DNA of 64,000 nt. Source: Sphingomonas natans. Lineage in GTDB: Bacteria > Pseudomonadota > Alphaproteobacteria > Sphingomonadales > Sphingomonadaceae. The notes under the pieces were generated by a model. That model was not told the DNA's origin and did no database searches. It saw only the letters and a program-made list of their open reading frames with translations. The DNA is taken from assembly GCF_030546695.1 (NCBI RefSeq), contig NZ_JAUOTP010000004.1, positions 62,001 to 126,000 of the forward strand, read 5' to 3'. The position numbers were made by a program, and so were the translations under genes. Below are positions 1 to 64,000 of this stretch, one piece after another. The first letter of the stretch is position 1. Each line of letters begins with the position of its first letter.

Positions 1-154
1 TCTGACCGACGAGGCCGCGTTCGCCGCCGCCAAGGCCCTCGGCGGGATTGGCGTGCTCGTCGGCGACGATCGGCCGAGCGAGGCGCAGTATCGGCTCGCG
101 GGCGTGCCCGAGACGATCAACTGGCTGGAAGCGGCCGCCCGGGTGGCGGCGTGA
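1..154 (+). CDS. otsB: Trehalose-6-phosphate phosphatase, C-terminal fragment
   Basis: The window opens inside this gene. The last 50 residues are visible, reading from base 2 to a TGA at 152-154. They include LVGDDRPSEAQYRLAGV, which resembles the closing segment of HAD-type trehalose phosphatases. This enzyme dephosphorylates trehalose-6-phosphate to trehalose in the cytoplasm. The stop overlaps the GTG start of the next gene by four bases (GTGA), and otsA lies one gene further on, so context strongly supports otsB. The HAD catalytic aspartates lie outside the window, so the assignment rests on the tail and the neighbours. Confidence 0.8.
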   Translation, partial: LTDEAAFAAAKALGGIGVLVGDDRPSEAQYRLAGVPETINWLEAAARVAA

Positions 155-1935
155 CCGCGACGCTCGATCTCTGGCCGATCGGCAATTGCCAGGTCAGCGC
201 GCTGATCGATCGCGACGCGCGCATGATCTGGGCCTGCGTGCCGCGCGTGGATGGCGATCCGCTCTTCTCCGCGCTGATCGGCGGCGAGACGCCGGACACC
301 GGTTATTGGGCGATCGAGCTGGAGGACTGCGTCTCCGTCGAGCAGAGCTATGTCCGCAACACGCCGATCCTGATCAGCCGCCAGACCGATGCACTCGGCA
401 ATGCGATCGAGGTCATCGATTTCTGCCCGCGCTTCGAGCGGCTGGGGCGCAGCTATCGCCCGACCGCCTTCGCGCGAATCGTGCGCCCGGTCGCGGGCAG
501 CCCGCGCATATGCATCCGGCTGCGACCGACCTGCGGGTGGGGCGGCGGCTGCGCGATCCGCACCGGCGGATCGAACCATATCCGCTTTCCGGGCGAGACC
601 CTGACGCTGCGGCTGACGACCACCGCCCCAGTCGGTATGATCCTGGAAGAGAAGATCTTCCGGGTCGAGCGCCCGCTTTATTTCTTCCTCGGCCCGGACG
701 AGAGCTTCTCGGGCAATGTCGAGGCGACGCTGGAGGAGATGCTTCAGAACACCACCTCCGAATGGCAGCATTGGGTGCGCGGCCTCGCCATCCCGCTGGA
801 ATGGCAGGATGTCGTCATCCGCTCGGCGATCACGCTCAAATTGTGCCAGCACGAGGAGACCGGCGCGATCGTCGCGGCGCTTACCACCTCGATCCCCGAA
901 CATGCGGGGTCGCAGCGCAACTGGGACTATCGCTACTGCTGGATCCGCGACGCTTATTATACGGTCCAGGCCCTCAACCGGCTCGGCGCGCTCGACGTGC
1001 TGGAGGGTTATCTCGAATATCTGCGCAACATCGTCGACAGCGCCAAGGGCGGGCATATCCAGCCGCTCTACGGCGTGCTCGGCGAGGCGACGCTGGAGGA
1101 GAGGTTCGCGCCAGATCTCGCCGGCTATCGCGGCATGGGGCCGGTGCGCGTCGGCAATCAGGCCTATGAGCAGATCCAGCACGACGCTTATGGGCAGATC
1201 GTTCTGTGCAGCGTGCACGCCTTCTTCGATCATCGCCTGTTCCGCCCCGCCACGATCGAGGATTTCACCGCGCTGGAGCGCGTCGGCGAGCGCGCCTGGG
1301 AGTTTCACGACCAGCCCGATGCGGGTCTCTGGGAGCTGCGCACGCGCCAGAGCGTGCATACGTACTCCTCGGCGATGTGCTGGGCGGCCTGCGACCGGCT
1401 CGCCAATGCGGCGCATGCGCTGGGCTTGGCCGATCGGCGCGATTACTGGGCCGAACGCGCCACGACGATCCGCGACGGGATCATCGACGCGGCCTGGCGG
1501 CCCGACACCGAGCGCATGTCCGCGACCTTCGCCGGCGACGATCTCGACGCGAGCCTGATCCAGCTGCTCGACCTGCGCTTTCTCGCACCGGAGGATCCGC
1601 GCTTTCTCGGGACGCTGCGCGCGGTGGAAGATGGCCTGCGGCGCGGATCGCATATGCTGCGCTACGCGACCGAGGACGATTTCGGGCTGCCCGAGACGGC
1701 CTTCAACGTCTGCACCTTCTGGCTGATCGAGGCGCTGCAGGCGACGGGGCGTTCGGACGACGCGCGTGCCTTGTTCGAGGAAATGCTGACGCGGCGAACC
1801 TCCGCCGGCCTGCTGTCCGAGGATATCGATCCCGTCACCGGCGAACTCTGGGGTAACTACCCGCAAACCTATTCGCTCGTCGGCATGATCAACTGCGCCG
1901 CGATGCTGAGCAAACCGTGGACCTCGATCCGATGA
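151..1935 (+). CDS. Glycoside hydrolase family 15 protein (glucoamylase/trehalase-like)
   Basis: A 594-residue protein starting at a GTG that overlaps the otsB stop. The N-terminal part (about 1-220) is the beta-sandwich found in GH15 proteins. The (alpha/alpha)6 barrel carries the family signature YRYCWIRDAYY near residue 262. GH15 enzymes are inverting alpha-glucosidases, and the bacterial branch closest to this one includes trehalases and glucoamylases. There is no signal peptide, so it should be cytoplasmic. It sits between otsB and otsA with four-base overlaps on both sides, which points to a role in trehalose or maltodextrin turnover. The exact substrate cannot be read from sequence. 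Confidence 0.9.
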   Translation: MTATLDLWPIGNCQVSALIDRDARMIWACVPRVDGDPLFSALIGGETPDTGYWAIELEDCVSVEQSYVRNTPILISRQTDALGNAIEVIDFCPRFERLGRSYRPTAFARIVRPVAGSPRICIRLRPTCGWGGGCAIRTGGSNHIRFPGETLTLRLTTTAPVGMILEEKIFRVERPLYFFLGPDESFSGNVEATLEEMLQNTTSEWQHWVRGLAIPLEWQDVVIRSAITLKLCQHEETGAIVAALTTSIPEHAGSQRNWDYRYCWIRDAYYTVQALNRLGALDVLEGYLEYLRNIVDSAKGGHIQPLYGVLGEATLEERFAPDLAGYRGMGPVRVGNQAYEQIQHDAYGQIVLCSVHAFFDHRLFRPATIEDFTALERVGERAWEFHDQPDAGLWELRTRQSVHTYSSAMCWAACDRLANAAHALGLADRRDYWAERATTIRDGIIDAAWRPDTERMSATFAGDDLDASLIQLLDLRFLAPEDPRFLGTLRAVEDGLRRGSHMLRYATEDDFGLPETAFNVCTFWLIEALQATGRSDDARALFEEMLTRRTSAGLLSEDIDPVTGELWGNYPQTYSLVGMINCAAMLSKPWTSIR

Positions 1936-3341
1936 GCCGCCTGATCGTCATCTCGAACCGCGTCTCGGCGCCGACCGGATCGCATTCGGGCGCGCAGGGC
2001 GGGCTCGCCGTCGCGCTCTCGGCGGCGTTGCGCGAATATCGGGGCATCTGGTTCGGCTGGTCGGGCGAGACGACCGAGCAGTTCACCGGTCATATCAACC
2101 TCCAGCGCGCGCACGACATCACGACCGCAACGGTCGATCTCGAAGCGCAGGACGTCGAGGAATATTATGACGGCTATGCGAACCGGACGCTGTGGCCGCT
2201 CTTCCACTACCGGATCGATCTCGCCGAATATGAGCGCGGCTTCGCCGGCGGCTATCAGCGGGTCAATCAGCGTTTCGCGGATACGGTCCGTCCCCTGATC
2301 GAGCCGGACGATGTCGTGTGGGTGCAGGATTATCACCTGCTTCCGCTCGGCGACGAGCTGCGCAAGCGTGGCTGCGCGAACCGGATCGGCTTCTTCCTCC
2401 ATATTCCGTGGCCGCCGCTGCGGTTGCTCTCGACGCTGCCCGAAGCCGCGCAGCTCGTCCGCACGCTGTTCGCCTATGACGTCGTCGGCCTCCACACCGA
2501 GGAGTGGCTCGAATCCTTCCGCGATTTCGTGGTCACCGAGCTGGGCGGCACGGTCGATGGCGACGTGGTCAGCCTCGACGGGCGGAGCATCCGCGCGATC
2601 GCCTGCCCGATCGGAATCGACGCGAAGGAATTCGCGGCGCTTTCGCGCAGCACGCGCGCGCGGCTCGCCTTCCGCCAGATGCGCGACAGTGCGGTCGGGC
2701 GCGACATGATCGTCGGCGTCGACCGGCTCGATTATTCCAAGGGGCTCGAAGAGCGGTTCCTCGGCTATGAACGCTTCCTCAAGGAGCATCCGGGCGAGCG
2801 CAAGGAGGTGTTCCTCCTCCAGATCGCCCCGCCTTCGCGCGGGTCGGTCGAAACCTATCAGAAGATCCGCACCGGTCTCGAGGGTCTTTCGGGACGGATC
2901 AACGGCGCCTTCGCCGATCTCGATTGGGTGCCCATCCGCTACGTCAATCAGGGCTATCCGCGCGACGTGCTGGCGGGCGTCTATCGCGCCGCGAAGATTG
3001 GGCTGGTGACGCCGTTGCGCGACGGGATGAACCTCGTCGCCAAGGAATATGTCGCCGCGCAGGATCCCGAGGATCCCGGCGTGCTCATCCTCTCCAAGTT
3101 CGCTGGCGCCGCGATCCAGCTCAAGCAGGCGGTGATCGTCAATCCCTACAGCGCCGAGGAGATGTCCGACGCGATCATCACCGCGCTGAAGATGCCGCGC
3201 GAGGAGAGGATCGAGCGCTGGCGCGCGCTGATGGACAATGTCGAGCGCGAGGATGTCATCTGGTGGCGCCAGCGCTTCACCGACGTGCTGCTCAACGTGC
3301 CTCAGGCGGCGGACGCTGCCGCCCCCGCCCCGGTCGGCTGA
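1932..3341 (+). CDS. otsA: Trehalose-6-phosphate synthase (GT20)
   Basis: A 469-residue cytoplasmic glycosyltransferase that makes trehalose-6-phosphate from UDP-glucose and glucose-6-phosphate. Family landmarks are NRVSAP at the N-terminus, [12 protein letters not shown] near residue 130, [14 protein letters not shown] near 262 and [11 protein letters not shown] near 364. The ATG at 1932 is chosen over an in-frame GTG at 1917 because it makes an ATGA overlap with the GH15 stop, the same arrangement as the otsB/GH15 junction. The three genes look like one translationally coupled trehalose operon. The 3' end overlaps the convergent MscS-type gene by 40 bp. Confidence 0.95.
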
Positions 3342-4387
3342 ACCGTCACGTCGGCGCGGGTGCGGACGAACGCGCCCGGCATCTCGTCGCGCATGAAGGC
3401 GAGCATCGCCTCGCGCACGTCGCAGCGCAGATCGAACGCGACGGTGGCGTCGCGGGCGGTCATCAGCGCGCGTACCTCGATCGCGTCGGGCTTCACGTCG
3501 GTCACCTGCAGATTGAAGAAACGCTTGTCCCAGCGCGGATTGGCCTGGACGACCTCGCCGAGCTTTGCCCGCAGCCGATCCACGTCGGTAGCGGGATCGA
3601 GATACCAGACCACGCTGCCCAACAGCTGGCTCGTCTCGCGCGTCCAGTTCTGGAAGCTCTCCTCGAGGAATTTCGAGACCGGCACGACCAGCCGGCGCTC
3701 GTCCCAGATCTTCACGACGACGAAGGTCAGGCGGATATCCTCGATCCGCCCCCATTCGCCGTCGATGATGACGACGTCGTCGAGCCGGATCGGCTCGGTG
3801 AACGCCATTTGCAGCCCGGCGATGAGGTTCTTGAGCGCGGGCTGCGCGGCCGCGCCGATCGCCAGCGCAGCGAGACCGGCCGAGGCGATCAGAGTGACGC
3901 CGATCGTGCGGATGCTGGGGATGCTCATCAGCATCAGGCAGAAGGTGATCCCGACCACCACGAACATCGCCACCCGGTGAAGAATGCCCGCCCGCGTCCG
4001 GCGGCGGCGCGCGCGCAGATTGTCCTCGACGCTGATATCGGCCTGCGCCTGCACCACCCGGTTGATCGCGCCGAGCAGCCGCATCGCCAGCCAGCCAAGC
4101 AAGGCGGGCATGACGAGGCCCAGCACGCGCCGCCACGCAATCTGCGCGCCCTCGGTCATCTCCAGCGCCGGCTGGAGCGCCGACAGGGAAAAGACGACGA
4201 GCAGCCACCGGATCGGCCCGCTCAGGCATTCCAGCATCAGATCGTCGACGATCGTGCGCGTCCGCCGCGCGGCGCGCACCGCGACGAACATCGCGATCCG
4301 GTGGAAGAGGAGTGCGCCCAAGATCGTCGCGACGATGGCGACGATGTCCGCCAGCCAGAGCGGTGCGCCGGGGAGAAAACTCGTCAA
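3302..4387 (-). CDS. MscS-family mechanosensitive ion channel
   Basis: A 361-residue inner-membrane protein with several hydrophobic segments (about 10-30, 60-75, 90-108, 138-158). These are followed by the Gly/Ala-rich pore-helix region GLAALAIGAAAQPALKNL at about 171-188 and the beta domain with GEWGRIEDI near 210, both diagnostic of MscS channels. Such channels release osmolytes during hypo-osmotic shock. The gene is convergent with otsA and the two coding ends overlap by 40 bp, so a trehalose producer and a likely osmolyte valve face each other. The C-terminal tail is Ala/Gly-rich and unremarkable. Confidence 0.9.
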   Translation of the reverse strand: MTSFLPGAPLWLADIVAIVATILGALLFHRIAMFVAVRAARRTRTIVDDLMLECLSGPIRWLLVVFSLSALQPALEMTEGAQIAWRRVLGLVMPALLGWLAMRLLGAINRVVQAQADISVEDNLRARRRRTRAGILHRVAMFVVVGITFCLMLMSIPSIRTIGVTLIASAGLAALAIGAAAQPALKNLIAGLQMAFTEPIRLDDVVIIDGEWGRIEDIRLTFVVVKIWDERRLVVPVSKFLEESFQNWTRETSQLLGSVVWYLDPATDVDRLRAKLGEVVQANPRWDKRFFNLQVTDVKPDAIEVRALMTARDATVAFDLRCDVREAMLAFMRDEMPGAFVRTRADVTVQPTGAGAAASAA

Positions 4388-4449
4388 GATGATGCTCCGG
4401 AGATCATGACCTTCGGGAGCAACGGCACCGAAGCCGCGCCGTTCCCTCT

Positions 4450-6711
4450 TTAGCGCCGCTTGCCGTTATGCCGGATGTTCGAGGGGCGCCCGCGCCGCCC
4501 CGTCGCCATCCGATCGCGCCGCACCCCGCCGCCGCGCATCGGCAGATGGTTCGCGCCTTCGGCCAGCTCAAAGCGGAGCGAACCGCCGATCGGGTCGGCT
4601 TCGACCAGCCGCAGCGCGAGCTTCATGCCGCGCACGTAGCGATCGCCGCTCTCCTCGCCTTCCAGCGCCTGTGCGGCCTCGTCATAGCGGAAACGCTCGG
4701 CGCCGAGCGTCGAAACGGGAACGAGGCCGTCGCCGCCCAGCCCTTCAACCGTCGCGAAGAAGCCGAAATTCTTGACGCCGGTGATCCGGGTGTCGACCAG
4801 TTCGCCGACCTTCGTCGCCATGAACGCGGCGACATAGCGGTCGACCGTCTCACGCTCGGCCTCCATCGCGCGGCGCTCGGCCGCCGAGATCGCCTGCCCG
4901 ACGACGGACAGATCCGCCGCATCCGCCGGCGCAAGGCGCGTCTGCTCGACCGCTGGCTCAAGCTTGTACGCGCCGACGAGCGAGCGGTGGACGAGCAGAT
5001 CGGAATAACGCCGGATCGGGCTAGTGAAATGCGCGTAGCTGGCAAGGCTCAGGCCGAAATGCCCCTGGTTGGCAGGCGCATAATAAGCCTGCGTCTGCGA
5101 GCGCAGGATCTGCTCCATCACCTGCGGCCGGAAATCGACGTCGCCGATCTTCTCGATGATGCGGTTGAAGGTCGCGGGGCTGATGACCTGGCCGAGTGCG
5201 AAGGACACGCCGAACGTGTCGAGATAGTCTTTGAGCGCGACGAGCTTCTCGCGGCTGGGCGCCTCGTGGACGCGGTACATGACCTGCGCCTTCTTCGCCT
5301 CCAGCGCCTTGGCGGCGGCGACGTTGGCGGCGATCATATAATCCTCGATCAGCCGGTGCGCATCGAGCCGCTCGCGTGGCGCGACGGAAAGGATCCGCCC
5401 CTTTTCGTCAAGCACGACGCGGCGCTCGGGCAGATCGAGGTCGAGCGGCTCGCGCGCGTCGCGCGCCTTGGCGAGCAGCGCCCAGGCCGCCCACAGCGGC
5501 TTGAGCGACGCTTCGAGCAGCTCGGCCGGCACGGGCCGCAGCACGACCTCGTCGCGGCCGTCGATCGCCGCCTGCGCATCCTCGTAGGCGATGTTCGCGG
5601 CGATGCGGACGACGGCGCGGGTAAAGCGCCAAGCCTTCAGCGTCCCGTCGGCCGCGATCGTCAGGTGGCAGGCCAAGGCGGCGCGATCGGCGCCCTGCTT
5701 GAGCGAGCAGATGTCGGCCGAAAGCGTCTCCGGCAGCATCGGCACGACGCGATCGGGGAAATAGACGCTGTTGCCCCGGCGGCGCGCCTCACGATCGAGA
5801 TCGGAGCCGGGGCGGACGTAGAAACTGACATCGGCGATCGCGACGACTGCGACGAAGCCGCCGGCATTGGCAGGATCCTCGTCGGGCGCCGCCCACACGG
5901 CATCGTCATGGTCGCGCGCATCGGCGGGATCGATCGCGGCGATCGGGAGGTGCCGCAGATCCTCCCGCCCCTCGCCCAGCGGCTGACGCGCCATGCGCTC
6001 CGCCTCCGCGATCGTCTCTTCGGAGAAGCGATCGGGAATATCGAACTTGTGGATCGCGATCAGGCTGAAGCTGCGCGGCTCGAAGGGCTGGCCCAGGCGC
6101 TCGGTGACGCGCGCCATGACCCGCGGCGGCCGCCCGGCCTTCTCGGCCAGCACGAGATCGCCCGCGCGCGCATCGCCCGCGTCCGAGACCTGCAGTTCGC
6201 GCCGCTCGCGCTTGTCCACCGGCTTGAGCCACAGCCGATCGCCTTCCTGATGGAGCACGCCGAGGATCAGCTCCTCGCCGCGCGCCAGCTTCTTCATCGG
6301 GTGCGCGACCCAATTGGTGCCCGCCTCCTCCGTCCGTGCGAGCAGCCGGTCGCCGATCGCTAGGGCGGCGCCCTTGCGGCCCTTCTCGACGATGCGCAGC
6401 CGCGGCGGCGGCTGATCGGCATGCCAGCTCTCGGGCACGGCGTAAGCCTGTCCGCCGTCGCTGATGTCGATGACGCGCAGGACGGTGACCTTCGGCACGC
6501 CGCCCATCTTGTGGAAGGCGCGGCCGGGAGCGCTGTCGATCAGGCCCTCGTCGGCCATGTCCTTCAGCAGCGCCTTCAGCGTGATCTTCTCCTGCCCGTG
6601 CAGGCCGAAGGCGCGCGCAATCTCGCGCTTGCCCGCAGGCGTATCGCTGGAGGCGATGAAATCGAGGATCTGCTGGCGGCTGGGAAGCCCGGGCGTGGTG
6701 GGACGGCGCAT
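4450..6711 (-). CDS. rnr: Ribonuclease R
   Basis: About 753 residues, a processive 3'-5' exoribonuclease that degrades structured RNA. In order it has an N-terminal winged-helix-like region, cold-shock OB folds, the RNB catalytic domain with the acidic motif DPADARDHDDAVW near residue 265, an S1 domain, and a basic tail rich in Arg/Lys typical of RNase R rather than RNase II. The ATG at 6711 is preferred over a GTG one codon upstream. It is separated by 49 bp from the small gene at 6761-6976 on the same strand, so read-through from that gene is possible. Confidence 0.95.
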   Translation of the reverse strand: MRRPTTPGLPSRQQILDFIASSDTPAGKREIARAFGLHGQEKITLKALLKDMADEGLIDSAPGRAFHKMGGVPKVTVLRVIDISDGGQAYAVPESWHADQPPPRLRIVEKGRKGAALAIGDRLLARTEEAGTNWVAHPMKKLARGEELILGVLHQEGDRLWLKPVDKRERRELQVSDAGDARAGDLVLAEKAGRPPRVMARVTERLGQPFEPRSFSLIAIHKFDIPDRFSEETIAEAERMARQPLGEGREDLRHLPIAAIDPADARDHDDAVWAAPDEDPANAGGFVAVVAIADVSFYVRPGSDLDREARRRGNSVYFPDRVVPMLPETLSADICSLKQGADRAALACHLTIAADGTLKAWRFTRAVVRIAANIAYEDAQAAIDGRDEVVLRPVPAELLEASLKPLWAAWALLAKARDAREPLDLDLPERRVVLDEKGRILSVAPRERLDAHRLIEDYMIAANVAAAKALEAKKAQVMYRVHEAPSREKLVALKDYLDTFGVSFALGQVISPATFNRIIEKIGDVDFRPQVMEQILRSQTQAYYAPANQGHFGLSLASYAHFTSPIRRYSDLLVHRSLVGAYKLEPAVEQTRLAPADAADLSVVGQAISAAERRAMEAERETVDRYVAAFMATKVGELVDTRITGVKNFGFFATVEGLGGDGLVPVSTLGAERFRYDEAAQALEGEESGDRYVRGMKLALRLVEADPIGGSLRFELAEGANHLPMRGGGVRRDRMATGRRGRPSNIRHNGKRR

Positions 6712-6760
6712 CACCGAGCCATAGAGAGGATCGGCGGCGCTGTCCCTACCGATGCCGCGA

Positions 6761-6976
6761 TCACGCCATCAGCGGAAAATCCGGCCGGCGGCGTAACTGC
6801 TCCAGTTGCTCGTTATCGACCTCGCCCAGCGTCTCGGAGACGAGCAGATAGGTTGGGCGATCGGGCAGCTCTGTGCGCGTCGCGAACAGGACGAGCTCGG
6901 CCAGCGAGCCTTGCATGTCCTCACCCTCGGTCTGCGTGAGCGTGCAGGCTTCGTCCCAGTCCGGCGTCGGTATCAT
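6761..6976 (-). CDS. Small conserved-looking hypothetical protein
   Basis: A 71-residue acidic soluble protein starting at MIPTPDWDEA. It has no signal peptide or membrane segment, and I do not recognise a named domain. The longer open frame upstream of this ATG is basic and low complexity, so the ATG at 6976 is the better start. The middle segment (LAELVLFATRTELPD and PTYLLVSETLGEV) looks like a compact alpha/beta fold. It lies between the FKBP gene and rnr on the same strand. Confidence 0.6.
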   Translation of the reverse strand: MIPTPDWDEACTLTQTEGEDMQGSLAELVLFATRTELPDRPTYLLVSETLGEVDNEQLEQLRRRPDFPLMA

Positions 6977-7114
6977 GCAATATCCTCGATGACGTGCGCC
7001 GTGTGGAGCGAACGGGCCGCTCCCCCCGACTGGCCTGCTTTGACGCGAATGACAGCGTGACCAACGGCTAAGCTGTCCGGCATGCCCGCACAAGAGCGCC
7101 GCCTCCTCTCCAGC

Positions 7115-7708
7115 CTAAGGCTGCGGCGCGGCATTCGGTTGTGTCGCCAAATCGGATGGTACGGACTTCTGCATGTCCGCCATTTCGGCCGCCGTCTTGA
7201 AGTCGACCAGTTCCACCTGAAAGACGAGGTCGGAATTGGCGGGGATCGGTCCCGATGCCTGGGCGCCATAGCCGATCGCCGCCGGGATGCAGAGCCGCAC
7301 GATCCCGGTACGACTCATCATCTGCAAGCCCTGCGAAAATCCGGGGATCACCCCGGAGACCGGAAGCGGCGATCGCATCCCCTGATCGAACACGACGCCG
7401 GTTGCCGCCAGATAGCCGATATAGTTGACGAGGACGGTGGCGTCTGCCGCCGGCTTGGCGCCGGAGGCCGGGCGCAGCATGTCGTACCCCAGACCCGAAG
7501 CCGTGCGCGCGCCGCACAGCCGCTGAGCCGGCGCGATGATCGGGTTCAGCGGCAAGGCGATGATCGCGTTGCTCGTCACGATCGGCTTCGGCGCGACGCT
7601 GCGCGGCTTGGCCGGGCGCGCCGTCGCCGCGATTGCCGCAGGCGTCGCCCACAGGAGCGGGATGATCGCGAATGCGAGGCGGCCGGGCTTGCACGAGGAG
7701 ATGTTCAT
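7115..7708 (-). CDS. FKBP-type peptidyl-prolyl cis-trans isomerase, exported
   Basis: A 197-residue protein starting at MNISSCKPG. An N-terminal hydrophobic stretch (AFAIIPLLWATPAAIA) followed by Ala-X-Ala residues indicates Sec export. The C-terminal domain has the FKBP landmarks VLVNYIGYLAATGVVFDQG, VIPGFSQGLQMM, IPAAIGYGAQ and IPANSDLVFQVELVDF. It probably assists folding of periplasmic or outer-membrane proteins by isomerising prolyl bonds. The ATG at 7708 places the signal peptide correctly; a start 12 codons further upstream would add a non-signal prefix. It is divergent from gcd. Confidence 0.9.
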   Translation of the reverse strand: MNISSCKPGRLAFAIIPLLWATPAAIAATARPAKPRSVAPKPIVTSNAIIALPLNPIIAPAQRLCGARTASGLGYDMLRPASGAKPAADATVLVNYIGYLAATGVVFDQGMRSPLPVSGVIPGFSQGLQMMSRTGIVRLCIPAAIGYGAQASGPIPANSDLVFQVELVDFKTAAEMADMQKSVPSDLATQPNAAPQP

Positions 7709-8061
7709 GTGCGCGCCATAGGCAGAGCCCGGGCGCGCGATCAAGCCGGCTGCCGGCCGCGGCGTCTGTCCGGACGTCGGATGAAGCCGCGACGCCGCCC
7801 GTTCAGCCGATGCATGGCGAGGGCAGACTCATAATATGCCAGCGATGCTGACCATTTTGTGTTGAAACTGGACGGATCGAGGCGTAGGCGCCGCGCCGAT
7901 CCTGGAGAGGGTCGCTTGGCACTCCGCCGATTCGATCGAGGCGCATCCGCGTCCCGGCCGGTCTCTTTGTCGACTGCCGTCCGGACCGCTTCACGGGTCC
8001 GATGGCAAGACCCGCCCGTGGCCCGCCGATGCCCGTTCCGGCTGCCCAGCAGGACATCTCC
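7709..8061. other. 353-bp intergenic region between divergent FKBP and gcd genes
   Basis: Neither strand has a convincing gene. The middle part around 7825-7875 is AT-richer than its surroundings and contains ATAATATG (7831-7838), which on the minus strand gives a TATTAT that could be a -10 box for the FKBP gene. I found no good -35 at the right spacing. The last 20 bases carry AGGA at 8051-8054, a plausible ribosome-binding site for gcd. Nothing else stands out. Confidence 0.5.
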
Positions 8062-10473
8062 ATGCCCGCACATCCTCTCCACCCTTCGCCCGTCCACGGC
8101 ACGGCCGCGCACAGGACCGGCCTGTGGGCGCGCCTCTCCGCCGCGATCTGTCTGCTGCTGGGGATCGTGACCGGCGTGCCCGGCGCGTGGCTCGCGGGGC
8201 TGGGCGGATCGCCTTATTATTTGATCCTCGGGCTCGCGCTGGCCGCCAATGCCGTCCTGCTCTGGCGGGGCGCTCGACGCGCGTACCTGCTTTATGCGGT
8301 CATCCTCCTGGCGACGATGGCCTGGGCCTTGTTCGAGGTCGGCTTCAATTTCTGGCCGCTCGCGCCGCGCGGCGACATCCTCGTCCCGTTCGGCCTGTGG
8401 CTGCTCGCGCCGTGGGTCGTGCGTTCGTTCCCCATCGCACGTCGGCCGTGGCGGATGCCGCTGGTGGGCGCCATCTTTGCCTCGCTGATCGTCGTCGGGA
8501 TCGCGCTGGCGAAGACCAATGACGATATCGCCGGCTTCCTCCCGACGCGCATCGTCGGCGCGCTGCCGCAGACCGATCTCGCCGCCGTGCCCGACGACGA
8601 ATGGCAGGCTTATGGCCGCACCGGCGCGGGCGATCATTTTTCGCCCCTCCACCAGATCACGCCGGCCAATGTCGGCAATTTGAAGGTCGCCTGGACGTTC
8701 CGGACCGGCGACATGAAGGGTCCGAACGACTCGCTCGAGACGACCGACGAGGTGACGCCGCTCAAGATCGGCGACACCGTCTATCTCTGCTCGCCCCACC
8801 AGAAGGTGTTCGCGCTGGACGCCGCGACCGGCAAGCAGAAGTGGGTGTTCGATCCGCAGGTGAAGGACGATCCGACCTTCCAGCACCTGACCTGCCGCGG
8901 CGTCTCCTATCATGCGACCCCGGCAGACGCGCGCACCTCCGACGGCGCGCCTGCACCGCTGGAATGCCGGCAACGCCTGTTCCTGCCGACCAACGACGGC
9001 CGGATGTTCGCGATCGACGCCACCACCGGCAAGCCGTGCGCGGGCTTCGGGCAAGGCGGGCAGGTCGATCTGAAGGACGGCATGACCGTCAAGCACAAGG
9101 GCTTCTACGAAGGCACCTCGCCGCCGGTCGTCACCCGCCAGATGGTGATCATGGCCGGCGCGGTGATCGACAATTATTCGACCAACGAGCCTTCGGGCGT
9201 CGTCCGCGGCTTCGACGTCTATACCGGCAAGCTCGTCTGGGCCTGGGATTCGGGCGCGATCGACGAGAATGCGCTGGCGTCGGCGACGCATCACTACACC
9301 GCCAATTCGCCCAACAGCTGGTCGATCTCGGCGGTCGATGAGAAGCTCGGCCTCGTCTATCTGCCGATGGGCGGACCCGCGCCGGACATCTGGGGCGGCA
9401 ATCGCACGCCCGAGATGGAGCGTTACGGCAGCGCGCTCGTCGCGCTCGATGTCAACACCGGCAAGCGCGTCTGGTCTTACCAGACCGTCCACCACGATCT
9501 GTGGGACATGGATCTGCCGTCGCAGCCCAGCCTGCTCGATCTGCGCACCGCCAAGGGGATCGTCCCCGCCATCTATGTGCCGACCAAGAGCGGCAATATC
9601 TTCGTCCTTGATCGCCGCACGGGCAAGCTGATCGTCGGTGCTCCCGAGCGGCCCGTGCCGCAGGGCGCGGCGCCCGGCGATCGCCTGTCGCCGACCCAGC
9701 CCTTTTCCGAGCTTACCTTCCAGCCGAAGGAGAAGCTGACCGACGCGAACATGTGGGGCGCGACGATGTTCGATCAGCTGGCGTGCCGCATCCAGTTCAA
9801 GCGGATGCGCTACGAAGGGCCGTTCACGCCGCCCAGCACGCAGGCCACTTTGGTGTTTCCGGGTGACGTCGGCATGTTCGAATGGGGCGGCATCGCCGTT
9901 GATCCCTACCGCCAGATCGCGATCGCGAATCCGATCGTCTTCCCGTTCGTCTCCAAGCTGCTGCCGCGCGGACCGAACAACCCGGCCGCTCCGAATGCGA
10001 CGCATCCTTCCGGCAGCGAGACCGGCGTACAGCCGATGTACGGGGTGCCGTTCGGCGTGCAGCTCAACCCGTTCCTGTCGCCGCTCGGCTTCCCCTGCAT
10101 GGCGCCGCCTTGGGGCTACATGGCCGGGATCGATCTCAACACGCACAAGATTTTGTGGAAGCACAAGGTCGGCACGACGCGCGATGCCACGGCGGTGCCT
10201 TTGCCCTTCAAGCTCGGCATGCCGATGCTGGGAGGCACGATGGCGACGGCGGGCGGGGTCACCTTCCTGACCGCGACGATGGACAATTATATCCGCGCCT
10301 TCGACGTAACGTCGGGCAAGATGCTGTGGCAGGCGCGCCTGCCGGCGGGCGGCCAGTCCACGCCGATGAGCTATGCGCAGGGCGGCAAGCAATATGTCGT
10401 GACGGCAGCGGGGGGCCACGGCTCGTTCGGCACCAAGCTCGGCGATTATGTGATCGCCTATGCGCTCCCCTGA
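8062..10473 (+). CDS. gcd: Membrane-bound PQQ-dependent glucose dehydrogenase
   Basis: An 803-residue quinoprotein. The first about 150 residues contain hydrophobic segments consistent with the five-helix membrane anchor of Gcd. The rest is the eight-bladed PQQ propeller, with repeated W-motif segments such as GKQKWVFDPQ, GKLVWAWDSG, GKRVWSYQ and GKMLWQARLPAGG. It oxidises glucose to gluconolactone in the periplasm and feeds electrons to ubiquinone. No PQQ biosynthesis genes are in the window. The ATG at 8062 is chosen because the anchor begins soon after it and an AGGA lies 8 bases upstream. It is transcribed alone. Confidence 0.93.
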   Translation: MPAHPLHPSPVHGTAAHRTGLWARLSAAICLLLGIVTGVPGAWLAGLGGSPYYLILGLALAANAVLLWRGARRAYLLYAVILLATMAWALFEVGFNFWPLAPRGDILVPFGLWLLAPWVVRSFPIARRPWRMPLVGAIFASLIVVGIALAKTNDDIAGFLPTRIVGALPQTDLAAVPDDEWQAYGRTGAGDHFSPLHQITPANVGNLKVAWTFRTGDMKGPNDSLETTDEVTPLKIGDTVYLCSPHQKVFALDAATGKQKWVFDPQVKDDPTFQHLTCRGVSYHATPADARTSDGAPAPLECRQRLFLPTNDGRMFAIDATTGKPCAGFGQGGQVDLKDGMTVKHKGFYEGTSPPVVTRQMVIMAGAVIDNYSTNEPSGVVRGFDVYTGKLVWAWDSGAIDENALASATHHYTANSPNSWSISAVDEKLGLVYLPMGGPAPDIWGGNRTPEMERYGSALVALDVNTGKRVWSYQTVHHDLWDMDLPSQPSLLDLRTAKGIVPAIYVPTKSGNIFVLDRRTGKLIVGAPERPVPQGAAPGDRLSPTQPFSELTFQPKEKLTDANMWGATMFDQLACRIQFKRMRYEGPFTPPSTQATLVFPGDVGMFEWGGIAVDPYRQIAIANPIVFPFVSKLLPRGPNNPAAPNATHPSGSETGVQPMYGVPFGVQLNPFLSPLGFPCMAPPWGYMAGIDLNTHKILWKHKVGTTRDATAVPLPFKLGMPMLGGTMATAGGVTFLTATMDNYIRAFDVTSGKMLWQARLPAGGQSTPMSYAQGGKQYVVTAAGGHGSFGTKLGDYVIAYALP

Positions 10474-10601
10474 GGATGCTTCATCGGCGGCGTGATGCTC
10501 AAGGCAATGCGCGCCGCCGGTCGGAAGGCGATCTTCCATCCCGATCCGGGGGAGCGAAAGACGGGGCAATCCACGCGCTCACAACGTGACGTCACTGCTT
10601 C

Positions 10602-12539
10602 TCAACAGCGGCACGTTCCGTCTGCCGGTGTTGGCGAGCGTGTCGACCGCAGCAAACCCAGGGAAACGGAGCCCGACCGCGGTTTCGATGTCGGCGATCG
10701 CGCGCTGCTGCTGCTTGGTGCCCCGATCACCATTTTCTCGAAGAATGGCTTGCTCGCAATCTCATCGGTCTGTTCGCGAACGAACCCGGCCGCCTTCAGC
10801 GGGCCCTTGCTATCGTCACGCCAGGCGACGACCTTGAAAAAGCGTCGGGGCACGCGGATGTCGGGCATCGGCACGTCCTCGCGCGGGCCACCTTTCAGAA
10901 GGTCCCCGATCAGCGGATCATCGAACTGGAAGATCGGGCCGGTGATCACGATGCACCGCTCGCCCGCCGCGATCGTGGTGGAGAGGATATGATCTTCGAG
11001 ATCACCCCACTCCTTGTCGTTGAACCCATGTTCCTGCGGGCACACGTTCGTCAGGCAGAACGTGTGCACCTGCGCGCGCGCGGCAATGGCCGGCTTGCCC
11101 CACACCGGATCGAGCTGCCGCACCATATGGCCCCGATCGAACGCGCGGGCGCGACTTTGCCCCGGTGAGAAGATCCTATCGTCGGGCTGGAACTGCTCGT
11201 CGATCCGCGGATCATAGGACCAGCCAGGACGGTCGCCATGGGCGGCAACCTTCTTCCCGTCGATATCGACCATCGTCCAGATCGGCATGCGCCTCCGCGC
11301 ATTCATCTGGATCGAGAAATGCTCGTAATGGAGGATCTTGTCTCCATTCTTCGCAAGCGCAATCTCGCGGGCGACATCGGCGTTCGGGATCGGAAATTCG
11401 ACCTTTAGGCCGAGAAAATCGAGGTCGTGGCCCGTCGCGCCGGAAAAGTGCGACAGGTCGCGCCGCACGAGCTCGAACGGCGCCGAGAAGGTGGCGGCCT
11501 TCGCCGGGGTCCGCGCAAGCGGCACCGCGCCGGCAAGGGGGTTACCCGCATTCGCCTGGATCTTGCCGAGCGCAGCAGTCGCCGCTGCAGCGAACGGTCC
11601 GGCGGCCGCGCCCAATTCGCGCAGCTGAACGAGTATCCGGCTGATCCGGACGCCCTCGTTCGCGACCCAGTCGATCTGATCGTCCGGATCGCCAATCAGC
11701 GCCGGGGTTCCGTCCTTCTTGAGCACCACCGGCTGGCCGGAACCGGGATCTGTTGCCGTCTTGGCGATCGCCTGGCGATGCAGCGCGACGACGAACCATT
11801 GATCGTTGAACACCGGCGCGCCTGAAGATCCCTCCTCGGTATCCGCGGTGTAATAGAGAAAGTTGTTCGCGGGATCCGGCGCGCCCGGCATGTCATATTT
11901 GTAGACGATGATCTTATTGCCCCGCAGCGTTACCTGCTTGGGCTGACCGCGCGGATGATGAATGAGCGTCGCACAGCTGTGATCCGTGATCTTTCCCGTA
12001 TCCGCGAACAATGGGAGCCAGCCGAAGTCCGCAATATGGGCGCCCGTCGGACTGACGTCCGCCACCGCGACGATGGCGAAATCGAGAGCCTCATCGTTCA
12101 CATAGAGCGTCTGGGGATCCAGCGCGAAGGGATGCGGCGCCCTTAAACGCCCGAAGCGGTCCTCCTCGGCATCGAACGTGGCCGCGCTGGCTGCGGCATG
12201 ATCGAACGTCGGCAGGACATGATGATTGGTCATGAGCAGGCCGGGCGCGATCAGGAAGCCCGAAGCCTCGCCCGCCGTCTGCGGATCCGGCACATATATG
12301 CGGCAGACGGAGCGCGCGGCGACGAAGCCAAGATCGAGGTAACGGATCGGCAGCTTGTCGTCGTCGTCGAAGGTCCGCTCCAAGTGGAGCCGCTCGCCCG
12401 GTTTCAAAAATCGGCGGCGATCGGCGATCGCCTTGTCCTGCATGGCAGGTGCCATGGCGGACTGCAGTTCGGCATCCTTCGCCGCCGCCGCTGCGGACAT
12501 CCTCAAGGCGGCTTCGAGAATCCGATCGGCATCGATCAT
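10602..12539 (-). CDS. Trypsin-like serine protease fused to DNA/RNA non-specific endonuclease, C-terminus frameshifted
   Basis: The 645-residue open frame has two catalytic modules. The N-terminal half is a chymotrypsin-fold protease with His in TNHHV (about 106-107), Asp in ALDFAIV (about 153) and Ser in EEGSSGAP (about 239). The C-terminal half is an NUC1-type nuclease with DRGH at about 467-470 and TNVCPQ shortly after. No signal peptide is seen, so it should be intracellular. After residue about 605 the frame degenerates into a Ser/Arg/Pro tail. The family-like ending (QQQRAIADIETAVGLRF, then to a TGA at 10579-10581) continues in another frame, which indicates one missing base near 10712-10725. 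The start is an ATG with AGGAG eight bases upstream. Confidence 0.85.
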   Translation of the reverse strand: MIDADRILEAALRMSAAAAAKDAELQSAMAPAMQDKAIADRRRFLKPGERLHLERTFDDDDKLPIRYLDLGFVAARSVCRIYVPDPQTAGEASGFLIAPGLLMTNHHVLPTFDHAAASAATFDAEEDRFGRLRAPHPFALDPQTLYVNDEALDFAIVAVADVSPTGAHIADFGWLPLFADTGKITDHSCATLIHHPRGQPKQVTLRGNKIIVYKYDMPGAPDPANNFLYYTADTEEGSSGAPVFNDQWFVVALHRQAIAKTATDPGSGQPVVLKKDGTPALIGDPDDQIDWVANEGVRISRILVQLRELGAAAGPFAAAATAALGKIQANAGNPLAGAVPLARTPAKAATFSAPFELVRRDLSHFSGATGHDLDFLGLKVEFPIPNADVAREIALAKNGDKILHYEHFSIQMNARRRMPIWTMVDIDGKKVAAHGDRPGWSYDPRIDEQFQPDDRIFSPGQSRARAFDRGHMVRQLDPVWGKPAIAARAQVHTFCLTNVCPQEHGFNDKEWGDLEDHILSTTIAAGERCIVITGPIFQFDDPLIGDLLKGGPREDVPMPDIRVPRRFFKVVAWRDDSKGPLKAAGFVREQTDEIASKPFFEKMVIGAPSSSSARSPTSKPRSGSVSLGLLRSTRSPTPADGTCRC

Positions 12540-12798
12540 CGCGTCACTCCTGAAACGAGAGTTCGCACTCGACCGCTATGATCCAGGAGCATCCCCGATA
12601 TCAGCCGGTCGTTCACCATCACTTGATGTCTCTGAGCAACGAGCGAGTCTCGATCGTCCTTCGAGTAACCTGAGATTACGACAAGTTGGCTATCAGCATC
12701 TGGTCGACTTTGGTGAAACCAGATCGCGCCGTTGGAAAGTGTTCTCCAAGATCGCCGCTCAGTCAACAGGGCTATCGGAGCGCGAACGATGGCCGGTT
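12540..12798. other. Intergenic region upstream of the protease-nuclease gene
   Basis: 259 bp, AT-richer than the flanking genes. It contains the AGGAG ribosome-binding site of the protease-nuclease gene and presumably its promoter. A 76-codon open frame on the minus strand (12536-12766) starts at TTG and ends in an ATGA overlap with the nuclease start, but it has no recognisable domain and no good ribosome-binding site. I do not call it a gene. Confidence 0.45.
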
Positions 12799-13641
12799 CT
12801 ATTCCACCGCCATTGCGGCCAGTGAGGCCGAGCCCGCTTCGTTACCAGGCACTGGCCCCGACCGCACATAGCCAAGCTGATAGCTGATCTTGGCCGCGGT
12901 CTGATGCAAAGTCGGGCCAAGAAGCGCCATGCGCTCCGCATTGAGATAGGTTCTGGCGCTTGCAATGCTGATCGCCGCGACAATCCGCCCGGATGCGTCG
13001 CGTATCGGAGACGCGACGCCATGAATGAAATCGGGAGCCGTTCCGTGGCTCAGCACGTATCCCGCCTCGGCGCTTGCGCAGATGGCGGCTTCGACGTCCT
13101 GCGTAGGATGATCGGCAAAGGCCAGCTGCAAAGCTTCCTTCAGGTTATGACCGTTCTCATCCAGCAATAGAGCGCGCCCCAAGCTCGTCTCTGCGAGCAG
13201 ACGACGCGTGCCCGGACCAGCGACGACCGTCGCGGCCTCTCGCCCCTCGCATCGCAGCAAATGTACCGAATGGGCCCCGTCTCGACGACCCAGGAACGCG
13301 GTATGGCCCGTGATCGAAGCCAACTCCTGCAAATGCCGCCGCGCAATCTTCAGAAGGTCGGTTTGATGGTCAACAGCGCTGGCCCATTGCAACAATCGGG
13401 GCCCCGCGCGCAGGGTCCCGGACGCCTCCAGAGACACAAGCCTCTTCACGATCAATACCTGCGAGAAACGTCGCAGCGTGGTGCGCGACATCCCGAAGCT
13501 TTGACCGAGCTCCGACAGGGACATCGGAGTCGATACGATCTGCTCCAGCAGGTCGAGGCCTTTATCGAGCGTGCGTGGCGGTCGCGGCCGGGAGCCGGAA
13601 CGTACCTTGCGATGTTCCTCGCGCCGGTCGCTTGCGGTCAC
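12799..13641 (-). CDS. IclR-family transcriptional regulator
   Basis: About 280 residues. The N-terminal winged helix (RTLDKGLDLLEQIV, then MSLSELGQSFGMSRTTLRRF) is followed by the GAF-like IclR effector domain with typical elements (TSLGRALLLDENG, GYVLSHGTAPDFIHGVASPI, GRIVAAISIA). The GTG at 13641 has a GGGGGA ribosome-binding site at seven bases, better than the ATG at 13689. It lies just downstream of the TonB-dependent receptor on the same strand, so it may be co-transcribed with it and regulate the surrounding catabolic genes in response to a small aromatic or sugar-derived ligand. The ligand is unknown. Confidence 0.9.
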   Translation of the reverse strand: MTASDRREEHRKVRSGSRPRPPRTLDKGLDLLEQIVSTPMSLSELGQSFGMSRTTLRRFSQVLIVKRLVSLEASGTLRAGPRLLQWASAVDHQTDLLKIARRHLQELASITGHTAFLGRRDGAHSVHLLRCEGREAATVVAGPGTRRLLAETSLGRALLLDENGHNLKEALQLAFADHPTQDVEAAICASAEAGYVLSHGTAPDFIHGVASPIRDASGRIVAAISIASARTYLNAERMALLGPTLHQTAAKISYQLGYVRSGPVPGNEAGSASLAAMAVE

Positions 13642-13729
13642 CGAATGTCCCCCAGGCACATCAGTCCGACCGCCCCGCGCGCCGCCCATTGGACGAGGCG
13701 ACGCGCCAGGGTTATCGGAAGATCGGACG

Positions 13730-16600
13730 TTAGAAGCGCGCCTTCGCGCCGACAGTGAAGACGCGTCCGACGATATCGTAATTCTGCTTGTCCGTCGGAT
13801 AGGTGAAGCCGGGATTGACGGTCGCCGGCAGCAAAGGCGCCTTCACGTTGAAGAGATTATCCACCTGTACGAACAGGGACAGGCGATTATTGTCGAATCC
13901 CTGCGACACATAAAGATCGGTGTAGATTTTGTTTGGGGCCTTTACGAAGGCAGGATCGAACGCCTCAGTGGTGGTGCGGCGATAGCTGCCGGTGAATCGC
14001 TCGGTGAGCTGTATGGTCAGGCTGCCGTTGCGATAGGCCTGTTGTACGAGCCCCCGCCACTGCGGCAAGCCGGACGTCGTCGCGACTGCCGATACGCGAC
14101 CAGCCCGTTCAATGAAGTTTGCCGTCGCGTTCGCCTTCGTCTGATAGGAGTCCAGATAGGAGACGAAGGCTCGGAGATCGAGGCTGCCCGCCATTCCGAC
14201 CGCCTGTTCCAGCGGGATGCTGTAGTTCGCCTCGAAGTCGATGCCTTTGACGCGCAGTTGCGCCAGGTTCTGCGGGGCGACGATGATCGTGCTCGGGAAG
14301 TTGGCAGCGCTTGTGTTGCTATAGGGCAGCGGACGGATGATGAGTGAACATACGGGCGCAGTGCCGTTGCTCAGTTCGCAGTCGTTCAGTTCGGTCTGTG
14401 CGTCCTGACTGCCGATCGCATCCTTGATCGAGATCCGATAGGCATCGATCGAGAAGGTGAGGCGGGGTGCGAATACAGGCTGCAGGACAAGTCCGCCGAC
14501 CAGCGTGTTCGCCCGCTCCGGCTTCAGGTTGGCGTTGCCCGATGAGAGGATCGTCGAGGTCGAGGTAACGCCGGTGTGACGATCGGAGTTGGTCGCGACC
14601 TGCGCCTGTTGCCCCGCGAACAGGTCGAACAGGCTGGGAGCGGCAATATCGCGCGATGCGGTCACGCGCAGGCGGATGCCCTGAAGGGGCTCGTAGACGC
14701 CGCCGACCTTCCAGGTCTTCACCGATCCGCTGGTCTTGTAGTCCGTATATCGGACGGCGCCGTTCAGATCGAGGCGCCGCGCAAACGGCGCATCCTTGAA
14801 GATCGGAACTGTCAGCTCCGCATAGCCTTCCTTGACGTCCTGGCTGCCGCGCGCCGAGCCGACATTGGTCGTCGCGAACGGAAGCACCCCTGCGGGTACG
14901 CCCCGAATTCCGGTATAATCGACCGCGATCGACGGATCGGCGTTCGACGTTTGACGGAGTTTCTGCCAGCGCCCCTCTCCGCCGACGGCAAAAGCGACCG
15001 GACCGGCGGGGAGATCGAACAGGTCGCCGCGCAGATTTGCGGCAACCACATCCAGTTGGTTGACGATGCGCGACTTCGATTCCTGGCGGATATACGCCAG
15101 CGCTGCAGGATCCAGATTGCCGAGGCCCATCACGTTGATGGGCACGCAGCCTTGCGCGAGAGCCGGATTGACCAGCGTGACGCGGCAAACGATCTGGCCG
15201 GCAGGCGAGCGCACGGCATCGACGGCGGCATAGAAGTTACGGTTGTTCTGCTCGACCTGCGACAAATCAAGCTGTGCGCGGCCATGCGTATAGCTCGCAT
15301 CCCAACGGAAGTTCGATCCTAGCTTTCCTTCCACGCCCGCCTGGATGTTGTAGCTCTGGGTGAGCGATGTTTGCTCGTTGCCGGCGGCATCGCTGAACAG
15401 GCGGGACATGGTGAAGCTTGGCGCCGTACCGAGCGCCGTCCTGACCGAGGGCGCCAGATACGGATTGTCAGCGAAGATCGTGATGCCGTTGCTCGTTCCA
15501 GCGCGGCGTGTCGCGAAGGCCGAGATGTAGCTCGTCTTGCTGCGGCCATAGCCGCCCTGCACAAAGGCGTTGACCGCATCGCTGAAATCGAACGACAGCC
15601 GGCCGAAGGCCTGGGTAGTGTTCAGCTTGGGCACCAGCGCGGTGGGTGGGACGACAGCTCCCTGCCCACCGATCGTGACCTGAGACGTGCCGGTGGGCGT
15701 GCCGGCAACGAACGGAGCAATGGTGCCGTTGGGATTGAACTGATTTCCCGCCAGCGGACCGGACCGGATAAGCCCTCCAAACGTCACGTCGTTGAACCGC
15801 GCGCCGGTGACCTGCGTGTAGGGGTTGTTGACCGCACCGGTTCCCACGAGGAGCGCGAGCGGCGCATAGCCCGCCCGCATGTCCTGCCGCGGCAGACCCG
15901 CATTCTCATAATGCTCGACGCTGGCCTCGATGTGGCCGCGATCGCCGGCAAATCCCTGCCCGGCGGCGATACCGAGCCGATAGGATCCGGCATCGCCATA
16001 AGTCGAGACACCGCGCTGCGCGGTAGCCTGCACGCCGTTGAACCGCTTGTTGAGGATATAGTTGACGACGCCGCTGACCGCGTCCGACCCGTATGCGGCC
16101 GATGCACCGCCGGTCACGACATCGACCCGTTCGATCAGCATCTGCGGGAGAATGTTGGAATCGACTGCATTGCTGGTCGACGTCGGCGGAACACGCGTCC
16201 CGTCGAGCAGGACGAGGACCCGCTGTGGCCCCAGGCCACGCAGGTTGAGATAATTGCCCTGGAGGCCGGCCGTGGCATTGAACGTGGCGCTGCGATACTG
16301 GCTCGACGATCCGAGGAACTGCGGCAGGCGGTTCAGGGCGTCTGGAATATTGCTTGGCGCTGTCTGTGTCAGGGCCTGCGAAGTCAGCGTGGTAACGGGC
16401 GTCGGCGCTGCGGCGCCGTTGCGGATCGTGCGCGAGCCGGTGACGACGATCTCGCTGGCGATGGCTGCGCTGGGCGGAGCCGCAGCTTCGGCGGGCGCGG
16501 CGATCACCGGCTGCGCGACGGGAGCAGATTGCGCCGAAGCGGCGCCATGGAACAGGGTGGCGCCGGCAACGCCGGTGAACAGGACCGTACGAACGCGCAT
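13730..16600 (-). CDS. TonB-dependent outer-membrane receptor
   Basis: About 956 residues. MRVRTVLFTGVAGATLF is a signal peptide ending in ASAQ, followed by a Pro/Ala-rich spacer and a plug domain beginning EIVVTGSRTIRN. The rest is a long beta-barrel ending in the aromatic terminus VGAKARF, typical of outer-membrane porin-like receptors. It imports a bulky nutrient energised by TonB-ExbBD. The ATG at 16600 is supported by GAGGGG upstream; another in-frame ATG is at 16615. A palindrome (16640-16653) 40 bp upstream is shared with other operons of this region. The GH5 gene lies upstream on the same strand and the IclR gene downstream. Confidence 0.93.
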   Translation of the reverse strand: MRVRTVLFTGVAGATLFHGAASAQSAPVAQPVIAAPAEAAAPPSAAIASEIVVTGSRTIRNGAAAPTPVTTLTSQALTQTAPSNIPDALNRLPQFLGSSSQYRSATFNATAGLQGNYLNLRGLGPQRVLVLLDGTRVPPTSTSNAVDSNILPQMLIERVDVVTGGASAAYGSDAVSGVVNYILNKRFNGVQATAQRGVSTYGDAGSYRLGIAAGQGFAGDRGHIEASVEHYENAGLPRQDMRAGYAPLALLVGTGAVNNPYTQVTGARFNDVTFGGLIRSGPLAGNQFNPNGTIAPFVAGTPTGTSQVTIGGQGAVVPPTALVPKLNTTQAFGRLSFDFSDAVNAFVQGGYGRSKTSYISAFATRRAGTSNGITIFADNPYLAPSVRTALGTAPSFTMSRLFSDAAGNEQTSLTQSYNIQAGVEGKLGSNFRWDASYTHGRAQLDLSQVEQNNRNFYAAVDAVRSPAGQIVCRVTLVNPALAQGCVPINVMGLGNLDPAALAYIRQESKSRIVNQLDVVAANLRGDLFDLPAGPVAFAVGGEGRWQKLRQTSNADPSIAVDYTGIRGVPAGVLPFATTNVGSARGSQDVKEGYAELTVPIFKDAPFARRLDLNGAVRYTDYKTSGSVKTWKVGGVYEPLQGIRLRVTASRDIAAPSLFDLFAGQQAQVATNSDRHTGVTSTSTILSSGNANLKPERANTLVGGLVLQPVFAPRLTFSIDAYRISIKDAIGSQDAQTELNDCELSNGTAPVCSLIIRPLPYSNTSAANFPSTIIVAPQNLAQLRVKGIDFEANYSIPLEQAVGMAGSLDLRAFVSYLDSYQTKANATANFIERAGRVSAVATTSGLPQWRGLVQQAYRNGSLTIQLTERFTGSYRRTTTEAFDPAFVKAPNKIYTDLYVSQGFDNNRLSLFVQVDNLFNVKAPLLPATVNPGFTYPTDKQNYDIVGRVFTVGAKARF

Positions 16601-16639
16601 CAGATATCCCCTCATAGCCTTGCAGCGCTTTGACCCATA

Positions 16640-16653
16640 TGGCAGCGCTGTCA
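16640..16653. promoter_or_regulatory. Palindromic operator-like site, copy 1
   Basis: TGGCAGCGCTGTCA, one mismatch from a perfect 14-bp palindrome with central CG. It sits 40 bp upstream of the first TonB-dependent receptor. The same element recurs at 25841, 40595, 43627 and 46924. A palindrome with central CG is the usual form of LacI-family operators, and a LacI-type regulator is encoded at 20291-21283, but the pairing is inferred. Confidence 0.65.
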
Positions 16654-16746
16654 TTTGTAAGCCAAATGCTCTATGGCGTGAAAAATTGGCGCGTCAAGAG
16701 CTGAAGCGCGGATGCTGCATTGACAGCGACACGATGCGGCGCGTGG

Positions 16747-18723
16747 TCATTCCGCTCGGATCGTGATGCGGACAATGGCAGCCGACGGATAGGCCAGCGT
16801 CAGGAGTTGGGTCGAACGCGCATAACGCCAGTCCGCCCCCTCGACCTCAATGGCTGGTGCTGCTCCAAAATGGACATGCGGTACGTACAGTTCCGCGAAA
16901 TCAGGGCCATTGCCCTCATCCAGATCGCCGATCTCCGCGGTAAAGATGAGCCGATCGATATCGAACGTCATTTCGATCAGGCGACCGGCTGTCCGTCGGA
17001 CAAAAGGCCGACAGAAGCCTGCAATCGCGCGACCGCCGGAATCCGGGTCGGCAGGATCGGTCTGCTGGTCCCGCGAGAAGATCGACAGATCCTCCTGGTT
17101 CCAGCCATCGCCGATCATGAGATCGTTGCGATTGCTCGCGGTGTAATTCCACTGGGTCGAGTGCAGTTGGAGTTGGTCCATCGCCTCGTACATCAAGGAA
17201 AGCGCCGCGACATGCTCGGCCCAAAGTTCGTCGCCATGATTCCCGGCCGCCCAGGCGGCGAAAGCCGCGCCGTGATCCAGGTCGTAGGGGATCCCGAATT
17301 CGCCGATCAGCGTCGGAGCGCCGGCAGGACCGAAGCCTCGCGCATGGCCGGCGATACGCCCCAGTTGCTCGCAATAGATCTGCTTCAGCGCGTTCCGCCC
17401 ATAGGAGGTTTCGCCCGTCGCGAAATCATAGGCGGCCTCAGGCTGGAATCGCTTGGTGTACAGTGTCGAATAATCATACCAATGACTGGCATTGACCGAA
17501 CGCTCGGGCATTTCTGCGGGAAACCCTTCCCCCGAGACGGCCGCATAAGGCTCGATCTCGGCGAAGACCCCCCAGGCCGGCTGGTGTGCCCGGGTGATGT
17601 CCGCCACTTTATGGAACAGCGGTGAATAGGCATCCTCTTCGGCGTTGAGCTCCCTGCCTCCGCGTCTTTGGAAGAAGTCGTCAGTCACCTCGGCGACGCG
17701 ATCGCCATCGAGGCGATAGGCTCCTGCGGCCTCGAAGGGACAGTCGAGGCCGTCGCGCCAGATCGATATGCGGTTGGCATTGACGATCTTGTCGGCCGGT
17801 GCGGACAGCGCGCCGGTCTGCGGGTCGCGAACGACGAGAGGCACCGCGACCGGGATGCCGCGTGCGGCCAGCAGGCAGTCCAGAGCCGACATCGCCAGTC
17901 CGAGCCTGGGTCGAAGCGCGTTTTCGAGGGTCGGCGCCACGTGCCGATAGGTCATGCGCCGCGTGATCCAACCGGTCACGGGCTCATTCAGCGTGTCGAA
18001 CCCGAGAACATTTTCGATGCCGGCGACCTTACGCGCGACCTGATCCATCGCGCCGAGATAATGCGACTGGAGAAAGTCCTGAACATTGACGCCATCGATC
18101 GTATAATCGGGTGTGAACAGGCGGCCCGTCCAAAAGAACGTCCACATGATGTTCGTCGGTGGCAGCCGGTGATTGCCGCCCCAACTCATCTGTGGGTAAG
18201 CGTCCTGCCAACCGCCGCGCTCATAATCATAAAGGTTCTGCATGACGTGCGACGCGTCCGCAGCGTGAAACTTGGTGAAGTCCAGGCCCACCGCCTCGAA
18301 CGTCCACCCCGGCGCCCCGCTGCCGCCGGTCATCCGGCTCCAGACATCCTGGTGGAAGTCGATCATGACGTACAGGCCGTATTTCGCCGCCCGGCGGCAG
18401 ATCTCGGCGAGGAAATCGAGATAGGCCTCGTCGTAGAGACCCGGTCCGGCATGCTCGACAGCCTCCCATGTCGTGACCAACCGGACCACATTGAAACCCC
18501 AATGGCTCAGCCGGCCGAGATGCTCGTCCGCTTCTTCGATCGGGAAGGGTCTGCCGATGAATGATACCTCACGATGATCGGCAAAATCGGTCGGGATGTT
18601 GGTTCCGCCGTCTGGATAAGGCAGCTTGCAGTCGCCGCCCAGATTCACCCCTCGCAGGATGACAGAACGGCCGGCGGTATCCCGAAACGTGTCCCCGACG
18701 ATCGTCAGGCGGTCATGAGCCAT
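16747..18723 (-). CDS. GH5 family hydrolase, endoglycoceramidase/steryl-glucosidase-like
   Basis: A 658-residue retaining beta-glycosidase. The catalytic acid is in DTLNEP (Glu about 247) and the nucleophile in LIGEFG (Glu about 475). Segments VIDFHQDVWSR-like (120-130), TGGSGAPGW (132-140) and RGVNLGGDCK (24-33) resemble the GH5 branch that acts on glucosylceramides and steryl glucosides. A beta-sandwich domain closes the protein. No signal peptide is visible, so the enzyme is probably cytoplasmic and acts after import; the divergent GPH symporter supports this. The ATG at 18723 is preferred because the prefix upstream is Arg-rich and not family-like. The aglycone is unknown. Confidence 0.85.
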   Translation of the reverse strand: MAHDRLTIVGDTFRDTAGRSVILRGVNLGGDCKLPYPDGGTNIPTDFADHREVSFIGRPFPIEEADEHLGRLSHWGFNVVRLVTTWEAVEHAGPGLYDEAYLDFLAEICRRAAKYGLYVMIDFHQDVWSRMTGGSGAPGWTFEAVGLDFTKFHAADASHVMQNLYDYERGGWQDAYPQMSWGGNHRLPPTNIMWTFFWTGRLFTPDYTIDGVNVQDFLQSHYLGAMDQVARKVAGIENVLGFDTLNEPVTGWITRRMTYRHVAPTLENALRPRLGLAMSALDCLLAARGIPVAVPLVVRDPQTGALSAPADKIVNANRISIWRDGLDCPFEAAGAYRLDGDRVAEVTDDFFQRRGGRELNAEEDAYSPLFHKVADITRAHQPAWGVFAEIEPYAAVSGEGFPAEMPERSVNASHWYDYSTLYTKRFQPEAAYDFATGETSYGRNALKQIYCEQLGRIAGHARGFGPAGAPTLIGEFGIPYDLDHGAAFAAWAAGNHGDELWAEHVAALSLMYEAMDQLQLHSTQWNYTASNRNDLMIGDGWNQEDLSIFSRDQQTDPADPDSGGRAIAGFCRPFVRRTAGRLIEMTFDIDRLIFTAEIGDLDEGNGPDFAELYVPHVHFGAAPAIEVEGADWRYARSTQLLTLAYPSAAIVRITIRAE

Positions 18724-18908
18724 GTGTGTCTCTCTTCTCGATCGGGCCGCAATGCCAGACCGCACCCGACGGGCAAGGCGCGAACGCAGCCGGACCCGAT
18801 CGGGCAAGCCAAAAAGCCGTCCTGCACAGCCCGGAGGGCGACGACGTGTTAAGGCGTCCGCACAGCGACGACACCAAAGGTCGCGACCGAGAGGAGTTCG
18901 TCGCCGAT

Positions 18909-20267
18909 ATGAAGCCTCACATCCCTTTGTATCGGAAGATCGGCTATGCCTTCGGGGATTATGGGTGCAATCTGTATTGGCAGAGCATCTCGTTTTTTCT
19001 GCTTTTCTTCTACACCGATATTGTTGGAATCCCGATCGGGATTGCAGGCCTCATCTATATGGTTGCGTCGATCTTCGACGGCTGCATCGATCCGATCGCG
19101 GGCGCTCTGCTCGACCGCGGCCGTACGCGGTTCGGCCGGTACCGCCATTGGCTTCTGATCGGTGCTGTCCCGCTCGCGGCGTCCTTCGCGCTGCTTTACT
19201 GGAAACCCGTAAGCCAGGGTTATACGATGCTGACGATTTTGCTTGTCGCGCATCTGCTGTTTCGCGTCTGCTATACGGTCGTTGCCGTCCCGCTGGCTTC
19301 GCTGTCCGCGCGCATGACAGACAGTTCCACCGAGCGCACCACATTGGCATCACTGCGCATGCTGTTCGGCGCGGGCGCGACGGCGACCGTAGGTTTCGTC
19401 ACGCAACCGTTGGGCGCCGCGATTGGCCATGGCGATCAGGCCCGGGGTATCTTTCTCGTAGCCCTGATCCTCGGGCTGGTTGCGACACTGGCGCTGGTGA
19501 TTGCCTTCCTCTCAACGCGTGAGCCGCCGGTTAACGATCACGCGCTCGCCCGCATTCCGCTTCGTTCCTATGTGGACTCGGTGCGGCTCAACCCTGCATT
19601 CATCGCGCTTGCATTCGGATTGTTGTTCGCGACGCTATCGACAACCTCGCTCAACAAATCCTTGCTCTATTACTTCAAATATGTGGTTCACGATGAAGGC
19701 AGCGCCCGATATGCCTTGTCGTCGGGGGCACTCATCTCGCTCATACTCGCTCCCGGTTGGGCCATCCTGGGCCGTCGCGCCGGCAAACGCGTGATGTGGC
19801 TTACAGCGGTGACCTGCGGGCTAGCCGGACTGATCTGTTTCCTGATCATTCGGCCGACAGGCCCTCTAACAGCCACCGCGTTCTTCATGTGGATGCAGAT
19901 CGTCACCGTCGGTATCCAGGTCAGCTATTGGGGAACGCTGCCGGATACGGTCGAGTATGGCGAATGGCGCTCGGGCGTGCGCCACGAATCGTTTTTGTTC
20001 GGGTTATTCATGTTCGTGCAGAAAGCCGGCTTTGGGCTTGCCGTGGCGATATACGGGGCTTGCCTGTCTGCGATCGGCTTTCATGCGAATGCCATGATGG
20101 CGTCGGGCACGCTGTGGGCGATCGGACTGGTCATGGCGGGCCTGTCGGCTTTCGGACTGATCGGGAGCGGGGTCGCGGCCTATCTCTCGCCGCTTCGGCT
20201 CGGTGTTCACGAACGCGTCGTTGGAAATCTCGCCGAGGCAGCGCGCACAGACGGGGCCGTTGCCTGA
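18909..20267 (+). CDS. GPH/MFS-type sugar-cation symporter
   Basis: A 452-residue inner-membrane protein with about 12 hydrophobic segments. It begins KIGYAFGDYGCNLYWQSI, then FFYTDIVGIP, and carries the loop DPIAGALLDRGRTRFGRYRHW, all typical of the glycoside-pentoside-hexuronide:cation symporter family. It should move a glycoside or sugar across the inner membrane. GAGAGGAG lies upstream of the ATG at 18909. The gene is divergent from the GH5 hydrolase with a 185-bp shared upstream region, suggesting that the imported glycoside is the GH5 substrate. Confidence 0.9.
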   Translation: MKPHIPLYRKIGYAFGDYGCNLYWQSISFFLLFFYTDIVGIPIGIAGLIYMVASIFDGCIDPIAGALLDRGRTRFGRYRHWLLIGAVPLAASFALLYWKPVSQGYTMLTILLVAHLLFRVCYTVVAVPLASLSARMTDSSTERTTLASLRMLFGAGATATVGFVTQPLGAAIGHGDQARGIFLVALILGLVATLALVIAFLSTREPPVNDHALARIPLRSYVDSVRLNPAFIALAFGLLFATLSTTSLNKSLLYYFKYVVHDEGSARYALSSGALISLILAPGWAILGRRAGKRVMWLTAVTCGLAGLICFLIIRPTGPLTATAFFMWMQIVTVGIQVSYWGTLPDTVEYGEWRSGVRHESFLFGLFMFVQKAGFGLAVAIYGACLSAIGFHANAMMASGTLWAIGLVMAGLSAFGLIGSGVAAYLSPLRLGVHERVVGNLAEAARTDGAVA

Positions 20268-20290
20268 ACGACCGGGCCGGCCGATATCGA

Positions 20291-21283
20291 TCAACTTACC
20301 TGCGCTGTGCTCGCCCGGATCTGCAACGTGAAGGGAATCTCCTCGAGCAGTTCGGGCTCGCTCCGACGCACGAGCAACTCGACCGCCAGCGCGCCGATGT
20401 CGAGCAGCGGCTGATGGATCGTCGTGAGAGACGGCCATATGAGCCTGCTCATCGGCGTGTCATCGAACCCGGCGATGGAGAGCCCGCGCGGCACATCGAT
20501 GCCAAGGTCGCGTGCAGCGATCATCACGCCGAGCGCCATCTCGTCATTGGCCGCGAAAACGGCCGTGGGCGGTGAAGCGAGAGACAACATAGCCCGCCCC
20601 GCCTCTATGCCCGACTGCACGTCGAAATAGCCTTGGGTTACATAATGCGGGCGCAGCTCGATGTCGGCGGCGGTCAGCGCATCGAGAAACCCGTCGAATC
20701 GCAGCGCCGCGCCCCGATGCTGGGGATGTCCACGGACCATTCCAATCCGCCGATGACCGAGGCTGATGAGATGCTCGGTAATCGCAGTCGCGGCGGCACG
20801 ATCGCGCATGAAGATCTGCAGCCCGTGCTCATGCTCCATCGACCCGACCTGCACGACACGCACGCCCCGACGACCGATCAGGTCAACAACCTCGCGATCG
20901 TCGGAAAGCGGCGGCGTGAGGATGATGCCGTCCGGCGCCAGGACCGAGATGATCCTTTCCACCATTCCCGGCAATTCGCCCGAATGCGCATCGAGCGATT
21001 CCACCACCAGATGATATCCCAGTTCGCGGCAGCGGCGGATCGCCCCCGACTGGATCCCGCCGATATAAGCGGAGTCGCTAGCCTGATATAAATGCGCGAC
21101 CAGGAAGGACTTGTTTCCGGCGAGCCGTCGCGCAGCCTGGCTGGGCTGATATCCCAGCTTACGCGCGGCGGATTCGACGCGCTCGCGAGTGGTGGGCCGG
21201 ACGTGAGGTTCGTTGTTCAGGACACGCGAAACCGTCTTGATAGATACCCCTGCCAGCTCCGCCAAATCGTAGATTGTTGGCAA
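20291..21283 (-). CDS. LacI-family transcriptional regulator
   Basis: About 330 residues. The N-terminal HTH reads TIYDLAELAGVSIKTVSRVL, with the hinge segment PSQAARRLAGNKS, followed by a periplasmic-binding-protein-like ligand domain. The TTG at 21283 is chosen because GGGAGG lies six bases upstream; an alternative TTG is at 21310. It lies just downstream of the GH106 gene on the same strand, so AraC-GH106-LacI probably form one operon. It is the best local candidate to bind the recurring TGACAGCSCTGTCA palindrome, one copy of which precedes this very operon, implying autoregulation and sugar-induced derepression. Confidence 0.92.
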   Translation of the reverse strand: MPTIYDLAELAGVSIKTVSRVLNNEPHVRPTTRERVESAARKLGYQPSQAARRLAGNKSFLVAHLYQASDSAYIGGIQSGAIRRCRELGYHLVVESLDAHSGELPGMVERIISVLAPDGIILTPPLSDDREVVDLIGRRGVRVVQVGSMEHEHGLQIFMRDRAAATAITEHLISLGHRRIGMVRGHPQHRGAALRFDGFLDALTAADIELRPHYVTQGYFDVQSGIEAGRAMLSLASPPTAVFAANDEMALGVMIAARDLGIDVPRGLSIAGFDDTPMSRLIWPSLTTIHQPLLDIGALAVELLVRRSEPELLEEIPFTLQIRASTAQVS

Positions 21284-21320
21284 ATGGAGCCTCCCGCCGG
21301 GTCGAATCAAGCGGACCTTG

Positions 21321-24749
<3,429 letters not shown>

Positions 24750-24846
24750 GGTCTGACCTTCACGAGAGGCGGCCTTGGTCGGGATGGTCGCAAGAAGGAT
24801 CGCCGGCTTGCCGAATATCTTCGATCCGCAAGGCGTTGGCGAAATG

Positions 24847-25782
24847 CTAGCCTTCGTTTCGAAACGTCGAAGGTGACGAGCCGTAATGTTTGGCAAATGC
24901 GCGCGCGAATGCCGCACTGCTGTGATATCCAGACTCGAACGCGATGCGTGACACAGGTTGCCGCGTTGCGCGCAGCGACGTCGCTGCGACTTGTAGGCGT
25001 CTGCTGCTGATCATTTCGTGGACGCTGCATCCATAGAGCTCCCGAAATCCGCGGATGAGCTTTGCGCGACCTATCCCCGCGGCGCGCGCGATCTGACAGA
25101 TGGTGAGTTTTTCGGCGTAGCGCGTGACGATCAGGCGCCGGGCACGGTTGAGGTGCTCCCGGTCAGTGGCGGGGAGGCGAACATCGCCGCTGACCGAGAG
25201 AAGCTCGTTGCGAAGAAACGCGTCAATCGTTTCGCTGGTCAGTTCGTACAATTTGATCGTTCGAAAGACGATATCCGACATGTTGCCGCCAGCCGGACGG
25301 GCGAGCAGGCGGCACAGATCCTCCAGCCGAGACGTCAGAAGATACGTGCCCGGCCCGATCGCGACGTTGCACGCGTTCCTTTCCGTCTCCGCCCAGCCAG
25401 CGACCGCTGACGACGGGATACCACAAGCCAACAAGTGATGGGGTGCGACGCGAACGGCGTCTTCAAACGTAGCAGCCGCGATGATTTCGACGCGCGGCGC
25501 GGTGCCGGGCTCACTATGAAACACGAACGTCAGCCAGGGCCCCGACGCCCCGCCATCATTCTCCGTGCCAGGCAGAACCGCAAGGCGACGCGGCCCTGCC
25601 GGTGCAAATATCTCGGCGTGAGCCGGTTCGACGCCTCGGTCTCTCGTTGGGTTCCTTTCAGCCAGGGCACGGCTCGTCAAGGACAGGAACGCGGCGTCCT
25701 TCGGCTGCGATGGACGACTCTCCCGCGACGGCGCGTGCGCAAGATCGCTTCTTCCGCGCACATATTGTGCAGCGACTCCCAT
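24847..25782 (-). CDS. AraC-family transcriptional regulator
   Basis: A 311-residue protein. The C-terminal about 100 residues hold two helix-turn-helix motifs (KLTICQIARAAGIGRAKLIRGF and VSRIAFESGYHSSAAFARAF, the latter being the family signature). The N-terminal about 200 residues are not a recognisable cupin and may sense an effector. GGAAGGA lies seven bases before the ATG at 25782. It is the first gene of a probable operon with the GH106 rhamnosidase and the LacI regulator, and has a palindromic site 59 bp upstream. A rhamnose- or glycoside-responsive activator is plausible but unproven. Confidence 0.9.
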   Translation of the reverse strand: MGVAAQYVRGRSDLAHAPSRESRPSQPKDAAFLSLTSRALAERNPTRDRGVEPAHAEIFAPAGPRRLAVLPGTENDGGASGPWLTFVFHSEPGTAPRVEIIAAATFEDAVRVAPHHLLACGIPSSAVAGWAETERNACNVAIGPGTYLLTSRLEDLCRLLARPAGGNMSDIVFRTIKLYELTSETIDAFLRNELLSVSGDVRLPATDREHLNRARRLIVTRYAEKLTICQIARAAGIGRAKLIRGFRELYGCSVHEMISSRRLQVAATSLRATRQPVSRIAFESGYHSSAAFARAFAKHYGSSPSTFRNEG

Positions 25783-25840
25783 CAGCAATCCTTCCTTTTC
25801 TCGCGGGTAGCTGATCCGCTCAAGGCATCTGATCCGCAAT

Positions 25841-25854
25841 TGACAGCCCTGTCA
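25841..25854. promoter_or_regulatory. Palindromic operator-like site, copy 2
   Basis: TGACAGCCCTGTCA, with flanks extending it to TTGACAG-CC-CTGTCAA, a perfect inverted repeat. It is 59 bp upstream of the AraC start. Read on the minus strand it contains TTGACA, so an operator here could overlap a -35 box. It is identical over 14 bases to the site at 46924-46937. Confidence 0.7.
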
Positions 25855-26064
25855 ATATTAGCGCGATCGATGAGGCAGGGTCTTCCCAAGCGGGCCGCAG
25901 GACCCGCAAGCGTAGCTGGGAAAGAGGTCCGACATGCGGTGCTCGATCGAGTGTGCGTGACACTGGGTTCAGCAGCCGGCGATCCGGCTCTCGCACAAGG
26001 GGTTGGCGCCTCCCCCATGAAGGCTGCCCTTGAACCGGGTGCTGTGACGCACGCCTGTCCGCTG
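25855..26064. other. Intergenic stretch between malate synthase end and AraC promoter
   Basis: About 210 bp between the glcB stop and the AraC regulatory site. Short open frames cross it on both strands but none has a ribosome-binding site or domain. I see no strong terminator hairpin for the glc operon. Confidence 0.4.
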
Positions 26065-28161
26065 TCAGTGCGGCCCAGCCTTCGCGCGCCGGCGATAGGC
26101 ATGCAGAACCGGCTCGGTATAGCCGTTCGGCTGGGCCACCCCGTCGAAAACGAGTGCGCGTGCGGCCTGGAACGCCAGGCTCCGGTCCTTCGCATTGGCC
26201 ATCGGCCGATACATCGGATCCCCGACGTTTTGGGCATCGACCTTGGCGGCCATGCGCCGCAGCGCTGCCTCCGCGTCCTCTTGCGTCGCAACGCCATGCA
26301 GCAGCCAATTGGCCATATGCTGCGAGGAAATGCGCAACGTCGCCCGATCCTCCATCAGACCGACATCGTGAATATCGGGGACTTTCGAGCAGCCTACGCC
26401 CTGGTCGATCCAGCGGACGACATAGCCAAGAATACCCTGCGCATTGTTCTCGAGTTCGTCACGGACCTCGGCCTCCGACCAGTTGATTCCGCCGGCGAGC
26501 GGAATGGTCAGGAGATTCTCCAGACTATCGATCGGTTCGGCAAGGCGTTGCTCGCGGCAAGAAAAGACGTCGACGGCATGATAGTGCGTCGCGTGCAGCG
26601 TCGCCGCAGTCGGCGACGGCACCCAGGCCGTGTTGGCACCCGTCCTGGGATGTCCGATCTTCTGCTCGAGCATGTCGGCCATGCGATCCGGCGCGGCCCA
26701 CATGCCCTTGCCGATCTGCGCCTTGCCTGACAGCCCGCATGCGAGCCCGATCTGGACGTTGCGATTTTCATAAGCGCGGATCCAGTCGGCCGACTTCATG
26801 TCACCCTTGCGCATCATCGCACCGGCCCGCATCGACGTGTGCATCTCGTCCCCGGTCCGGTCCAGGAAGCCGGTATTGATGAAGACGATCCGGTTCCTGA
26901 CCGCCTCGATACAGGCTGCGAGATTGGCGGAAGTGCGACGCTCCTCGTCCATCACCCCCACCTTTACGGTGTAACGTTCCAGCCCCAGCAGATCCTCCAC
27001 GGCGTCAAACAAGCGGTTCGTGAAAGCCACTTCTTCGGGGCCATGCATCTTCGGTTTGACAATATAGACGGACCCGGCGCGGCTATTCTTGTACGGACCG
27101 TCGCTTGCGAGATCGTGCATTGCGATGAGAGTCGTCAGGATAGCATCGAGAATGCCTTCCGGAGCCTCGGATCCATCCGCGAGCAGGACTGCCGGCGTCG
27201 TCATCAGATGGCCGACATTGCGGACGAAGAGCAGGCTGCGGCCCGGCAACACGAAGGGCGTCCCGTTCGGCGCAACATAGGTACGATCGACCTCGAGGCG
27301 GCGCGTGACGGGATGCCCGCCTTTCGCGAATGTCGCCTCGAGATCGCCCTTCATCAAGCCGAGCCAGTTGGCATAAGCCGCGACCTTATCGTCGCCGTCC
27401 ACCGCGGCCACCGAGTCTTCCAGATCCACGATCGTCGATAGCGCTGACTCCAGGACCAGATCCGCGATCCCGGCCGGGTCTTCGCGTCCGATCGGATGCG
27501 TCGGATCGATCACCAGCTCGATATGCAGCCCATGGTTCTTGAAGAGCAGGTTGGCGCCCGCCCGACCGACCAGTTGCGAAGGATCGGCGAGCACGGGCTC
27601 ACCACCGCTGAAATCGGCCCAACTCCCGTCGGCCAGCGGGACAGCGCCGTCCAGGAACGCCTTGGCCCAAGCGATCACCTGCGCGCCACGGTCGCGATCA
27701 TAGCTACCGGGCTTCGGCGTACCCGGCAGCGCGTCGGTGCCGTAGAGCGCGTCGTAAAGGCTGCCCCATCGCGCATTCGCAGCATTCAGCGTGAAGCGAG
27801 CATTGAGGACGGGAACGACCAGCTGCGGCCCTGCCAGCAAGCCGACCTCGGCGTCCACATTGTCCGTCGCGATCGCGAAGGGAGCGGGCTCTTCGACCAG
27901 ATAGCCTATCTCACGCAGAAAGCCCGTATAGTCGGCGCTCTCGAACCGACGCCCCGCCCGCTCGTCATGCCAAGCGTCGATCTTGCTCTGCATATCGTCG
28001 CGGATTTTGAGAAGGCGCGCGTTCTCGGGCGCGAACGCCGTAAAGATCGTGGCCATTCCCTGCCAGAAAGCCTCCGGCGCGATGCCTGTGCCGGGCAATG
28101 CCCGATCCTCGATGAACCGGACGAGGCTGCCCGCAACTATCAGTCCTGCTCTCTCGATCAT
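26065..28161 (-). CDS. glcB: Malate synthase G
   Basis: A 698-residue cytoplasmic enzyme condensing glyoxylate with acetyl-CoA to give malate. The long form G is shown by the length and by segments such as [55 protein letters not shown] and [19 protein letters not shown]. The ATG at 28161 ([11 protein letters not shown]) lies 10 bp after the glcG stop. It is the last gene of the glcDEFGB operon and consumes the glyoxylate produced by glycolate oxidase. No isocitrate lyase gene is present. Confidence 0.96.
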
Positions 28162-28171
28162 CGCGCGATCC

Positions 28172-28594
28172 TCAACCCTGTGCCTTGAGACGTGCGGCCG
28201 TAATGCCGGCAAGTGCCGCTGCCTCGTCATTGTCGGAGGTGTCTCCGGTCACGCCGACCGCGCCGATCGTGATGCCCGCCGCGTCGACCACGATAACGCC
28301 TCCCGCCGCCGGCACGATGCCTTTGGGTGCCAGTGCAGCGAGCGCGGCGACGAACGTGGGCCGATCGGCCGCCATCACGCCGATCGCCCGGCTGCTGACC
28401 CCCAGCGCCAGCGCGCTCGCCGCCTTGCCGGTTGCGATCTCCGGCCTGAGCGTGGAGGCGCCGTCGGCGCGCTGCAGAGCGATCGCATGGCCGCCCGCAT
28501 CCAGTACCACCACCGTCAGCGGCTTGAAGTTCGCGGTCCGTCCGTGATCGAGCGCGGCCGTGATGATGATGTTGGCCTGGTCGAGTGAAATCAT
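28172..28594 (-). CDS. glcG: GlcG/HbpS-family protein
   Basis: A 140-residue protein of the GlcG/HbpS (DUF336) family, shown by the start [18 protein letters not shown], the internal [20 protein letters not shown] and the end [26 protein letters not shown]-like core. Members bind small ligands or heme; the role of GlcG in glycolate use is not established. The start codon overlaps the glcF stop by one base (TGATG), indicating translational coupling. Confidence 0.92.
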
Positions 28595-29877
28595 CAGTGC
28601 CTCCGATTGAAAGTGACGAGCGCCTCGGGCGCTGGGCCGCCTGTCGCCCAGTCGAGAAGCTCGACGATGTGAACGATGGGCGTGGTCGTGAAACGGGCGA
28701 TCTGGGTCGCGCAGCCGACATTTCCGGTTGCGATCAGGTCGGCTCCTAGACGCGCGAGATTGTCCGCTTTGCGCCTGCCGAGCTGCCCCGCAATCTGTGG
28801 CTGGAGAATGTTATAGGTGCCCGCCGAGCCGCAACAGATATGCGCTTCGATCGGCGTGCGCACCGTATAGCCCATCTGCGCGAGCAGTCGCCGGGGGGCT
28901 TCGGTCACTTTCTGCCCGTGCTGCAGAGAGCAGGCGGCCTGATAGGCGACGACGAGGCCGCGCCCGTCACCAGGCGGAAGGTCTAGCGTGACGAGAAATT
29001 CGCATATGTCCCGCGCCAATGCCGAAATCCGTTCTGCTTTCGCCGCATAGGCGGGATCGTCGCGAAGCAGGAAACCATAGTCCTTGATCGCCGTGCCGCA
29101 CCCGGAAGCGGTGACGAGGATGGCATCGATCTCGCCATGCTCGATGTCTGCAATCCAGGCATCGATGTTGCGCCGTGCGGCTTCGAGGCCGTCGCTTTCC
29201 CGGCCCATATGATGGGTGAGAGCGCCGCAGCACCCTTCGCCCGCCGCGAAGGACACGGTCATGCCACAGCGATTCAGCAGGCGAATGGCCGCCGCGCGAT
29301 ATTGCGGCTTGAGGACCGGCTCGGCGCAGCCCTGTAGGAGCAGGACGCGCCGCCGCCCGGCGATCGACTGCCGCGCCGCGACGGCTGGGGACAGATGGGC
29401 AGGTGCGAGCTCGATCATCCCGCCGAGCCGCGCCGGCAGCCAGTGCGCGAAGGGCTTTGCGAAGCGCGCCAGCGCAAGCGCCAGTCGGAAGCGACGCGGA
29501 AAGGGCAGCGTCCAGGCCAGCAGCAACCGGATCAGCCGATCGCCGAGCGGTCGGCGATAGCGCTGTTCGATATACGTGCGGGCATGATCCACCAGATGCA
29601 TATAGTTTACGCCCGAGGGGCAGGTCGTCATGCAGGACAGGCATGACAGGCACCGATCGACGTGCTTGACGATCTCAGCCGTCGGCGCCCGCTCCCCCTC
29701 CAGCATGTCCTTCATCAGATAGATCCGCCCCCGCGGACTATCGAGCTCGTCGCCCAGCAGTAAATAGGTGGGGCACGTCGCCGTACAGAAGCCGCAATGG
29801 ACGCACTTGCGGATCACTGCCTCGGACGCAGCCATCGCCGGGTCCGCGAGTTGCGCCGCGGAAAATTCAGTGCGCAT
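28594..29877 (-). CDS. glcF: Glycolate oxidase iron-sulfur subunit
   Basis: A 427-residue subunit with two 4Fe-4S motifs near the N-terminus (CVHCGFCTATCPTY and CLSCLSCMTTCPSGVNY) and two CCG-type cysteine-rich domains (GCCGALTHH and ICCGSAGTYN). It carries electrons from the FAD subunits GlcD/GlcE to the quinone pool. The ATG at 29877 (MRTEFSAAQLADP) is used; the longer upstream frame is Arg-rich and belongs to glcE in another frame. It overlaps the glcE 3' end by 11 bp and glcG by one base. Confidence 0.95.
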   Translation of the reverse strand: MRTEFSAAQLADPAMAASEAVIRKCVHCGFCTATCPTYLLLGDELDSPRGRIYLMKDMLEGERAPTAEIVKHVDRCLSCLSCMTTCPSGVNYMHLVDHARTYIEQRYRRPLGDRLIRLLLAWTLPFPRRFRLALALARFAKPFAHWLPARLGGMIELAPAHLSPAVAARQSIAGRRRVLLLQGCAEPVLKPQYRAAAIRLLNRCGMTVSFAAGEGCCGALTHHMGRESDGLEAARRNIDAWIADIEHGEIDAILVTASGCGTAIKDYGFLLRDDPAYAAKAERISALARDICEFLVTLDLPPGDGRGLVVAYQAACSLQHGQKVTEAPRRLLAQMGYTVRTPIEAHICCGSAGTYNILQPQIAGQLGRRKADNLARLGADLIATGNVGCATQIARFTTTPIVHIVELLDWATGGPAPEALVTFNRRH

Positions 29878-30991
29878 CGAACCGCCCCGTCTCGAAGATA
29901 CCGGCCGGATCGAAAGCACGACGAACGCGCTCCTCGAGCCTAGCGAGCATGGCCGGCTGCGGGTGAAACGTCGGCGCGCCACCGCCCCGGATCAGCATCG
30001 CCTTGCCATCCAGAAGTTCGGCAGCCCCGCGCACCGGTTCGGCATCGCCGCCGCCGAGCCAGACCAGCCCTCCGCCCCAGTCCGCCAGCCACGGCCGATC
30101 GAGCCGCTCCACGAACGCAGCAAAGCTCTTTGGGGGAAGGCTGACCCGCCACAGCACCGCCTGTTCACGCAATGGCGCGAGTGTTCGCATCGTCTCCCAG
30201 ACGTCGCCGTCAATCTCGTCGGTAGCGCCAAAATCGGCCAATGCCGCCCTTAGCGTTTCCGTCCGCGCATCGATCGAAGGACGCGCACCCTGCAGGCGGA
30301 AGACGGTGCGCGACGGCGCTCCGGCCTGCATCGGGATGAAGGCGGCACCGGAGACGTCGGCGGTGGAGCCCTGCACGCGCGCCATCGCCCGATAGGCGCG
30401 GCCCGGATCCAGACCGACAACCGCGAAGCTCGAAGTTTCGCGCGGTACCGGCAGCACCTTCACGGTCAATTCGGTGAGCGCCGCGAGCCGCCCCCAGCTT
30501 CCTGCGATTATCTTCGGCAGATCATAGCCCGTGACATTCTTCACCACCTCGGCGCCGCCTACGAAAGCCTCGCCCCGCCCCGAAATCGCGCGAAATCCGA
30601 GCAGATGGTCGCGCGCGCCACCGCGGAAAGGCCGGGCCGATCCGGCAACGCCCGCCGCAATCACGCCGCCGATTGTCGCGTGCCCCGATTGCGCACCGAA
30701 GATCGGACCATGGTCGAAAGGCTCGAAGCCCAGCATCTGCCGATCGGCCGCAACCAGCGCCTCGACCTCTGCCAGCGGCGTCGCAGGCCGCACCGTGAGC
30801 ACCAATTCGGCAGGGTCATAATCGACGATCCCCGCAAAGGCGGACATGTCCACGATATCGGCGATGCCGGCCCTCCACCCGATTTGCGCTTTGCTCCCGC
30901 CGGCACGCAATTCCAGCTTGCGGCCGGCTGCGGCGGCATCAGAGATCAGCGCACCGAGCGCCTGCTCATCATTTGGTCGATGGACGCACAT
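29867..30991 (-). CDS. glcE: Glycolate oxidase FAD-binding subunit GlcE
   Basis: A 374-residue subunit of the FAD-linked oxidase family. The PCMH-type FAD-binding region has ELRAGGSKAQIGW, VEALVAADRQMLGFEPFDHG, TIGGVIAAGVAGSARPFRGG and GGAEVVKNVTGYDLPKI. It is shorter than GlcD, as expected for GlcE. The start MCVHRPNDEQ at 30991 overlaps the glcD stop by one base. It works with GlcD and GlcF to oxidise glycolate to glyoxylate at the cytoplasmic face of the membrane. Confidence 0.93.
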   Translation of the reverse strand: MCVHRPNDEQALGALISDAAAAGRKLELRAGGSKAQIGWRAGIADIVDMSAFAGIVDYDPAELVLTVRPATPLAEVEALVAADRQMLGFEPFDHGPIFGAQSGHATIGGVIAAGVAGSARPFRGGARDHLLGFRAISGRGEAFVGGAEVVKNVTGYDLPKIIAGSWGRLAALTELTVKVLPVPRETSSFAVVGLDPGRAYRAMARVQGSTADVSGAAFIPMQAGAPSRTVFRLQGARPSIDARTETLRAALADFGATDEIDGDVWETMRTLAPLREQAVLWRVSLPPKSFAAFVERLDRPWLADWGGGLVWLGGGDAEPVRGAAELLDGKAMLIRGGGAPTFHPQPAMLARLEERVRRAFDPAGIFETGRFDAH

Positions 30992-32484
30992 CAGAAGCGC
31001 GGCAGATCGGGATGCGGGACCTGACCGCGATGCACGTGGACGCGGCCGAGCTCCGCGCATCGATGAAGCGTCGGGAATACCTTGCCCGGATTGAGCAGCA
31101 GATCCGGATCGAACGCGCATTTCACGCGCTGCTGCTGTGCGAGATCGTTTTCGGAGAACATCTCCGGCATCAGATCCCTTTTCTCGACCCCGACGCCATG
31201 CTCGCCCGTGAGGACGCCTCCGACCTCCACGCACAGCCGAAGGATCGCACTGCCAAAGGCCTCCGCGCGCTCCAATTGCCCAGGGATGTTCGCATCGTAG
31301 AGGATCAGCGGGTGCAGATTGCCGTCGCCGGCGTGGAACACATTGGCGACCTTCAATCCGAAGTCGTCGCTCATCCGGTCCATGCGCTGGAGAACCTCCG
31401 GCAGGCGGCGCCTCGGGATCGTGCCGTCCATGCAATAATAATCCGGGGCAAGTTGACCCGTCGCTGGAAAGGCGGCCTTGCGGCCCGCCCAGAACGCGAC
31501 CCTTTCCTGCTCATCGCGCGACGCGCGCAGCGTCGTTGCACCGTTCCGCCGCGCGATCGCCGCAACCTCGTCCGCGAGATACGTGCACTCCGCCTCGGGG
31601 CCATCGAGTTCGACGATCAGCAGCGCATCGACGTCGAGAGGGTAGCCGACGCGCACGAACGCCTCGGCGCAATGGATCGCAGGGCGGTCCATCATCTCCA
31701 TGCCCGCCGGTATGATCCCGGCGGCGATGATCTCGGCAACGGCTTGGCCTGCGCCCTGCACGGTGGCGAAGCCCATCAGAAGCGCCTTCGCGGTTTCGGG
31801 GGTCGCCAGGAGACGGACCGTCACCTCGGTGACCACGCCGAGCAACCCTTCCGATCCAACGATGAGCCCCAGCAAATCGAGGCCGCCCGGGTCGAGCGCG
31901 CGTCCCCCGATCCGCACGATCTCGCCATCGATCGTGACGAGTTCAACCGCCAGGACATTGTTGGTCGTCAGGCCATATTTCAGGCAGTGTACGCCGCCCG
32001 AATTCTCCGCAACGTTGCCGCCGATGGAACAGGCGATCTGGCTCGACGGATCCGGCGCATAATAGAAGCCACGATCTTCGACAGCACGTGTGATCGCGAG
32101 ATTTGTGACGCCCGGCTGCACGATGGCGACCCGATCGTCATAGTCGATCTCCAATATGCGATTGAGCTTCGACAGGCCGAGCAAGACGCCGTCCTCCAAC
32201 GGCAGCGCCCCGCCGGACAGCGATGTGCCCGACCCGCGTGGAACGACCCGCACGCCCGCATCGCGACACCAGACCAGGATAGCAGCGACCTGCTCCTTGG
32301 TATCAGGCAACACGACGACGAGCGGAATCTGCCGATAGGCGGTCAGCGCGTCCGATTCATAGGCACGCCGCCCGTCGAGATCGTCGATCACGCCTTCGCC
32401 GGGGACGATCGCGCGCAACGCGGCCACGATCTCTGCGCGTCGCGCAAGGATGTCGGGCTTCGGCTCGGGCATTTTCAGTGTCAT
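30991..32484 (-). CDS. glcD: Glycolate oxidase catalytic subunit GlcD
   Basis: A 497-residue FAD-linked oxidase. The FAD-binding PCMH region includes VVPRGSGTSLSGGALPLEDG, ACSIGGNVAENSGGVHCLKYG and the C-terminal cap ends GVLTGEHGVGVEKRDLM. These match GlcD and D-lactate dehydrogenase relatives; the glcEFGB neighbours decide for glycolate. It is the first gene of the operon. Divergent from a LysR gene across 81 bp, which is likely to hold the operon promoter and the regulator site. Confidence 0.95.
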   Translation of the reverse strand: MTLKMPEPKPDILARRAEIVAALRAIVPGEGVIDDLDGRRAYESDALTAYRQIPLVVVLPDTKEQVAAILVWCRDAGVRVVPRGSGTSLSGGALPLEDGVLLGLSKLNRILEIDYDDRVAIVQPGVTNLAITRAVEDRGFYYAPDPSSQIACSIGGNVAENSGGVHCLKYGLTTNNVLAVELVTIDGEIVRIGGRALDPGGLDLLGLIVGSEGLLGVVTEVTVRLLATPETAKALLMGFATVQGAGQAVAEIIAAGIIPAGMEMMDRPAIHCAEAFVRVGYPLDVDALLIVELDGPEAECTYLADEVAAIARRNGATTLRASRDEQERVAFWAGRKAAFPATGQLAPDYYCMDGTIPRRRLPEVLQRMDRMSDDFGLKVANVFHAGDGNLHPLILYDANIPGQLERAEAFGSAILRLCVEVGGVLTGEHGVGVEKRDLMPEMFSENDLAQQQRVKCAFDPDLLLNPGKVFPTLHRCAELGRVHVHRGQVPHPDLPRF

Positions 32485-32565
32485 GGCGCGTCCGTCAGTC
32501 TAGCGCCGGGCCGACTGCGTCACTAGGGGACAAACTCAGCAATCACTTTCCTTTGTCAGGAACGA

Positions 32566-33468
32566 ATGGGCATGGATCGGGACTATGCGCTGTACGCCCG
32601 CATCGTCGCGGCAGGCAGCCTGTCCGGGGCGGGCAGGGCATTGGGCGTTTCTCCCTCGTGGGTCTCCAAGCGTTTGTCGGACCTCGAGCAGAGGCTGGGC
32701 TCGCAACTGATAACGCGTTCGACCAGGCGGCTCGCGCTGACCGCAGCCGGCGTCCGCTTCCATGCCGATGTGCTCGCGATCCTGGCGGCAGCGGCGGCCG
32801 CAGAGGCCCGGGTGAAGCAGATGGACAATGTTCCGTCAGGCCCGTTGCGCATCACGGCACCGACATCGTTCGGCCGGCTGCACATCGCGCCCTACCTCAA
32901 ACCTTTCCTGGATCTTTATCCGGCGATCCAGCTCTCGATGGATTTGTCGGATCGCTTCGTGGACCTTGCCGGCGAGGGGATCGACATCGCCGTCCGCATC
33001 ACGGCCGCCGTCGATCCGCGTTTGGCTGTCGATCGATTGGGAGACAGTCCGCGCGTCCTGTGCGCCGCACCGGCCTATCTCGTCGATCATGGGGCGCCGC
33101 CGTCGCTGGATAGCCTTGGCAGCCATCGGCTCCTGGCCGCGAACGGACAATTGCCCTGGCGACTGAGCGGACCCGATGGCGAAGCCGTCGTCACCGCGCC
33201 GAGCGCGGTCGAGACCAACTCCAGCGAAGTCGTGCGCGAACTCGCGCTGGCCGGCGTGGGGATAGCGCTGCGCTCGTTGTGGGACGTGCAGGCCGATCTC
33301 GCCAGCAACCGCCTGATCCGGGTCCTGCCGGATTACGAAGGCAGCAGCGAGGTCGGCATCTATGCGGTACATCTGCGCACCACGCGCCCGAGACCGGCGC
33401 TGTTGGCCTTCCGCGACTTCCTCACGGATGTCGTCGCCAGGTCGATCCGCCGGAACATCGTCGAATGA
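32566..33468 (+). CDS. LysR-family transcriptional regulator
   Basis: A 300-residue protein with an N-terminal HTH (YALYARIVAAGSLSGAGRAL, then SPSWVSKRLSDLEQRLG) and a LysR substrate-binding domain (GPLRITAPTSFGRLHIAPY, then GEGIDIAVRITAAVDPRL). It belongs to the CrgA/YhjC-like subgroup by these segments. ATG at 32566 with AGGA just upstream; another in-frame ATG is six bases later. Divergent from glcD, so it is the natural candidate regulator of the glc operon, in place of the GntR-type GlcC known from E. coli. Confidence 0.9.
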   Translation: MGMDRDYALYARIVAAGSLSGAGRALGVSPSWVSKRLSDLEQRLGSQLITRSTRRLALTAAGVRFHADVLAILAAAAAAEARVKQMDNVPSGPLRITAPTSFGRLHIAPYLKPFLDLYPAIQLSMDLSDRFVDLAGEGIDIAVRITAAVDPRLAVDRLGDSPRVLCAAPAYLVDHGAPPSLDSLGSHRLLAANGQLPWRLSGPDGEAVVTAPSAVETNSSEVVRELALAGVGIALRSLWDVQADLASNRLIRVLPDYEGSSEVGIYAVHLRTTRPRPALLAFRDFLTDVVARSIRRNIVE

Positions 33469-33546
33469 GGTACGCAGCATCGTTTGTCTACGAGGCGGGA
33501 CGGTAGACGATCGGGTCACCGCTCCCGCGACGCGGGACACAGGGTC

Positions 33547-35766
33547 TCAAGGCTGGATTGATGCGGCCTCCATCGTTGTCCTTTCCTCGAGCGTCGCATC
33601 GCCTGACGAGGCGCCGACGGCGACACGATAGTCCCCTGCAGGCACGGACCAGCGATGCGCAGCCGTATCGAAATTCGCGAGGAGGCGGTTGTCGACCGTC
33701 ATCGTGACGCGCTTCTTTTCGCCGGGCGCGAGCGAAACCTTCTGGAAGCCGATCAATCTCTTGAGCTTCCTGCCGCCCGCTTGCGTGAGATAGGCTTGCG
33801 GCACGTCCATGCCGGCGCGGTCGCCCACATTGGCCACGTCGAAGCTCACGGACATGGTTCGACCGCCTTGTATGCTCAGGCTGGAATACGTGAATTGCGT
33901 ATAGGAAAGGCCGAAACCGAACGGAAAGAGCGGATCGTGGCCGGTTTTTGCAATGTAGCGATAGCCGACATCCGCACCTTCGTCATGATCGGCATCGACA
34001 TGCGCACCCGGTGCGGCCGACATGCCTGCAATGTCCATCCGCGGAAGCTGCTGCGCGGATCTTGGAAAAGTCATCGGCAGCCGCCCGGAAGGCACCACGC
34101 GTCCGAACAGGACATCGGCAACCGCATCGCCTCCGCCCGCGCCGCCATACCATGCCTCGAGCACGCCCGCCGTTTGGTTGAGCCATGGCATCACGACCGG
34201 ACCGCCTGTCTCCAGCACGACGATCGTCTTGGGGTTTACCGCTGCGACAGCCGAGATCAGCGCATCCTGACCGTTCGGCAAGGTAAGGTCAGGCGCGTCG
34301 GCGCCTTCGGCCATCCACTTCGACGCGAAGACGATGACGATATCCGCTTTCTTCGCGCGGGCGGTCGCAGCTCCGATATATTGTCCGTCATCGAACGAGA
34401 CTGTCGCTCCACCTGCCCGCGCGCGGATCGAGTCATAAGGGCTTGGCCCCTGCAATACCATTCGGCGCCACGCGGCCATCTCCGTGACGCCGCCTGTCCC
34501 GAGCTCGATGATCTGTTTGGCAGTCACGTCGGGCGGAAAGACCTGCGACGACCCCCCTCCTGACATCATGCCGCGATCCGCATATTGCCCGATCACAAGG
34601 ATCGTCTTTGCAGATGCGGCCAGCGGCAGCGCACCCTCGCGGTTGCGCAGCAGGACGATACCCTGCCGTTCCACTTCCTCCGCGACCTTACGGTTGCCAG
34701 CATAGTCGATCGGCCGTCGCTGCGCCGGCAGCGGATCGTCCATGAGCCCGGTGGCGATCATCGAGTGCAATATGCGCCCGGTCATGTCCCGCAGTCGGGC
34801 GGCGGGAACGGTGCCGGCCTGAACCGCCGCTTTGAGCGGCGCGCCGAACCACACCTGTTTGTCGATCTGCTCGCCCGACTGCTGATCGAGCCCTTTGATG
34901 GCGAAATCGGTAGCATACACAGCGCCCCAATCCGACATCACCCAGCCCGGATACGACCAGTCCTCCTTGAGGACGCGATTCAGCAGGAAATCATTGCCGC
35001 AGGCCTGGGCCCCGCCCACCAGATTATATGCGCACATCACGGAGCCCGGCTGCCCCCGCTCGATGCCGATCTCGAAGGCCAGAAGATCACTTTCCCGGAA
35101 TGCCCCCTCCTCAATCCGCTCATTCACGACATGCCGCAGCGTTTCCTGATCGTTGAGCGCGAAATGCTTGATCGTCGAGATGATGTGGTTGCTTTGGACA
35201 CCGCGAATGGATGCACCTGCCAGCGTGCCGGCCAGCAGGGGATCCTCGCCGAGATATTCGAAATTGCGGCCAGAGCGCGGATCGCGCGTCAGGTTGACGC
35301 CACCCGCAAGAAGCACGTTGAACCCTTTTGCGCGCGCTTCGGCGCCGATCATCTTGCCGCCGGCATAAGCAAGATCCGGGTTGAACGTCGCCGCCAGCGC
35401 GAGGCCCGATGGCAATGCCGTTGCCCCGTCAGCGCCGCGAAAGCGCATGGGGTTCGTCACGCCGAGGCTCGCATCCGTCTCGTAAAGCGCGGGGATGCCC
35501 AGACGCGCGACCCCTGGCACGAACCCCGCCGCCAGTGGGATGCCGGGGGGCACGGTCCGGCCCTTGATCGGAACTGCCGCTATGCCGTGGACCAGGGAGA
35601 TGCGCTCGTCGAGCGTCAGCCGCGCATTGAGCAGGTCCGCCCGCTGCTTGCTCGAAAGCGATTTGTTCATCCACGGTCGCGCAGGCGGCGCGGCAGCGGT
35701 CGCCACGCCCGTCAGCGCCGTCATCGCCAGCATTATCGTTGCTCGCACCCGCGCGGTCTTGGCCAT
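33547..35766 (-). CDS. GH3 family beta-glucosidase, exported
   Basis: About 739 residues. MAKTARVRATIMLAMTALTG is a signal peptide ending near TAAAPPARP, so the enzyme is periplasmic. The GH3 N-terminal barrel holds GVNLTRDPRSGRNFEYLGEDP, IKHFALNDQE and the nucleophile Asp in GWVMSDWGAV (about residue 277). The C-terminal domain and fibronectin-III-like domain follow (FPFGFGLSYTQFTYS). It hydrolyses beta-linked terminal glucose or xylose. GGGGGA precedes tandem ATGs at 35769 and 35766. It is 30 bp downstream of the GH78 gene in a probable operon. Confidence 0.93.
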   Translation of the reverse strand: MAKTARVRATIMLAMTALTGVATAAAPPARPWMNKSLSSKQRADLLNARLTLDERISLVHGIAAVPIKGRTVPPGIPLAAGFVPGVARLGIPALYETDASLGVTNPMRFRGADGATALPSGLALAATFNPDLAYAGGKMIGAEARAKGFNVLLAGGVNLTRDPRSGRNFEYLGEDPLLAGTLAGASIRGVQSNHIISTIKHFALNDQETLRHVVNERIEEGAFRESDLLAFEIGIERGQPGSVMCAYNLVGGAQACGNDFLLNRVLKEDWSYPGWVMSDWGAVYATDFAIKGLDQQSGEQIDKQVWFGAPLKAAVQAGTVPAARLRDMTGRILHSMIATGLMDDPLPAQRRPIDYAGNRKVAEEVERQGIVLLRNREGALPLAASAKTILVIGQYADRGMMSGGGSSQVFPPDVTAKQIIELGTGGVTEMAAWRRMVLQGPSPYDSIRARAGGATVSFDDGQYIGAATARAKKADIVIVFASKWMAEGADAPDLTLPNGQDALISAVAAVNPKTIVVLETGGPVVMPWLNQTAGVLEAWYGGAGGGDAVADVLFGRVVPSGRLPMTFPRSAQQLPRMDIAGMSAAPGAHVDADHDEGADVGYRYIAKTGHDPLFPFGFGLSYTQFTYSSLSIQGGRTMSVSFDVANVGDRAGMDVPQAYLTQAGGRKLKRLIGFQKVSLAPGEKKRVTMTVDNRLLANFDTAAHRWSVPAGDYRVAVGASSGDATLEERTTMEAASIQP

Positions 35767-35798
35767 CATCGTCCCCCTATCCTTCGATTCGTTGTCGC

Positions 35799-38486
35799 TC
35801 AGCGAGGCGCCGTGATCCGAGTTTTGCCGCTCCCGAGCGGCCAATCGCGGCCGCCGAACACGAACGTTCCCGACACGCCGTCCGGAAGCTCGATTTCGGC
35901 TTCCAAGCCGGCCGCTCCTTGTCGATATCGCGTGCGGATCAGCCCCGCAGGATGCGCCATCGCTGCATCGACCATTTCGAGCGCGCCGAGTTGGGGCGCG
36001 ATCCGCACCTTTGAAAAGCCGCTGGCGGCCGGCTGAATGCCGGCAACATAGCTGAGCAGCCCGCTCGTCGGATGTGCGCTCCACGCGTGGCTGTCCGAAC
36101 GGCTCGGGTCCGGGTTTTCGGGCCAAGTCGTGAAATGCTGCTTGAGAAGGTCACGCCACGCATCCAGCAGTCCGAGATATCGATCGCCGAGGCCGGCATG
36201 ATCGAGCGCCCGGGCGAGGTAGAACGAGAAGTAGAAGGTGGTCCCGGTCATGCCTGCTGGCGCGTCGATCCCGTGACCCGGAACGATGATCCTTCGCAAT
36301 AGCCCGGCCTGCTCTGCCTTCGGCGCGACATCGTAAAGCACTGCCAGCGCGTTTGCGTGTTGACTGCAACTCGTCTTGGCGGGCGTATCGGCGTAGAGAC
36401 CGCGCCCCGCGTCCCAGCACTGGGCCTGAATCCCGCGCGCGGCGATCGCCGCCTGTTCCGCATCTTGACGCCCCCGTGCCGGATCGCCGATCGCGATTTC
36501 CAGATCAGCGGCCTCCTTCAGCGCTCCGAGGCGAAGCAGCGAGATCACGCAGCTGTCGGGCGCCTTGCCCGTGCGATCGCGTCCGCCATCGAGGCCATCG
36601 CGCCAATCGACGAACAGCCACCCCGGACTGGCCCGCACGATGCCGTCGTTGCGGACGAAAGGTGCGAACCAGTCGAGCACCGCGCGCATACCGGGAAGCG
36701 TTCGCTTCAGTACCGTCGGATCTGGTTGGCGCATCCAGTAATCGTGCAGCATCCCGATCCACAGCAGGGCGAACGGGGGAATCGGATTGCTGCCCGAGAT
36801 CGGCCATGACGATTGTGGCAGGCCATCCACCACGCGCGAATGATCGAACGCGTCGAGAGCCTGGATCGCAAGCTTCGGATCCCCGCCGATATCGTAGGAC
36901 AGTAACGCCTGGATGCGCGTGTCGCCGATATACTGAAGCTGCTCCCAATAGGCCGAATCCTGATAGGTTTCGTGCGCATCGAACAGACCGGTCATCCAGC
37001 CTATCCGCCAGATCTCGTTGAGTTGCGGATCGCTGCTGACGAAGTGGCCGCGCTGCTCGAACGGATATCCCGTTTCCCGAGTTTCGAAGCGGTCCAGCGT
37101 GATCGGCTGATCGCCGGTCTTCACGCGGATCTCGACATAGCGCCATGCCCGCCACCAGAAGGGTGCGAACCGTCGACCCGGTCGTCCGTCAGCCGTCAAT
37201 GTATCGGTCAGGCCAAGCGCAAGCCCGTCATCGATCCGGGCGCGATCGGCGAGCCGGAGCGGGCCGCCGCGATCGCCGCGTTTGACGGGATCGTACAACG
37301 CCTCGGCATAGGTGAGCGTGATCCTGGCCCCCCGCCCTCCGCTGACGATCAGCGTGGGATAGGCGGCAAGGACGCGCTGCGCGTCGATCAGCAGCCTCGC
37401 CTCGCTATGCGCGGGCACGACGGCCGCGCCATCGGGAAAGGCGCTCGCGGAGATGCCGTCCACGCGCACGACCCGGCCGCTGGGCACCGTCGCGTAACGC
37501 ATCTGCGGGAGCGCGTCCGGCACCAGCACACGCTTCTTCTCGCTCTGCGTGATCGCCGGCGCCGGCTCCTGCCAATCCGTCGCCGCGTCGGCGCCAGTCG
37601 TCCAGCCATCGATCTGCGCACCGGCGTCGATCTGCTCGGGCGCGCCGGCCGCATAATAAGTGGGGCCAACCTCGCCGATCAGCTGGCGCATGCCCGACCC
37701 GGCGTCCCTCGATCGATCGAGGCGGACGCGCCACAGGGGTCCCGTATCGATCGCAGCGTCGGCATCATGCTCCGCTTTGACCATGAAGCCCGTATGACCC
37801 GTCGAAATCTGCGCTACCGGTGCGACCTTGCCGTCGCTCCACACCTGCGCCGTGATCAGGTTCGGCCCGGCCTTCAGATAAGGCGCGAGATCCAGTGCTT
37901 CGTAGCGCCAATGCGCCAGATCGCCGCGGGCCGGACCTGCCGCGACGCGCAGACCGTTCACGTAGAGGATGAAGCGATTGTCCGCGCTGACGCGGATCGG
38001 CATTGTCGCCGGCTTGGCCGACAGGATCAGTCGACGCCGGAACTGAAGTGCGACCGGCTTCCCGCGGAAGTCCGCGACGAAGGCGGCCGGATGCGTGATC
38101 CACGGCGCGGCCACATCCAGTCGCGCCCTTGCAACTTCGTCCGCCGCGGCACGCGCGGCTGCGACGGCAGCGGGTGTGGGCGGAAGCGCGGCAAGCTCGC
38201 TGCCGATCCGCGTCAGGGCATCGCCTGGCAGATTATCGGGCGCGAAGCTGCGTATATCCGTCAGCGTCATCGCGCGGGCTTGCGGACCACCCGTGTTCAG
38301 CACCTTTGGCGCATAGCGACCGATGATGTCCCTCGCTCGCGCATCCTCCAGCAGAGTGCTCAGAGGCATCGCGCTCACGCTCGGACGCTCGGGCGTGATC
38401 ACGTGGTCTGCGTCCACCGCCTGCGAGAGCGCGCCGGAGGCGACGCCGGTTATCGCGAGACAGATGGAGAGAGCGACATATTTCAT
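35799..38486 (-). CDS. GH78-like alpha-L-rhamnosidase, exported
   Basis: An 895-residue protein beginning with the signal peptide MKYVALSICLAITGVASGA. Beta-sandwich domains with FILYVNGLRVAAGPARGD and a concanavalin-like segment with ITLTYAEALYDP precede an (alpha/alpha)6 barrel (DSAYWEQLQYIGDTRIQALLS, WPISGSNPIPPFALLWIGML) and a C-terminal beta-domain. This architecture matches GH78 rhamnosidases. It likely removes alpha-L-rhamnose in the periplasm. It sits between a small membrane-protein gene and the GH3 gene, all minus strand. Confidence 0.85.
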   Translation of the reverse strand: MKYVALSICLAITGVASGALSQAVDADHVITPERPSVSAMPLSTLLEDARARDIIGRYAPKVLNTGGPQARAMTLTDIRSFAPDNLPGDALTRIGSELAALPPTPAAVAAARAAADEVARARLDVAAPWITHPAAFVADFRGKPVALQFRRRLILSAKPATMPIRVSADNRFILYVNGLRVAAGPARGDLAHWRYEALDLAPYLKAGPNLITAQVWSDGKVAPVAQISTGHTGFMVKAEHDADAAIDTGPLWRVRLDRSRDAGSGMRQLIGEVGPTYYAAGAPEQIDAGAQIDGWTTGADAATDWQEPAPAITQSEKKRVLVPDALPQMRYATVPSGRVVRVDGISASAFPDGAAVVPAHSEARLLIDAQRVLAAYPTLIVSGGRGARITLTYAEALYDPVKRGDRGGPLRLADRARIDDGLALGLTDTLTADGRPGRRFAPFWWRAWRYVEIRVKTGDQPITLDRFETRETGYPFEQRGHFVSSDPQLNEIWRIGWMTGLFDAHETYQDSAYWEQLQYIGDTRIQALLSYDIGGDPKLAIQALDAFDHSRVVDGLPQSSWPISGSNPIPPFALLWIGMLHDYWMRQPDPTVLKRTLPGMRAVLDWFAPFVRNDGIVRASPGWLFVDWRDGLDGGRDRTGKAPDSCVISLLRLGALKEAADLEIAIGDPARGRQDAEQAAIAARGIQAQCWDAGRGLYADTPAKTSCSQHANALAVLYDVAPKAEQAGLLRRIIVPGHGIDAPAGMTGTTFYFSFYLARALDHAGLGDRYLGLLDAWRDLLKQHFTTWPENPDPSRSDSHAWSAHPTSGLLSYVAGIQPAASGFSKVRIAPQLGALEMVDAAMAHPAGLIRTRYRQGAAGLEAEIELPDGVSGTFVFGGRDWPLGSGKTRITAPR

Positions 38487-38546
38487 CGGGCGGATCCGTC
38501 TGTGCTTGTTGCGATAGTGCCGCTGAGGAGTGCGCCGGGATCGCAA

Positions 38547-38738
38547 TCAGTAAGCATGAGCCGCCTCCTCGTCGGGAGTGGGCCGGCGCGCATACCAGCC
38601 GAAAGCGGCGATGCCGGCATAGCAGAGCGCCGGCACGATCAGCGCCGCGATCAGGCTCCAGTTGAGGGTGGTCAGCCCCCCAAACAGAAAGAACAACGCG
38701 AAGACAAATGAAACAAGTCCGCGCCCGCGAATGCGCAT
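38547..38738 (-). CDS. Small two-helix membrane protein
   Basis: About 63 residues starting MRIRGRGLVSFVFALF. Two hydrophobic segments (VSFVFALFFLFGGL and LIAALIVPALCYAGIAAFGW) predict an inner-membrane hairpin; the C-terminus is acidic. A GGAAAG lies just before the ATG at 38738; a longer start at 38780 would give 77 residues. I do not recognise a family. It is placed between the esterase and GH78 genes on the same strand and may be part of their operon. Confidence 0.6.
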   Translation of the reverse strand: MRIRGRGLVSFVFALFFLFGGLTTLNWSLIAALIVPALCYAGIAAFGWYARRPTPDEEAAHAY

Positions 38739-38860
38739 GTTCTTTCCGTCCGATATGTCGCTCACCCCGGCAACAGACATCCAACCATCCCAATACTGAC
38801 GGGCTCATCGCGACGCCCGCCGCACCCGAAGCCTCTGATCCTACGCTTTGCCAGATCGTA

Positions 38861-40498
38861 TCAGCGGATCGAGCCGGCGTTCTTTTCCGTCTCCCAGAAC
38901 AACCGTTCGGTCTTTTCGGGATCTGCGATGAGCGTACATTGCACGTCGATCAGCATCGTCTCGCGCCGGTCGATCGTGTACGGCTTCCACTCGGGCTGGC
39001 CGGCAATTGAGGGGCGACCGGTGCGCGCGAAAGCGGCCCACATCGCGCTCATGTTCGCGGCGGTCTGTCGCTTGCCGGGCGTGAGGTCGCTGAGCGGGTT
39101 TGGCGGCGCGCTTGTGCCGGGCGGCGGCACGACGTTATCGAATTTGGTGCCGATGTCGGAGGCATGCGGCGACCCTATTGGATAATCGGTCTGGGGCACC
39201 TTCGTCGGCGATTGATAGTCGAGAATATACGAATAGACCGGCGCCGCGCCCTCCTGCGCCTTCTGCTCCGCAACCCGCACGGCATAAGCGCGCCACGGTG
39301 TCGCCGTTGTAATGGCGATATAGAGCTGCGAGGGCGACGCGTTGGGCCGGGATCCCCTGAATGTGCGGATCCAGTCGTCGGTTCGATCACCGAGCATGAG
39401 CGCCAGGCGCTGCCGCAAATCTTCGTCCGACATCGAGAATGTCGATTTGTCCCCGAGATTGAAGAAAACGGCCTCGTCCTTGCAGCCGCCGACGATCAGC
39501 GGCTTTTGCGCGGAAAGGGCCGGCGCATGATCCTTGAAAGGAGATTCTGGGAGGATCGCGCCGTCGATGATCGGCCAGAACATGCGATCCCGATTATTGC
39601 GTTGCGCGCCACCCGTCCGTTCGCCCGGCACGGCCGCATCGGCTTCGCCCGTCTGGAAACGAAGCAATTGCTCGGCCGGGAGCTCGAGAAGTTTTCGCGG
39701 GTCGGTCAGACCGAGCGCACGCATCGCCTCCCGCGCGATTTCGGTCGCTTCCTCCGGCGCACGATCACCCGGACCCACAGGACTCTCGATGGAGGCCTTG
39801 TGGAACAGGGGTGCGGCGGCGGGCATGGCATAAAGCGCGGCCGTCTTGCCGCCCCCCCCGCTCTCTCCGAATATCATGACGTTGTGAGGATCGCCGCCAA
39901 AGGCCGCAATATTCTCGTTCACCCACGTCAACGCAGCCACGAGATCGAGCAGGCCCTGATTGCCCTGATATTCAGGGCCCAGCAATTGCCCGAGGTAGAG
40001 ATACCCCATGACGCCAAGACGATGGTTCGATTCCACGACGACCACGTCATAAAGCCTGGCCAGATTGGCACCGTTTTGACTTGGCCTGTTGCCCGATCCG
40101 ACGGTGAATCCGCCGCCATGGCTGTAGAACATGACCGGGCGCCTGGCACCGTCGGCCGCCGGGGTCCAGATGTTCAGAAAGAGACAATCCTCGGCAGCCG
40201 CGGGCTCGCCGGGAAACCCGCCGGCTTGGATTGCGGGGGCTCCATATTGCGTCGCATCCCGGACCCCTGTCCACGCAGGCGGCGGCGGCGGCGCCCGAAA
40301 GCGCCGATCCGGTCCGGATACGCTGCCGCCATAGGGCACGCCCCGGAAGGCCTGTGCGCCGCGCTCGATCATTCCGCGCAAACGCCCCTGAGCGGTCATC
40401 ACGACGGGATTGGCATCCTTCGCGAAGGCCTTCGACGCCAGCGCCCCCCAGCCGAGCGCGGCGGCGCCGCCAAGTATGGTTCTGCGAGACCAGTCCAT
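38861..40498 (-). CDS. Type-B carboxylesterase, Tat-exported
   Basis: A 545-residue alpha/beta hydrolase. The N-terminus MDWSRRTILGGAAALGW has the twin-arginine motif (SRRTIL) followed by a hydrophobic stretch, so export by Tat is likely. The oxyanion motif HGGG is at about 127-130 and the nucleophile elbow is GESGGGG (Ser about 213), with EDCLFLNIW upstream, all carboxylesterase/lipase family B. AGGAGG lies a few bases upstream of the ATG at 40498. It probably leads the operon esterase, small membrane protein, GH78, GH3. A palindromic site lies 97 bp upstream. Confidence 0.92.
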   Translation of the reverse strand: MDWSRRTILGGAAALGWGALASKAFAKDANPVVMTAQGRLRGMIERGAQAFRGVPYGGSVSGPDRRFRAPPPPPAWTGVRDATQYGAPAIQAGGFPGEPAAAEDCLFLNIWTPAADGARRPVMFYSHGGGFTVGSGNRPSQNGANLARLYDVVVVESNHRLGVMGYLYLGQLLGPEYQGNQGLLDLVAALTWVNENIAAFGGDPHNVMIFGESGGGGKTAALYAMPAAAPLFHKASIESPVGPGDRAPEEATEIAREAMRALGLTDPRKLLELPAEQLLRFQTGEADAAVPGERTGGAQRNNRDRMFWPIIDGAILPESPFKDHAPALSAQKPLIVGGCKDEAVFFNLGDKSTFSMSDEDLRQRLALMLGDRTDDWIRTFRGSRPNASPSQLYIAITTATPWRAYAVRVAEQKAQEGAAPVYSYILDYQSPTKVPQTDYPIGSPHASDIGTKFDNVVPPPGTSAPPNPLSDLTPGKRQTAANMSAMWAAFARTGRPSIAGQPEWKPYTIDRRETMLIDVQCTLIADPEKTERLFWETEKNAGSIR

Positions 40499-40594
40499 CC
40501 ATCCTCCTCTCAACGCGCATCGCGCGCGCGAAATCCCCGCTGACGGTTCATCCATCGGCAATCCGGTCTGCCGAGAACTAACGCTCGCAGCCAC

Positions 40595-40608
40595 CGATAG
40601 CGCTGTCA
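40595..40608. promoter_or_regulatory. Palindromic operator-like site, copy 3
   Basis: CGATAGCGCTGTCA, 12 of 14 bases matching the palindrome consensus, with the conserved CTGTCA half on the side away from the esterase start. Located 97 bp upstream of the esterase ATG. Confidence 0.55.
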
Positions 40609-40743
40609 TTTTTCGCGGTGTTATTGCTCTGTTTTGCCGAACCTTAGAATATCACACGGCCAAATGGCAAGTCGGACAAGCGGCCATGATGACGCCAAGC
40701 GATCGGCGAAATTTCGGTAGGATTGCGCACGTCGTCATGAGTC

Positions 40744-41223
40744 TCACTCGCGCCGAGCGGAGGGGGGGAGCTCACTTGGCAGATCAAGCGTCGCCAGCTT
40801 GCGCAGATCGTCCATCAGCGCATCCAGTCGCGCCGGGCCGAGTGTCTCGAACAGCGTCCGTTCATGGCCGTCGTCGGCGATCTTCAGTTCTGCGAGCAAT
40901 GCCTGGCCCGGCGCGGTGAGATTGAGCACATTGACCCGCCGATCGTTCGGACGCTTCCTGCGGACGACCAGTCCGCGGCTCGCCAAATCCTCGACGAACC
41001 CAACGAGATTGGGCGCCCTGATACGCAGCTCCTGCGCCAGAGAGTCGAGCGTCGACCCGGGGTAAAGGTCGATGAGAGACATGAGCGCATATTGCTGGGG
41101 CTTGATCGAAAACGGTTCGAACGTCGCGATGAGGTTCTGCCACACGGCACTCTGCGCAACACGCAACATGAACCCGAATTGATGCGTGACATTGCGAGCG
41201 GTAGCCCTTTCGGCATCGTCCAA
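40744..41223 (-). CDS. MarR-family transcriptional regulator
   Basis: A 159-residue winged-helix protein. MarR landmarks are LMSLIDLYPGSTLDSLAQELRI, APNLVGFVEDLASRGLVVRR and PNDRRVNVLNLTAPGQALL. The TTG at 41223 is preceded by GAGGAG at about eight bases. It lies downstream of the second TonB-dependent receptor on the same strand and upstream of the esterase operon. MarR proteins often respond to phenolic ligands, which would fit the tannase/feruloyl esterase-like neighbour. That link is inference. Confidence 0.9.
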   Translation of the reverse strand: MDDAERATARNVTHQFGFMLRVAQSAVWQNLIATFEPFSIKPQQYALMSLIDLYPGSTLDSLAQELRIRAPNLVGFVEDLASRGLVVRRKRPNDRRVNVLNLTAPGQALLAELKIADDGHERTLFETLGPARLDALMDDLRKLATLDLPSELPPSARRE

Positions 41224-41345
41224 GCGGCGGGCTCCTCATCGGCTCTCGCACATGATCCAGCAGGACACGTTGCGGCGCAAGGGGCGGCGTCGATGCAGCC
41301 CCCGCCACCCGAAACGTCGGGCGACGGAAGCTGCGATCAGCGAGA

Positions 41346-43574
41346 TCAGAATGTCATGCTGGCACGCAAGCCATATTCGCGCGGCGCTCCATATAGCTCG
41401 TTATTCCCAACTTGACCGGAGACATATTTCTTGTTGGTCAGATTGTTTGCGAAACCCTCGACCTGCCAATTGCCGTTTCGGTAGGTCAACAGCGCCGATA
41501 CAAGGCCGCGAGATCTTAACAGATCGAACGTCTGCGAATAGAACAGGCCGGCATATTGCTTGCTGACGAAGGCATAGTTCAGCCTGGGCGTGAGCGACCC
41601 GCTGCCGCCCAGTCCGATGCTGTATTGCGCGCCTGCATTATACGTCCACCGAGGCGAAAGCAGATTCGATCGTCCACCAGCCGTGCTCGTGAAGGGGACG
41701 TAATTGAAGCAGGTGGGTGGGTTTGACGGCGTTCCCGCAGCGCATTGCGGCCCCAGATTGCCCGCAGGAAGCAAACGTGGATTGACCGAACTGAATCCCG
41801 GCAACTTGCTGTCCACATAAGATGCGGCAGCATCCGCGGAAAATCCGCCAAACTTCGCCTGGATCTGCGCCTCGATGCCTTTGATCGTCGCATTGGTCAG
41901 GTTGGTGACGCCATTCTGGCCGCTGGTGACGTCGATGACGCCGAACTGAAAGCCGTGATAATCGTTATAGAAGGCGTCGATCTGGGTCCGGATGTGGCTG
42001 TCTGCTAACGTGGACTTCCACCCCAATTCGTAATTCCAGACCGTTTCCGGTTTGAACTTGGAAGCTGCCGAATTGTACCCCCCGGGCTTATATCCACGGG
42101 CTGCGAACGCATAGAGAAGATTGTCCGGGTCGATCTTGTAATTGAGCGCAAACTTGCCCGTGACGCGTCCGTCGCGATTGCCCGCGGCCAGATCGGCAAC
42201 TTGAAGGCCGCCCGGCGGAAAACCGGGAACGCCTACTCCGATCCGGACCGCCCCGCTCCCGCTTGCCTTGAAGTGCGAATAGCGCAGGCCGAATTGCGCC
42301 TCCAATTTGTCGGTCAACTGATAGTTTGTCTGCGCGAACAACCCGGTCGTGTACTTATACTGCTGCTGCATCACGTTCAGCCCTGGCCCGGCCGGATCGG
42401 TCTGGGAAAGCCGCACATTGATGCGGTTTCTTTGATAATAACCGCCGAGGATCCAGTCGAACGGTCCATCGGTCGGCGATATCAGATTGATCTCCCCGCT
42501 CAGTTGCCGCTCGCGGACATATTGATCGGTTGCGATCGACGCCAACTCGGTCGCATCATTATCGTACAGAAGGTTGACATGTTTGTCCTGATAGCCGGCT
42601 ATCGCACGCAGGGTCACATCGTTGGCGAATGAGTATTTGAATTCGCCGCTATGGATGCGGGCATATTCGTGCCCGCGCGATCGCGCATTATAATCGACTG
42701 TCCGAATGTCGTTGGTACGCCCTGGCGCGTATAGGGTTCCCAGGATCGGCCTGTAAGCAAAGCCGCCTGTATCATGCTCGAGGATCTCGGTCTTCAACAG
42801 GGCCTGAAAGTCACCGGGTTTCCACAGAAGCAGGACGCGCCCGGCTTTCTCGTCGAGCCGTCCCGGATGCGTATCGCCCGGGCCGATGTCGTTATAATAG
42901 CTATCATGACGGCGATACTGGCCCGCAACGCGAATGCCGAGCGTCGTCGTGATCGGGAGGTTGAGCGCGCCTTGGACGCCGGCGGCATCATAATTGCCGT
43001 ATTGCGCATCGATATAGCCGCCGGCTCTGTCGAGCTTAGGAAGCTCCGAATTGATGAAGATCGCGCCGCCGGTCGAATTGGACCCGACCAGCGTCCCCTG
43101 CGGGCCGCGCAGGACCTCGACGCTCGCTATATCGTAAAACGCGCCGGTGGCCACGATCGGCGGCTGGAAGATGCCGTCCGCATAGGTCGCGACGCCATTG
43201 GCGACCGACGGAGAGCCAGACGCGAGACCGATGCCCCTGATATTGGCAGACTGGACCAGTCCCCCATCGGTCACGCTCAGCGACGGGGCCGCGAATTGCA
43301 GATCGGAAAGTCGCGTGACCGCCTTTTCCGTGAGTCCGCGCGCGGACAATGCCGTTGCCGCGATCGCCAGGTTTTGCAGGTTTTCGGTCCGGCGCTGCGC
43401 GGTGACTATGATTTCCGCCAGTCCGTCCGATGATGGGACCGCGGCGCTCGATGAAGCGGACGCAGACGAGCTCTGCGGCGCACCCGGCGCCGCGGGCGGG
43501 CCAACTTGGGCGAGCACCGGATTTGGTATCAGGCACAGCGGCGCACAGGACATCCACAGATGGGCAACTTTCAT
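41346..43574 (-). CDS. TonB-dependent outer-membrane receptor
   Basis: A 742-residue receptor starting MKVAHLWMSCAPLCLIPNPVLAQ, a signal peptide. A Ser/Ala-rich linker precedes the plug (EIIVTAQRRTENLQNLAIAATAL, of the iron-siderophore-like subtype common in sphingomonads), then a barrel ending YGLRASMTF. GGGAGGATG upstream supports the ATG at 43574. It is divergent from the tannase-like esterase, with the palindromic site and tandem repeats between them, so the two are probably co-regulated in uptake and hydrolysis of an esterified phenolic or glycoside. Confidence 0.93.
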   Translation of the reverse strand: MKVAHLWMSCAPLCLIPNPVLAQVGPPAAPGAPQSSSASASSSAAVPSSDGLAEIIVTAQRRTENLQNLAIAATALSARGLTEKAVTRLSDLQFAAPSLSVTDGGLVQSANIRGIGLASGSPSVANGVATYADGIFQPPIVATGAFYDIASVEVLRGPQGTLVGSNSTGGAIFINSELPKLDRAGGYIDAQYGNYDAAGVQGALNLPITTTLGIRVAGQYRRHDSYYNDIGPGDTHPGRLDEKAGRVLLLWKPGDFQALLKTEILEHDTGGFAYRPILGTLYAPGRTNDIRTVDYNARSRGHEYARIHSGEFKYSFANDVTLRAIAGYQDKHVNLLYDNDATELASIATDQYVRERQLSGEINLISPTDGPFDWILGGYYQRNRINVRLSQTDPAGPGLNVMQQQYKYTTGLFAQTNYQLTDKLEAQFGLRYSHFKASGSGAVRIGVGVPGFPPGGLQVADLAAGNRDGRVTGKFALNYKIDPDNLLYAFAARGYKPGGYNSAASKFKPETVWNYELGWKSTLADSHIRTQIDAFYNDYHGFQFGVIDVTSGQNGVTNLTNATIKGIEAQIQAKFGGFSADAAASYVDSKLPGFSSVNPRLLPAGNLGPQCAAGTPSNPPTCFNYVPFTSTAGGRSNLLSPRWTYNAGAQYSIGLGGSGSLTPRLNYAFVSKQYAGLFYSQTFDLLRSRGLVSALLTYRNGNWQVEGFANNLTNKKYVSGQVGNNELYGAPREYGLRASMTF

Positions 43575-43626
43575 ACATCCTCCCTCGGTCAAGCCGATGT
43601 TGACGGCGAGAATGCTCTGATCGGCA

Positions 43627-43640
43627 TGCTAGCGCTGTCA
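43627..43640. promoter_or_regulatory. Palindromic operator-like site, copy 4
   Basis: TGCTAGCGCTGTCA, 12 of 14 matches to the palindrome consensus, located in the divergent promoter region 53 bp upstream of the receptor and 84 bp upstream of the tannase-like gene. Confidence 0.6.
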
Positions 43641-43649
43641 GAATCACTT

Positions 43650-43676
43650 ATATGGCATATCGATTATGTGGCATAA
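43650..43676. promoter_or_regulatory. Two tandem AT-rich palindromes between divergent genes
   Basis: ATATGGCATAT (43650-43660) and TTATGTGGCATAA (43664-43676) are each inverted repeats sharing the core TGGCATA. Their centres are about 15 bp apart. They lie between the second TonB-dependent receptor and the tannase-like gene and look like a paired binding site, plausibly for the nearby MarR regulator. Confidence 0.5.
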
Positions 43677-43723
43677 TGATTTTTGAGAGATAGCCGGGGC
43701 AACCGGTGTTGAGGAGAGATGGC

Positions 43724-45433
43724 ATGGGCACGAACCGCACTTGGATCGCACGCCGGATAGGCTCGATCAGCTTGATCCTGGCCATTGCAGGCCTTGCAGC
43801 GCAGCGCGGGACAGCCGCCCCGGTCGCGGGATCGCTGTCACCCGACAGATGCCGCGCCGGTCTGCCGGTCCGATTGAGCGGAAACGGGGCCAGAATAGAG
43901 CGAGCCACGCGCCTCGCCGCGGGACGGGTCGGCGATGCTGACTTGCCGGCACATTGCGAGATCTTCGGGATCCTCGGCGAACATCATGGTGTTGACGGCC
44001 AGGATTATGCGATCCGGTTCCATCTGCGTTTGCCCGACGATTGGAACGGCCGGTTCCTGTTCCAGGGGGGCGGAGGCACCAATGGCGAGATCGGGAACGC
44101 AACCGGCCCAGTCTCGCGCGGAACCCCCTCCGCTCTGCAGCGGGGCTACGCGGTCGTGAGTCAGGATTCGGGTCACGACAATCGCCGCAACGGCAATCCG
44201 CTGCGCGGTGGCGCGACGGCATTCGGGTTCGATCCGCAGGCACGCGCGGATTATGGCCACGCCTCGCTGGCGCCCGTTGCCCGCGCCGCGCGGGCGATCA
44301 TCTTGGCTTATTATCGAACTGCCCCCGCTTTCTCGTATTTCGTCGGCTGCTCCAAGGGCGGCGAGGAGGGGATGGTCCTCGCCCAGAAACATCCCACGCT
44401 TTTCGATGGCATCGTCGCCGCCGCCCCCGGCTTCGCGCTGCCCCGCGCAGCGGTCGCCCAGGTCTGGGACGTGCAGGCGATGGCCAAGGCGACCGGCTCT
44501 GACGTACCGACCCTGGCAGCGCTGGCGAAGGTCTTCAGCGATGCCGATCTCGCCCTCGCCGGGAAGGCCGTACTGGCCGCCTGCGACGCTGACGACGGTC
44601 TGATCGACGGCATCGTTGCCGCGATCGGAAGTTGCACCGACGATAGGGTGCGCGGCGTTCTGGATCGGACCGTTTGCATCGGCGACAAGACGCAAGCCTG
44701 TTTGTCCTCAACGCAGCTCGCCGTACTCGCGCGCGTCATGGGCGGCGCCCGCAAGCCGGATGGCACGCTCGTTTATGCGCGCTGGCCGTGGGACCCGGGC
44801 ATTGCATCACCCGGCTGGCGCCTGTGGAAACTGGGTAGCGCGGACGGCAAGATTCCCGCGCTGAATGTCGTGTTGGGCGGCGCGTCCCTGCCGTCGGTGT
44901 TCAGCGTCCCCCCTACCCCCGTTCCGGCGGATCCATCGGCGTTGCTGGCGTGGGAGATGCGATACGACTTCGCAACGGACGTGGATCGGATCTATGCGAC
45001 GGGTGGCGCCTTCGCCCGATCGGGCTGGCAGGATGTTTCGGCGCGCTCGCCCGATCTCGCCGCCTTCCGGGCGCACGGTGGCAAAATGGTCGTTCCACAT
45101 GGAGTGGCGGATCCTGTCTTCTCGATCGACGATACGATCGATTGGTATCGGCAGGTCGATGCCCGCTCCGGTGGCGACGCCGCCGGCTTCGTCCGGCTGT
45201 TTCCCGTGCCCGGGATGAACCACTGCGGCGGTGGCCCGGCAACGGACGAATATGATGCGCTCGCGGCGCTCGTCGATTGGGTGGAACGGAAGCACGCGCC
45301 CGATGCCATCATCGCAACCGCCGGACCCAACACGCCTTGGCCCGGCCGAACCCGGCCACTCTGCCCGTTCCCGAAGACAGCTCGCTATGTCGGCGGCGAC
45401 AAGGAGAAGGCCAGCGCTTTTATCTGCAGCTGA
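43724..45433 (+). CDS. Tannase/feruloyl esterase-family hydrolase, exported
   Basis: A 569-residue protein with a signal peptide (ISLILAIAGLAAQRGTAAP). The nucleophile elbow is GCSKGGEEG (Ser about 210), preceded by GGGGTNGEIG and SQDSGHDN, and the C-terminal PGMNHCGGGPATDEYDA carries the catalytic His flanked by Cys, all hallmarks of the tannase/feruloyl esterase family. It cleaves gallate or hydroxycinnamate esters in characterised relatives. GAGGAG lies seven bases before the ATG at 43724. It is convergent with the ceramidase-like gene and divergent from the receptor. Confidence 0.9.
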   Translation: MGTNRTWIARRIGSISLILAIAGLAAQRGTAAPVAGSLSPDRCRAGLPVRLSGNGARIERATRLAAGRVGDADLPAHCEIFGILGEHHGVDGQDYAIRFHLRLPDDWNGRFLFQGGGGTNGEIGNATGPVSRGTPSALQRGYAVVSQDSGHDNRRNGNPLRGGATAFGFDPQARADYGHASLAPVARAARAIILAYYRTAPAFSYFVGCSKGGEEGMVLAQKHPTLFDGIVAAAPGFALPRAAVAQVWDVQAMAKATGSDVPTLAALAKVFSDADLALAGKAVLAACDADDGLIDGIVAAIGSCTDDRVRGVLDRTVCIGDKTQACLSSTQLAVLARVMGGARKPDGTLVYARWPWDPGIASPGWRLWKLGSADGKIPALNVVLGGASLPSVFSVPPTPVPADPSALLAWEMRYDFATDVDRIYATGGAFARSGWQDVSARSPDLAAFRAHGGKMVVPHGVADPVFSIDDTIDWYRQVDARSGGDAAGFVRLFPVPGMNHCGGGPATDEYDALAALVDWVERKHAPDAIIATAGPNTPWPGRTRPLCPFPKTARYVGGDKEKASAFICS

Positions 45434-45448
45434 GCGAGATCGGGCGCG

Positions 45449-46867
45449 TCAGCGGGATAGTTCGCCGATCAGCCCCAGGCTGGCGTTCACGATACCATCC
45501 TCCGCGCAACCGGGCTTCAGGCGGGACGAGATGACCTGGAAAGTCAGCCTCGGGCTCGCTTCGTTTGAGTAGATATAGCCGGAATTGGCGGCCCCGTTGG
45601 CGAGCGTCGTCATCATCAGCTTCCTGACGGGCGCCTCGCGCTTCAGGCGGGCGGCGATGTCACTGTAGACCTCGCCGTTTACGGTCGCGATATAGATGTC
45701 GCCGATCCGCAGCATCCCGACCTTGAGGTTGACCGGCGCGCCGTCGGCGTAAGGCGGCAGCACGCCCTCCCGAACCGCATTGTCGCGATCGAGACGATCG
45801 CGGCCGGGGCACTGGAAGGCCCTTTGCGCCCCCCTGATCTCGGCCGTGTCGGCCAGGGCACGCTGATCGATCATCGCCTGAATGGCGCTTTCGCCGATAA
45901 TGGTGCCCATCGCCTCGACCAGCTGCACGGTGTTCTCGATCGCGGCGTCGTAGGCGACCTGCTCCGCGGGAGCGATCGGAATCGCCATCTGCGCGTCGTC
46001 CCGGGCGACCGGATTGCGCTCGTTCAGATTGCGCTGCCACGGTGGGGGCGCGGTGATCGCCTGATCCTTCGCTGCCGGCGAGTGGGTCCGGACCGAGATC
46101 AGTTGACGCTCCGGTCGCTGGAGACGGGGATTCTGATCGCCGGATGCGCCCTGCGCGAAGATGGCCACGGTCCGCGGTCCGTAATGCTGCTCGACATAGC
46201 GGGACGCCGCCCCGGCGAAATCGCCACTGATGACGCCCGAATGATAGAAGTTCACCGGATGCATCGCATAATTCATGTACACCGCGATTGGATTGCCGCG
46301 TGCGTCGAGCAGATCGACGACGGCGAGCGTCTTGTCCGACTTGCCGTCGACATTTGGTCCCTGGAGCCATCGGCCATCGACGAAATAATCGCGATTGACG
46401 TTGAGATGGACGTCGGCCGTCGCATAGCCGATCCGCGCCGGGCGCATCGCGGCCTTGGCCGATTCCACGGCCGTCACGATCGCATTTTCTATGGTCTTGG
46501 CTGTCGGCTCGCCTGCGCCGCCGAGGCCGCCGGTCGATCCGCTATGGGTGTGCGTCGCCGAGATAACGAAATTCTCGGCCGGGCATTTGGCGATCTTGGA
46601 AGCGCGCTCGGTGGCCGGTTTGACGAGTGCATCGCGCAGACCGCCTTGATCGACACCCACGATGACCGCGCATCGCCCATGATCGCTGATGACGACGGCA
46701 CGCGCATAGAGGCGGTCGACGATACGGTCGCCCGCAGAAAGCGCCCGCGCCGGGGGAGTGATCTCGACCTTGCCCGCTCCGGCTATCAGTCCTTCTGCCT
46801 GCGCCTTCGTGGAGCTGCATATCGCGACGATAGCGAACGATGCGAGCAGGATCGTCGATGCTTTCAC
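45449..46867 (-). CDS. Neutral/alkaline ceramidase-like exported protein
   Basis: A 472-residue protein. The start region KASTILLASFAIVAICSSTKAQA is a signal peptide. The mature part resembles the N-terminal domain of neutral ceramidases: IAGAGKVEITPP, then SATHTHSGSTGG (His about 106 and 108, probable zinc ligands), MHPVNFYHSGVISGDF and AIFAQGASGDQNPR. Characterised relatives hydrolyse the amide bond of ceramide, but many proteins of this group in sugar-utilisation loci have no known substrate. It is shorter than ceramidases of about 650 residues, lacking the usual C-terminal domain. A GTG at 46867 with GGAAGAG upstream is chosen. A palindromic site lies 57 bp upstream. Confidence 0.82.
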   Translation of the reverse strand: MKASTILLASFAIVAICSSTKAQAEGLIAGAGKVEITPPARALSAGDRIVDRLYARAVVISDHGRCAVIVGVDQGGLRDALVKPATERASKIAKCPAENFVISATHTHSGSTGGLGGAGEPTAKTIENAIVTAVESAKAAMRPARIGYATADVHLNVNRDYFVDGRWLQGPNVDGKSDKTLAVVDLLDARGNPIAVYMNYAMHPVNFYHSGVISGDFAGAASRYVEQHYGPRTVAIFAQGASGDQNPRLQRPERQLISVRTHSPAAKDQAITAPPPWQRNLNERNPVARDDAQMAIPIAPAEQVAYDAAIENTVQLVEAMGTIIGESAIQAMIDQRALADTAEIRGAQRAFQCPGRDRLDRDNAVREGVLPPYADGAPVNLKVGMLRIGDIYIATVNGEVYSDIAARLKREAPVRKLMMTTLANGAANSGYIYSNEASPRLTFQVISSRLKPGCAEDGIVNASLGLIGELSR

Positions 46868-46923
46868 TGATCTCTTCCCGATGGCGCCGGATTCCCGATC
46901 CTTCGCAACAGGCTGCAGCATGA

Positions 46924-46937
46924 TGACAGCCCTGTCA
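46924..46937. promoter_or_regulatory. Palindromic operator-like site, copy 5
   Basis: TGACAGCCCTGTCA, identical to copy 2, located 57 bp upstream of the ceramidase-like start. The similar distance (57 and 59 bp) for the two identical copies suggests a conserved promoter architecture. Confidence 0.7.
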
Positions 46938-47025
46938 AAAGCAACTTTGGACCAGCGCTTAGGCGTGATCGTGCTTGGCTTACAAGGACCTACCGACATC
47001 GCATGAGGCGCATGAAAAGCAGAAA

Positions 47026-47101
47026 TGGTGGGCCCGGAGGGACTCGAACCCCCAACCTAGCCGTTATGAGCGGCCAGCTCTAACCGTTGAGCTACAGGCC
47101 C
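47026..47101 (-). tRNA. tRNA with CAU anticodon, probably tRNA-Ile2
   Basis: A 76-nt cloverleaf including an encoded CCA. The acceptor GGGCCTG pairs with CGGGCCC. The anticodon stem is GCCG/CGGC with loop CTCATAA, and the T-arm reads GGGGGTTCGAGTCCC. The CAU anticodon fits initiator, elongator Met or lysidine-modified Ile2. The 5' end pairs (so not initiator), and the body resembles bacterial tRNA-Ile2 more than elongator Met, but this is judged by eye. If it is Ile2, it needs TilS to read AUA. Confidence 0.9.
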
Positions 47102-47147
47102 GTTGCGCGGGGCGATAGCGGAGCGTCGGCGATGCTGGCAAGCGTGG

Positions 47148-48575
47148 TCAAAGGCTGCGCATCCGCCGCAGCCCGGTCTCGGCGCGCAGCGGCAGCGAGA
47201 GCACGATCCGGTCGTCGTGGATCGCCAGCCGGCCGCCGGCCTCCTGCGCGAGCCGATCGACGAGGCGCAGCGCGAAGCCCAGGCCGAGTTCGGGCGCGTC
47301 GGCATCGCCGAGCGCGGCCGGCGGATCGAGCAAGGCTTGCGCCGGCCAGCCGGTGAGCCGGCCCGGGCGCGTAACGCTAAGCGCGAGCATCCGCCCGTCG
47401 GCGCGATCGCGCCCAAGCCGGGCGACGATCTGCTCCCGCCGGCGGCCGAGCGCGACGACCGCGCCGATCAGCCGCGCCACCATCCGCTCTACCGCCTGCG
47501 GATCGGCATCGACCGGGGGCAGGCCATCGGCGACGCGGAAACTGACCTTGAGCCCGCGTGCCTCGGCAAGCGGCTGGAGCGCGCCATCGATGCGAACCAG
47601 CAAGGCGGCGATATCGAGCCCGCCATCGCCGGCGGCGGCCACGGCCAGTTCCAGCGCGTCGATCGCCGCGACCAAGGCGGCGCCGCGCGACGCGACCTCG
47701 CTCGCGGCGGCGCGGATCTCGCCGGGCGGCAGCGCGTCCGCCACGACGGCCTCGACCATCGCCTCCAGCGGATCGCGCAGTCGATCGATCGCCCCGTCGA
47801 GCCGCGTCGTCTCCGCTGCGGAGGCGGTCGGCGCGGACGGCGCCTGGAGCACCGCGGTCTCGTCGGCGCGAGGCGCGCGCGCGACGCCGCGATAGCCCGC
47901 CGTCCGCCCGATAATGTCGTCGATCGGCTCGGCCGAGATCCGCCATTCGCCCGCATGCGGACCGTCCTCGACGAGGAGTCGCGCGTCGCTGAAGCCGGTG
48001 CCCGTGCGCCAGGCGCCCGCCGCCTGCCCGTCCACGCCCTGCGGCGGCTCGGCGCAATGAGCGAAGAGCGTGCCGTCCTGCGCCCGCAGCGCACCGCTTG
48101 CGTCGATCGTGAAGGCGAAGCCCGTTTCGAGCACGGGCTCCTCCTCGCGGCGCGCCTGATAGGCGTCGATCCGGGCGAGCAGATCGCTGATCTGGCTGGC
48201 CGCGATCGGCGGCGCCGGTTCGTGCTCGGCGGGGAACAGGTCGTATGGCTCGTCGAGCATCGCGGGAGTCATGCGCCTGAGCGGCGACGGCGTGCGCAGC
48301 AAAACTCCATAGGCTGCGGCATCACGCTCGAGATGATCGAGGAAAGGTGCGGAGGCGCGCGACAGATCGAGCCCCTCGATCATGCGGCGGCGATCGGACA
48401 AAGGCACGGCCTGCTCGGTCTCGCCGAAACGGGCGACGGCGTCCGCCGACAGCGCCTCATCCAGATCGGCGCCAACCGCGAGCAGATCGGCAAGTTGACG
48501 CCAGATGCGGACGCGATCGTCCTGATCCCGCGCCTCCCACGCCAATATCGTCGCGAGCCTGTCGTCGAAGCGCAC
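47148..48575 (-). CDS. Degenerate sensor histidine kinase-like protein
   Basis: About 475 residues, no membrane segments. The last about 200 residues resemble a histidine-kinase core: a helical hairpin with DGAIDRLRDPLEAMVEAV in the place of the H-box, and ELGLGFALRLVDRLAQEAGGRL resembling the G2 box of the ATPase domain. The phospho-acceptor His is absent and the N-box Asn is not evident, so it may not autophosphorylate. A PAS-like region may lie around 140-240. A GTG at 48575 preceded by GGGGGGAAACAG is used; longer starts are possible. It is divergent from the Lrp gene. Confidence 0.7.
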   Translation of the reverse strand: MRFDDRLATILAWEARDQDDRVRIWRQLADLLAVGADLDEALSADAVARFGETEQAVPLSDRRRMIEGLDLSRASAPFLDHLERDAAAYGVLLRTPSPLRRMTPAMLDEPYDLFPAEHEPAPPIAASQISDLLARIDAYQARREEEPVLETGFAFTIDASGALRAQDGTLFAHCAEPPQGVDGQAAGAWRTGTGFSDARLLVEDGPHAGEWRISAEPIDDIIGRTAGYRGVARAPRADETAVLQAPSAPTASAAETTRLDGAIDRLRDPLEAMVEAVVADALPPGEIRAAASEVASRGAALVAAIDALELAVAAAGDGGLDIAALLVRIDGALQPLAEARGLKVSFRVADGLPPVDADPQAVERMVARLIGAVVALGRRREQIVARLGRDRADGRMLALSVTRPGRLTGWPAQALLDPPAALGDADAPELGLGFALRLVDRLAQEAGGRLAIHDDRIVLSLPLRAETGLRRMRSL

Positions 48576-48653
48576 CTGTTTCCCCCCAAAAAGCGCGCAG
48601 CTGTCCCACGCGATCATATCGCGGCTGGCGCGTTTCGAGAAGCAAAGTCTTGC

Positions 48654-48683
48654 TTGGAAAATTACGCGGCGGCGCAATATGAT
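48654..48683 (+). promoter_or_regulatory. Putative sigma70-type promoter for the Lrp gene
   Basis: TTGGAA (48654-48659), an 18-bp spacer and TATGAT (48678-48683), placed 35 bp before the GTG of the Lrp-type regulator. It is judged by eye. Confidence 0.45.
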
Positions 48684-48717
48684 TGCTGCCAAGACCCATC
48701 CGCCGCAAGGAACATCC

Positions 48718-49197
48718 GTGCCGACGCAGACGCCCCTCGATCCGATCGATCGCACGATCCTCGCGACACTTCAGGACGAGGGCCGAATCACCAATGTCGA
48801 GCTGGCCGGCCGGGTCGGTCTGACCGCCCCGCCGTGCCTGCGCCGCGTGCGCACGCTGGAGGAGAGCGGCATCATCCGCGGCTATCATGCCGAGCTCGAT
48901 CCCGCCGCCTTGGGCTTCGGCATTACCGTCTTCGCGATGGTGAGCCTCAAGAGCCAGGCCGAGGCGGATCTGCTCGCGTTCGAGGAACATGTCACCGCGC
49001 TGCCCGAGGTGCGTGAATGCCATATGCTCAACGGCGAGATCGATTTCGTGCTGAAGATCGTCGCGCACGATCTGCAGGCGTTCCAACTGTTCCTGACATC
49101 GAAGCTGACGCCCGCACCGAACGTGGGCAGCGTGAAGACCTCGCTGACGATCCGCACCGCCAAGCAGGTGCCAGGCGTCCCCGTCGATCTGGGCTAA
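48718..49197 (+). CDS. Lrp/AsnC-family transcriptional regulator
   Basis: A 159-residue protein with an N-terminal HTH (DPIDRTILATLQDEGRITNVELAGRVGLTAPPC, read in pieces: LDPIDRTILATL, ITNVELAGRVGLTAPPCLRR) and a C-terminal RAM domain (ECHMLNGEIDFVLKIVAHDL). The GTG at 48718 is preceded by AAGGA at seven bases and gives the usual family length; an ATG at 48679 would add a non-conserved prefix. It probably senses an amino acid and may control its divergent neighbour or itself. Confidence 0.93.
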   Translation: MPTQTPLDPIDRTILATLQDEGRITNVELAGRVGLTAPPCLRRVRTLEESGIIRGYHAELDPAALGFGITVFAMVSLKSQAEADLLAFEEHVTALPEVRECHMLNGEIDFVLKIVAHDLQAFQLFLTSKLTPAPNVGSVKTSLTIRTAKQVPGVPVDLG

Positions 49198-49236
49198 GAG
49201 CGCCCGCGGCGCGCCGCCAGCCGATCCGGCCTCCGC

Positions 49237-50520
49237 TCAGGCGGCGCTGGCCGCCATCCGGGCGGCGAGTTTCTCTTCCTCGGTCCAGACCCGGCGCTCC
49301 TTCGGCGCCTTGGGCGGCTTGACCTGCTTGACCGGCCCGCCGCCCAGCACGGGTGCGCGCTTGGTCGAATGGCGCGCTATCTCGCAATGCCATTCGTGAT
49401 CGTCCTGCACGGTCAACTGGCGGCCGATCTCGCGCTCGACATCGTGCAGCCAGGCGCGCTGCTCGGCGTCGCACAGCGTGATCGCATAGCCGCTGCGCCC
49501 CGCGCGACCGGTGCGGCCGATGCGGTGGACATAGCTTTCGGGCAGGCTCGGCAGATCATGGTTGAAGACATGCGTCACCGTATCGACGTCGATCCCGCGC
49601 GCGGCGATATCGGTCGCCACGAGGACCTGCACGTCGCCCGCGCGGAAGGCGTCGAGCGCGCGCTCGCGCTGCCCCTGCGACTTGTTGCCGTGCAGCGCCT
49701 CGGCGGTGATGCCGCTCTCGCTGATGAACGCGCAGACCTCGTTGGCGATATTCTTCTGCAGCGTGAAGACGACTGCCTGCCCCATGTCGGGCGTGCGCAG
49801 CAGCGCTAGCAGCGCCTCCTTCTTGTGCGCCGCATCGAGGAACATCACCGACTGTTCGATCCGATCGACGGTGGTCGACGGCGGGGCGATCTCGACGCTG
49901 GCGGGATCGGTGAGCAGGCTCTCGGCCAGCGCGACGATCGACTTCGGCATCGTCGCCGAGAACAGCAAGGTCTGCCTGTCCTTGGGCAAAGTCGCAACAA
50001 GCCGCTCGATCGGCTTGGCGAAGCCCATGTCGAGCATCTGATCGGCCTCGTCCAGCACCAGCGCCTCGAGCTGCGACAGGTCGCACAGTCGCTGCTCGAT
50101 CAGGTCGAGCAGCCGCCCTGGCGCGGCGACGACGATGTCGACGCCGGCTTTCAGCGCCGCGACCTGATGGAACTGGCTGACGCCGCCGAAGATCGTCGTG
50201 ACGCTGAGTGACAGGTGGCGGCCGAAGCTCTCGAAGCCGGCGGCGATCTGCGACACGAGTTCGCGCGTCGGCGCGAGCACGAGGATGCGGGTGCCGCCCT
50301 TGGGCGCAGGGCGGGGATCCGCGGCGAGGCGGTGCAGCAGCGGCAGCGCGAAGGCGGCAGTCTTGCCGGTGCCGGTCTGCGCCATGCCGAGCATGTCGCG
50401 GCCTTGCAGCAGCATCGGGATCGACTGGGCCTGGATCGGCGTCGGATGGGCATAGCCCTGCTCGGCGAGCGCCTGCAGCAGAGACGGTGCCAGAGCGAGA
50501 TCGGCGAAAGTCATGGTCAT
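49237..50520 (-). CDS. DEAD-box RNA helicase (RhlE-like)
   Basis: About 427 residues. Motifs in order: the Q motif GYAHPTPIQAQSIP, motif I AQTGTGKT, PTRELVSQI, motif II DEAD within LVLDEADQMLD, motif III SAT, then ATDIAARGIDV and HRIGRTGRAG. The tail is short and basic (VKQVKPPKAPKERRVW), as in RhlE. It unwinds short RNA duplexes, helping ribosome assembly or RNA decay. The ATG at 50520 is one of several closely spaced in-frame starts. It is transcribed alone, downstream of a strong hairpin. Confidence 0.95.
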   Translation of the reverse strand: MTMTFADLALAPSLLQALAEQGYAHPTPIQAQSIPMLLQGRDMLGMAQTGTGKTAAFALPLLHRLAADPRPAPKGGTRILVLAPTRELVSQIAAGFESFGRHLSLSVTTIFGGVSQFHQVAALKAGVDIVVAAPGRLLDLIEQRLCDLSQLEALVLDEADQMLDMGFAKPIERLVATLPKDRQTLLFSATMPKSIVALAESLLTDPASVEIAPPSTTVDRIEQSVMFLDAAHKKEALLALLRTPDMGQAVVFTLQKNIANEVCAFISESGITAEALHGNKSQGQRERALDAFRAGDVQVLVATDIAARGIDVDTVTHVFNHDLPSLPESYVHRIGRTGRAGRSGYAITLCDAEQRAWLHDVEREIGRQLTVQDDHEWHCEIARHSTKRAPVLGGGPVKQVKPPKAPKERRVWTEEEKLAARMAASAA

Positions 50521-50660
50521 CGTCACGCGGCGCCTCCAGCGCTGAGCAAGCTGCGCCGGGATCGGGCTTAGCGTTTCGGAAGCGCGGGCTGTTAGGTGCG
50601 ATGCTGCACTGCGTCAACGCGCAATGCGGGCACAATGAATCGCGGCGCGCTCCGCACAGA

Positions 50661-50695
50661 GAAACGCCGTCCCGGATCTCCCGGGACGGCGTTTC
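50661..50695. terminator. Perfect hairpin, probable terminator of the repeat-protein gene
   Basis: A 15-bp perfect inverted repeat (arms 50661-50675 and 50681-50695, GC-rich with AAAC/GTTT ends) around a 5-nt loop ATCTC. It lies 24 bp beyond the stop of the minus-strand gene at 50719-51975. No long T run follows on either strand, so termination strength is uncertain. Confidence 0.7.
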
Positions 50696-50718
50696 CGTGT
50701 CAGCAATATCGCAGACGA

Positions 50719-51975
50719 TCAGGCCGTCGGCGGGTGATCGACATAGACGGTCCACAGATCGGCAAGCGGCTTGCGCGGGCCGGTGACCTGCGCGAACGCG
50801 GCCTTGGCGCCGGCCGCGTCGCCCGACTTGGCGAGCGCCATGCCGAGGCGGACATTGACGACATTGGCATCGACGCCGCCCTTCTGCAGCGCGAGCTTGT
50901 ATAGTTCGACTGCCTTCGTCCACTCGCCATAGCCCAGGAACGCATCGGCGGTGTTGAGCGCGACCTTGCCGGTCGCCGCGGCATTGGCCGACTTGCCGGC
51001 ACTCGCCAGCGATGCCTTATCGGCAGGGACCTTGGCGGAGACGATGCCCTTGATCTCGCTCGCATTCTTGCCCGCGGGATTGACCTGGCCCGATGAAGTG
51101 CCGGCGTTCAGCACCATCTGCGCCTCGCCCGGATAGCGCAGGTAGGTCGCGAGGACATAGTCCATGTAATCGCGCTCGCCCTTCATCCCGCCGGTGGCGT
51201 AGAGCAGGCGATACAGATCGATCTCGGTATCCGGATCGAGCTTCGACGAATCGCGATAGATGACCAGCGAATCGCGCCAGTTGCTCTTGGTCGGATAGGC
51301 CGAGACCCACTTGCGCGCGAGATCGGCGGTGATCGCGTTGATCGCGGCCTTGTCGGGGCCCGCCTTCGCGCCATAGCCGATCGCGATGCCGCGCTGATAC
51401 CAGGCCTCGGGCACCGGCTGGCCGGCAGCCTGCTGCTTGTCGATCGTCGCTGTCAGCGACTGAAGCGCGACGAGATCCTTGCCCAACTCATGCTGCGAGG
51501 AGACGAGCACGGGGATAAGATCGGCATCGGCGCTGCCCGCGGCCTGCGCGGCGAGCAGAGCGGTCTCGGCGGTGCGGAAGTCCTTCGCCTGATAGGCCAT
51601 CTTGGCCTTGACCATCTGCAGCTGGCTGACGGTCTCCGGCGGGGCCTTGCCGCTGTCGATCATCATGTTGACCGCCTTGGGAAACAGATCGGGCTGCTGG
51701 CCCTTCTGCGCGACCTGCAGATACAGCTGGCCGACGATATATTTGTCATCGGCGGTCTTGATCTCGGGCTCGGCGGTTTCGATCGCGGTCTTGGCGCCGG
51801 CGAAATCATTCTTGGCGAGCGCGGCCTGCGCGGCGACGGCACCGGCGCGGACCTTCGGAGACAGCTCCATCGCGGCGGGCTTGGCTTCCTTCTCCTTGGC
51901 GAAGGCAGGCGCGGTCGCGACGACCCCGCCGAGCGCCAGCGCGAGACAGAGCGCGGTGGTGGAAAGCATCTTCAT
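50719..51975 (-). CDS. Exported helical-repeat (TPR-like) protein
   Basis: A 418-residue protein with a clear signal peptide (MKMLSTTALCLALALGG, cleaved after AFA). The mature part is Ala-rich and helical with TPR-like units (AALAKNDFAGAKTAIETAEP, MAYQAKDFRTAETALLAAQA, FLGYGEWTKAVELYKLALQKG, GMALAKSGDAAGAKAAFAQV). It is probably a periplasmic scaffold or protein-protein interaction factor. I do not recognise a specific family. The start is the ATG at 51975, with GAGGAG about 11 bases upstream. It appears monocistronic. Confidence 0.85.
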   Translation of the reverse strand: MKMLSTTALCLALALGGVVATAPAFAKEKEAKPAAMELSPKVRAGAVAAQAALAKNDFAGAKTAIETAEPEIKTADDKYIVGQLYLQVAQKGQQPDLFPKAVNMMIDSGKAPPETVSQLQMVKAKMAYQAKDFRTAETALLAAQAAGSADADLIPVLVSSQHELGKDLVALQSLTATIDKQQAAGQPVPEAWYQRGIAIGYGAKAGPDKAAINAITADLARKWVSAYPTKSNWRDSLVIYRDSSKLDPDTEIDLYRLLYATGGMKGERDYMDYVLATYLRYPGEAQMVLNAGTSSGQVNPAGKNASEIKGIVSAKVPADKASLASAGKSANAAATGKVALNTADAFLGYGEWTKAVELYKLALQKGGVDANVVNVRLGMALAKSGDAAGAKAAFAQVTGPRKPLADLWTVYVDHPPTA

Positions 51976-52352
51976 CTGGCTTCATCTCCTCTGGGCTCGC
52001 CTGGTCGAGCCGGCGCGGTGGCGTGCCTAACTCCGGCAGGCGACGCCGACAAGCGCTCAAGCTGCCTGTTCGGCGGTGAACGCCTCTTGAACCCGCATCG
52101 GGCGCGTTGGTTTCCCTGTCCTTCCCCTCCCTGCACGCAGGGAGGGGACCGAGGGGTGGGTGCGCCGAGCATATGTGACACCTGCCGCGAGGGACCCACC
52201 CCCGGGCCCTCCCTCCGTGCGGGGAGGGGAGCCATGCCTCGCGCGCGCCCACGCGCCTACGCGGGGTGGTGTAAACGCCCACGTGTCGCTAAACGGTCAT
52301 GCCGGGCCCTGCGCACCGGGCCCCTTCCCCGCAGCGACAACGAGACACATCC
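51976..52352. other. 377-bp region upstream of gyrA
   Basis: It holds the upstream sequence of the divergent minus-strand repeat-protein gene, the inverted repeat at 52121-52230, and about 120 bp before gyrA in which I see no clear promoter hexamers. No gene is supported. Confidence 0.5.
52121..52230. repeat. Inverted intergenic repeat with two GC-rich hairpins
   Basis: A hairpin CCCCTCCCTGC/GCAGGGAGGGG (52124-52147) is followed by GGGGTGGGT (52153-52161). The mirror image ACCCACCCCC (52195-52204) and a second hairpin CCCTCCC/GGGAGGG (52208-52227) come next. The two halves form an extended inverted repeat between the repeat-protein gene and gyrA. Such elements are common in sphingomonad intergenic DNA (from memory). 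Confidence 0.7.
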
Positions 52353-55139
<2,787 letters not shown>

Positions 55140-55149
55140 CGGACGGGCA

Positions 55150-55641
55150 ATGATGTTCGCGCCCGGCGCGGCCGCCTGCATCGGTGCCTGCCTGATCGAG
55201 GCGCTGTCGCCCGAGCGGCGCGCGGTCGTCGAGCAGCAGGTGCGCACGCAGGGGCCGGCGCGCGCCGTCGCCGATCTGTCTTCGGACGGGGTCGGCCGCG
55301 GCAGCCGCTGGGACATATTGATGATCGCGATCGAAAGCGGCGATGTCGGCTGGCTGCGCGTCGCCGGAGCGCTCCGCCCCGGCGCAACCGGGGCGGCCGG
55401 AGAGGCGTTGCTCAGCGCGCTGTCTACGGCGCTCCGCCGCAATGCGCCCGGCGTGCTCGGCATGATGGGGCCGACGATCCGCGCCGAGGACATCTGCTAT
55501 CAGCGGATCGATGCGCGGCCGATCGACGACAAGGTGTTCGAGGTCCATACGCGCAACGCTCTGGTGAGCGTCGCCGACCCCAGATTGACGGCGCTGCGCG
55601 ACAAATGCCTCGCGATCCTGACCCAGCATAGCGAGGAATGA
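55150..55641 (+). CDS. Hypothetical protein downstream of gyrA
   Basis: A 163-residue soluble alpha-helical protein starting MMFAPGAAACIG, 10 bp after the gyrA stop (a second ATG follows at once). No membrane segment apart from a short hydrophobic start, and no recognised domain. Segments RAVADLSSDGVGRGSRWDIL and VFEVHTRNALVSVADPRLTALRDKCL look conserved in character. The 3' end overlaps the DUF952 gene by four bases (ATGA), so the two are likely co-transcribed with gyrA. Confidence 0.7.
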   Translation: MMFAPGAAACIGACLIEALSPERRAVVEQQVRTQGPARAVADLSSDGVGRGSRWDILMIAIESGDVGWLRVAGALRPGATGAAGEALLSALSTALRRNAPGVLGMMGPTIRAEDICYQRIDARPIDDKVFEVHTRNALVSVADPRLTALRDKCLAILTQHSEE

Positions 55642-55994
55642 CGATGCCCGAGCCGATCGCCTACAAGGTTCTGACGACCGAGCAGATGGAGATGCTGGAG
55701 CATGAGAGCAGCTTCGCGGGCGCACCGATCGATCTCGCCGACGGCTATATCCACCTCTCGACCGCGGCGCAGCTGACCGAGACCGTCGACAAGCATTTCG
55801 CCGGGCAAGACGGGCTGCATCTGGCCGCGGTCGATCTCGATGCGCTGGGTGACGCGATCCGCTGGGAGGAATCGCGCGGCGGCCAGCTCTTCCCGCATCT
55901 CTACGGTCAGCCGCTGAGCCTGGAGACGATCCTCGCCTACGGCCCGCTCGAACGCGAGGCGGACGGCACGATCCGGTTGCCCGTCGCCGGCTAG
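55638..55994 (+). CDS. DUF952 family protein
   Basis: A 118-residue protein matching the DUF952 family: AYKVLTTEQ, DLADGYIHLSTAAQLTETVDKHFAG, LHLAAVDLDALG, WEESRGGQLFPHLYGQPL. The family has the fold of the ADP-ribosyltransferase-like group in some members, but the function is unknown. The start overlaps the preceding stop (ATGA), indicating coupling. It is followed on the opposite strand by the tmRNA gene. Confidence 0.9.
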   Translation: MTMPEPIAYKVLTTEQMEMLEHESSFAGAPIDLADGYIHLSTAAQLTETVDKHFAGQDGLHLAAVDLDALGDAIRWEESRGGQLFPHLYGQPLSLETILAYGPLEREADGTIRLPVAG

Positions 55995-56039
55995 ACCGGG
56001 GGCACCGCGCTCGCGGGGCGCAGGGCGAGCGCCTAAAGG

Positions 56040-56400
56040 GAATGTCCGGGGGGATTCTGTTGCTCGGCCCCCCCGGCGGCCGCCGGAATCCGCTTCTGTT
56101 GCCCGGTGCGGCCCGAACCGCGTTCAAGCCTTATAATCTAAGCCGTTAGGCCTTGATTATGCAGCAATCGCGAGCGCCTCGTTATCGTTGGCACTTGTGG
56201 TTTTGAGCCTTTAACGGGTTACTCAGCCCGGGCGAAAACACGCATCCCGTCCACACGTCGATCCTAGTTCGGCCCCGTCAGAGCCGGCCTTGAGAGACCG
56301 GTTATGGTGGAGCCGCCGGGTACTGCCCCCGGGTCCGCTGCGTCGAAAGTACGTACGATTTATCGCCATAGCCGCGGCGAACCCCGGCACGGGCGATATA
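56040..56400 (-). ncRNA. ssrA: Transfer-messenger RNA, circularly permuted two-piece form
   Basis: On the minus strand the tag frame at 56157-56192 reads ANDNEALAIAA followed by a stop, the alphaproteobacterial tmRNA tag. The piece order is permuted. The acceptor piece comes first and ends in CGGCTCCACCA (CCA at 56305-56307). A spacer of about 28 nt follows (56277-56304), then the coding piece starts GGGGCCGAACTAGGATCGAC at 56276. GGGGCCG pairs with CGGCTCC to form the acceptor stem. The outer ends (near 56400 and 56040) are estimated. It tags proteins on stalled ribosomes for proteolysis, with SmpB. Confidence 0.93.
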
Positions 56401-56441
56401 GGCAAGCGGTGCCGGGATGTGAAGGGCGCGAACGAGCGGCG

Positions 56442-56900
56442 TTACTTGCCCCGCGCTTTCAGCTCGTCGCGGATCTCGCGGAGCAGCTGCACCTCGGCGC
56501 TGTCGGGCGCGGGGGCGGCGCCTGCTTCCTCGCGCGCTTTCTCCGCCTCGAAGGCGGTCATCGCCTTGCTGACCGCGCGCAGCAGCAGGAAGATGATGAA
56601 GGCGACGATGATGAAATTGACGACCTGCGTCGCGAAGGCGCCATAGCCGAGCAGCGGGACGCCGGCCTTCTTGAGATCGGCATAGCTGGCCATCGACCCG
56701 GCATAGTCCGCCGGGACCGGGCCGAGCCGCAAGAAATAGCCCGAGAAATCGAGCCCGCCGAAGATCTTGCCGATCATCGGCATGATGATGTCGTCGGTCA
56801 GGCTGGTCACGATCTTGCCGAAGGCGGCGCCGATGATCACGGCGACCGCGAGATCCATCACGTTGCCGCGGTTGATGAATGCCTTGAATTCCTTGAGCAT
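56442..56900 (-). CDS. mscL: Large-conductance mechanosensitive channel MscL
   Basis: A 152-residue inner-membrane protein. It begins MLKEFKAFINRGNVMDLAVAVIIGAAFGKIV in pieces: LKEFKAFINRGNVMDLAVAV and IIGAAFGKIVTSLTDDIIMP, then a second helix VVNFIIVAFIIFLLLRAVSK, and ends with the cytoplasmic helix VQLLREIRDELKAR, all MscL hallmarks. AAGGA lies eight bases before the ATG at 56900. It is the second mechanosensitive channel in the window. The tmRNA gene lies directly downstream on the same strand. Confidence 0.95.
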   Translation of the reverse strand: MLKEFKAFINRGNVMDLAVAVIIGAAFGKIVTSLTDDIIMPMIGKIFGGLDFSGYFLRLGPVPADYAGSMASYADLKKAGVPLLGYGAFATQVVNFIIVAFIIFLLLRAVSKAMTAFEAEKAREEAGAAPAPDSAEVQLLREIRDELKARGK

Positions 56901-57049
56901 CGAAAGTCCTTTTCGGCCGTTTCTCACCCTGCGCGCTTTGTCGGGCCTCGCGCCGGCCGGATCAACCCCGACGATCCGGCGATCTTGATTGCGGCACGTG
57001 TTCTACCCAAGTAAGACGGCGCAACCGAAACAATCCTTTCCGAGGACGC

Positions 57050-57640
57050 ATGATGTCGCTTTCGATCAAGACCCGTCTCGCCTTTGTCGCGCCCCTCGCT
57101 GCGATCGCGCTCGGCGGCTGCGGCATCAATTCGATTCCGACCGCCGAAGAGAATGCGAAGGCCAAATGGGCCGACGTGCAGAACGAATATCAGCGCCGCG
57201 CCGATCTCGTCCCAAATCTCGTGGCGACGGTGAAGGCGGCCGGCGCGCAGGAAAAGAGCATCCTCGTTGAGGTGACGCAGGCGCGGGCTGCGGCGAACAC
57301 GGTCCGCGTCTCGGCGAGCGACCTGACCGATCCGGCCAAGCTCGCGCAGTTCGATCGCGCGCAGAGCACGCTCGGCCTATCGCTGCAGAAGATGCAGGAA
57401 GCCTATCCCGAGTTGCAGAGCCAGGAAGGCTATAAGACGCTGCAGAGCCAACTCGAGGGCACCGAGAACCGGATCACGATCTCGCGCCGCGATTATAACG
57501 AGGCGGTGCAGAGCTATAACACGCGCATCCGCACCTTCCCCGACGCGGTCGGCGCGAAGATCTTCTACGGCGCCAAGCCGATGGCGACCTTCCAGGCGAC
57601 GAGTGCGGGCGCCGACACCGCCCCCAAGGTGAATTTCTAA
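57050..57640 (+). CDS. LemA family lipoprotein
   Basis: About 196 residues. A lipobox (ALGGCGINSIP) follows a short hydrophobic leader, so the mature protein is lipid-anchored. The LemA core has NAKAKWADVQNEYQRRADLVPNL, VTQARAAANTVR, YPELQSQEGYKTLQSQLEGTENRI and ISRRDYNEAVQSYNTRI. Tandem ATGs occur at 57050 and 57053; GAGGA spacing suits 57053 slightly better. It precedes two TPM-domain genes by short gaps, an arrangement seen in many bacteria. The function is unknown. Confidence 0.93.
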   Translation: MMSLSIKTRLAFVAPLAAIALGGCGINSIPTAEENAKAKWADVQNEYQRRADLVPNLVATVKAAGAQEKSILVEVTQARAAANTVRVSASDLTDPAKLAQFDRAQSTLGLSLQKMQEAYPELQSQEGYKTLQSQLEGTENRITISRRDYNEAVQSYNTRIRTFPDAVGAKIFYGAKPMATFQATSAGADTAPKVNF

Positions 57641-57647
57641 GCGGCTC

Positions 57648-58595
57648 GTGACGCTTTTTCATCCGCACGGCCAGGGCCGGGGTTCATCGAGGCGCTCGGC
57701 CCGCGCTCCGGCTTTAGCTTGGCTATGGTTGGTCGCGCTGGCGGCGTTCGCGCTGGGCGGGGTCGCCTCCCCTGCTCGCGCGCAGACCTTTCCGGCGTTC
57801 ACGGGGCTGGTCGTCGACGGCGCCAACCTGCTTCCTGCCGATCGCAAGGCGACGCTGCAGGCCAAGCTCGAAGCCTTCCAGAAGACGACGCAGCGCCAGC
57901 TCGTCGTCGCCGTCATCCCTGATCTGCAGGGCTATGCGGTCGAGGATTATGGCTACCGGCTCGGGCGCAGCTGGGGCGTCGGGCTCAAGGATGCCGACAA
58001 TGGCGTGATCCTGATCGTCGCGCCCAAGGAGCATAAGGTCCGGATCGAGGTCGGGCGCCGGCTAGAGCCCTTCCTGACCGACGCGATCTCCAGCGTCATC
58101 GTCCGCGACCGCATCGTCCCGGCCTTCAAGGCGAACGACATGCCCGGCGGCATCGACGCCGGCACCGACGCGATCATCGCACAGCTCAGCCTGCCCGACG
58201 AGCAGGCGAAGGCGCAGGCCGCCAAGGCCGCGACCGAATTCGATCGGACGCACAAGCGCTCGTCCTCCGGCGACGGCCTTCCGCTCGGCCTGATCTTCTG
58301 GGGCTTCGTCGTCCTGTTCGTGATCCTCGCGATGCGGCGCGGGCGCAGCGGCAATGCCGGCGGGCCATGGGGCCAGCGCCGCTACAAGAGCAATGACGGC
58401 GGCCATGGCTGGATCTGGCTGTGGGCGGCGAGCGAGATCCTCAACAGTTCGAGCCGTGGCGGCGGGGGCGGCGGCGGTTTCCTCGGCGGCGGGAGCAACG
58501 GCGGCGGGGGCTCCGACGGCAGCTGGGGCGGCGGCGGCTTCACCGGCGGCGGCGGCGGCGATTTCGGAGGCGGTGGCGCCTCGGGAGACTGGTGA
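57648..58595 (+). CDS. TPM-domain membrane protein with Gly-rich tail
   Basis: A 315-residue protein (GTG start). A signal-like hydrophobic stretch (LAWLWLVALAAFALGGVAS) precedes the TPM domain (FTGLVVDGANLLPADRKATL, RQLVVAVIPDLQGYAVEDYG, GVGLKDADNGVILIVAPKEHKVRIEVG). A single membrane helix (LPLGLIFWGFVVLFVILAM) follows, and the tail from about 260 on is almost entirely Gly/Ser. It is the usual partner of LemA. The stop overlaps the next ATG by one base (TGATG). Confidence 0.9.
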   Translation: MTLFHPHGQGRGSSRRSARAPALAWLWLVALAAFALGGVASPARAQTFPAFTGLVVDGANLLPADRKATLQAKLEAFQKTTQRQLVVAVIPDLQGYAVEDYGYRLGRSWGVGLKDADNGVILIVAPKEHKVRIEVGRRLEPFLTDAISSVIVRDRIVPAFKANDMPGGIDAGTDAIIAQLSLPDEQAKAQAAKAATEFDRTHKRSSSGDGLPLGLIFWGFVVLFVILAMRRGRSGNAGGPWGQRRYKSNDGGHGWIWLWAASEILNSSSRGGGGGGGFLGGGSNGGGGSDGSWGGGGFTGGGGGDFGGGGASGDW

Positions 58596-59260
58596 TGAAG
58601 CTGACCCCGCGCGATTCGCAGATCGTCGCCGACGCGATCCGCGCCGCCGAGGCGCGCACCGACGGCGAGGTCGCCGCGATCGTTGCGCAGGAGTCCGACA
58701 GCTACAAGGATGTCGTGCTGCACTGGGCTCTGGTTGTGGCACTGCTGCCGCTCAGCATCGCCGCCGGTTTCCCGGCGCTGCATGCCAAGGGCGCCACGAT
58801 GCTCACGGGCGGGTGGGAAGAGCCGTCGCTGCGGCTGATGCTGATGATCCTGCTGTTCGAGACCGTGCTGGCCTTCCTGGTCGGGCGCTTCGTCGTTGGC
58901 CTTCCCAGGGTCCGCATGGCGCTGACGCCGGCCACGACGAAGGCGCGGCGCGTCCGCCGCCGCGCGATCATGCTGTTCCGCACCGGCACCGAACAGCGCA
59001 CCGCCACCTCGACCGGCGTTTTGCTCTATCTGAGCCTTGCCGAGCATCGCGCCGAGATCGTCGCGGATGCCGCGATCCACGCGAAGGTCGAGCCGGCTCT
59101 GTGGGGCGAGGCGATGGCGGTGCTGATCGCGGCGGTGCGCGACGGACGCCCCGGCGAAGGCATTGCTGCGGCGATCGCGAAGATCGGCGACGTGCTCGCC
59201 GAGCATTTCCCGCGCGGCGACGATCCCAACGAGTTGCCCGATCGGCTCATCGTCCTCTGA
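58595..59260 (+). CDS. TPM-domain membrane protein
   Basis: A 221-residue protein starting MKLTPRDSQIVADAIRAAE. Two hydrophobic segments (VVLHWALVVALLPLSIAAGF and LMLMILLFETVLAFLVGRF) are inserted between parts of a divergent TPM domain (EARTDGEVAAIVAQES, STGVLLYLSLAEHRAEIVAD). The ATG at 58595 overlaps the stop of the upstream TPM gene. Together with LemA and the first TPM protein it forms a three-gene unit. Confidence 0.85.
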   Translation: MKLTPRDSQIVADAIRAAEARTDGEVAAIVAQESDSYKDVVLHWALVVALLPLSIAAGFPALHAKGATMLTGGWEEPSLRLMLMILLFETVLAFLVGRFVVGLPRVRMALTPATTKARRVRRRAIMLFRTGTEQRTATSTGVLLYLSLAEHRAEIVADAAIHAKVEPALWGEAMAVLIAAVRDGRPGEGIAAAIAKIGDVLAEHFPRGDDPNELPDRLIVL

Positions 59261-59274
59261 TCGAAAGACCACGC

Positions 59275-59817
59275 ATGGATTTCCCCGACAGCGACCAGCC
59301 GGTCGAGACGATGTGGACCGGCAAGTTCATCGTCGCGAAACGACAGGGCCGTTGGGAATATGTCGGCCGCGCGCGCGGCATTCATGCCGCGGTGATCCTC
59401 GCGATCGATGAAGGTGCGGACGGGCGCCACGTTCTGCTCGTCGATCAGCCGCGCGTGCCGCTCGGCGCGCGCTGCATAGAGCTTCCCGCAGGCCTCGTCG
59501 GAGACGAGACCGCGGGCGAGGCGATCGACGTCGCCGCCGCGCGCGAGCTGGAGGAAGAGACCGGCTATCGCGCCGCGCGGATCGAGATCATCGGGCGCTT
59601 CGCCTCCTCGCCCGGCATGGTCTCCGAGACCTTCACGTTGGTCCGCGCGCACGGTCTGGAGAAGATCGGCCCCGGCGGCGGCGTCGATGGCGAGGATATC
59701 GTCGTCCACCGCGTGCCGATCGCCGGCATCGCAGACTTCCTCGCCGCCAAACGTACCGAAGGCTATTATATGGACGTGAAGCTGCTCGCCCTGCTCGGCC
59801 CCGGCCTGCTCGGCTAG
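59275..59817 (+). CDS. NUDIX hydrolase (ADP-ribose pyrophosphatase-like)
   Basis: A 180-residue protein with a complete Nudix box, G-x5-E-x7-REL-EEETGY at about residues 83-105. The preceding ELPAGL and following SPGMVSETFTLV place it with ADP-ribose or nucleotide-sugar pyrophosphatases. The ATG at 59275 follows the TPM gene by 14 bp. Its TAG stop shares a CTAG palindrome with the stop of the convergent GAF gene. Confidence 0.92.
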   Translation: MDFPDSDQPVETMWTGKFIVAKRQGRWEYVGRARGIHAAVILAIDEGADGRHVLLVDQPRVPLGARCIELPAGLVGDETAGEAIDVAAARELEEETGYRAARIEIIGRFASSPGMVSETFTLVRAHGLEKIGPGGGVDGEDIVVHRVPIAGIADFLAAKRTEGYYMDVKLLALLGPGLLG

Positions 59818-60314
59818 CGCTTGAGCGCCCGCTCCGCCTCGTGCGCGAGCAGGGTCAGCTCGATCAGGTTTTCCGGCTCGTCACGCGGCTTGGTATCGAC
59901 GATGCACAGCGCACCGAGCGCATAGCCCATCCGATCCACCAGAGGCACGCCCGCATAGAAGCGGATACCCGGATTGTCGGTCACAAGGGGATTGTCGGAG
60001 AAACGCGGATCCTTTGCCGCATCGGTCACGACCATTGGTTCGCCGGGCCGGTGGATCGCATGTGCGCAGAAGGATTGGCTACGCGGCGTCTCGTCCGTGC
60101 CGAAGCCCTGCCCCGCAGCGAACCATTGCCGCTGCTGATCGATGATCGAAATGGCCGCGATCGGCGCCTTGAAGATCTTGGCAGCGCGCTCGACGATCCG
60201 CTGCAGATCGCTTGCCGCCCAGCCACGCAGCAAGCCGCTGCTATCGACAGCGCGCTGGCGTTCGGCCTCGAAGGCGGGGGGCGATAAGGGCTCGCGATTC
60301 GCGGCAGCAGCCAT
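59814..60314 (-). CDS. GAF domain protein
   Basis: A 166-residue soluble protein consisting mainly of one GAF domain (IVERAAKIFKAPIAAISIID, RQWFAAGQGFGTDETPRSQSFCAHAI, FYAGVPLVDRMGYALGALCIVD). The ligand is unknown; free-standing GAF proteins of this type often act as redox or light-related sensors. ATG at 60314. It is convergent with the Nudix gene. Confidence 0.88.
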   Translation of the reverse strand: MAAAANREPLSPPAFEAERQRAVDSSGLLRGWAASDLQRIVERAAKIFKAPIAAISIIDQQRQWFAAGQGFGTDETPRSQSFCAHAIHRPGEPMVVTDAAKDPRFSDNPLVTDNPGIRFYAGVPLVDRMGYALGALCIVDTKPRDEPENLIELTLLAHEAERALKR

Positions 60315-60343
60315 CCCGGATTGCTAGCACAGGGTTTTCGCGC

Positions 60344-60371
60344 ATTGTAAGACCAAATGCTCTTATTTCGA
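60344..60371 (-). promoter_or_regulatory. Possible promoter of the GAF gene
   Basis: On the minus strand, TCGAAA (60366-60371), a 16-bp spacer and TACAAT (60344-60349), about 30 bp before the GAF ATG, in an AT-rich intergenic stretch. It is by-eye only. Confidence 0.3.
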
Positions 60372-60441
60372 GATGGAACCAGATTTACATCTTGTTAGCA
60401 CAGTAAAAAGGCCACTGTTTTTCAAGATATCCTGCGGTTCG

Positions 60442-60726
60442 TCAGACCTGTTCTCGCACGCGTTCATGATGGCGGATGACTTCGTCGATAATGAAACGAA
60501 GGAATTTCTCCGAAAAATCGGGATCCAGCTGTGCTGATTTGGCGAGCGTGCGCAGCCGTTCGATCTGCTCGGCCTCGCGCGACGGATCGGCGGGCGGCAG
60601 TCCGGCCTTCGCCTTGTAATGGCCCACCGCCTGCGTCACCTTGAAACGCTCGGCGAGCAGGCAGATCAAAGCGGTGTCGATATTGTCGATGCTCTGGCGA
60701 TAGGCGTCGAGCTGGGCGTCGCTCAC
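60442..60726 (-). CDS. Chorismate mutase (AroQ type)
   Basis: A 94-residue all-helical enzyme. It begins SDAQLDAYRQSIDNIDTALI and has LLAERFKVTQAVGHYKAKAGLPPADPSRE in pieces (LLAERFKVTQAVGHYKAK, PPADPSREAEQIERL), ending FLRFIIDEVIRHHERV. It converts chorismate to prephenate for Phe/Tyr synthesis. A GTG at 60726 with GAGGAG five bases upstream is used; longer starts would be antisense to the ispB leader. Divergent from the polyprenyl synthase gene by 98 bp. Confidence 0.92.
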   Translation of the reverse strand: MSDAQLDAYRQSIDNIDTALICLLAERFKVTQAVGHYKAKAGLPPADPSREAEQIERLRTLAKSAQLDPDFSEKFLRFIIDEVIRHHERVREQV

Positions 60727-60824
60727 TTTTGTCTCCTCGGTCCGCCGCCTTTTGTGATCGCGCCGCCCCGAGCGCAAGCACGCGCTGTTGCCTTTGCCGT
60801 CCCGCGGCTCCAAGGGCAGGGTCT

Positions 60825-61835
60825 ATGGGACAGGTCACTCCCCTCCGCCGCAACCAGCCCGCGTCGCTCGATCCGATGATGAAGCTGGTCTCTGCCGACA
60901 TGCACAACGTCAATTCGGTCATCTTGACGCGGATGCAGTCGGACGTGCCGCTCATCCCCGAGCTCGCCGGTCATCTGATCGCGGGCGGCGGCAAACGGAT
61001 GCGGCCGATGCTGACCTTGGCCTGCGCCCGGCTGCTCGATTATCAGGGCGCGCGGCACCACAAACTGGCGGCCGCGGTCGAGTTCATCCACACCGCCACG
61101 CTCCTGCACGACGATGTCGTCGACGGATCGAACACGCGGCGCGGGCGGCGCACCGCCAATCTCATCTGGGGCAATCCGGCGAGCGTGCTCGTCGGCGATT
61201 TCCTGTTCAGCCGCGCCTTCGAGCTGATGGTCGAGGACGGATCGCTGCGCGTGCTGCGCATCCTCTCCAACGCCTCCGCCGTGATCGCCGAGGGCGAGGT
61301 CAACCAGCTCACCGCGCAGCGCCAGATCGCGACGAGCGAAGCGCGCTATCTCGACATCATCGGCGCCAAGACCGCCGCGCTCTTCGCGGCCGCCTGCCGC
61401 ATCGCCGCGGTCGTCGCCGAGCGCGACGAGGCGGTCGAGGAAGCGCTCGATTCCTACGGCCGTAATCTCGGCATCGCTTTCCAGCTCGTCGACGATGCGA
61501 TCGATTATGCCTCTGACGAGGCGACGATGGGCAAGGACGCGGGCGACGATTTCCGCGACGGCAAGGTCACCCTCCCCGTCATCCTCGCGCATGCGCGCGG
61601 CAGCGAGGCCGATCGCAAATTCTGGCGCGAGGCGATGGAAGGCCGGCGCACGAGCGACGCGGATCTCGCGCTGGCGATGCAGCTTCTGGAGGCGACGAAT
61701 GCGATCGCCGACACGCAGGCGCGTGCCCGCCATTATGGGCAGCTTGCGATCGACTCGCTGGCCGGGCTCGGCACCGGCGCGGCGCGCGCGGCATTGATCG
61801 AGGCCGTCGAATTCGCGGTGGCGCGCGCTTACTAA
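60825..61835 (+). CDS. ispB: Long-chain polyprenyl diphosphate synthase (octa/decaprenyl)
   Basis: A 336-residue trans-isoprenyl synthase with the two Asp-rich motifs, FARM in TLLHDDVVD and SARM in FQLVDDAIDY, plus GGGKRMRPML. It supplies the ubiquinone side chain; in sphingomonads this is usually decaprenyl (Q-10), so the product length is left open. ATG at 60825 after GGGCAGGG. The methyltransferase gene follows by 3 bp and may be co-transcribed. Confidence 0.92.
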   Translation: MGQVTPLRRNQPASLDPMMKLVSADMHNVNSVILTRMQSDVPLIPELAGHLIAGGGKRMRPMLTLACARLLDYQGARHHKLAAAVEFIHTATLLHDDVVDGSNTRRGRRTANLIWGNPASVLVGDFLFSRAFELMVEDGSLRVLRILSNASAVIAEGEVNQLTAQRQIATSEARYLDIIGAKTAALFAAACRIAAVVAERDEAVEEALDSYGRNLGIAFQLVDDAIDYASDEATMGKDAGDDFRDGKVTLPVILAHARGSEADRKFWREAMEGRRTSDADLALAMQLLEATNAIADTQARARHYGQLAIDSLAGLGTGAARAALIEAVEFAVARAY

Positions 61836-61838
61836 GCC

Positions 61839-62663
61839 GTGTCGGGGGCCGTTCTCCACGAGGCAGCGGGCGAGCCGACGCTGGCCGCGCCCGTCTCGCA
61901 GGCCTGCACCGCCGCGCAATTCGCCGAGCCGGACTATGCGCGCTGGGCCGATGCGATCCGCGAGCCGGCGCGCACGCACCGCAAGCAGTGGGAATTCGTC
62001 TATATCCTGCGCGTGCTGGAAAGCCGCGGGCTGCTCCGGCCCGGCGTGCGCGCGCTCGGCTTCGGCGTCGGCTTCGATCCGCTGACGGCGGTACTCGCCG
62101 CGCACGGCGTGGAGGTGACCGCGACCGATCTCGCGCCGGAGGCGGCGGCGGCCGGCGCCTGGATCAAGACCAGCCAGCATGCGCCGGACCTGCAGGCGCT
62201 CAACGATCGCGGCATCTGCGATCCCGATCTCTTCGCCGCGAACGTCCGCCACGAACCGGTCGACATGCGCGCAATCCCCGGACATCTGCGCGATTACGAC
62301 CTGGTCTTCTCGTCCTGCGCATTCGAGCATCTCGGTACGCTGAAGGCCGGCGAGGATTTCGTGATCGCGGCGCTCGATTGCCTGAAGCCAGGCGGGCTCG
62401 CGGTGCACACGACCGAGCATAACCTGAACGATACGTGGCGGACGCGGCGGCGCGGCGCGACGGTGCTGTATCGGCGGCGCGACCTCCAGCGCATCTTCGA
62501 TCGCGCGGCGGCGAAGGGCTTCGGCGCGACCGTGAACTGGAGCCGCGGCGCGGGTGCGGTAGACCGGCATGTGGACCTGCCGCCTTATAGTGACGATGGT
62601 CATGTGAAGCTGCTGTTTCGGGGGTATGAGATGACGAGCTTCGGGCTGGTGCTGGGGAGATAG
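61839..62663 (+). CDS. Class I SAM-dependent methyltransferase-like protein
   Basis: A 274-residue protein starting at a GTG three bases after the ispB stop. The Rossmann motif VRALGFGVGFDPLTAVLAAHG (about 68-88), acidic loop VTATDLAP, and SSCAFEHLGTL with CLKPGGLAVHTTEH indicate a class I methyltransferase. The glycine loop GFGVGFD differs from the usual GxGxG. The substrate is unknown. Confidence 0.82.
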   Translation: MSGAVLHEAAGEPTLAAPVSQACTAAQFAEPDYARWADAIREPARTHRKQWEFVYILRVLESRGLLRPGVRALGFGVGFDPLTAVLAAHGVEVTATDLAPEAAAAGAWIKTSQHAPDLQALNDRGICDPDLFAANVRHEPVDMRAIPGHLRDYDLVFSSCAFEHLGTLKAGEDFVIAALDCLKPGGLAVHTTEHNLNDTWRTRRRGATVLYRRRDLQRIFDRAAAKGFGATVNWSRGAGAVDRHVDLPPYSDDGHVKLLFRGYEMTSFGLVLGR

Positions 62664-62696
62664 AGGCCCAGCCTCTCTACCGCGCCCCTTACCCCG

Positions 62697-62809
62697 CTCA
62701 TCCTGAGAAGCCATTGAGCGAAGTCGAAATGGCGTCTCGAAGGACGCGTGCAACGTTGAGGGTCCTTCGAGACGGGCCTTCACGAAGCTCAGTCCCTCCT
62801 CAGGAAGAG
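62697..62809. repeat. REP-like intergenic inverted repeat
   Basis: Nested inverted repeats in the space between two genes: CTCATCCTGAG (62697-62707) with CTCAGGAAGAG (62799-62809), and GTCTCGAAGGAC (62733-62744) with GTCCTTCGAGAC (62762-62773). Their sequence and arrangement are those of the short extragenic repeats frequent in sphingomonads (from memory). It may help terminate or stabilise transcripts. Confidence 0.75.
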
Positions 62810-62836
62810 CGGAGGAGAGATCGCCCCCTCTACCCC

Positions 62837-63415
62837 CTAGCCCCGCATCGCCGCCATGAAATGCCGCCGGCACAGGGCCACATAGCGATCATTGCCGCCG
62901 ATCTCGGTCTGGTCGCCCTCGCGCACCGGGCGGCCCTCCCCGTCCACCCGCAGGTTCATCGTCGCCTTGCGGCCGCATTCGCACACCGCCTTGATCTCGC
63001 TGAGCGTGTCGGCGAGCGCGAGCAGATAGCGGCTGCCTTCGAACAGCTCGCCCTGGAAATCGGTGCGCAGGCCATACGCCAGCACGGGAATGTCCAGTTC
63101 GTCGCACAGGCCGCACAGCGCCAGCACCTGATCGCGCGTCAGGAACTGCGCCTCATCGATCAGCACGCAGGCGAGCGGCCCCGCCCGGTGGCGCGCCTCG
63201 ATCGCCGCGCGCAGATCGGTGTCCGGCGCGAAGATGTCCGCCTCCGCCTCCAGCCCGATCCGCGAGGTGACGACGCCCGCGCGGTAGCGCGTGTCGATCG
63301 CGGCGGTCCACAGCATCGTCTGCATGCCGCGCTCGCGATAGTTGAAGCTCGCCTGCAGCAGGTTGGTCGATTTGCCCGCGTTCATCGACGAATAATAGAA
63401 ATAGAGCTTGGCCAT
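62837..63415 (-). CDS. tdk: Thymidine kinase
   Basis: A 192-residue type II thymidine kinase. P-loop SSMNAGKST, the DEAQF motif in VLIDEAQFLTRDQV, and a zinc site (CECGRK with CRRHF near the end) are present. It phosphorylates thymidine and deoxyuridine in the salvage pathway. ATG at 63415. It is 4 bp downstream of the DUF885 gene on the same strand, so the two are probably co-transcribed. Confidence 0.95.
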   Translation of the reverse strand: MAKLYFYYSSMNAGKSTNLLQASFNYRERGMQTMLWTAAIDTRYRAGVVTSRIGLEAEADIFAPDTDLRAAIEARHRAGPLACVLIDEAQFLTRDQVLALCGLCDELDIPVLAYGLRTDFQGELFEGSRYLLALADTLSEIKAVCECGRKATMNLRVDGEGRPVREGDQTEIGGNDRYVALCRRHFMAAMRG

Positions 63416-63419
63416 GCGA

Positions 63420-64000
63420 TCAGCCGCGCGCCTTCGCGATATAGCCGTCGACGACGCGCTCGAGCAAAGTCAGCGGCGTATTGCCCGAGCCGACGACGAT
63501 ATCATCGAACGCGCGCAGATCGAACCGACTGCCCAGCCCCGCTTTCGCTTTCTCGCGCAGGCGGATGATCTCGTTGTGCCCCATCTTGTAGCCGCACGCC
63601 TGCGCCGGCATCGCGCAATAGCGATTGACCTCGCTGACGAGCTGCGCGCGCGACATGCCCGTATTGGCCTGGAACCAGTCAACCGCCTGCCCCGGCGTCC
63701 AGCGCTTAGCGTGGATGCCGGTATCGACGACGAGCCGGCAGGCGCGGAAGGCGATCGACTGGAGATAGCCCAGCTCGCCCAGCGGATCGCCCTCATAGAC
63801 GCCCAGTTCACTCGACAGCTGCTCGGCATAGAGCGCCCAGCCTTCGGAATAGGCGTTGAAGCTCAGATAGGTGCGGATCAGCGGCAGCCGGTTGGCATAT
63901 TCGCCCGCCCAGACATGACCGGGAATACCCTCGTGGAAACAGAGCGTCGGCAGCGAGAAGCGCGGCCAGATGCCTGTATCCTTCAGGTTGATATAATAAT
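63420..64000 (-). CDS. DUF885 family (peptidase-like) protein, 3' part
   Basis: The C-terminal 193 residues of a longer gene whose start lies beyond base 64000. It contains FHEGIPGHVWAGEYANRLP, a zinc-peptidase-like HExxxxH variant (HEGIPGH), then YSEGWALYAEQLSSELGVY, GELGYLQSIAFRACRLV and GMSRAQLVSEVNRYCAMPAQ, characteristic of DUF885. Relatives have been proposed to be metallopeptidases, and the mechanism is unproven. It lies upstream of tdk. Confidence 0.88.
   Translation of the reverse strand, partial: YYINLKDTGIWPRFSLPTLCFHEGIPGHVWAGEYANRLPLIRTYLSFNAYSEGWALYAEQLSSELGVYEGDPLGELGYLQSIAFRACRLVVDTGIHAKRWTPGQAVDWFQANTGMSRAQLVSEVNRYCAMPAQACGYKMGHNEIIRLREKAKAGLGSRFDLRAFDDIVVGSGNTPLTLLERVVDGYIAKARG

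What the first reader, a model, noticed from the sequence alone, without database searches (positions are those of the whole stretch)
16640..46937. A shared 14-bp palindrome links five promoters of the catabolic region
Five intergenic sites match TGACAGCSCTGTCA: 16640-16653, 25841-25854, 40595-40608, 43627-43640 and 46924-46937. Each lies 40-97 bp upstream of a minus-strand start: receptor 1, AraC-GH106-LacI, the esterase-GH78-GH3 group, receptor 2 (divergent from the tannase-like gene), and the ceramidase-like gene. Two copies are identical. Central CG symmetry suits a LacI-type protein, and one is encoded inside the region. This defines a regulon over about 30 kb without experimental input.
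Basis: partly seen in the sequence, partly recalled or inferred. Interest (0 to 1): 0.85.

Follow-up and report, generated by a model that had tools for sequence, protein, structure and literature searches.

The report
LacI operator set of rhamnoside locus
Five promoters in a cluster of plant-sugar-digesting genes carry the same short DNA palindrome, most likely the binding site of a sugar-sensing repressor encoded in the same cluster; this is a well-supported new example of a familiar kind of bacterial gene switch.

Summary
The five palindromes are real and at the stated places, but only two match the quoted consensus exactly (the others have 1, 2 and 2 mismatches). With a free central dinucleotide the window has exactly these five sites within two mismatches and none for the reversed control. 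One of six other genus genomes (G249) holds a rearranged copy of the locus and keeps the palindrome upstream of the four units it shares: 52 of 56 site bases identical against 46% around them. An 8-mer count with no motif assumed returns only this palindrome.

The LacI-type protein is the best candidate. Its recognition helix (IK-TVSR) is kept in G249. Around 80 LacI homologues the motif is enriched (36 sites against 2), and lysine at the second recognition position goes with C at the fourth base from the centre, as in 8 of 10 half-sites here.

I read it as a local, self-regulated LacI-family regulon of a TonB-receptor carbohydrate-utilization locus, probably for rhamnose-bearing plant glycosides. 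Mildly unusual: two operators lack the family's usual central CG. New member of a known kind; binding, repression and effector are untested.

The parts
16640..16653 (-). operator 1, TGACAGCGCTGCCA (minus strand), 39 bases before the preferred start (16600) of TonB-dependent receptor 1
   Evidence: 14/14 identical in G249
25841..25854 (-). operator 2, TGACAGGGCTGTCA (GG/CC centre), 58 bases before the preferred AraC start (25782); heads AraC-GH106-LacI
   Evidence: 14/14 identical in G249, centre included
40595..40608 (-). operator 3, TGACAGCGCTATCG, 96 bases before the preferred esterase start (40498); heads esterase-GH78-GH3
   Evidence: G249 has AGACAGCGCTGTCT at the aligned place, 11/14 identical
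43627..43640 (-). operator 4, TGACAGCGCTAGCA, between the divergent TonB-dependent receptor 2 and tannase-like gene
   Evidence: neither gene has a match in the 80 kb of G249 examined, so not tested by conservation
46924..46937 (-). operator 5, TGACAGGGCTGTCA (GG/CC centre), 56 bases before the preferred ceramidase-like start (GTG 46867)
   Evidence: 13/14 identical in G249, which has TGACAGTGCTGTCA
20291..21283 (-). LacI-family regulator, recognition helix IK-TVSR; proposed binder of all five sites
   Evidence: Pfam LacI 4e-19, Peripla_BP_3 2e-34; 83% identical ortholog in G249
21321..24917 (-). GH106 alpha-L-rhamnosidase (longest ORF; start not settled)
   Evidence: Pfam 6e-286; 81% identical in G249
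24847..25782 (-). AraC-type regulator, first gene of the operon
   Evidence: 50% identical overall in G249, DNA-binding domain well kept
13730..16600 (-). TonB-dependent receptor 1
   Evidence: 84% identical in G249
38861..40498 (-). carboxylesterase-family gene
   Evidence: 78% identical in G249
35799..38546 (-). GH78 alpha-L-rhamnosidase-like gene (longest ORF)
   Evidence: 79% identical in G249
33547..36126 (-). GH3 glycoside hydrolase (longest ORF; start not settled)
   Evidence: 77% identical in G249
41346..43574 (-). TonB-dependent receptor 2
43706..45433 (+). tannase/feruloyl-esterase family gene, divergent from receptor 2
   Evidence: Pfam Tannase 1e-106
45449..46867 (-). ceramidase-like gene
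   Evidence: Pfam Ceramidase_alk 4e-19, partial; 77% identical in G249
16747..18807 (-). GH5 gene (longest ORF), divergent from MFS; in the locus but without the operator in either species
18726..20267 (+). GPH-type MFS sugar transporter (longest ORF); in the locus but without the operator in either species

Best explanation
The palindrome is the operator of the LacI-family protein encoded at 20291-21283. As a dimer it binds TGACAG-NN-CTGTCA at five promoters and, with no inducer, represses outer-membrane uptake (two TonB receptors), the rhamnosidase and GH3 operons, the esterase-type genes, and its own operon through the AraC-GH106-LacI promoter. A rhamnose-bearing glycoside or a breakdown product releases it. 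Shown: the sites, their conservation in a second species and their association with this LacI class. Inferred: binding by this protein, repression rather than activation, the inducer and the substrate.
For: Five sites and no control hits in the window; exact TGACAGNNCTGTCA in 20 of 249 family genomes, own genome included, and the own genome's only two copies lie here. Conserved at the 4 of 4 site-bearing units shared with G249, although intervening genes differ: 52/56 site bases against 304/664 around them. An 8-mer count over 6 promoter groups, no motif assumed, returns only pieces of this palindrome in 5 groups. 36 sites in 22 of 80 LacI-homologue loci against 2 in 2 for the reversed control; among CG-centred perfect palindromes there TGACAG ties with TGGAAG for the commonest half-site, 6 of 80 loci each. 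K at the second recognition position goes with C at the fourth base from the centre in 28 of 34 locus-letter pairs, V with A in 6 of 6, M with T in 1 of 1; here 8 of 10 half-sites have that C. Three of the four other LacI-family proteins of the genome lie near different palindromes, the FK-type one again with C. Distances and self-regulation fit the family survey (PMC4052901, passages).
Against: Two of five operators lack the central CG usual in this family, and two half-sites have T, not C, at the fourth base. The 55% and 54% identical Novosphingobium homologues (L050, L051), with the same IK helix, have no site within two mismatches in about 10 kb each side. At least 38 of the 72 K-type loci gave no site of the shape counted. 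The transporter and GH5 have no site in either species. A conserved AraC and an IclR are also encoded in the locus. No sigma-70-type promoter was called at any of the five sites. Site 4 has no conservation test. Conservation rests on one other genome, and the 80 loci include close relatives.
Confidence: 0.82

Rival explanations
1. The palindrome is bound by another regulator of the locus: the IclR-type (12799-13689), the AraC-type (24847-25782) or the MarR-type protein (40744-41223).
For: All three lie in the locus. IclR and AraC counterparts are in G249 too, and the AraC DNA-binding domain is well conserved.
Against: MarR has no match at E 1e-10 in the G249 stretch although the sites persist. 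IclR is 50% identical with a changed recognition helix while the sites are nearly unchanged. The motif is enriched around LacI homologues in other genera and follows LacI residues. AraC-type sites are usually not short inverted repeats (recalled).
Confidence: 0.1
2. Two regulators share the sites: LacI takes the three CG-centred ones, another factor the two with other centres (AraC operon, ceramidase-like gene).
For: The centre splits the sites into two classes, and the two classes stay apart in G249. In the family survey 1173 of the 1251 regulators with even palindromes have a CG centre (PMC4052901, passages).
Against: The six-base arms of the non-CG sites are perfect and fit the LacI residue rule. 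The same survey counts 49 regulators with another centre and 29 with a degenerate one.
Confidence: 0.06
3. The motif is chance or a structural palindrome without regulatory role.
For: At 3 mismatches the window count is only modestly above shuffling. In the G249 stretch 7 matches within two mismatches stand against 2 for the reversed control, and 3 of the 7 are not at predicted places.
Against: Conservation in G249 and recovery without an assumed motif. A terminator-like structure was called at one of the five sites only (40595, plus strand).
Confidence: 0.02

Closest known systems
sux CUT locus of Xanthomonas campestris with the LacI-family repressor SuxR (PMC1790865; passages read)
   Same: TonB receptor, inner-membrane transporter, degrading enzyme and LacI-type repressor in one locus; the regulator also controls its own gene
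   Different: That locus is for sucrose with one receptor; here two receptors and several rhamnosidase, GH3 and esterase-type genes over 30 kb. Orthology to SuxR was not tested.
LacI-family local sugar regulons of RegPrecise (Ravcheev et al. 2014, PMC4052901; passages read)
   Same: Even palindrome, sites mostly 30-140 bases before starts, self-regulation, sugar-utilization targets
   Different: Two of five operators here lack the central CG. The words Sphingomonadales and Xanthomonadales do not occur in that main text; the database itself was not searched.
LacI-family rhamnose regulators (RhaR, RhmR, RhiR; PMC3870299; passages read)
   Same: LacI-type control of genes for rhamnose-bearing oligosaccharides
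   Different: Other lineages; the words Sphingomonadales and GH106 do not occur in the main text. Motifs there are 20-bp palindromes that I could not compare letter by letter.
GH3/GH106/GH78 saponin genes of Sphingobium RC1 (PMC10653915; passages read)
   Same: Same enzyme trio in close proximity in another sphingomonad
   Different: Enzymes tested on steroidal saponins; LacI and TonB do not occur in the main text. Substrate here unknown.
CcpA/cre of Bacillus (PMC10992428; passages read)
   Same: The perfect form TGACAGCGCTGTCA was designed there as a cre site, and CcpA, a LacI-family protein, is reported to shift probes bearing it
   Different: Global catabolite regulator in Bacillus, artificial site in an artificial promoter

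Membership tests
LacI/GalR family regulator | LacI HTH plus periplasmic-binding-protein-like sensor domain | tested here: met
   Pfam LacI 4e-19, Peripla_BP_3 2e-34
LacI/GalR family regulator | TVSR recognition helix with R paired to G at the sixth base from the centre | tested here: met
   IK-TVSR; G at that base in 10 of 10 half-sites; rule from PMC2978694 (passages)
LacI/GalR family regulator | Residue at the second recognition position predicts the fourth base from the centre | tested here: met
   K with C in 28 of 34 locus-letter pairs; 8 of 10 half-sites here have C, two have T. General rule from PMC2978694 (passages and sections 8-9); its table for IK is not in the text held.
LacI/GalR family regulator | Central CG in the operator | tested here: inconclusive
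   CG in 3 of 5 here and 2 of 4 in G249. Usual but not obligatory (PMC4052901).
LacI/GalR family regulator | Binds the sites and is released by a sugar effector | not testable with these tools
   needs protein
CUT locus (TonB-receptor carbohydrate utilization locus) | TonB receptor, inner-membrane sugar transporter, degrading enzymes and regulator together | tested here: met
CUT locus (TonB-receptor carbohydrate utilization locus) | Uptake and induction by a given carbohydrate | not testable with these tools
   needs growth and transport assays

The most novel reading that the evidence does not exclude
The two non-CG operators are functional and selected for: one LacI-type dimer recognises CG-, GG/CC- and TG/CA-centred sites with the same arms, so that the operon carrying its own gene and the ceramidase-like gene are tuned to a different induction threshold from the receptors. 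A conserved exception to the central-CG rule would bear on how hinge-helix insertion sets operator strength.
Probability: 0.25. Interest if true: 0.5.

Novelty: new member of a known kind. Interest (0 to 1): 0.4.

Why it matters
It turns a 30-kb stretch of enzymes into one testable unit: two uptake receptors, two rhamnosidase-family genes, a GH3 gene and three esterase-type or ceramidase-like genes predicted to respond to one inducer. That ties the little-known ceramidase-like and tannase-like genes to rhamnoside use by shared control. The residue-to-base agreement lets operators of related LacI proteins be predicted, and the conserved non-CG centres offer a natural test of a family rule.

Tried and rejected
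A second operator-like site at 16617 (TCAAAGCGCTGCAA), seen by eye, was dropped: it is not conserved in G249.

The GH5/MFS divergent promoter was aligned for a missed site; it has conserved blocks but no palindrome.

A consensus sigma-70 scan at the five sites found nothing, so the operator position relative to a promoter is left open.

Further orthologous loci: the best-scoring LacI in 249 family genomes, own aside, is 47% identical; in 396 order genomes none but the own passed E 1e-95, with up to 5 candidates scored per genome; on plasmids all 4286 best places are under 60% and the 20 rows listed reach 46%. Receptor 1 in 249 family genomes gave at best 45% at E 1e-200, 3 candidates scored per genome; the ceramidase-like protein none but the own at E 1e-120. 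G249 (7 genus genomes with the own) is the only one in which I found the locus. The loci were not searched for sites.

Rows dropped: one search scored only perfect CG-centred palindromes, only those with TG..A and a CG centre, which leaves out non-CG sites like two of ours. Of the palindromes listed around the paralogues (5, 2 and 3 rows) I name only those beginning with TG; the others begin with CG or GG, among them CGTAAGCGCTTGCG just before the SM-type gene.

Other one-mismatch places: C6:140480 and C10:57324 in the own genome and C1:2519090 in G249 lie inside predicted ORFs; C1:4707090 in G249 lies outside the ORFs listed.

A 17-base block upstream of operator 3 looked like a second regulator's site, but its core's only other exact match in the window lies inside the ceramidase-like gene.

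Literature: the exact 14-mer occurs in one paper of the library. By titles and abstract starts, the rows listed (20 of 131; 20 of 99), 45 and 47 include no paper on this regulon; this covers only that open-licence library.
Full report
What is there. The five palindromes lie at the stated positions. Read on the minus strand they are TGACAGCGCTGCCA (16640), TGACAGGGCTGTCA (25841), TGACAGCGCTATCG (40595), TGACAGCGCTAGCA (43627) and TGACAGGGCTGTCA (46924). All five keep a full TGACAG arm on that strand; the other arm is perfect in two. The preferred starts put them 39, 58, 96, 52 and 56 bases upstream of receptor 1, AraC, esterase, receptor 2 and the ceramidase-like gene. In three of these the longest ORF would run over the site.

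Chance. At three mismatches the consensus gives 16 strand hits against a shuffled mean of 8.4, which is weak. At two mismatches with a free centre the window holds exactly the five, and the reversed control none. In the genome (4.56 Mb) I count 28 places within two mismatches of the CS consensus, 5 of them in the 30.3-kb span; the Poisson estimate is 6e-7, but it is post hoc. Genome-wide strand hits are 50 against 37 for the reversed control, so outside the locus the pattern is near control level. Exact TGACAGNNCTGTCA occurs in 20 of 249 genomes drawn from the family, own genome included; the two copies of the own genome are both here.

Conservation. Of the 7 genus genomes searched, own included, one other (G249) has an 83% identical LacI. 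I took 80 kb around it and mapped the window proteins: receptor 1, GH5, MFS, LacI, GH106, AraC, GH3, GH78, esterase, ceramidase-like and IclR are there. Receptor 2, tannase-like, MarR, LysR and the glycolate/malate-synthase genes had no match at E 1e-10 in that stretch, apart from what the receptor-1 query hit, and other genes stand between. The palindrome is upstream of all four shared site-bearing units: identity 14/14, 14/14, 11/14 and 13/14, against 304 of 664 aligned bases (46%) in the rest of those promoters; a binomial estimate is 8e-14, optimistic because the alignment may be anchored by the site. Counting 8-mers (one mismatch allowed) over six promoter groups, required in both species where there are two (receptor 2 is window only), only pieces of this palindrome reach five groups; none reaches six, and by the alignment GH5/MFS is the group without it. 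In the G249 stretch 7 places match within two mismatches, against 2 for the reversed control. Four are the predicted ones; 2421949 and 2424782 lie in the GH3 and AraC genes, and 2415453 just past the predicted end of an esterase-like gene. Over the whole G249 genome the CS pattern gives 60 strand hits against 44 for the control.

Who binds. The locus encodes LacI, AraC, IclR, MarR and LysR proteins. MarR has no match in the G249 stretch. IclR is 50% identical there, with changes in the recognition helix; AraC is 50% overall with a well-kept DNA-binding domain; the LacI recognition helix is identical. Around 80 LacI homologues from named genomes (the best 80 of 462) there are 36 sites within one mismatch of TGACAGNNCTGTCA in 22 loci, against 2 in 2 loci for the reversed pattern. 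With no motif assumed, TGACAG and TGGAAG are the commonest half-sites of CG-centred perfect palindromes, 6 of 80 loci each. They separate by recognition residues: TGGAAG in 6 of 6 RV-TVSR loci, TGACAG in 4 IK and 2 PK loci. Among TG..A, CG-centred sites, K-type loci have C at the fourth base from the centre in 28 of 34 locus-letter pairs (A 3, T 2, G 1), V-type A in 6 of 6, M-type T in 1 of 1. 72 of the 80 loci are K-type, so at least 38 of them show no such site, and related loci are not independent. In the window 8 of 10 half-sites have the C, and two (at 40595 and 43627) have T. Camas et al. 2010 (PMC2978694; passages and sections 8-9) state that residues 15 and 16, mainly 16, set these bases in the TVSR group; their table for IK is not in the text held.

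The same genome as control. It holds five LacI-family proteins over the Pfam cut-off. The SM-type one on C9 lies within about 11 kb of TGGTAGCGTTACCA and TGATAGCGCTATCA, the SA-type one on C9 near TGAAAGCGCTTTCA and TGAAAGCGCTTTCG, the FK-type one on C6 near TGTCAACGTTGACA and TGACAACGCTGACA (other rows dropped are told under Tried and rejected). The fifth (KK, C5) has no such site in its 3-kb locus, and no more of its surroundings was read. So at least three paralogues appear to own another palindrome class, which fits the TGACAG set belonging to the window's LacI. Cross-binding was not tested.

Results against. L050 and L051 (Novosphingobium, 55 and 54% identical, IK helix) have no site within two mismatches in the flanks held. 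L053 and L124 (Phenylobacterium) have related sites with two mismatches: one just before its LacI gene in L053, two before ORFs in L124. Two of our five centres are not CG. The transporter and GH5, obvious partners, lack the site. No promoter was called by the consensus scan.

How it probably works. A LacI-type dimer represses uptake, the hydrolase operons and its own operon; a sugar from the imported glycoside releases it. This is the pattern shown for SuxR in Xanthomonas, where suxAB, suxC and suxR are over-expressed in the regulator mutant without sucrose (PMC1790865, passages). In the family survey 72% of regulators are self-regulated and more than 75% of sites lie 30-140 bases upstream (PMC4052901, passages). 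The substrate is inferred: GH106, GH78 and GH3 together suggest a rhamnosylated plant compound; in Sphingobium RC1 enzymes of the same three families act on steroidal saponins (PMC10653915, passages).

Verdict. A well-supported, ordinary kind of regulon in a locus that I found in two of the genomes searched. Its one less usual trait is the conserved non-CG centre at two operators.

Noticed in passing
40663-40679 (minus strand): A 17-base block, TTGTCCGACTTGCCATT, upstream of operator 3 is identical in G249 and is the longest conserved run of that promoter; perhaps a core promoter or another regulator's site.
   Followed up: partly
26065-33468: Glycolate-oxidase-like genes, malate synthase G and a LysR gene stand between GH3 and the AraC operon; they have no operator within two mismatches and no match in the G249 stretch, where GH3 and AraC are adjacent, so the locus was interrupted or rearranged.
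   Followed up: partly
47026-47101 (minus strand): A tRNA with CAT anticodon lies just upstream of the ceramidase-like gene and is not in the aligned G249 promoter; a possible island edge.
   Followed up: no
18640-18860: The GH5/MFS divergent promoter has its own conserved blocks (CTTGCCCGATCGG; CTGGCATTGCG) without the palindrome, possibly a site for AraC or IclR.
   Followed up: partly
L131 9823-16227 (G249 C1:2426823-2433227): G249 has a second GH106 gene (72% identical) and another TonB receptor between AraC and the first GH106; not seen among the window ORFs scanned.
   Followed up: no
L066, L098, L110, L111, L117, L120: A separate LacI class with RV-TVSR goes with TGGAAGCGCTTCCA in 6 of 6 loci; one has two perfect copies, three have a second copy with one change, TGAAAGCGCTTCCA.
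   Followed up: partly
56066-56397 (minus strand): Predicted tmRNA gene, tag ANDNEALAIAA.
   Followed up: no
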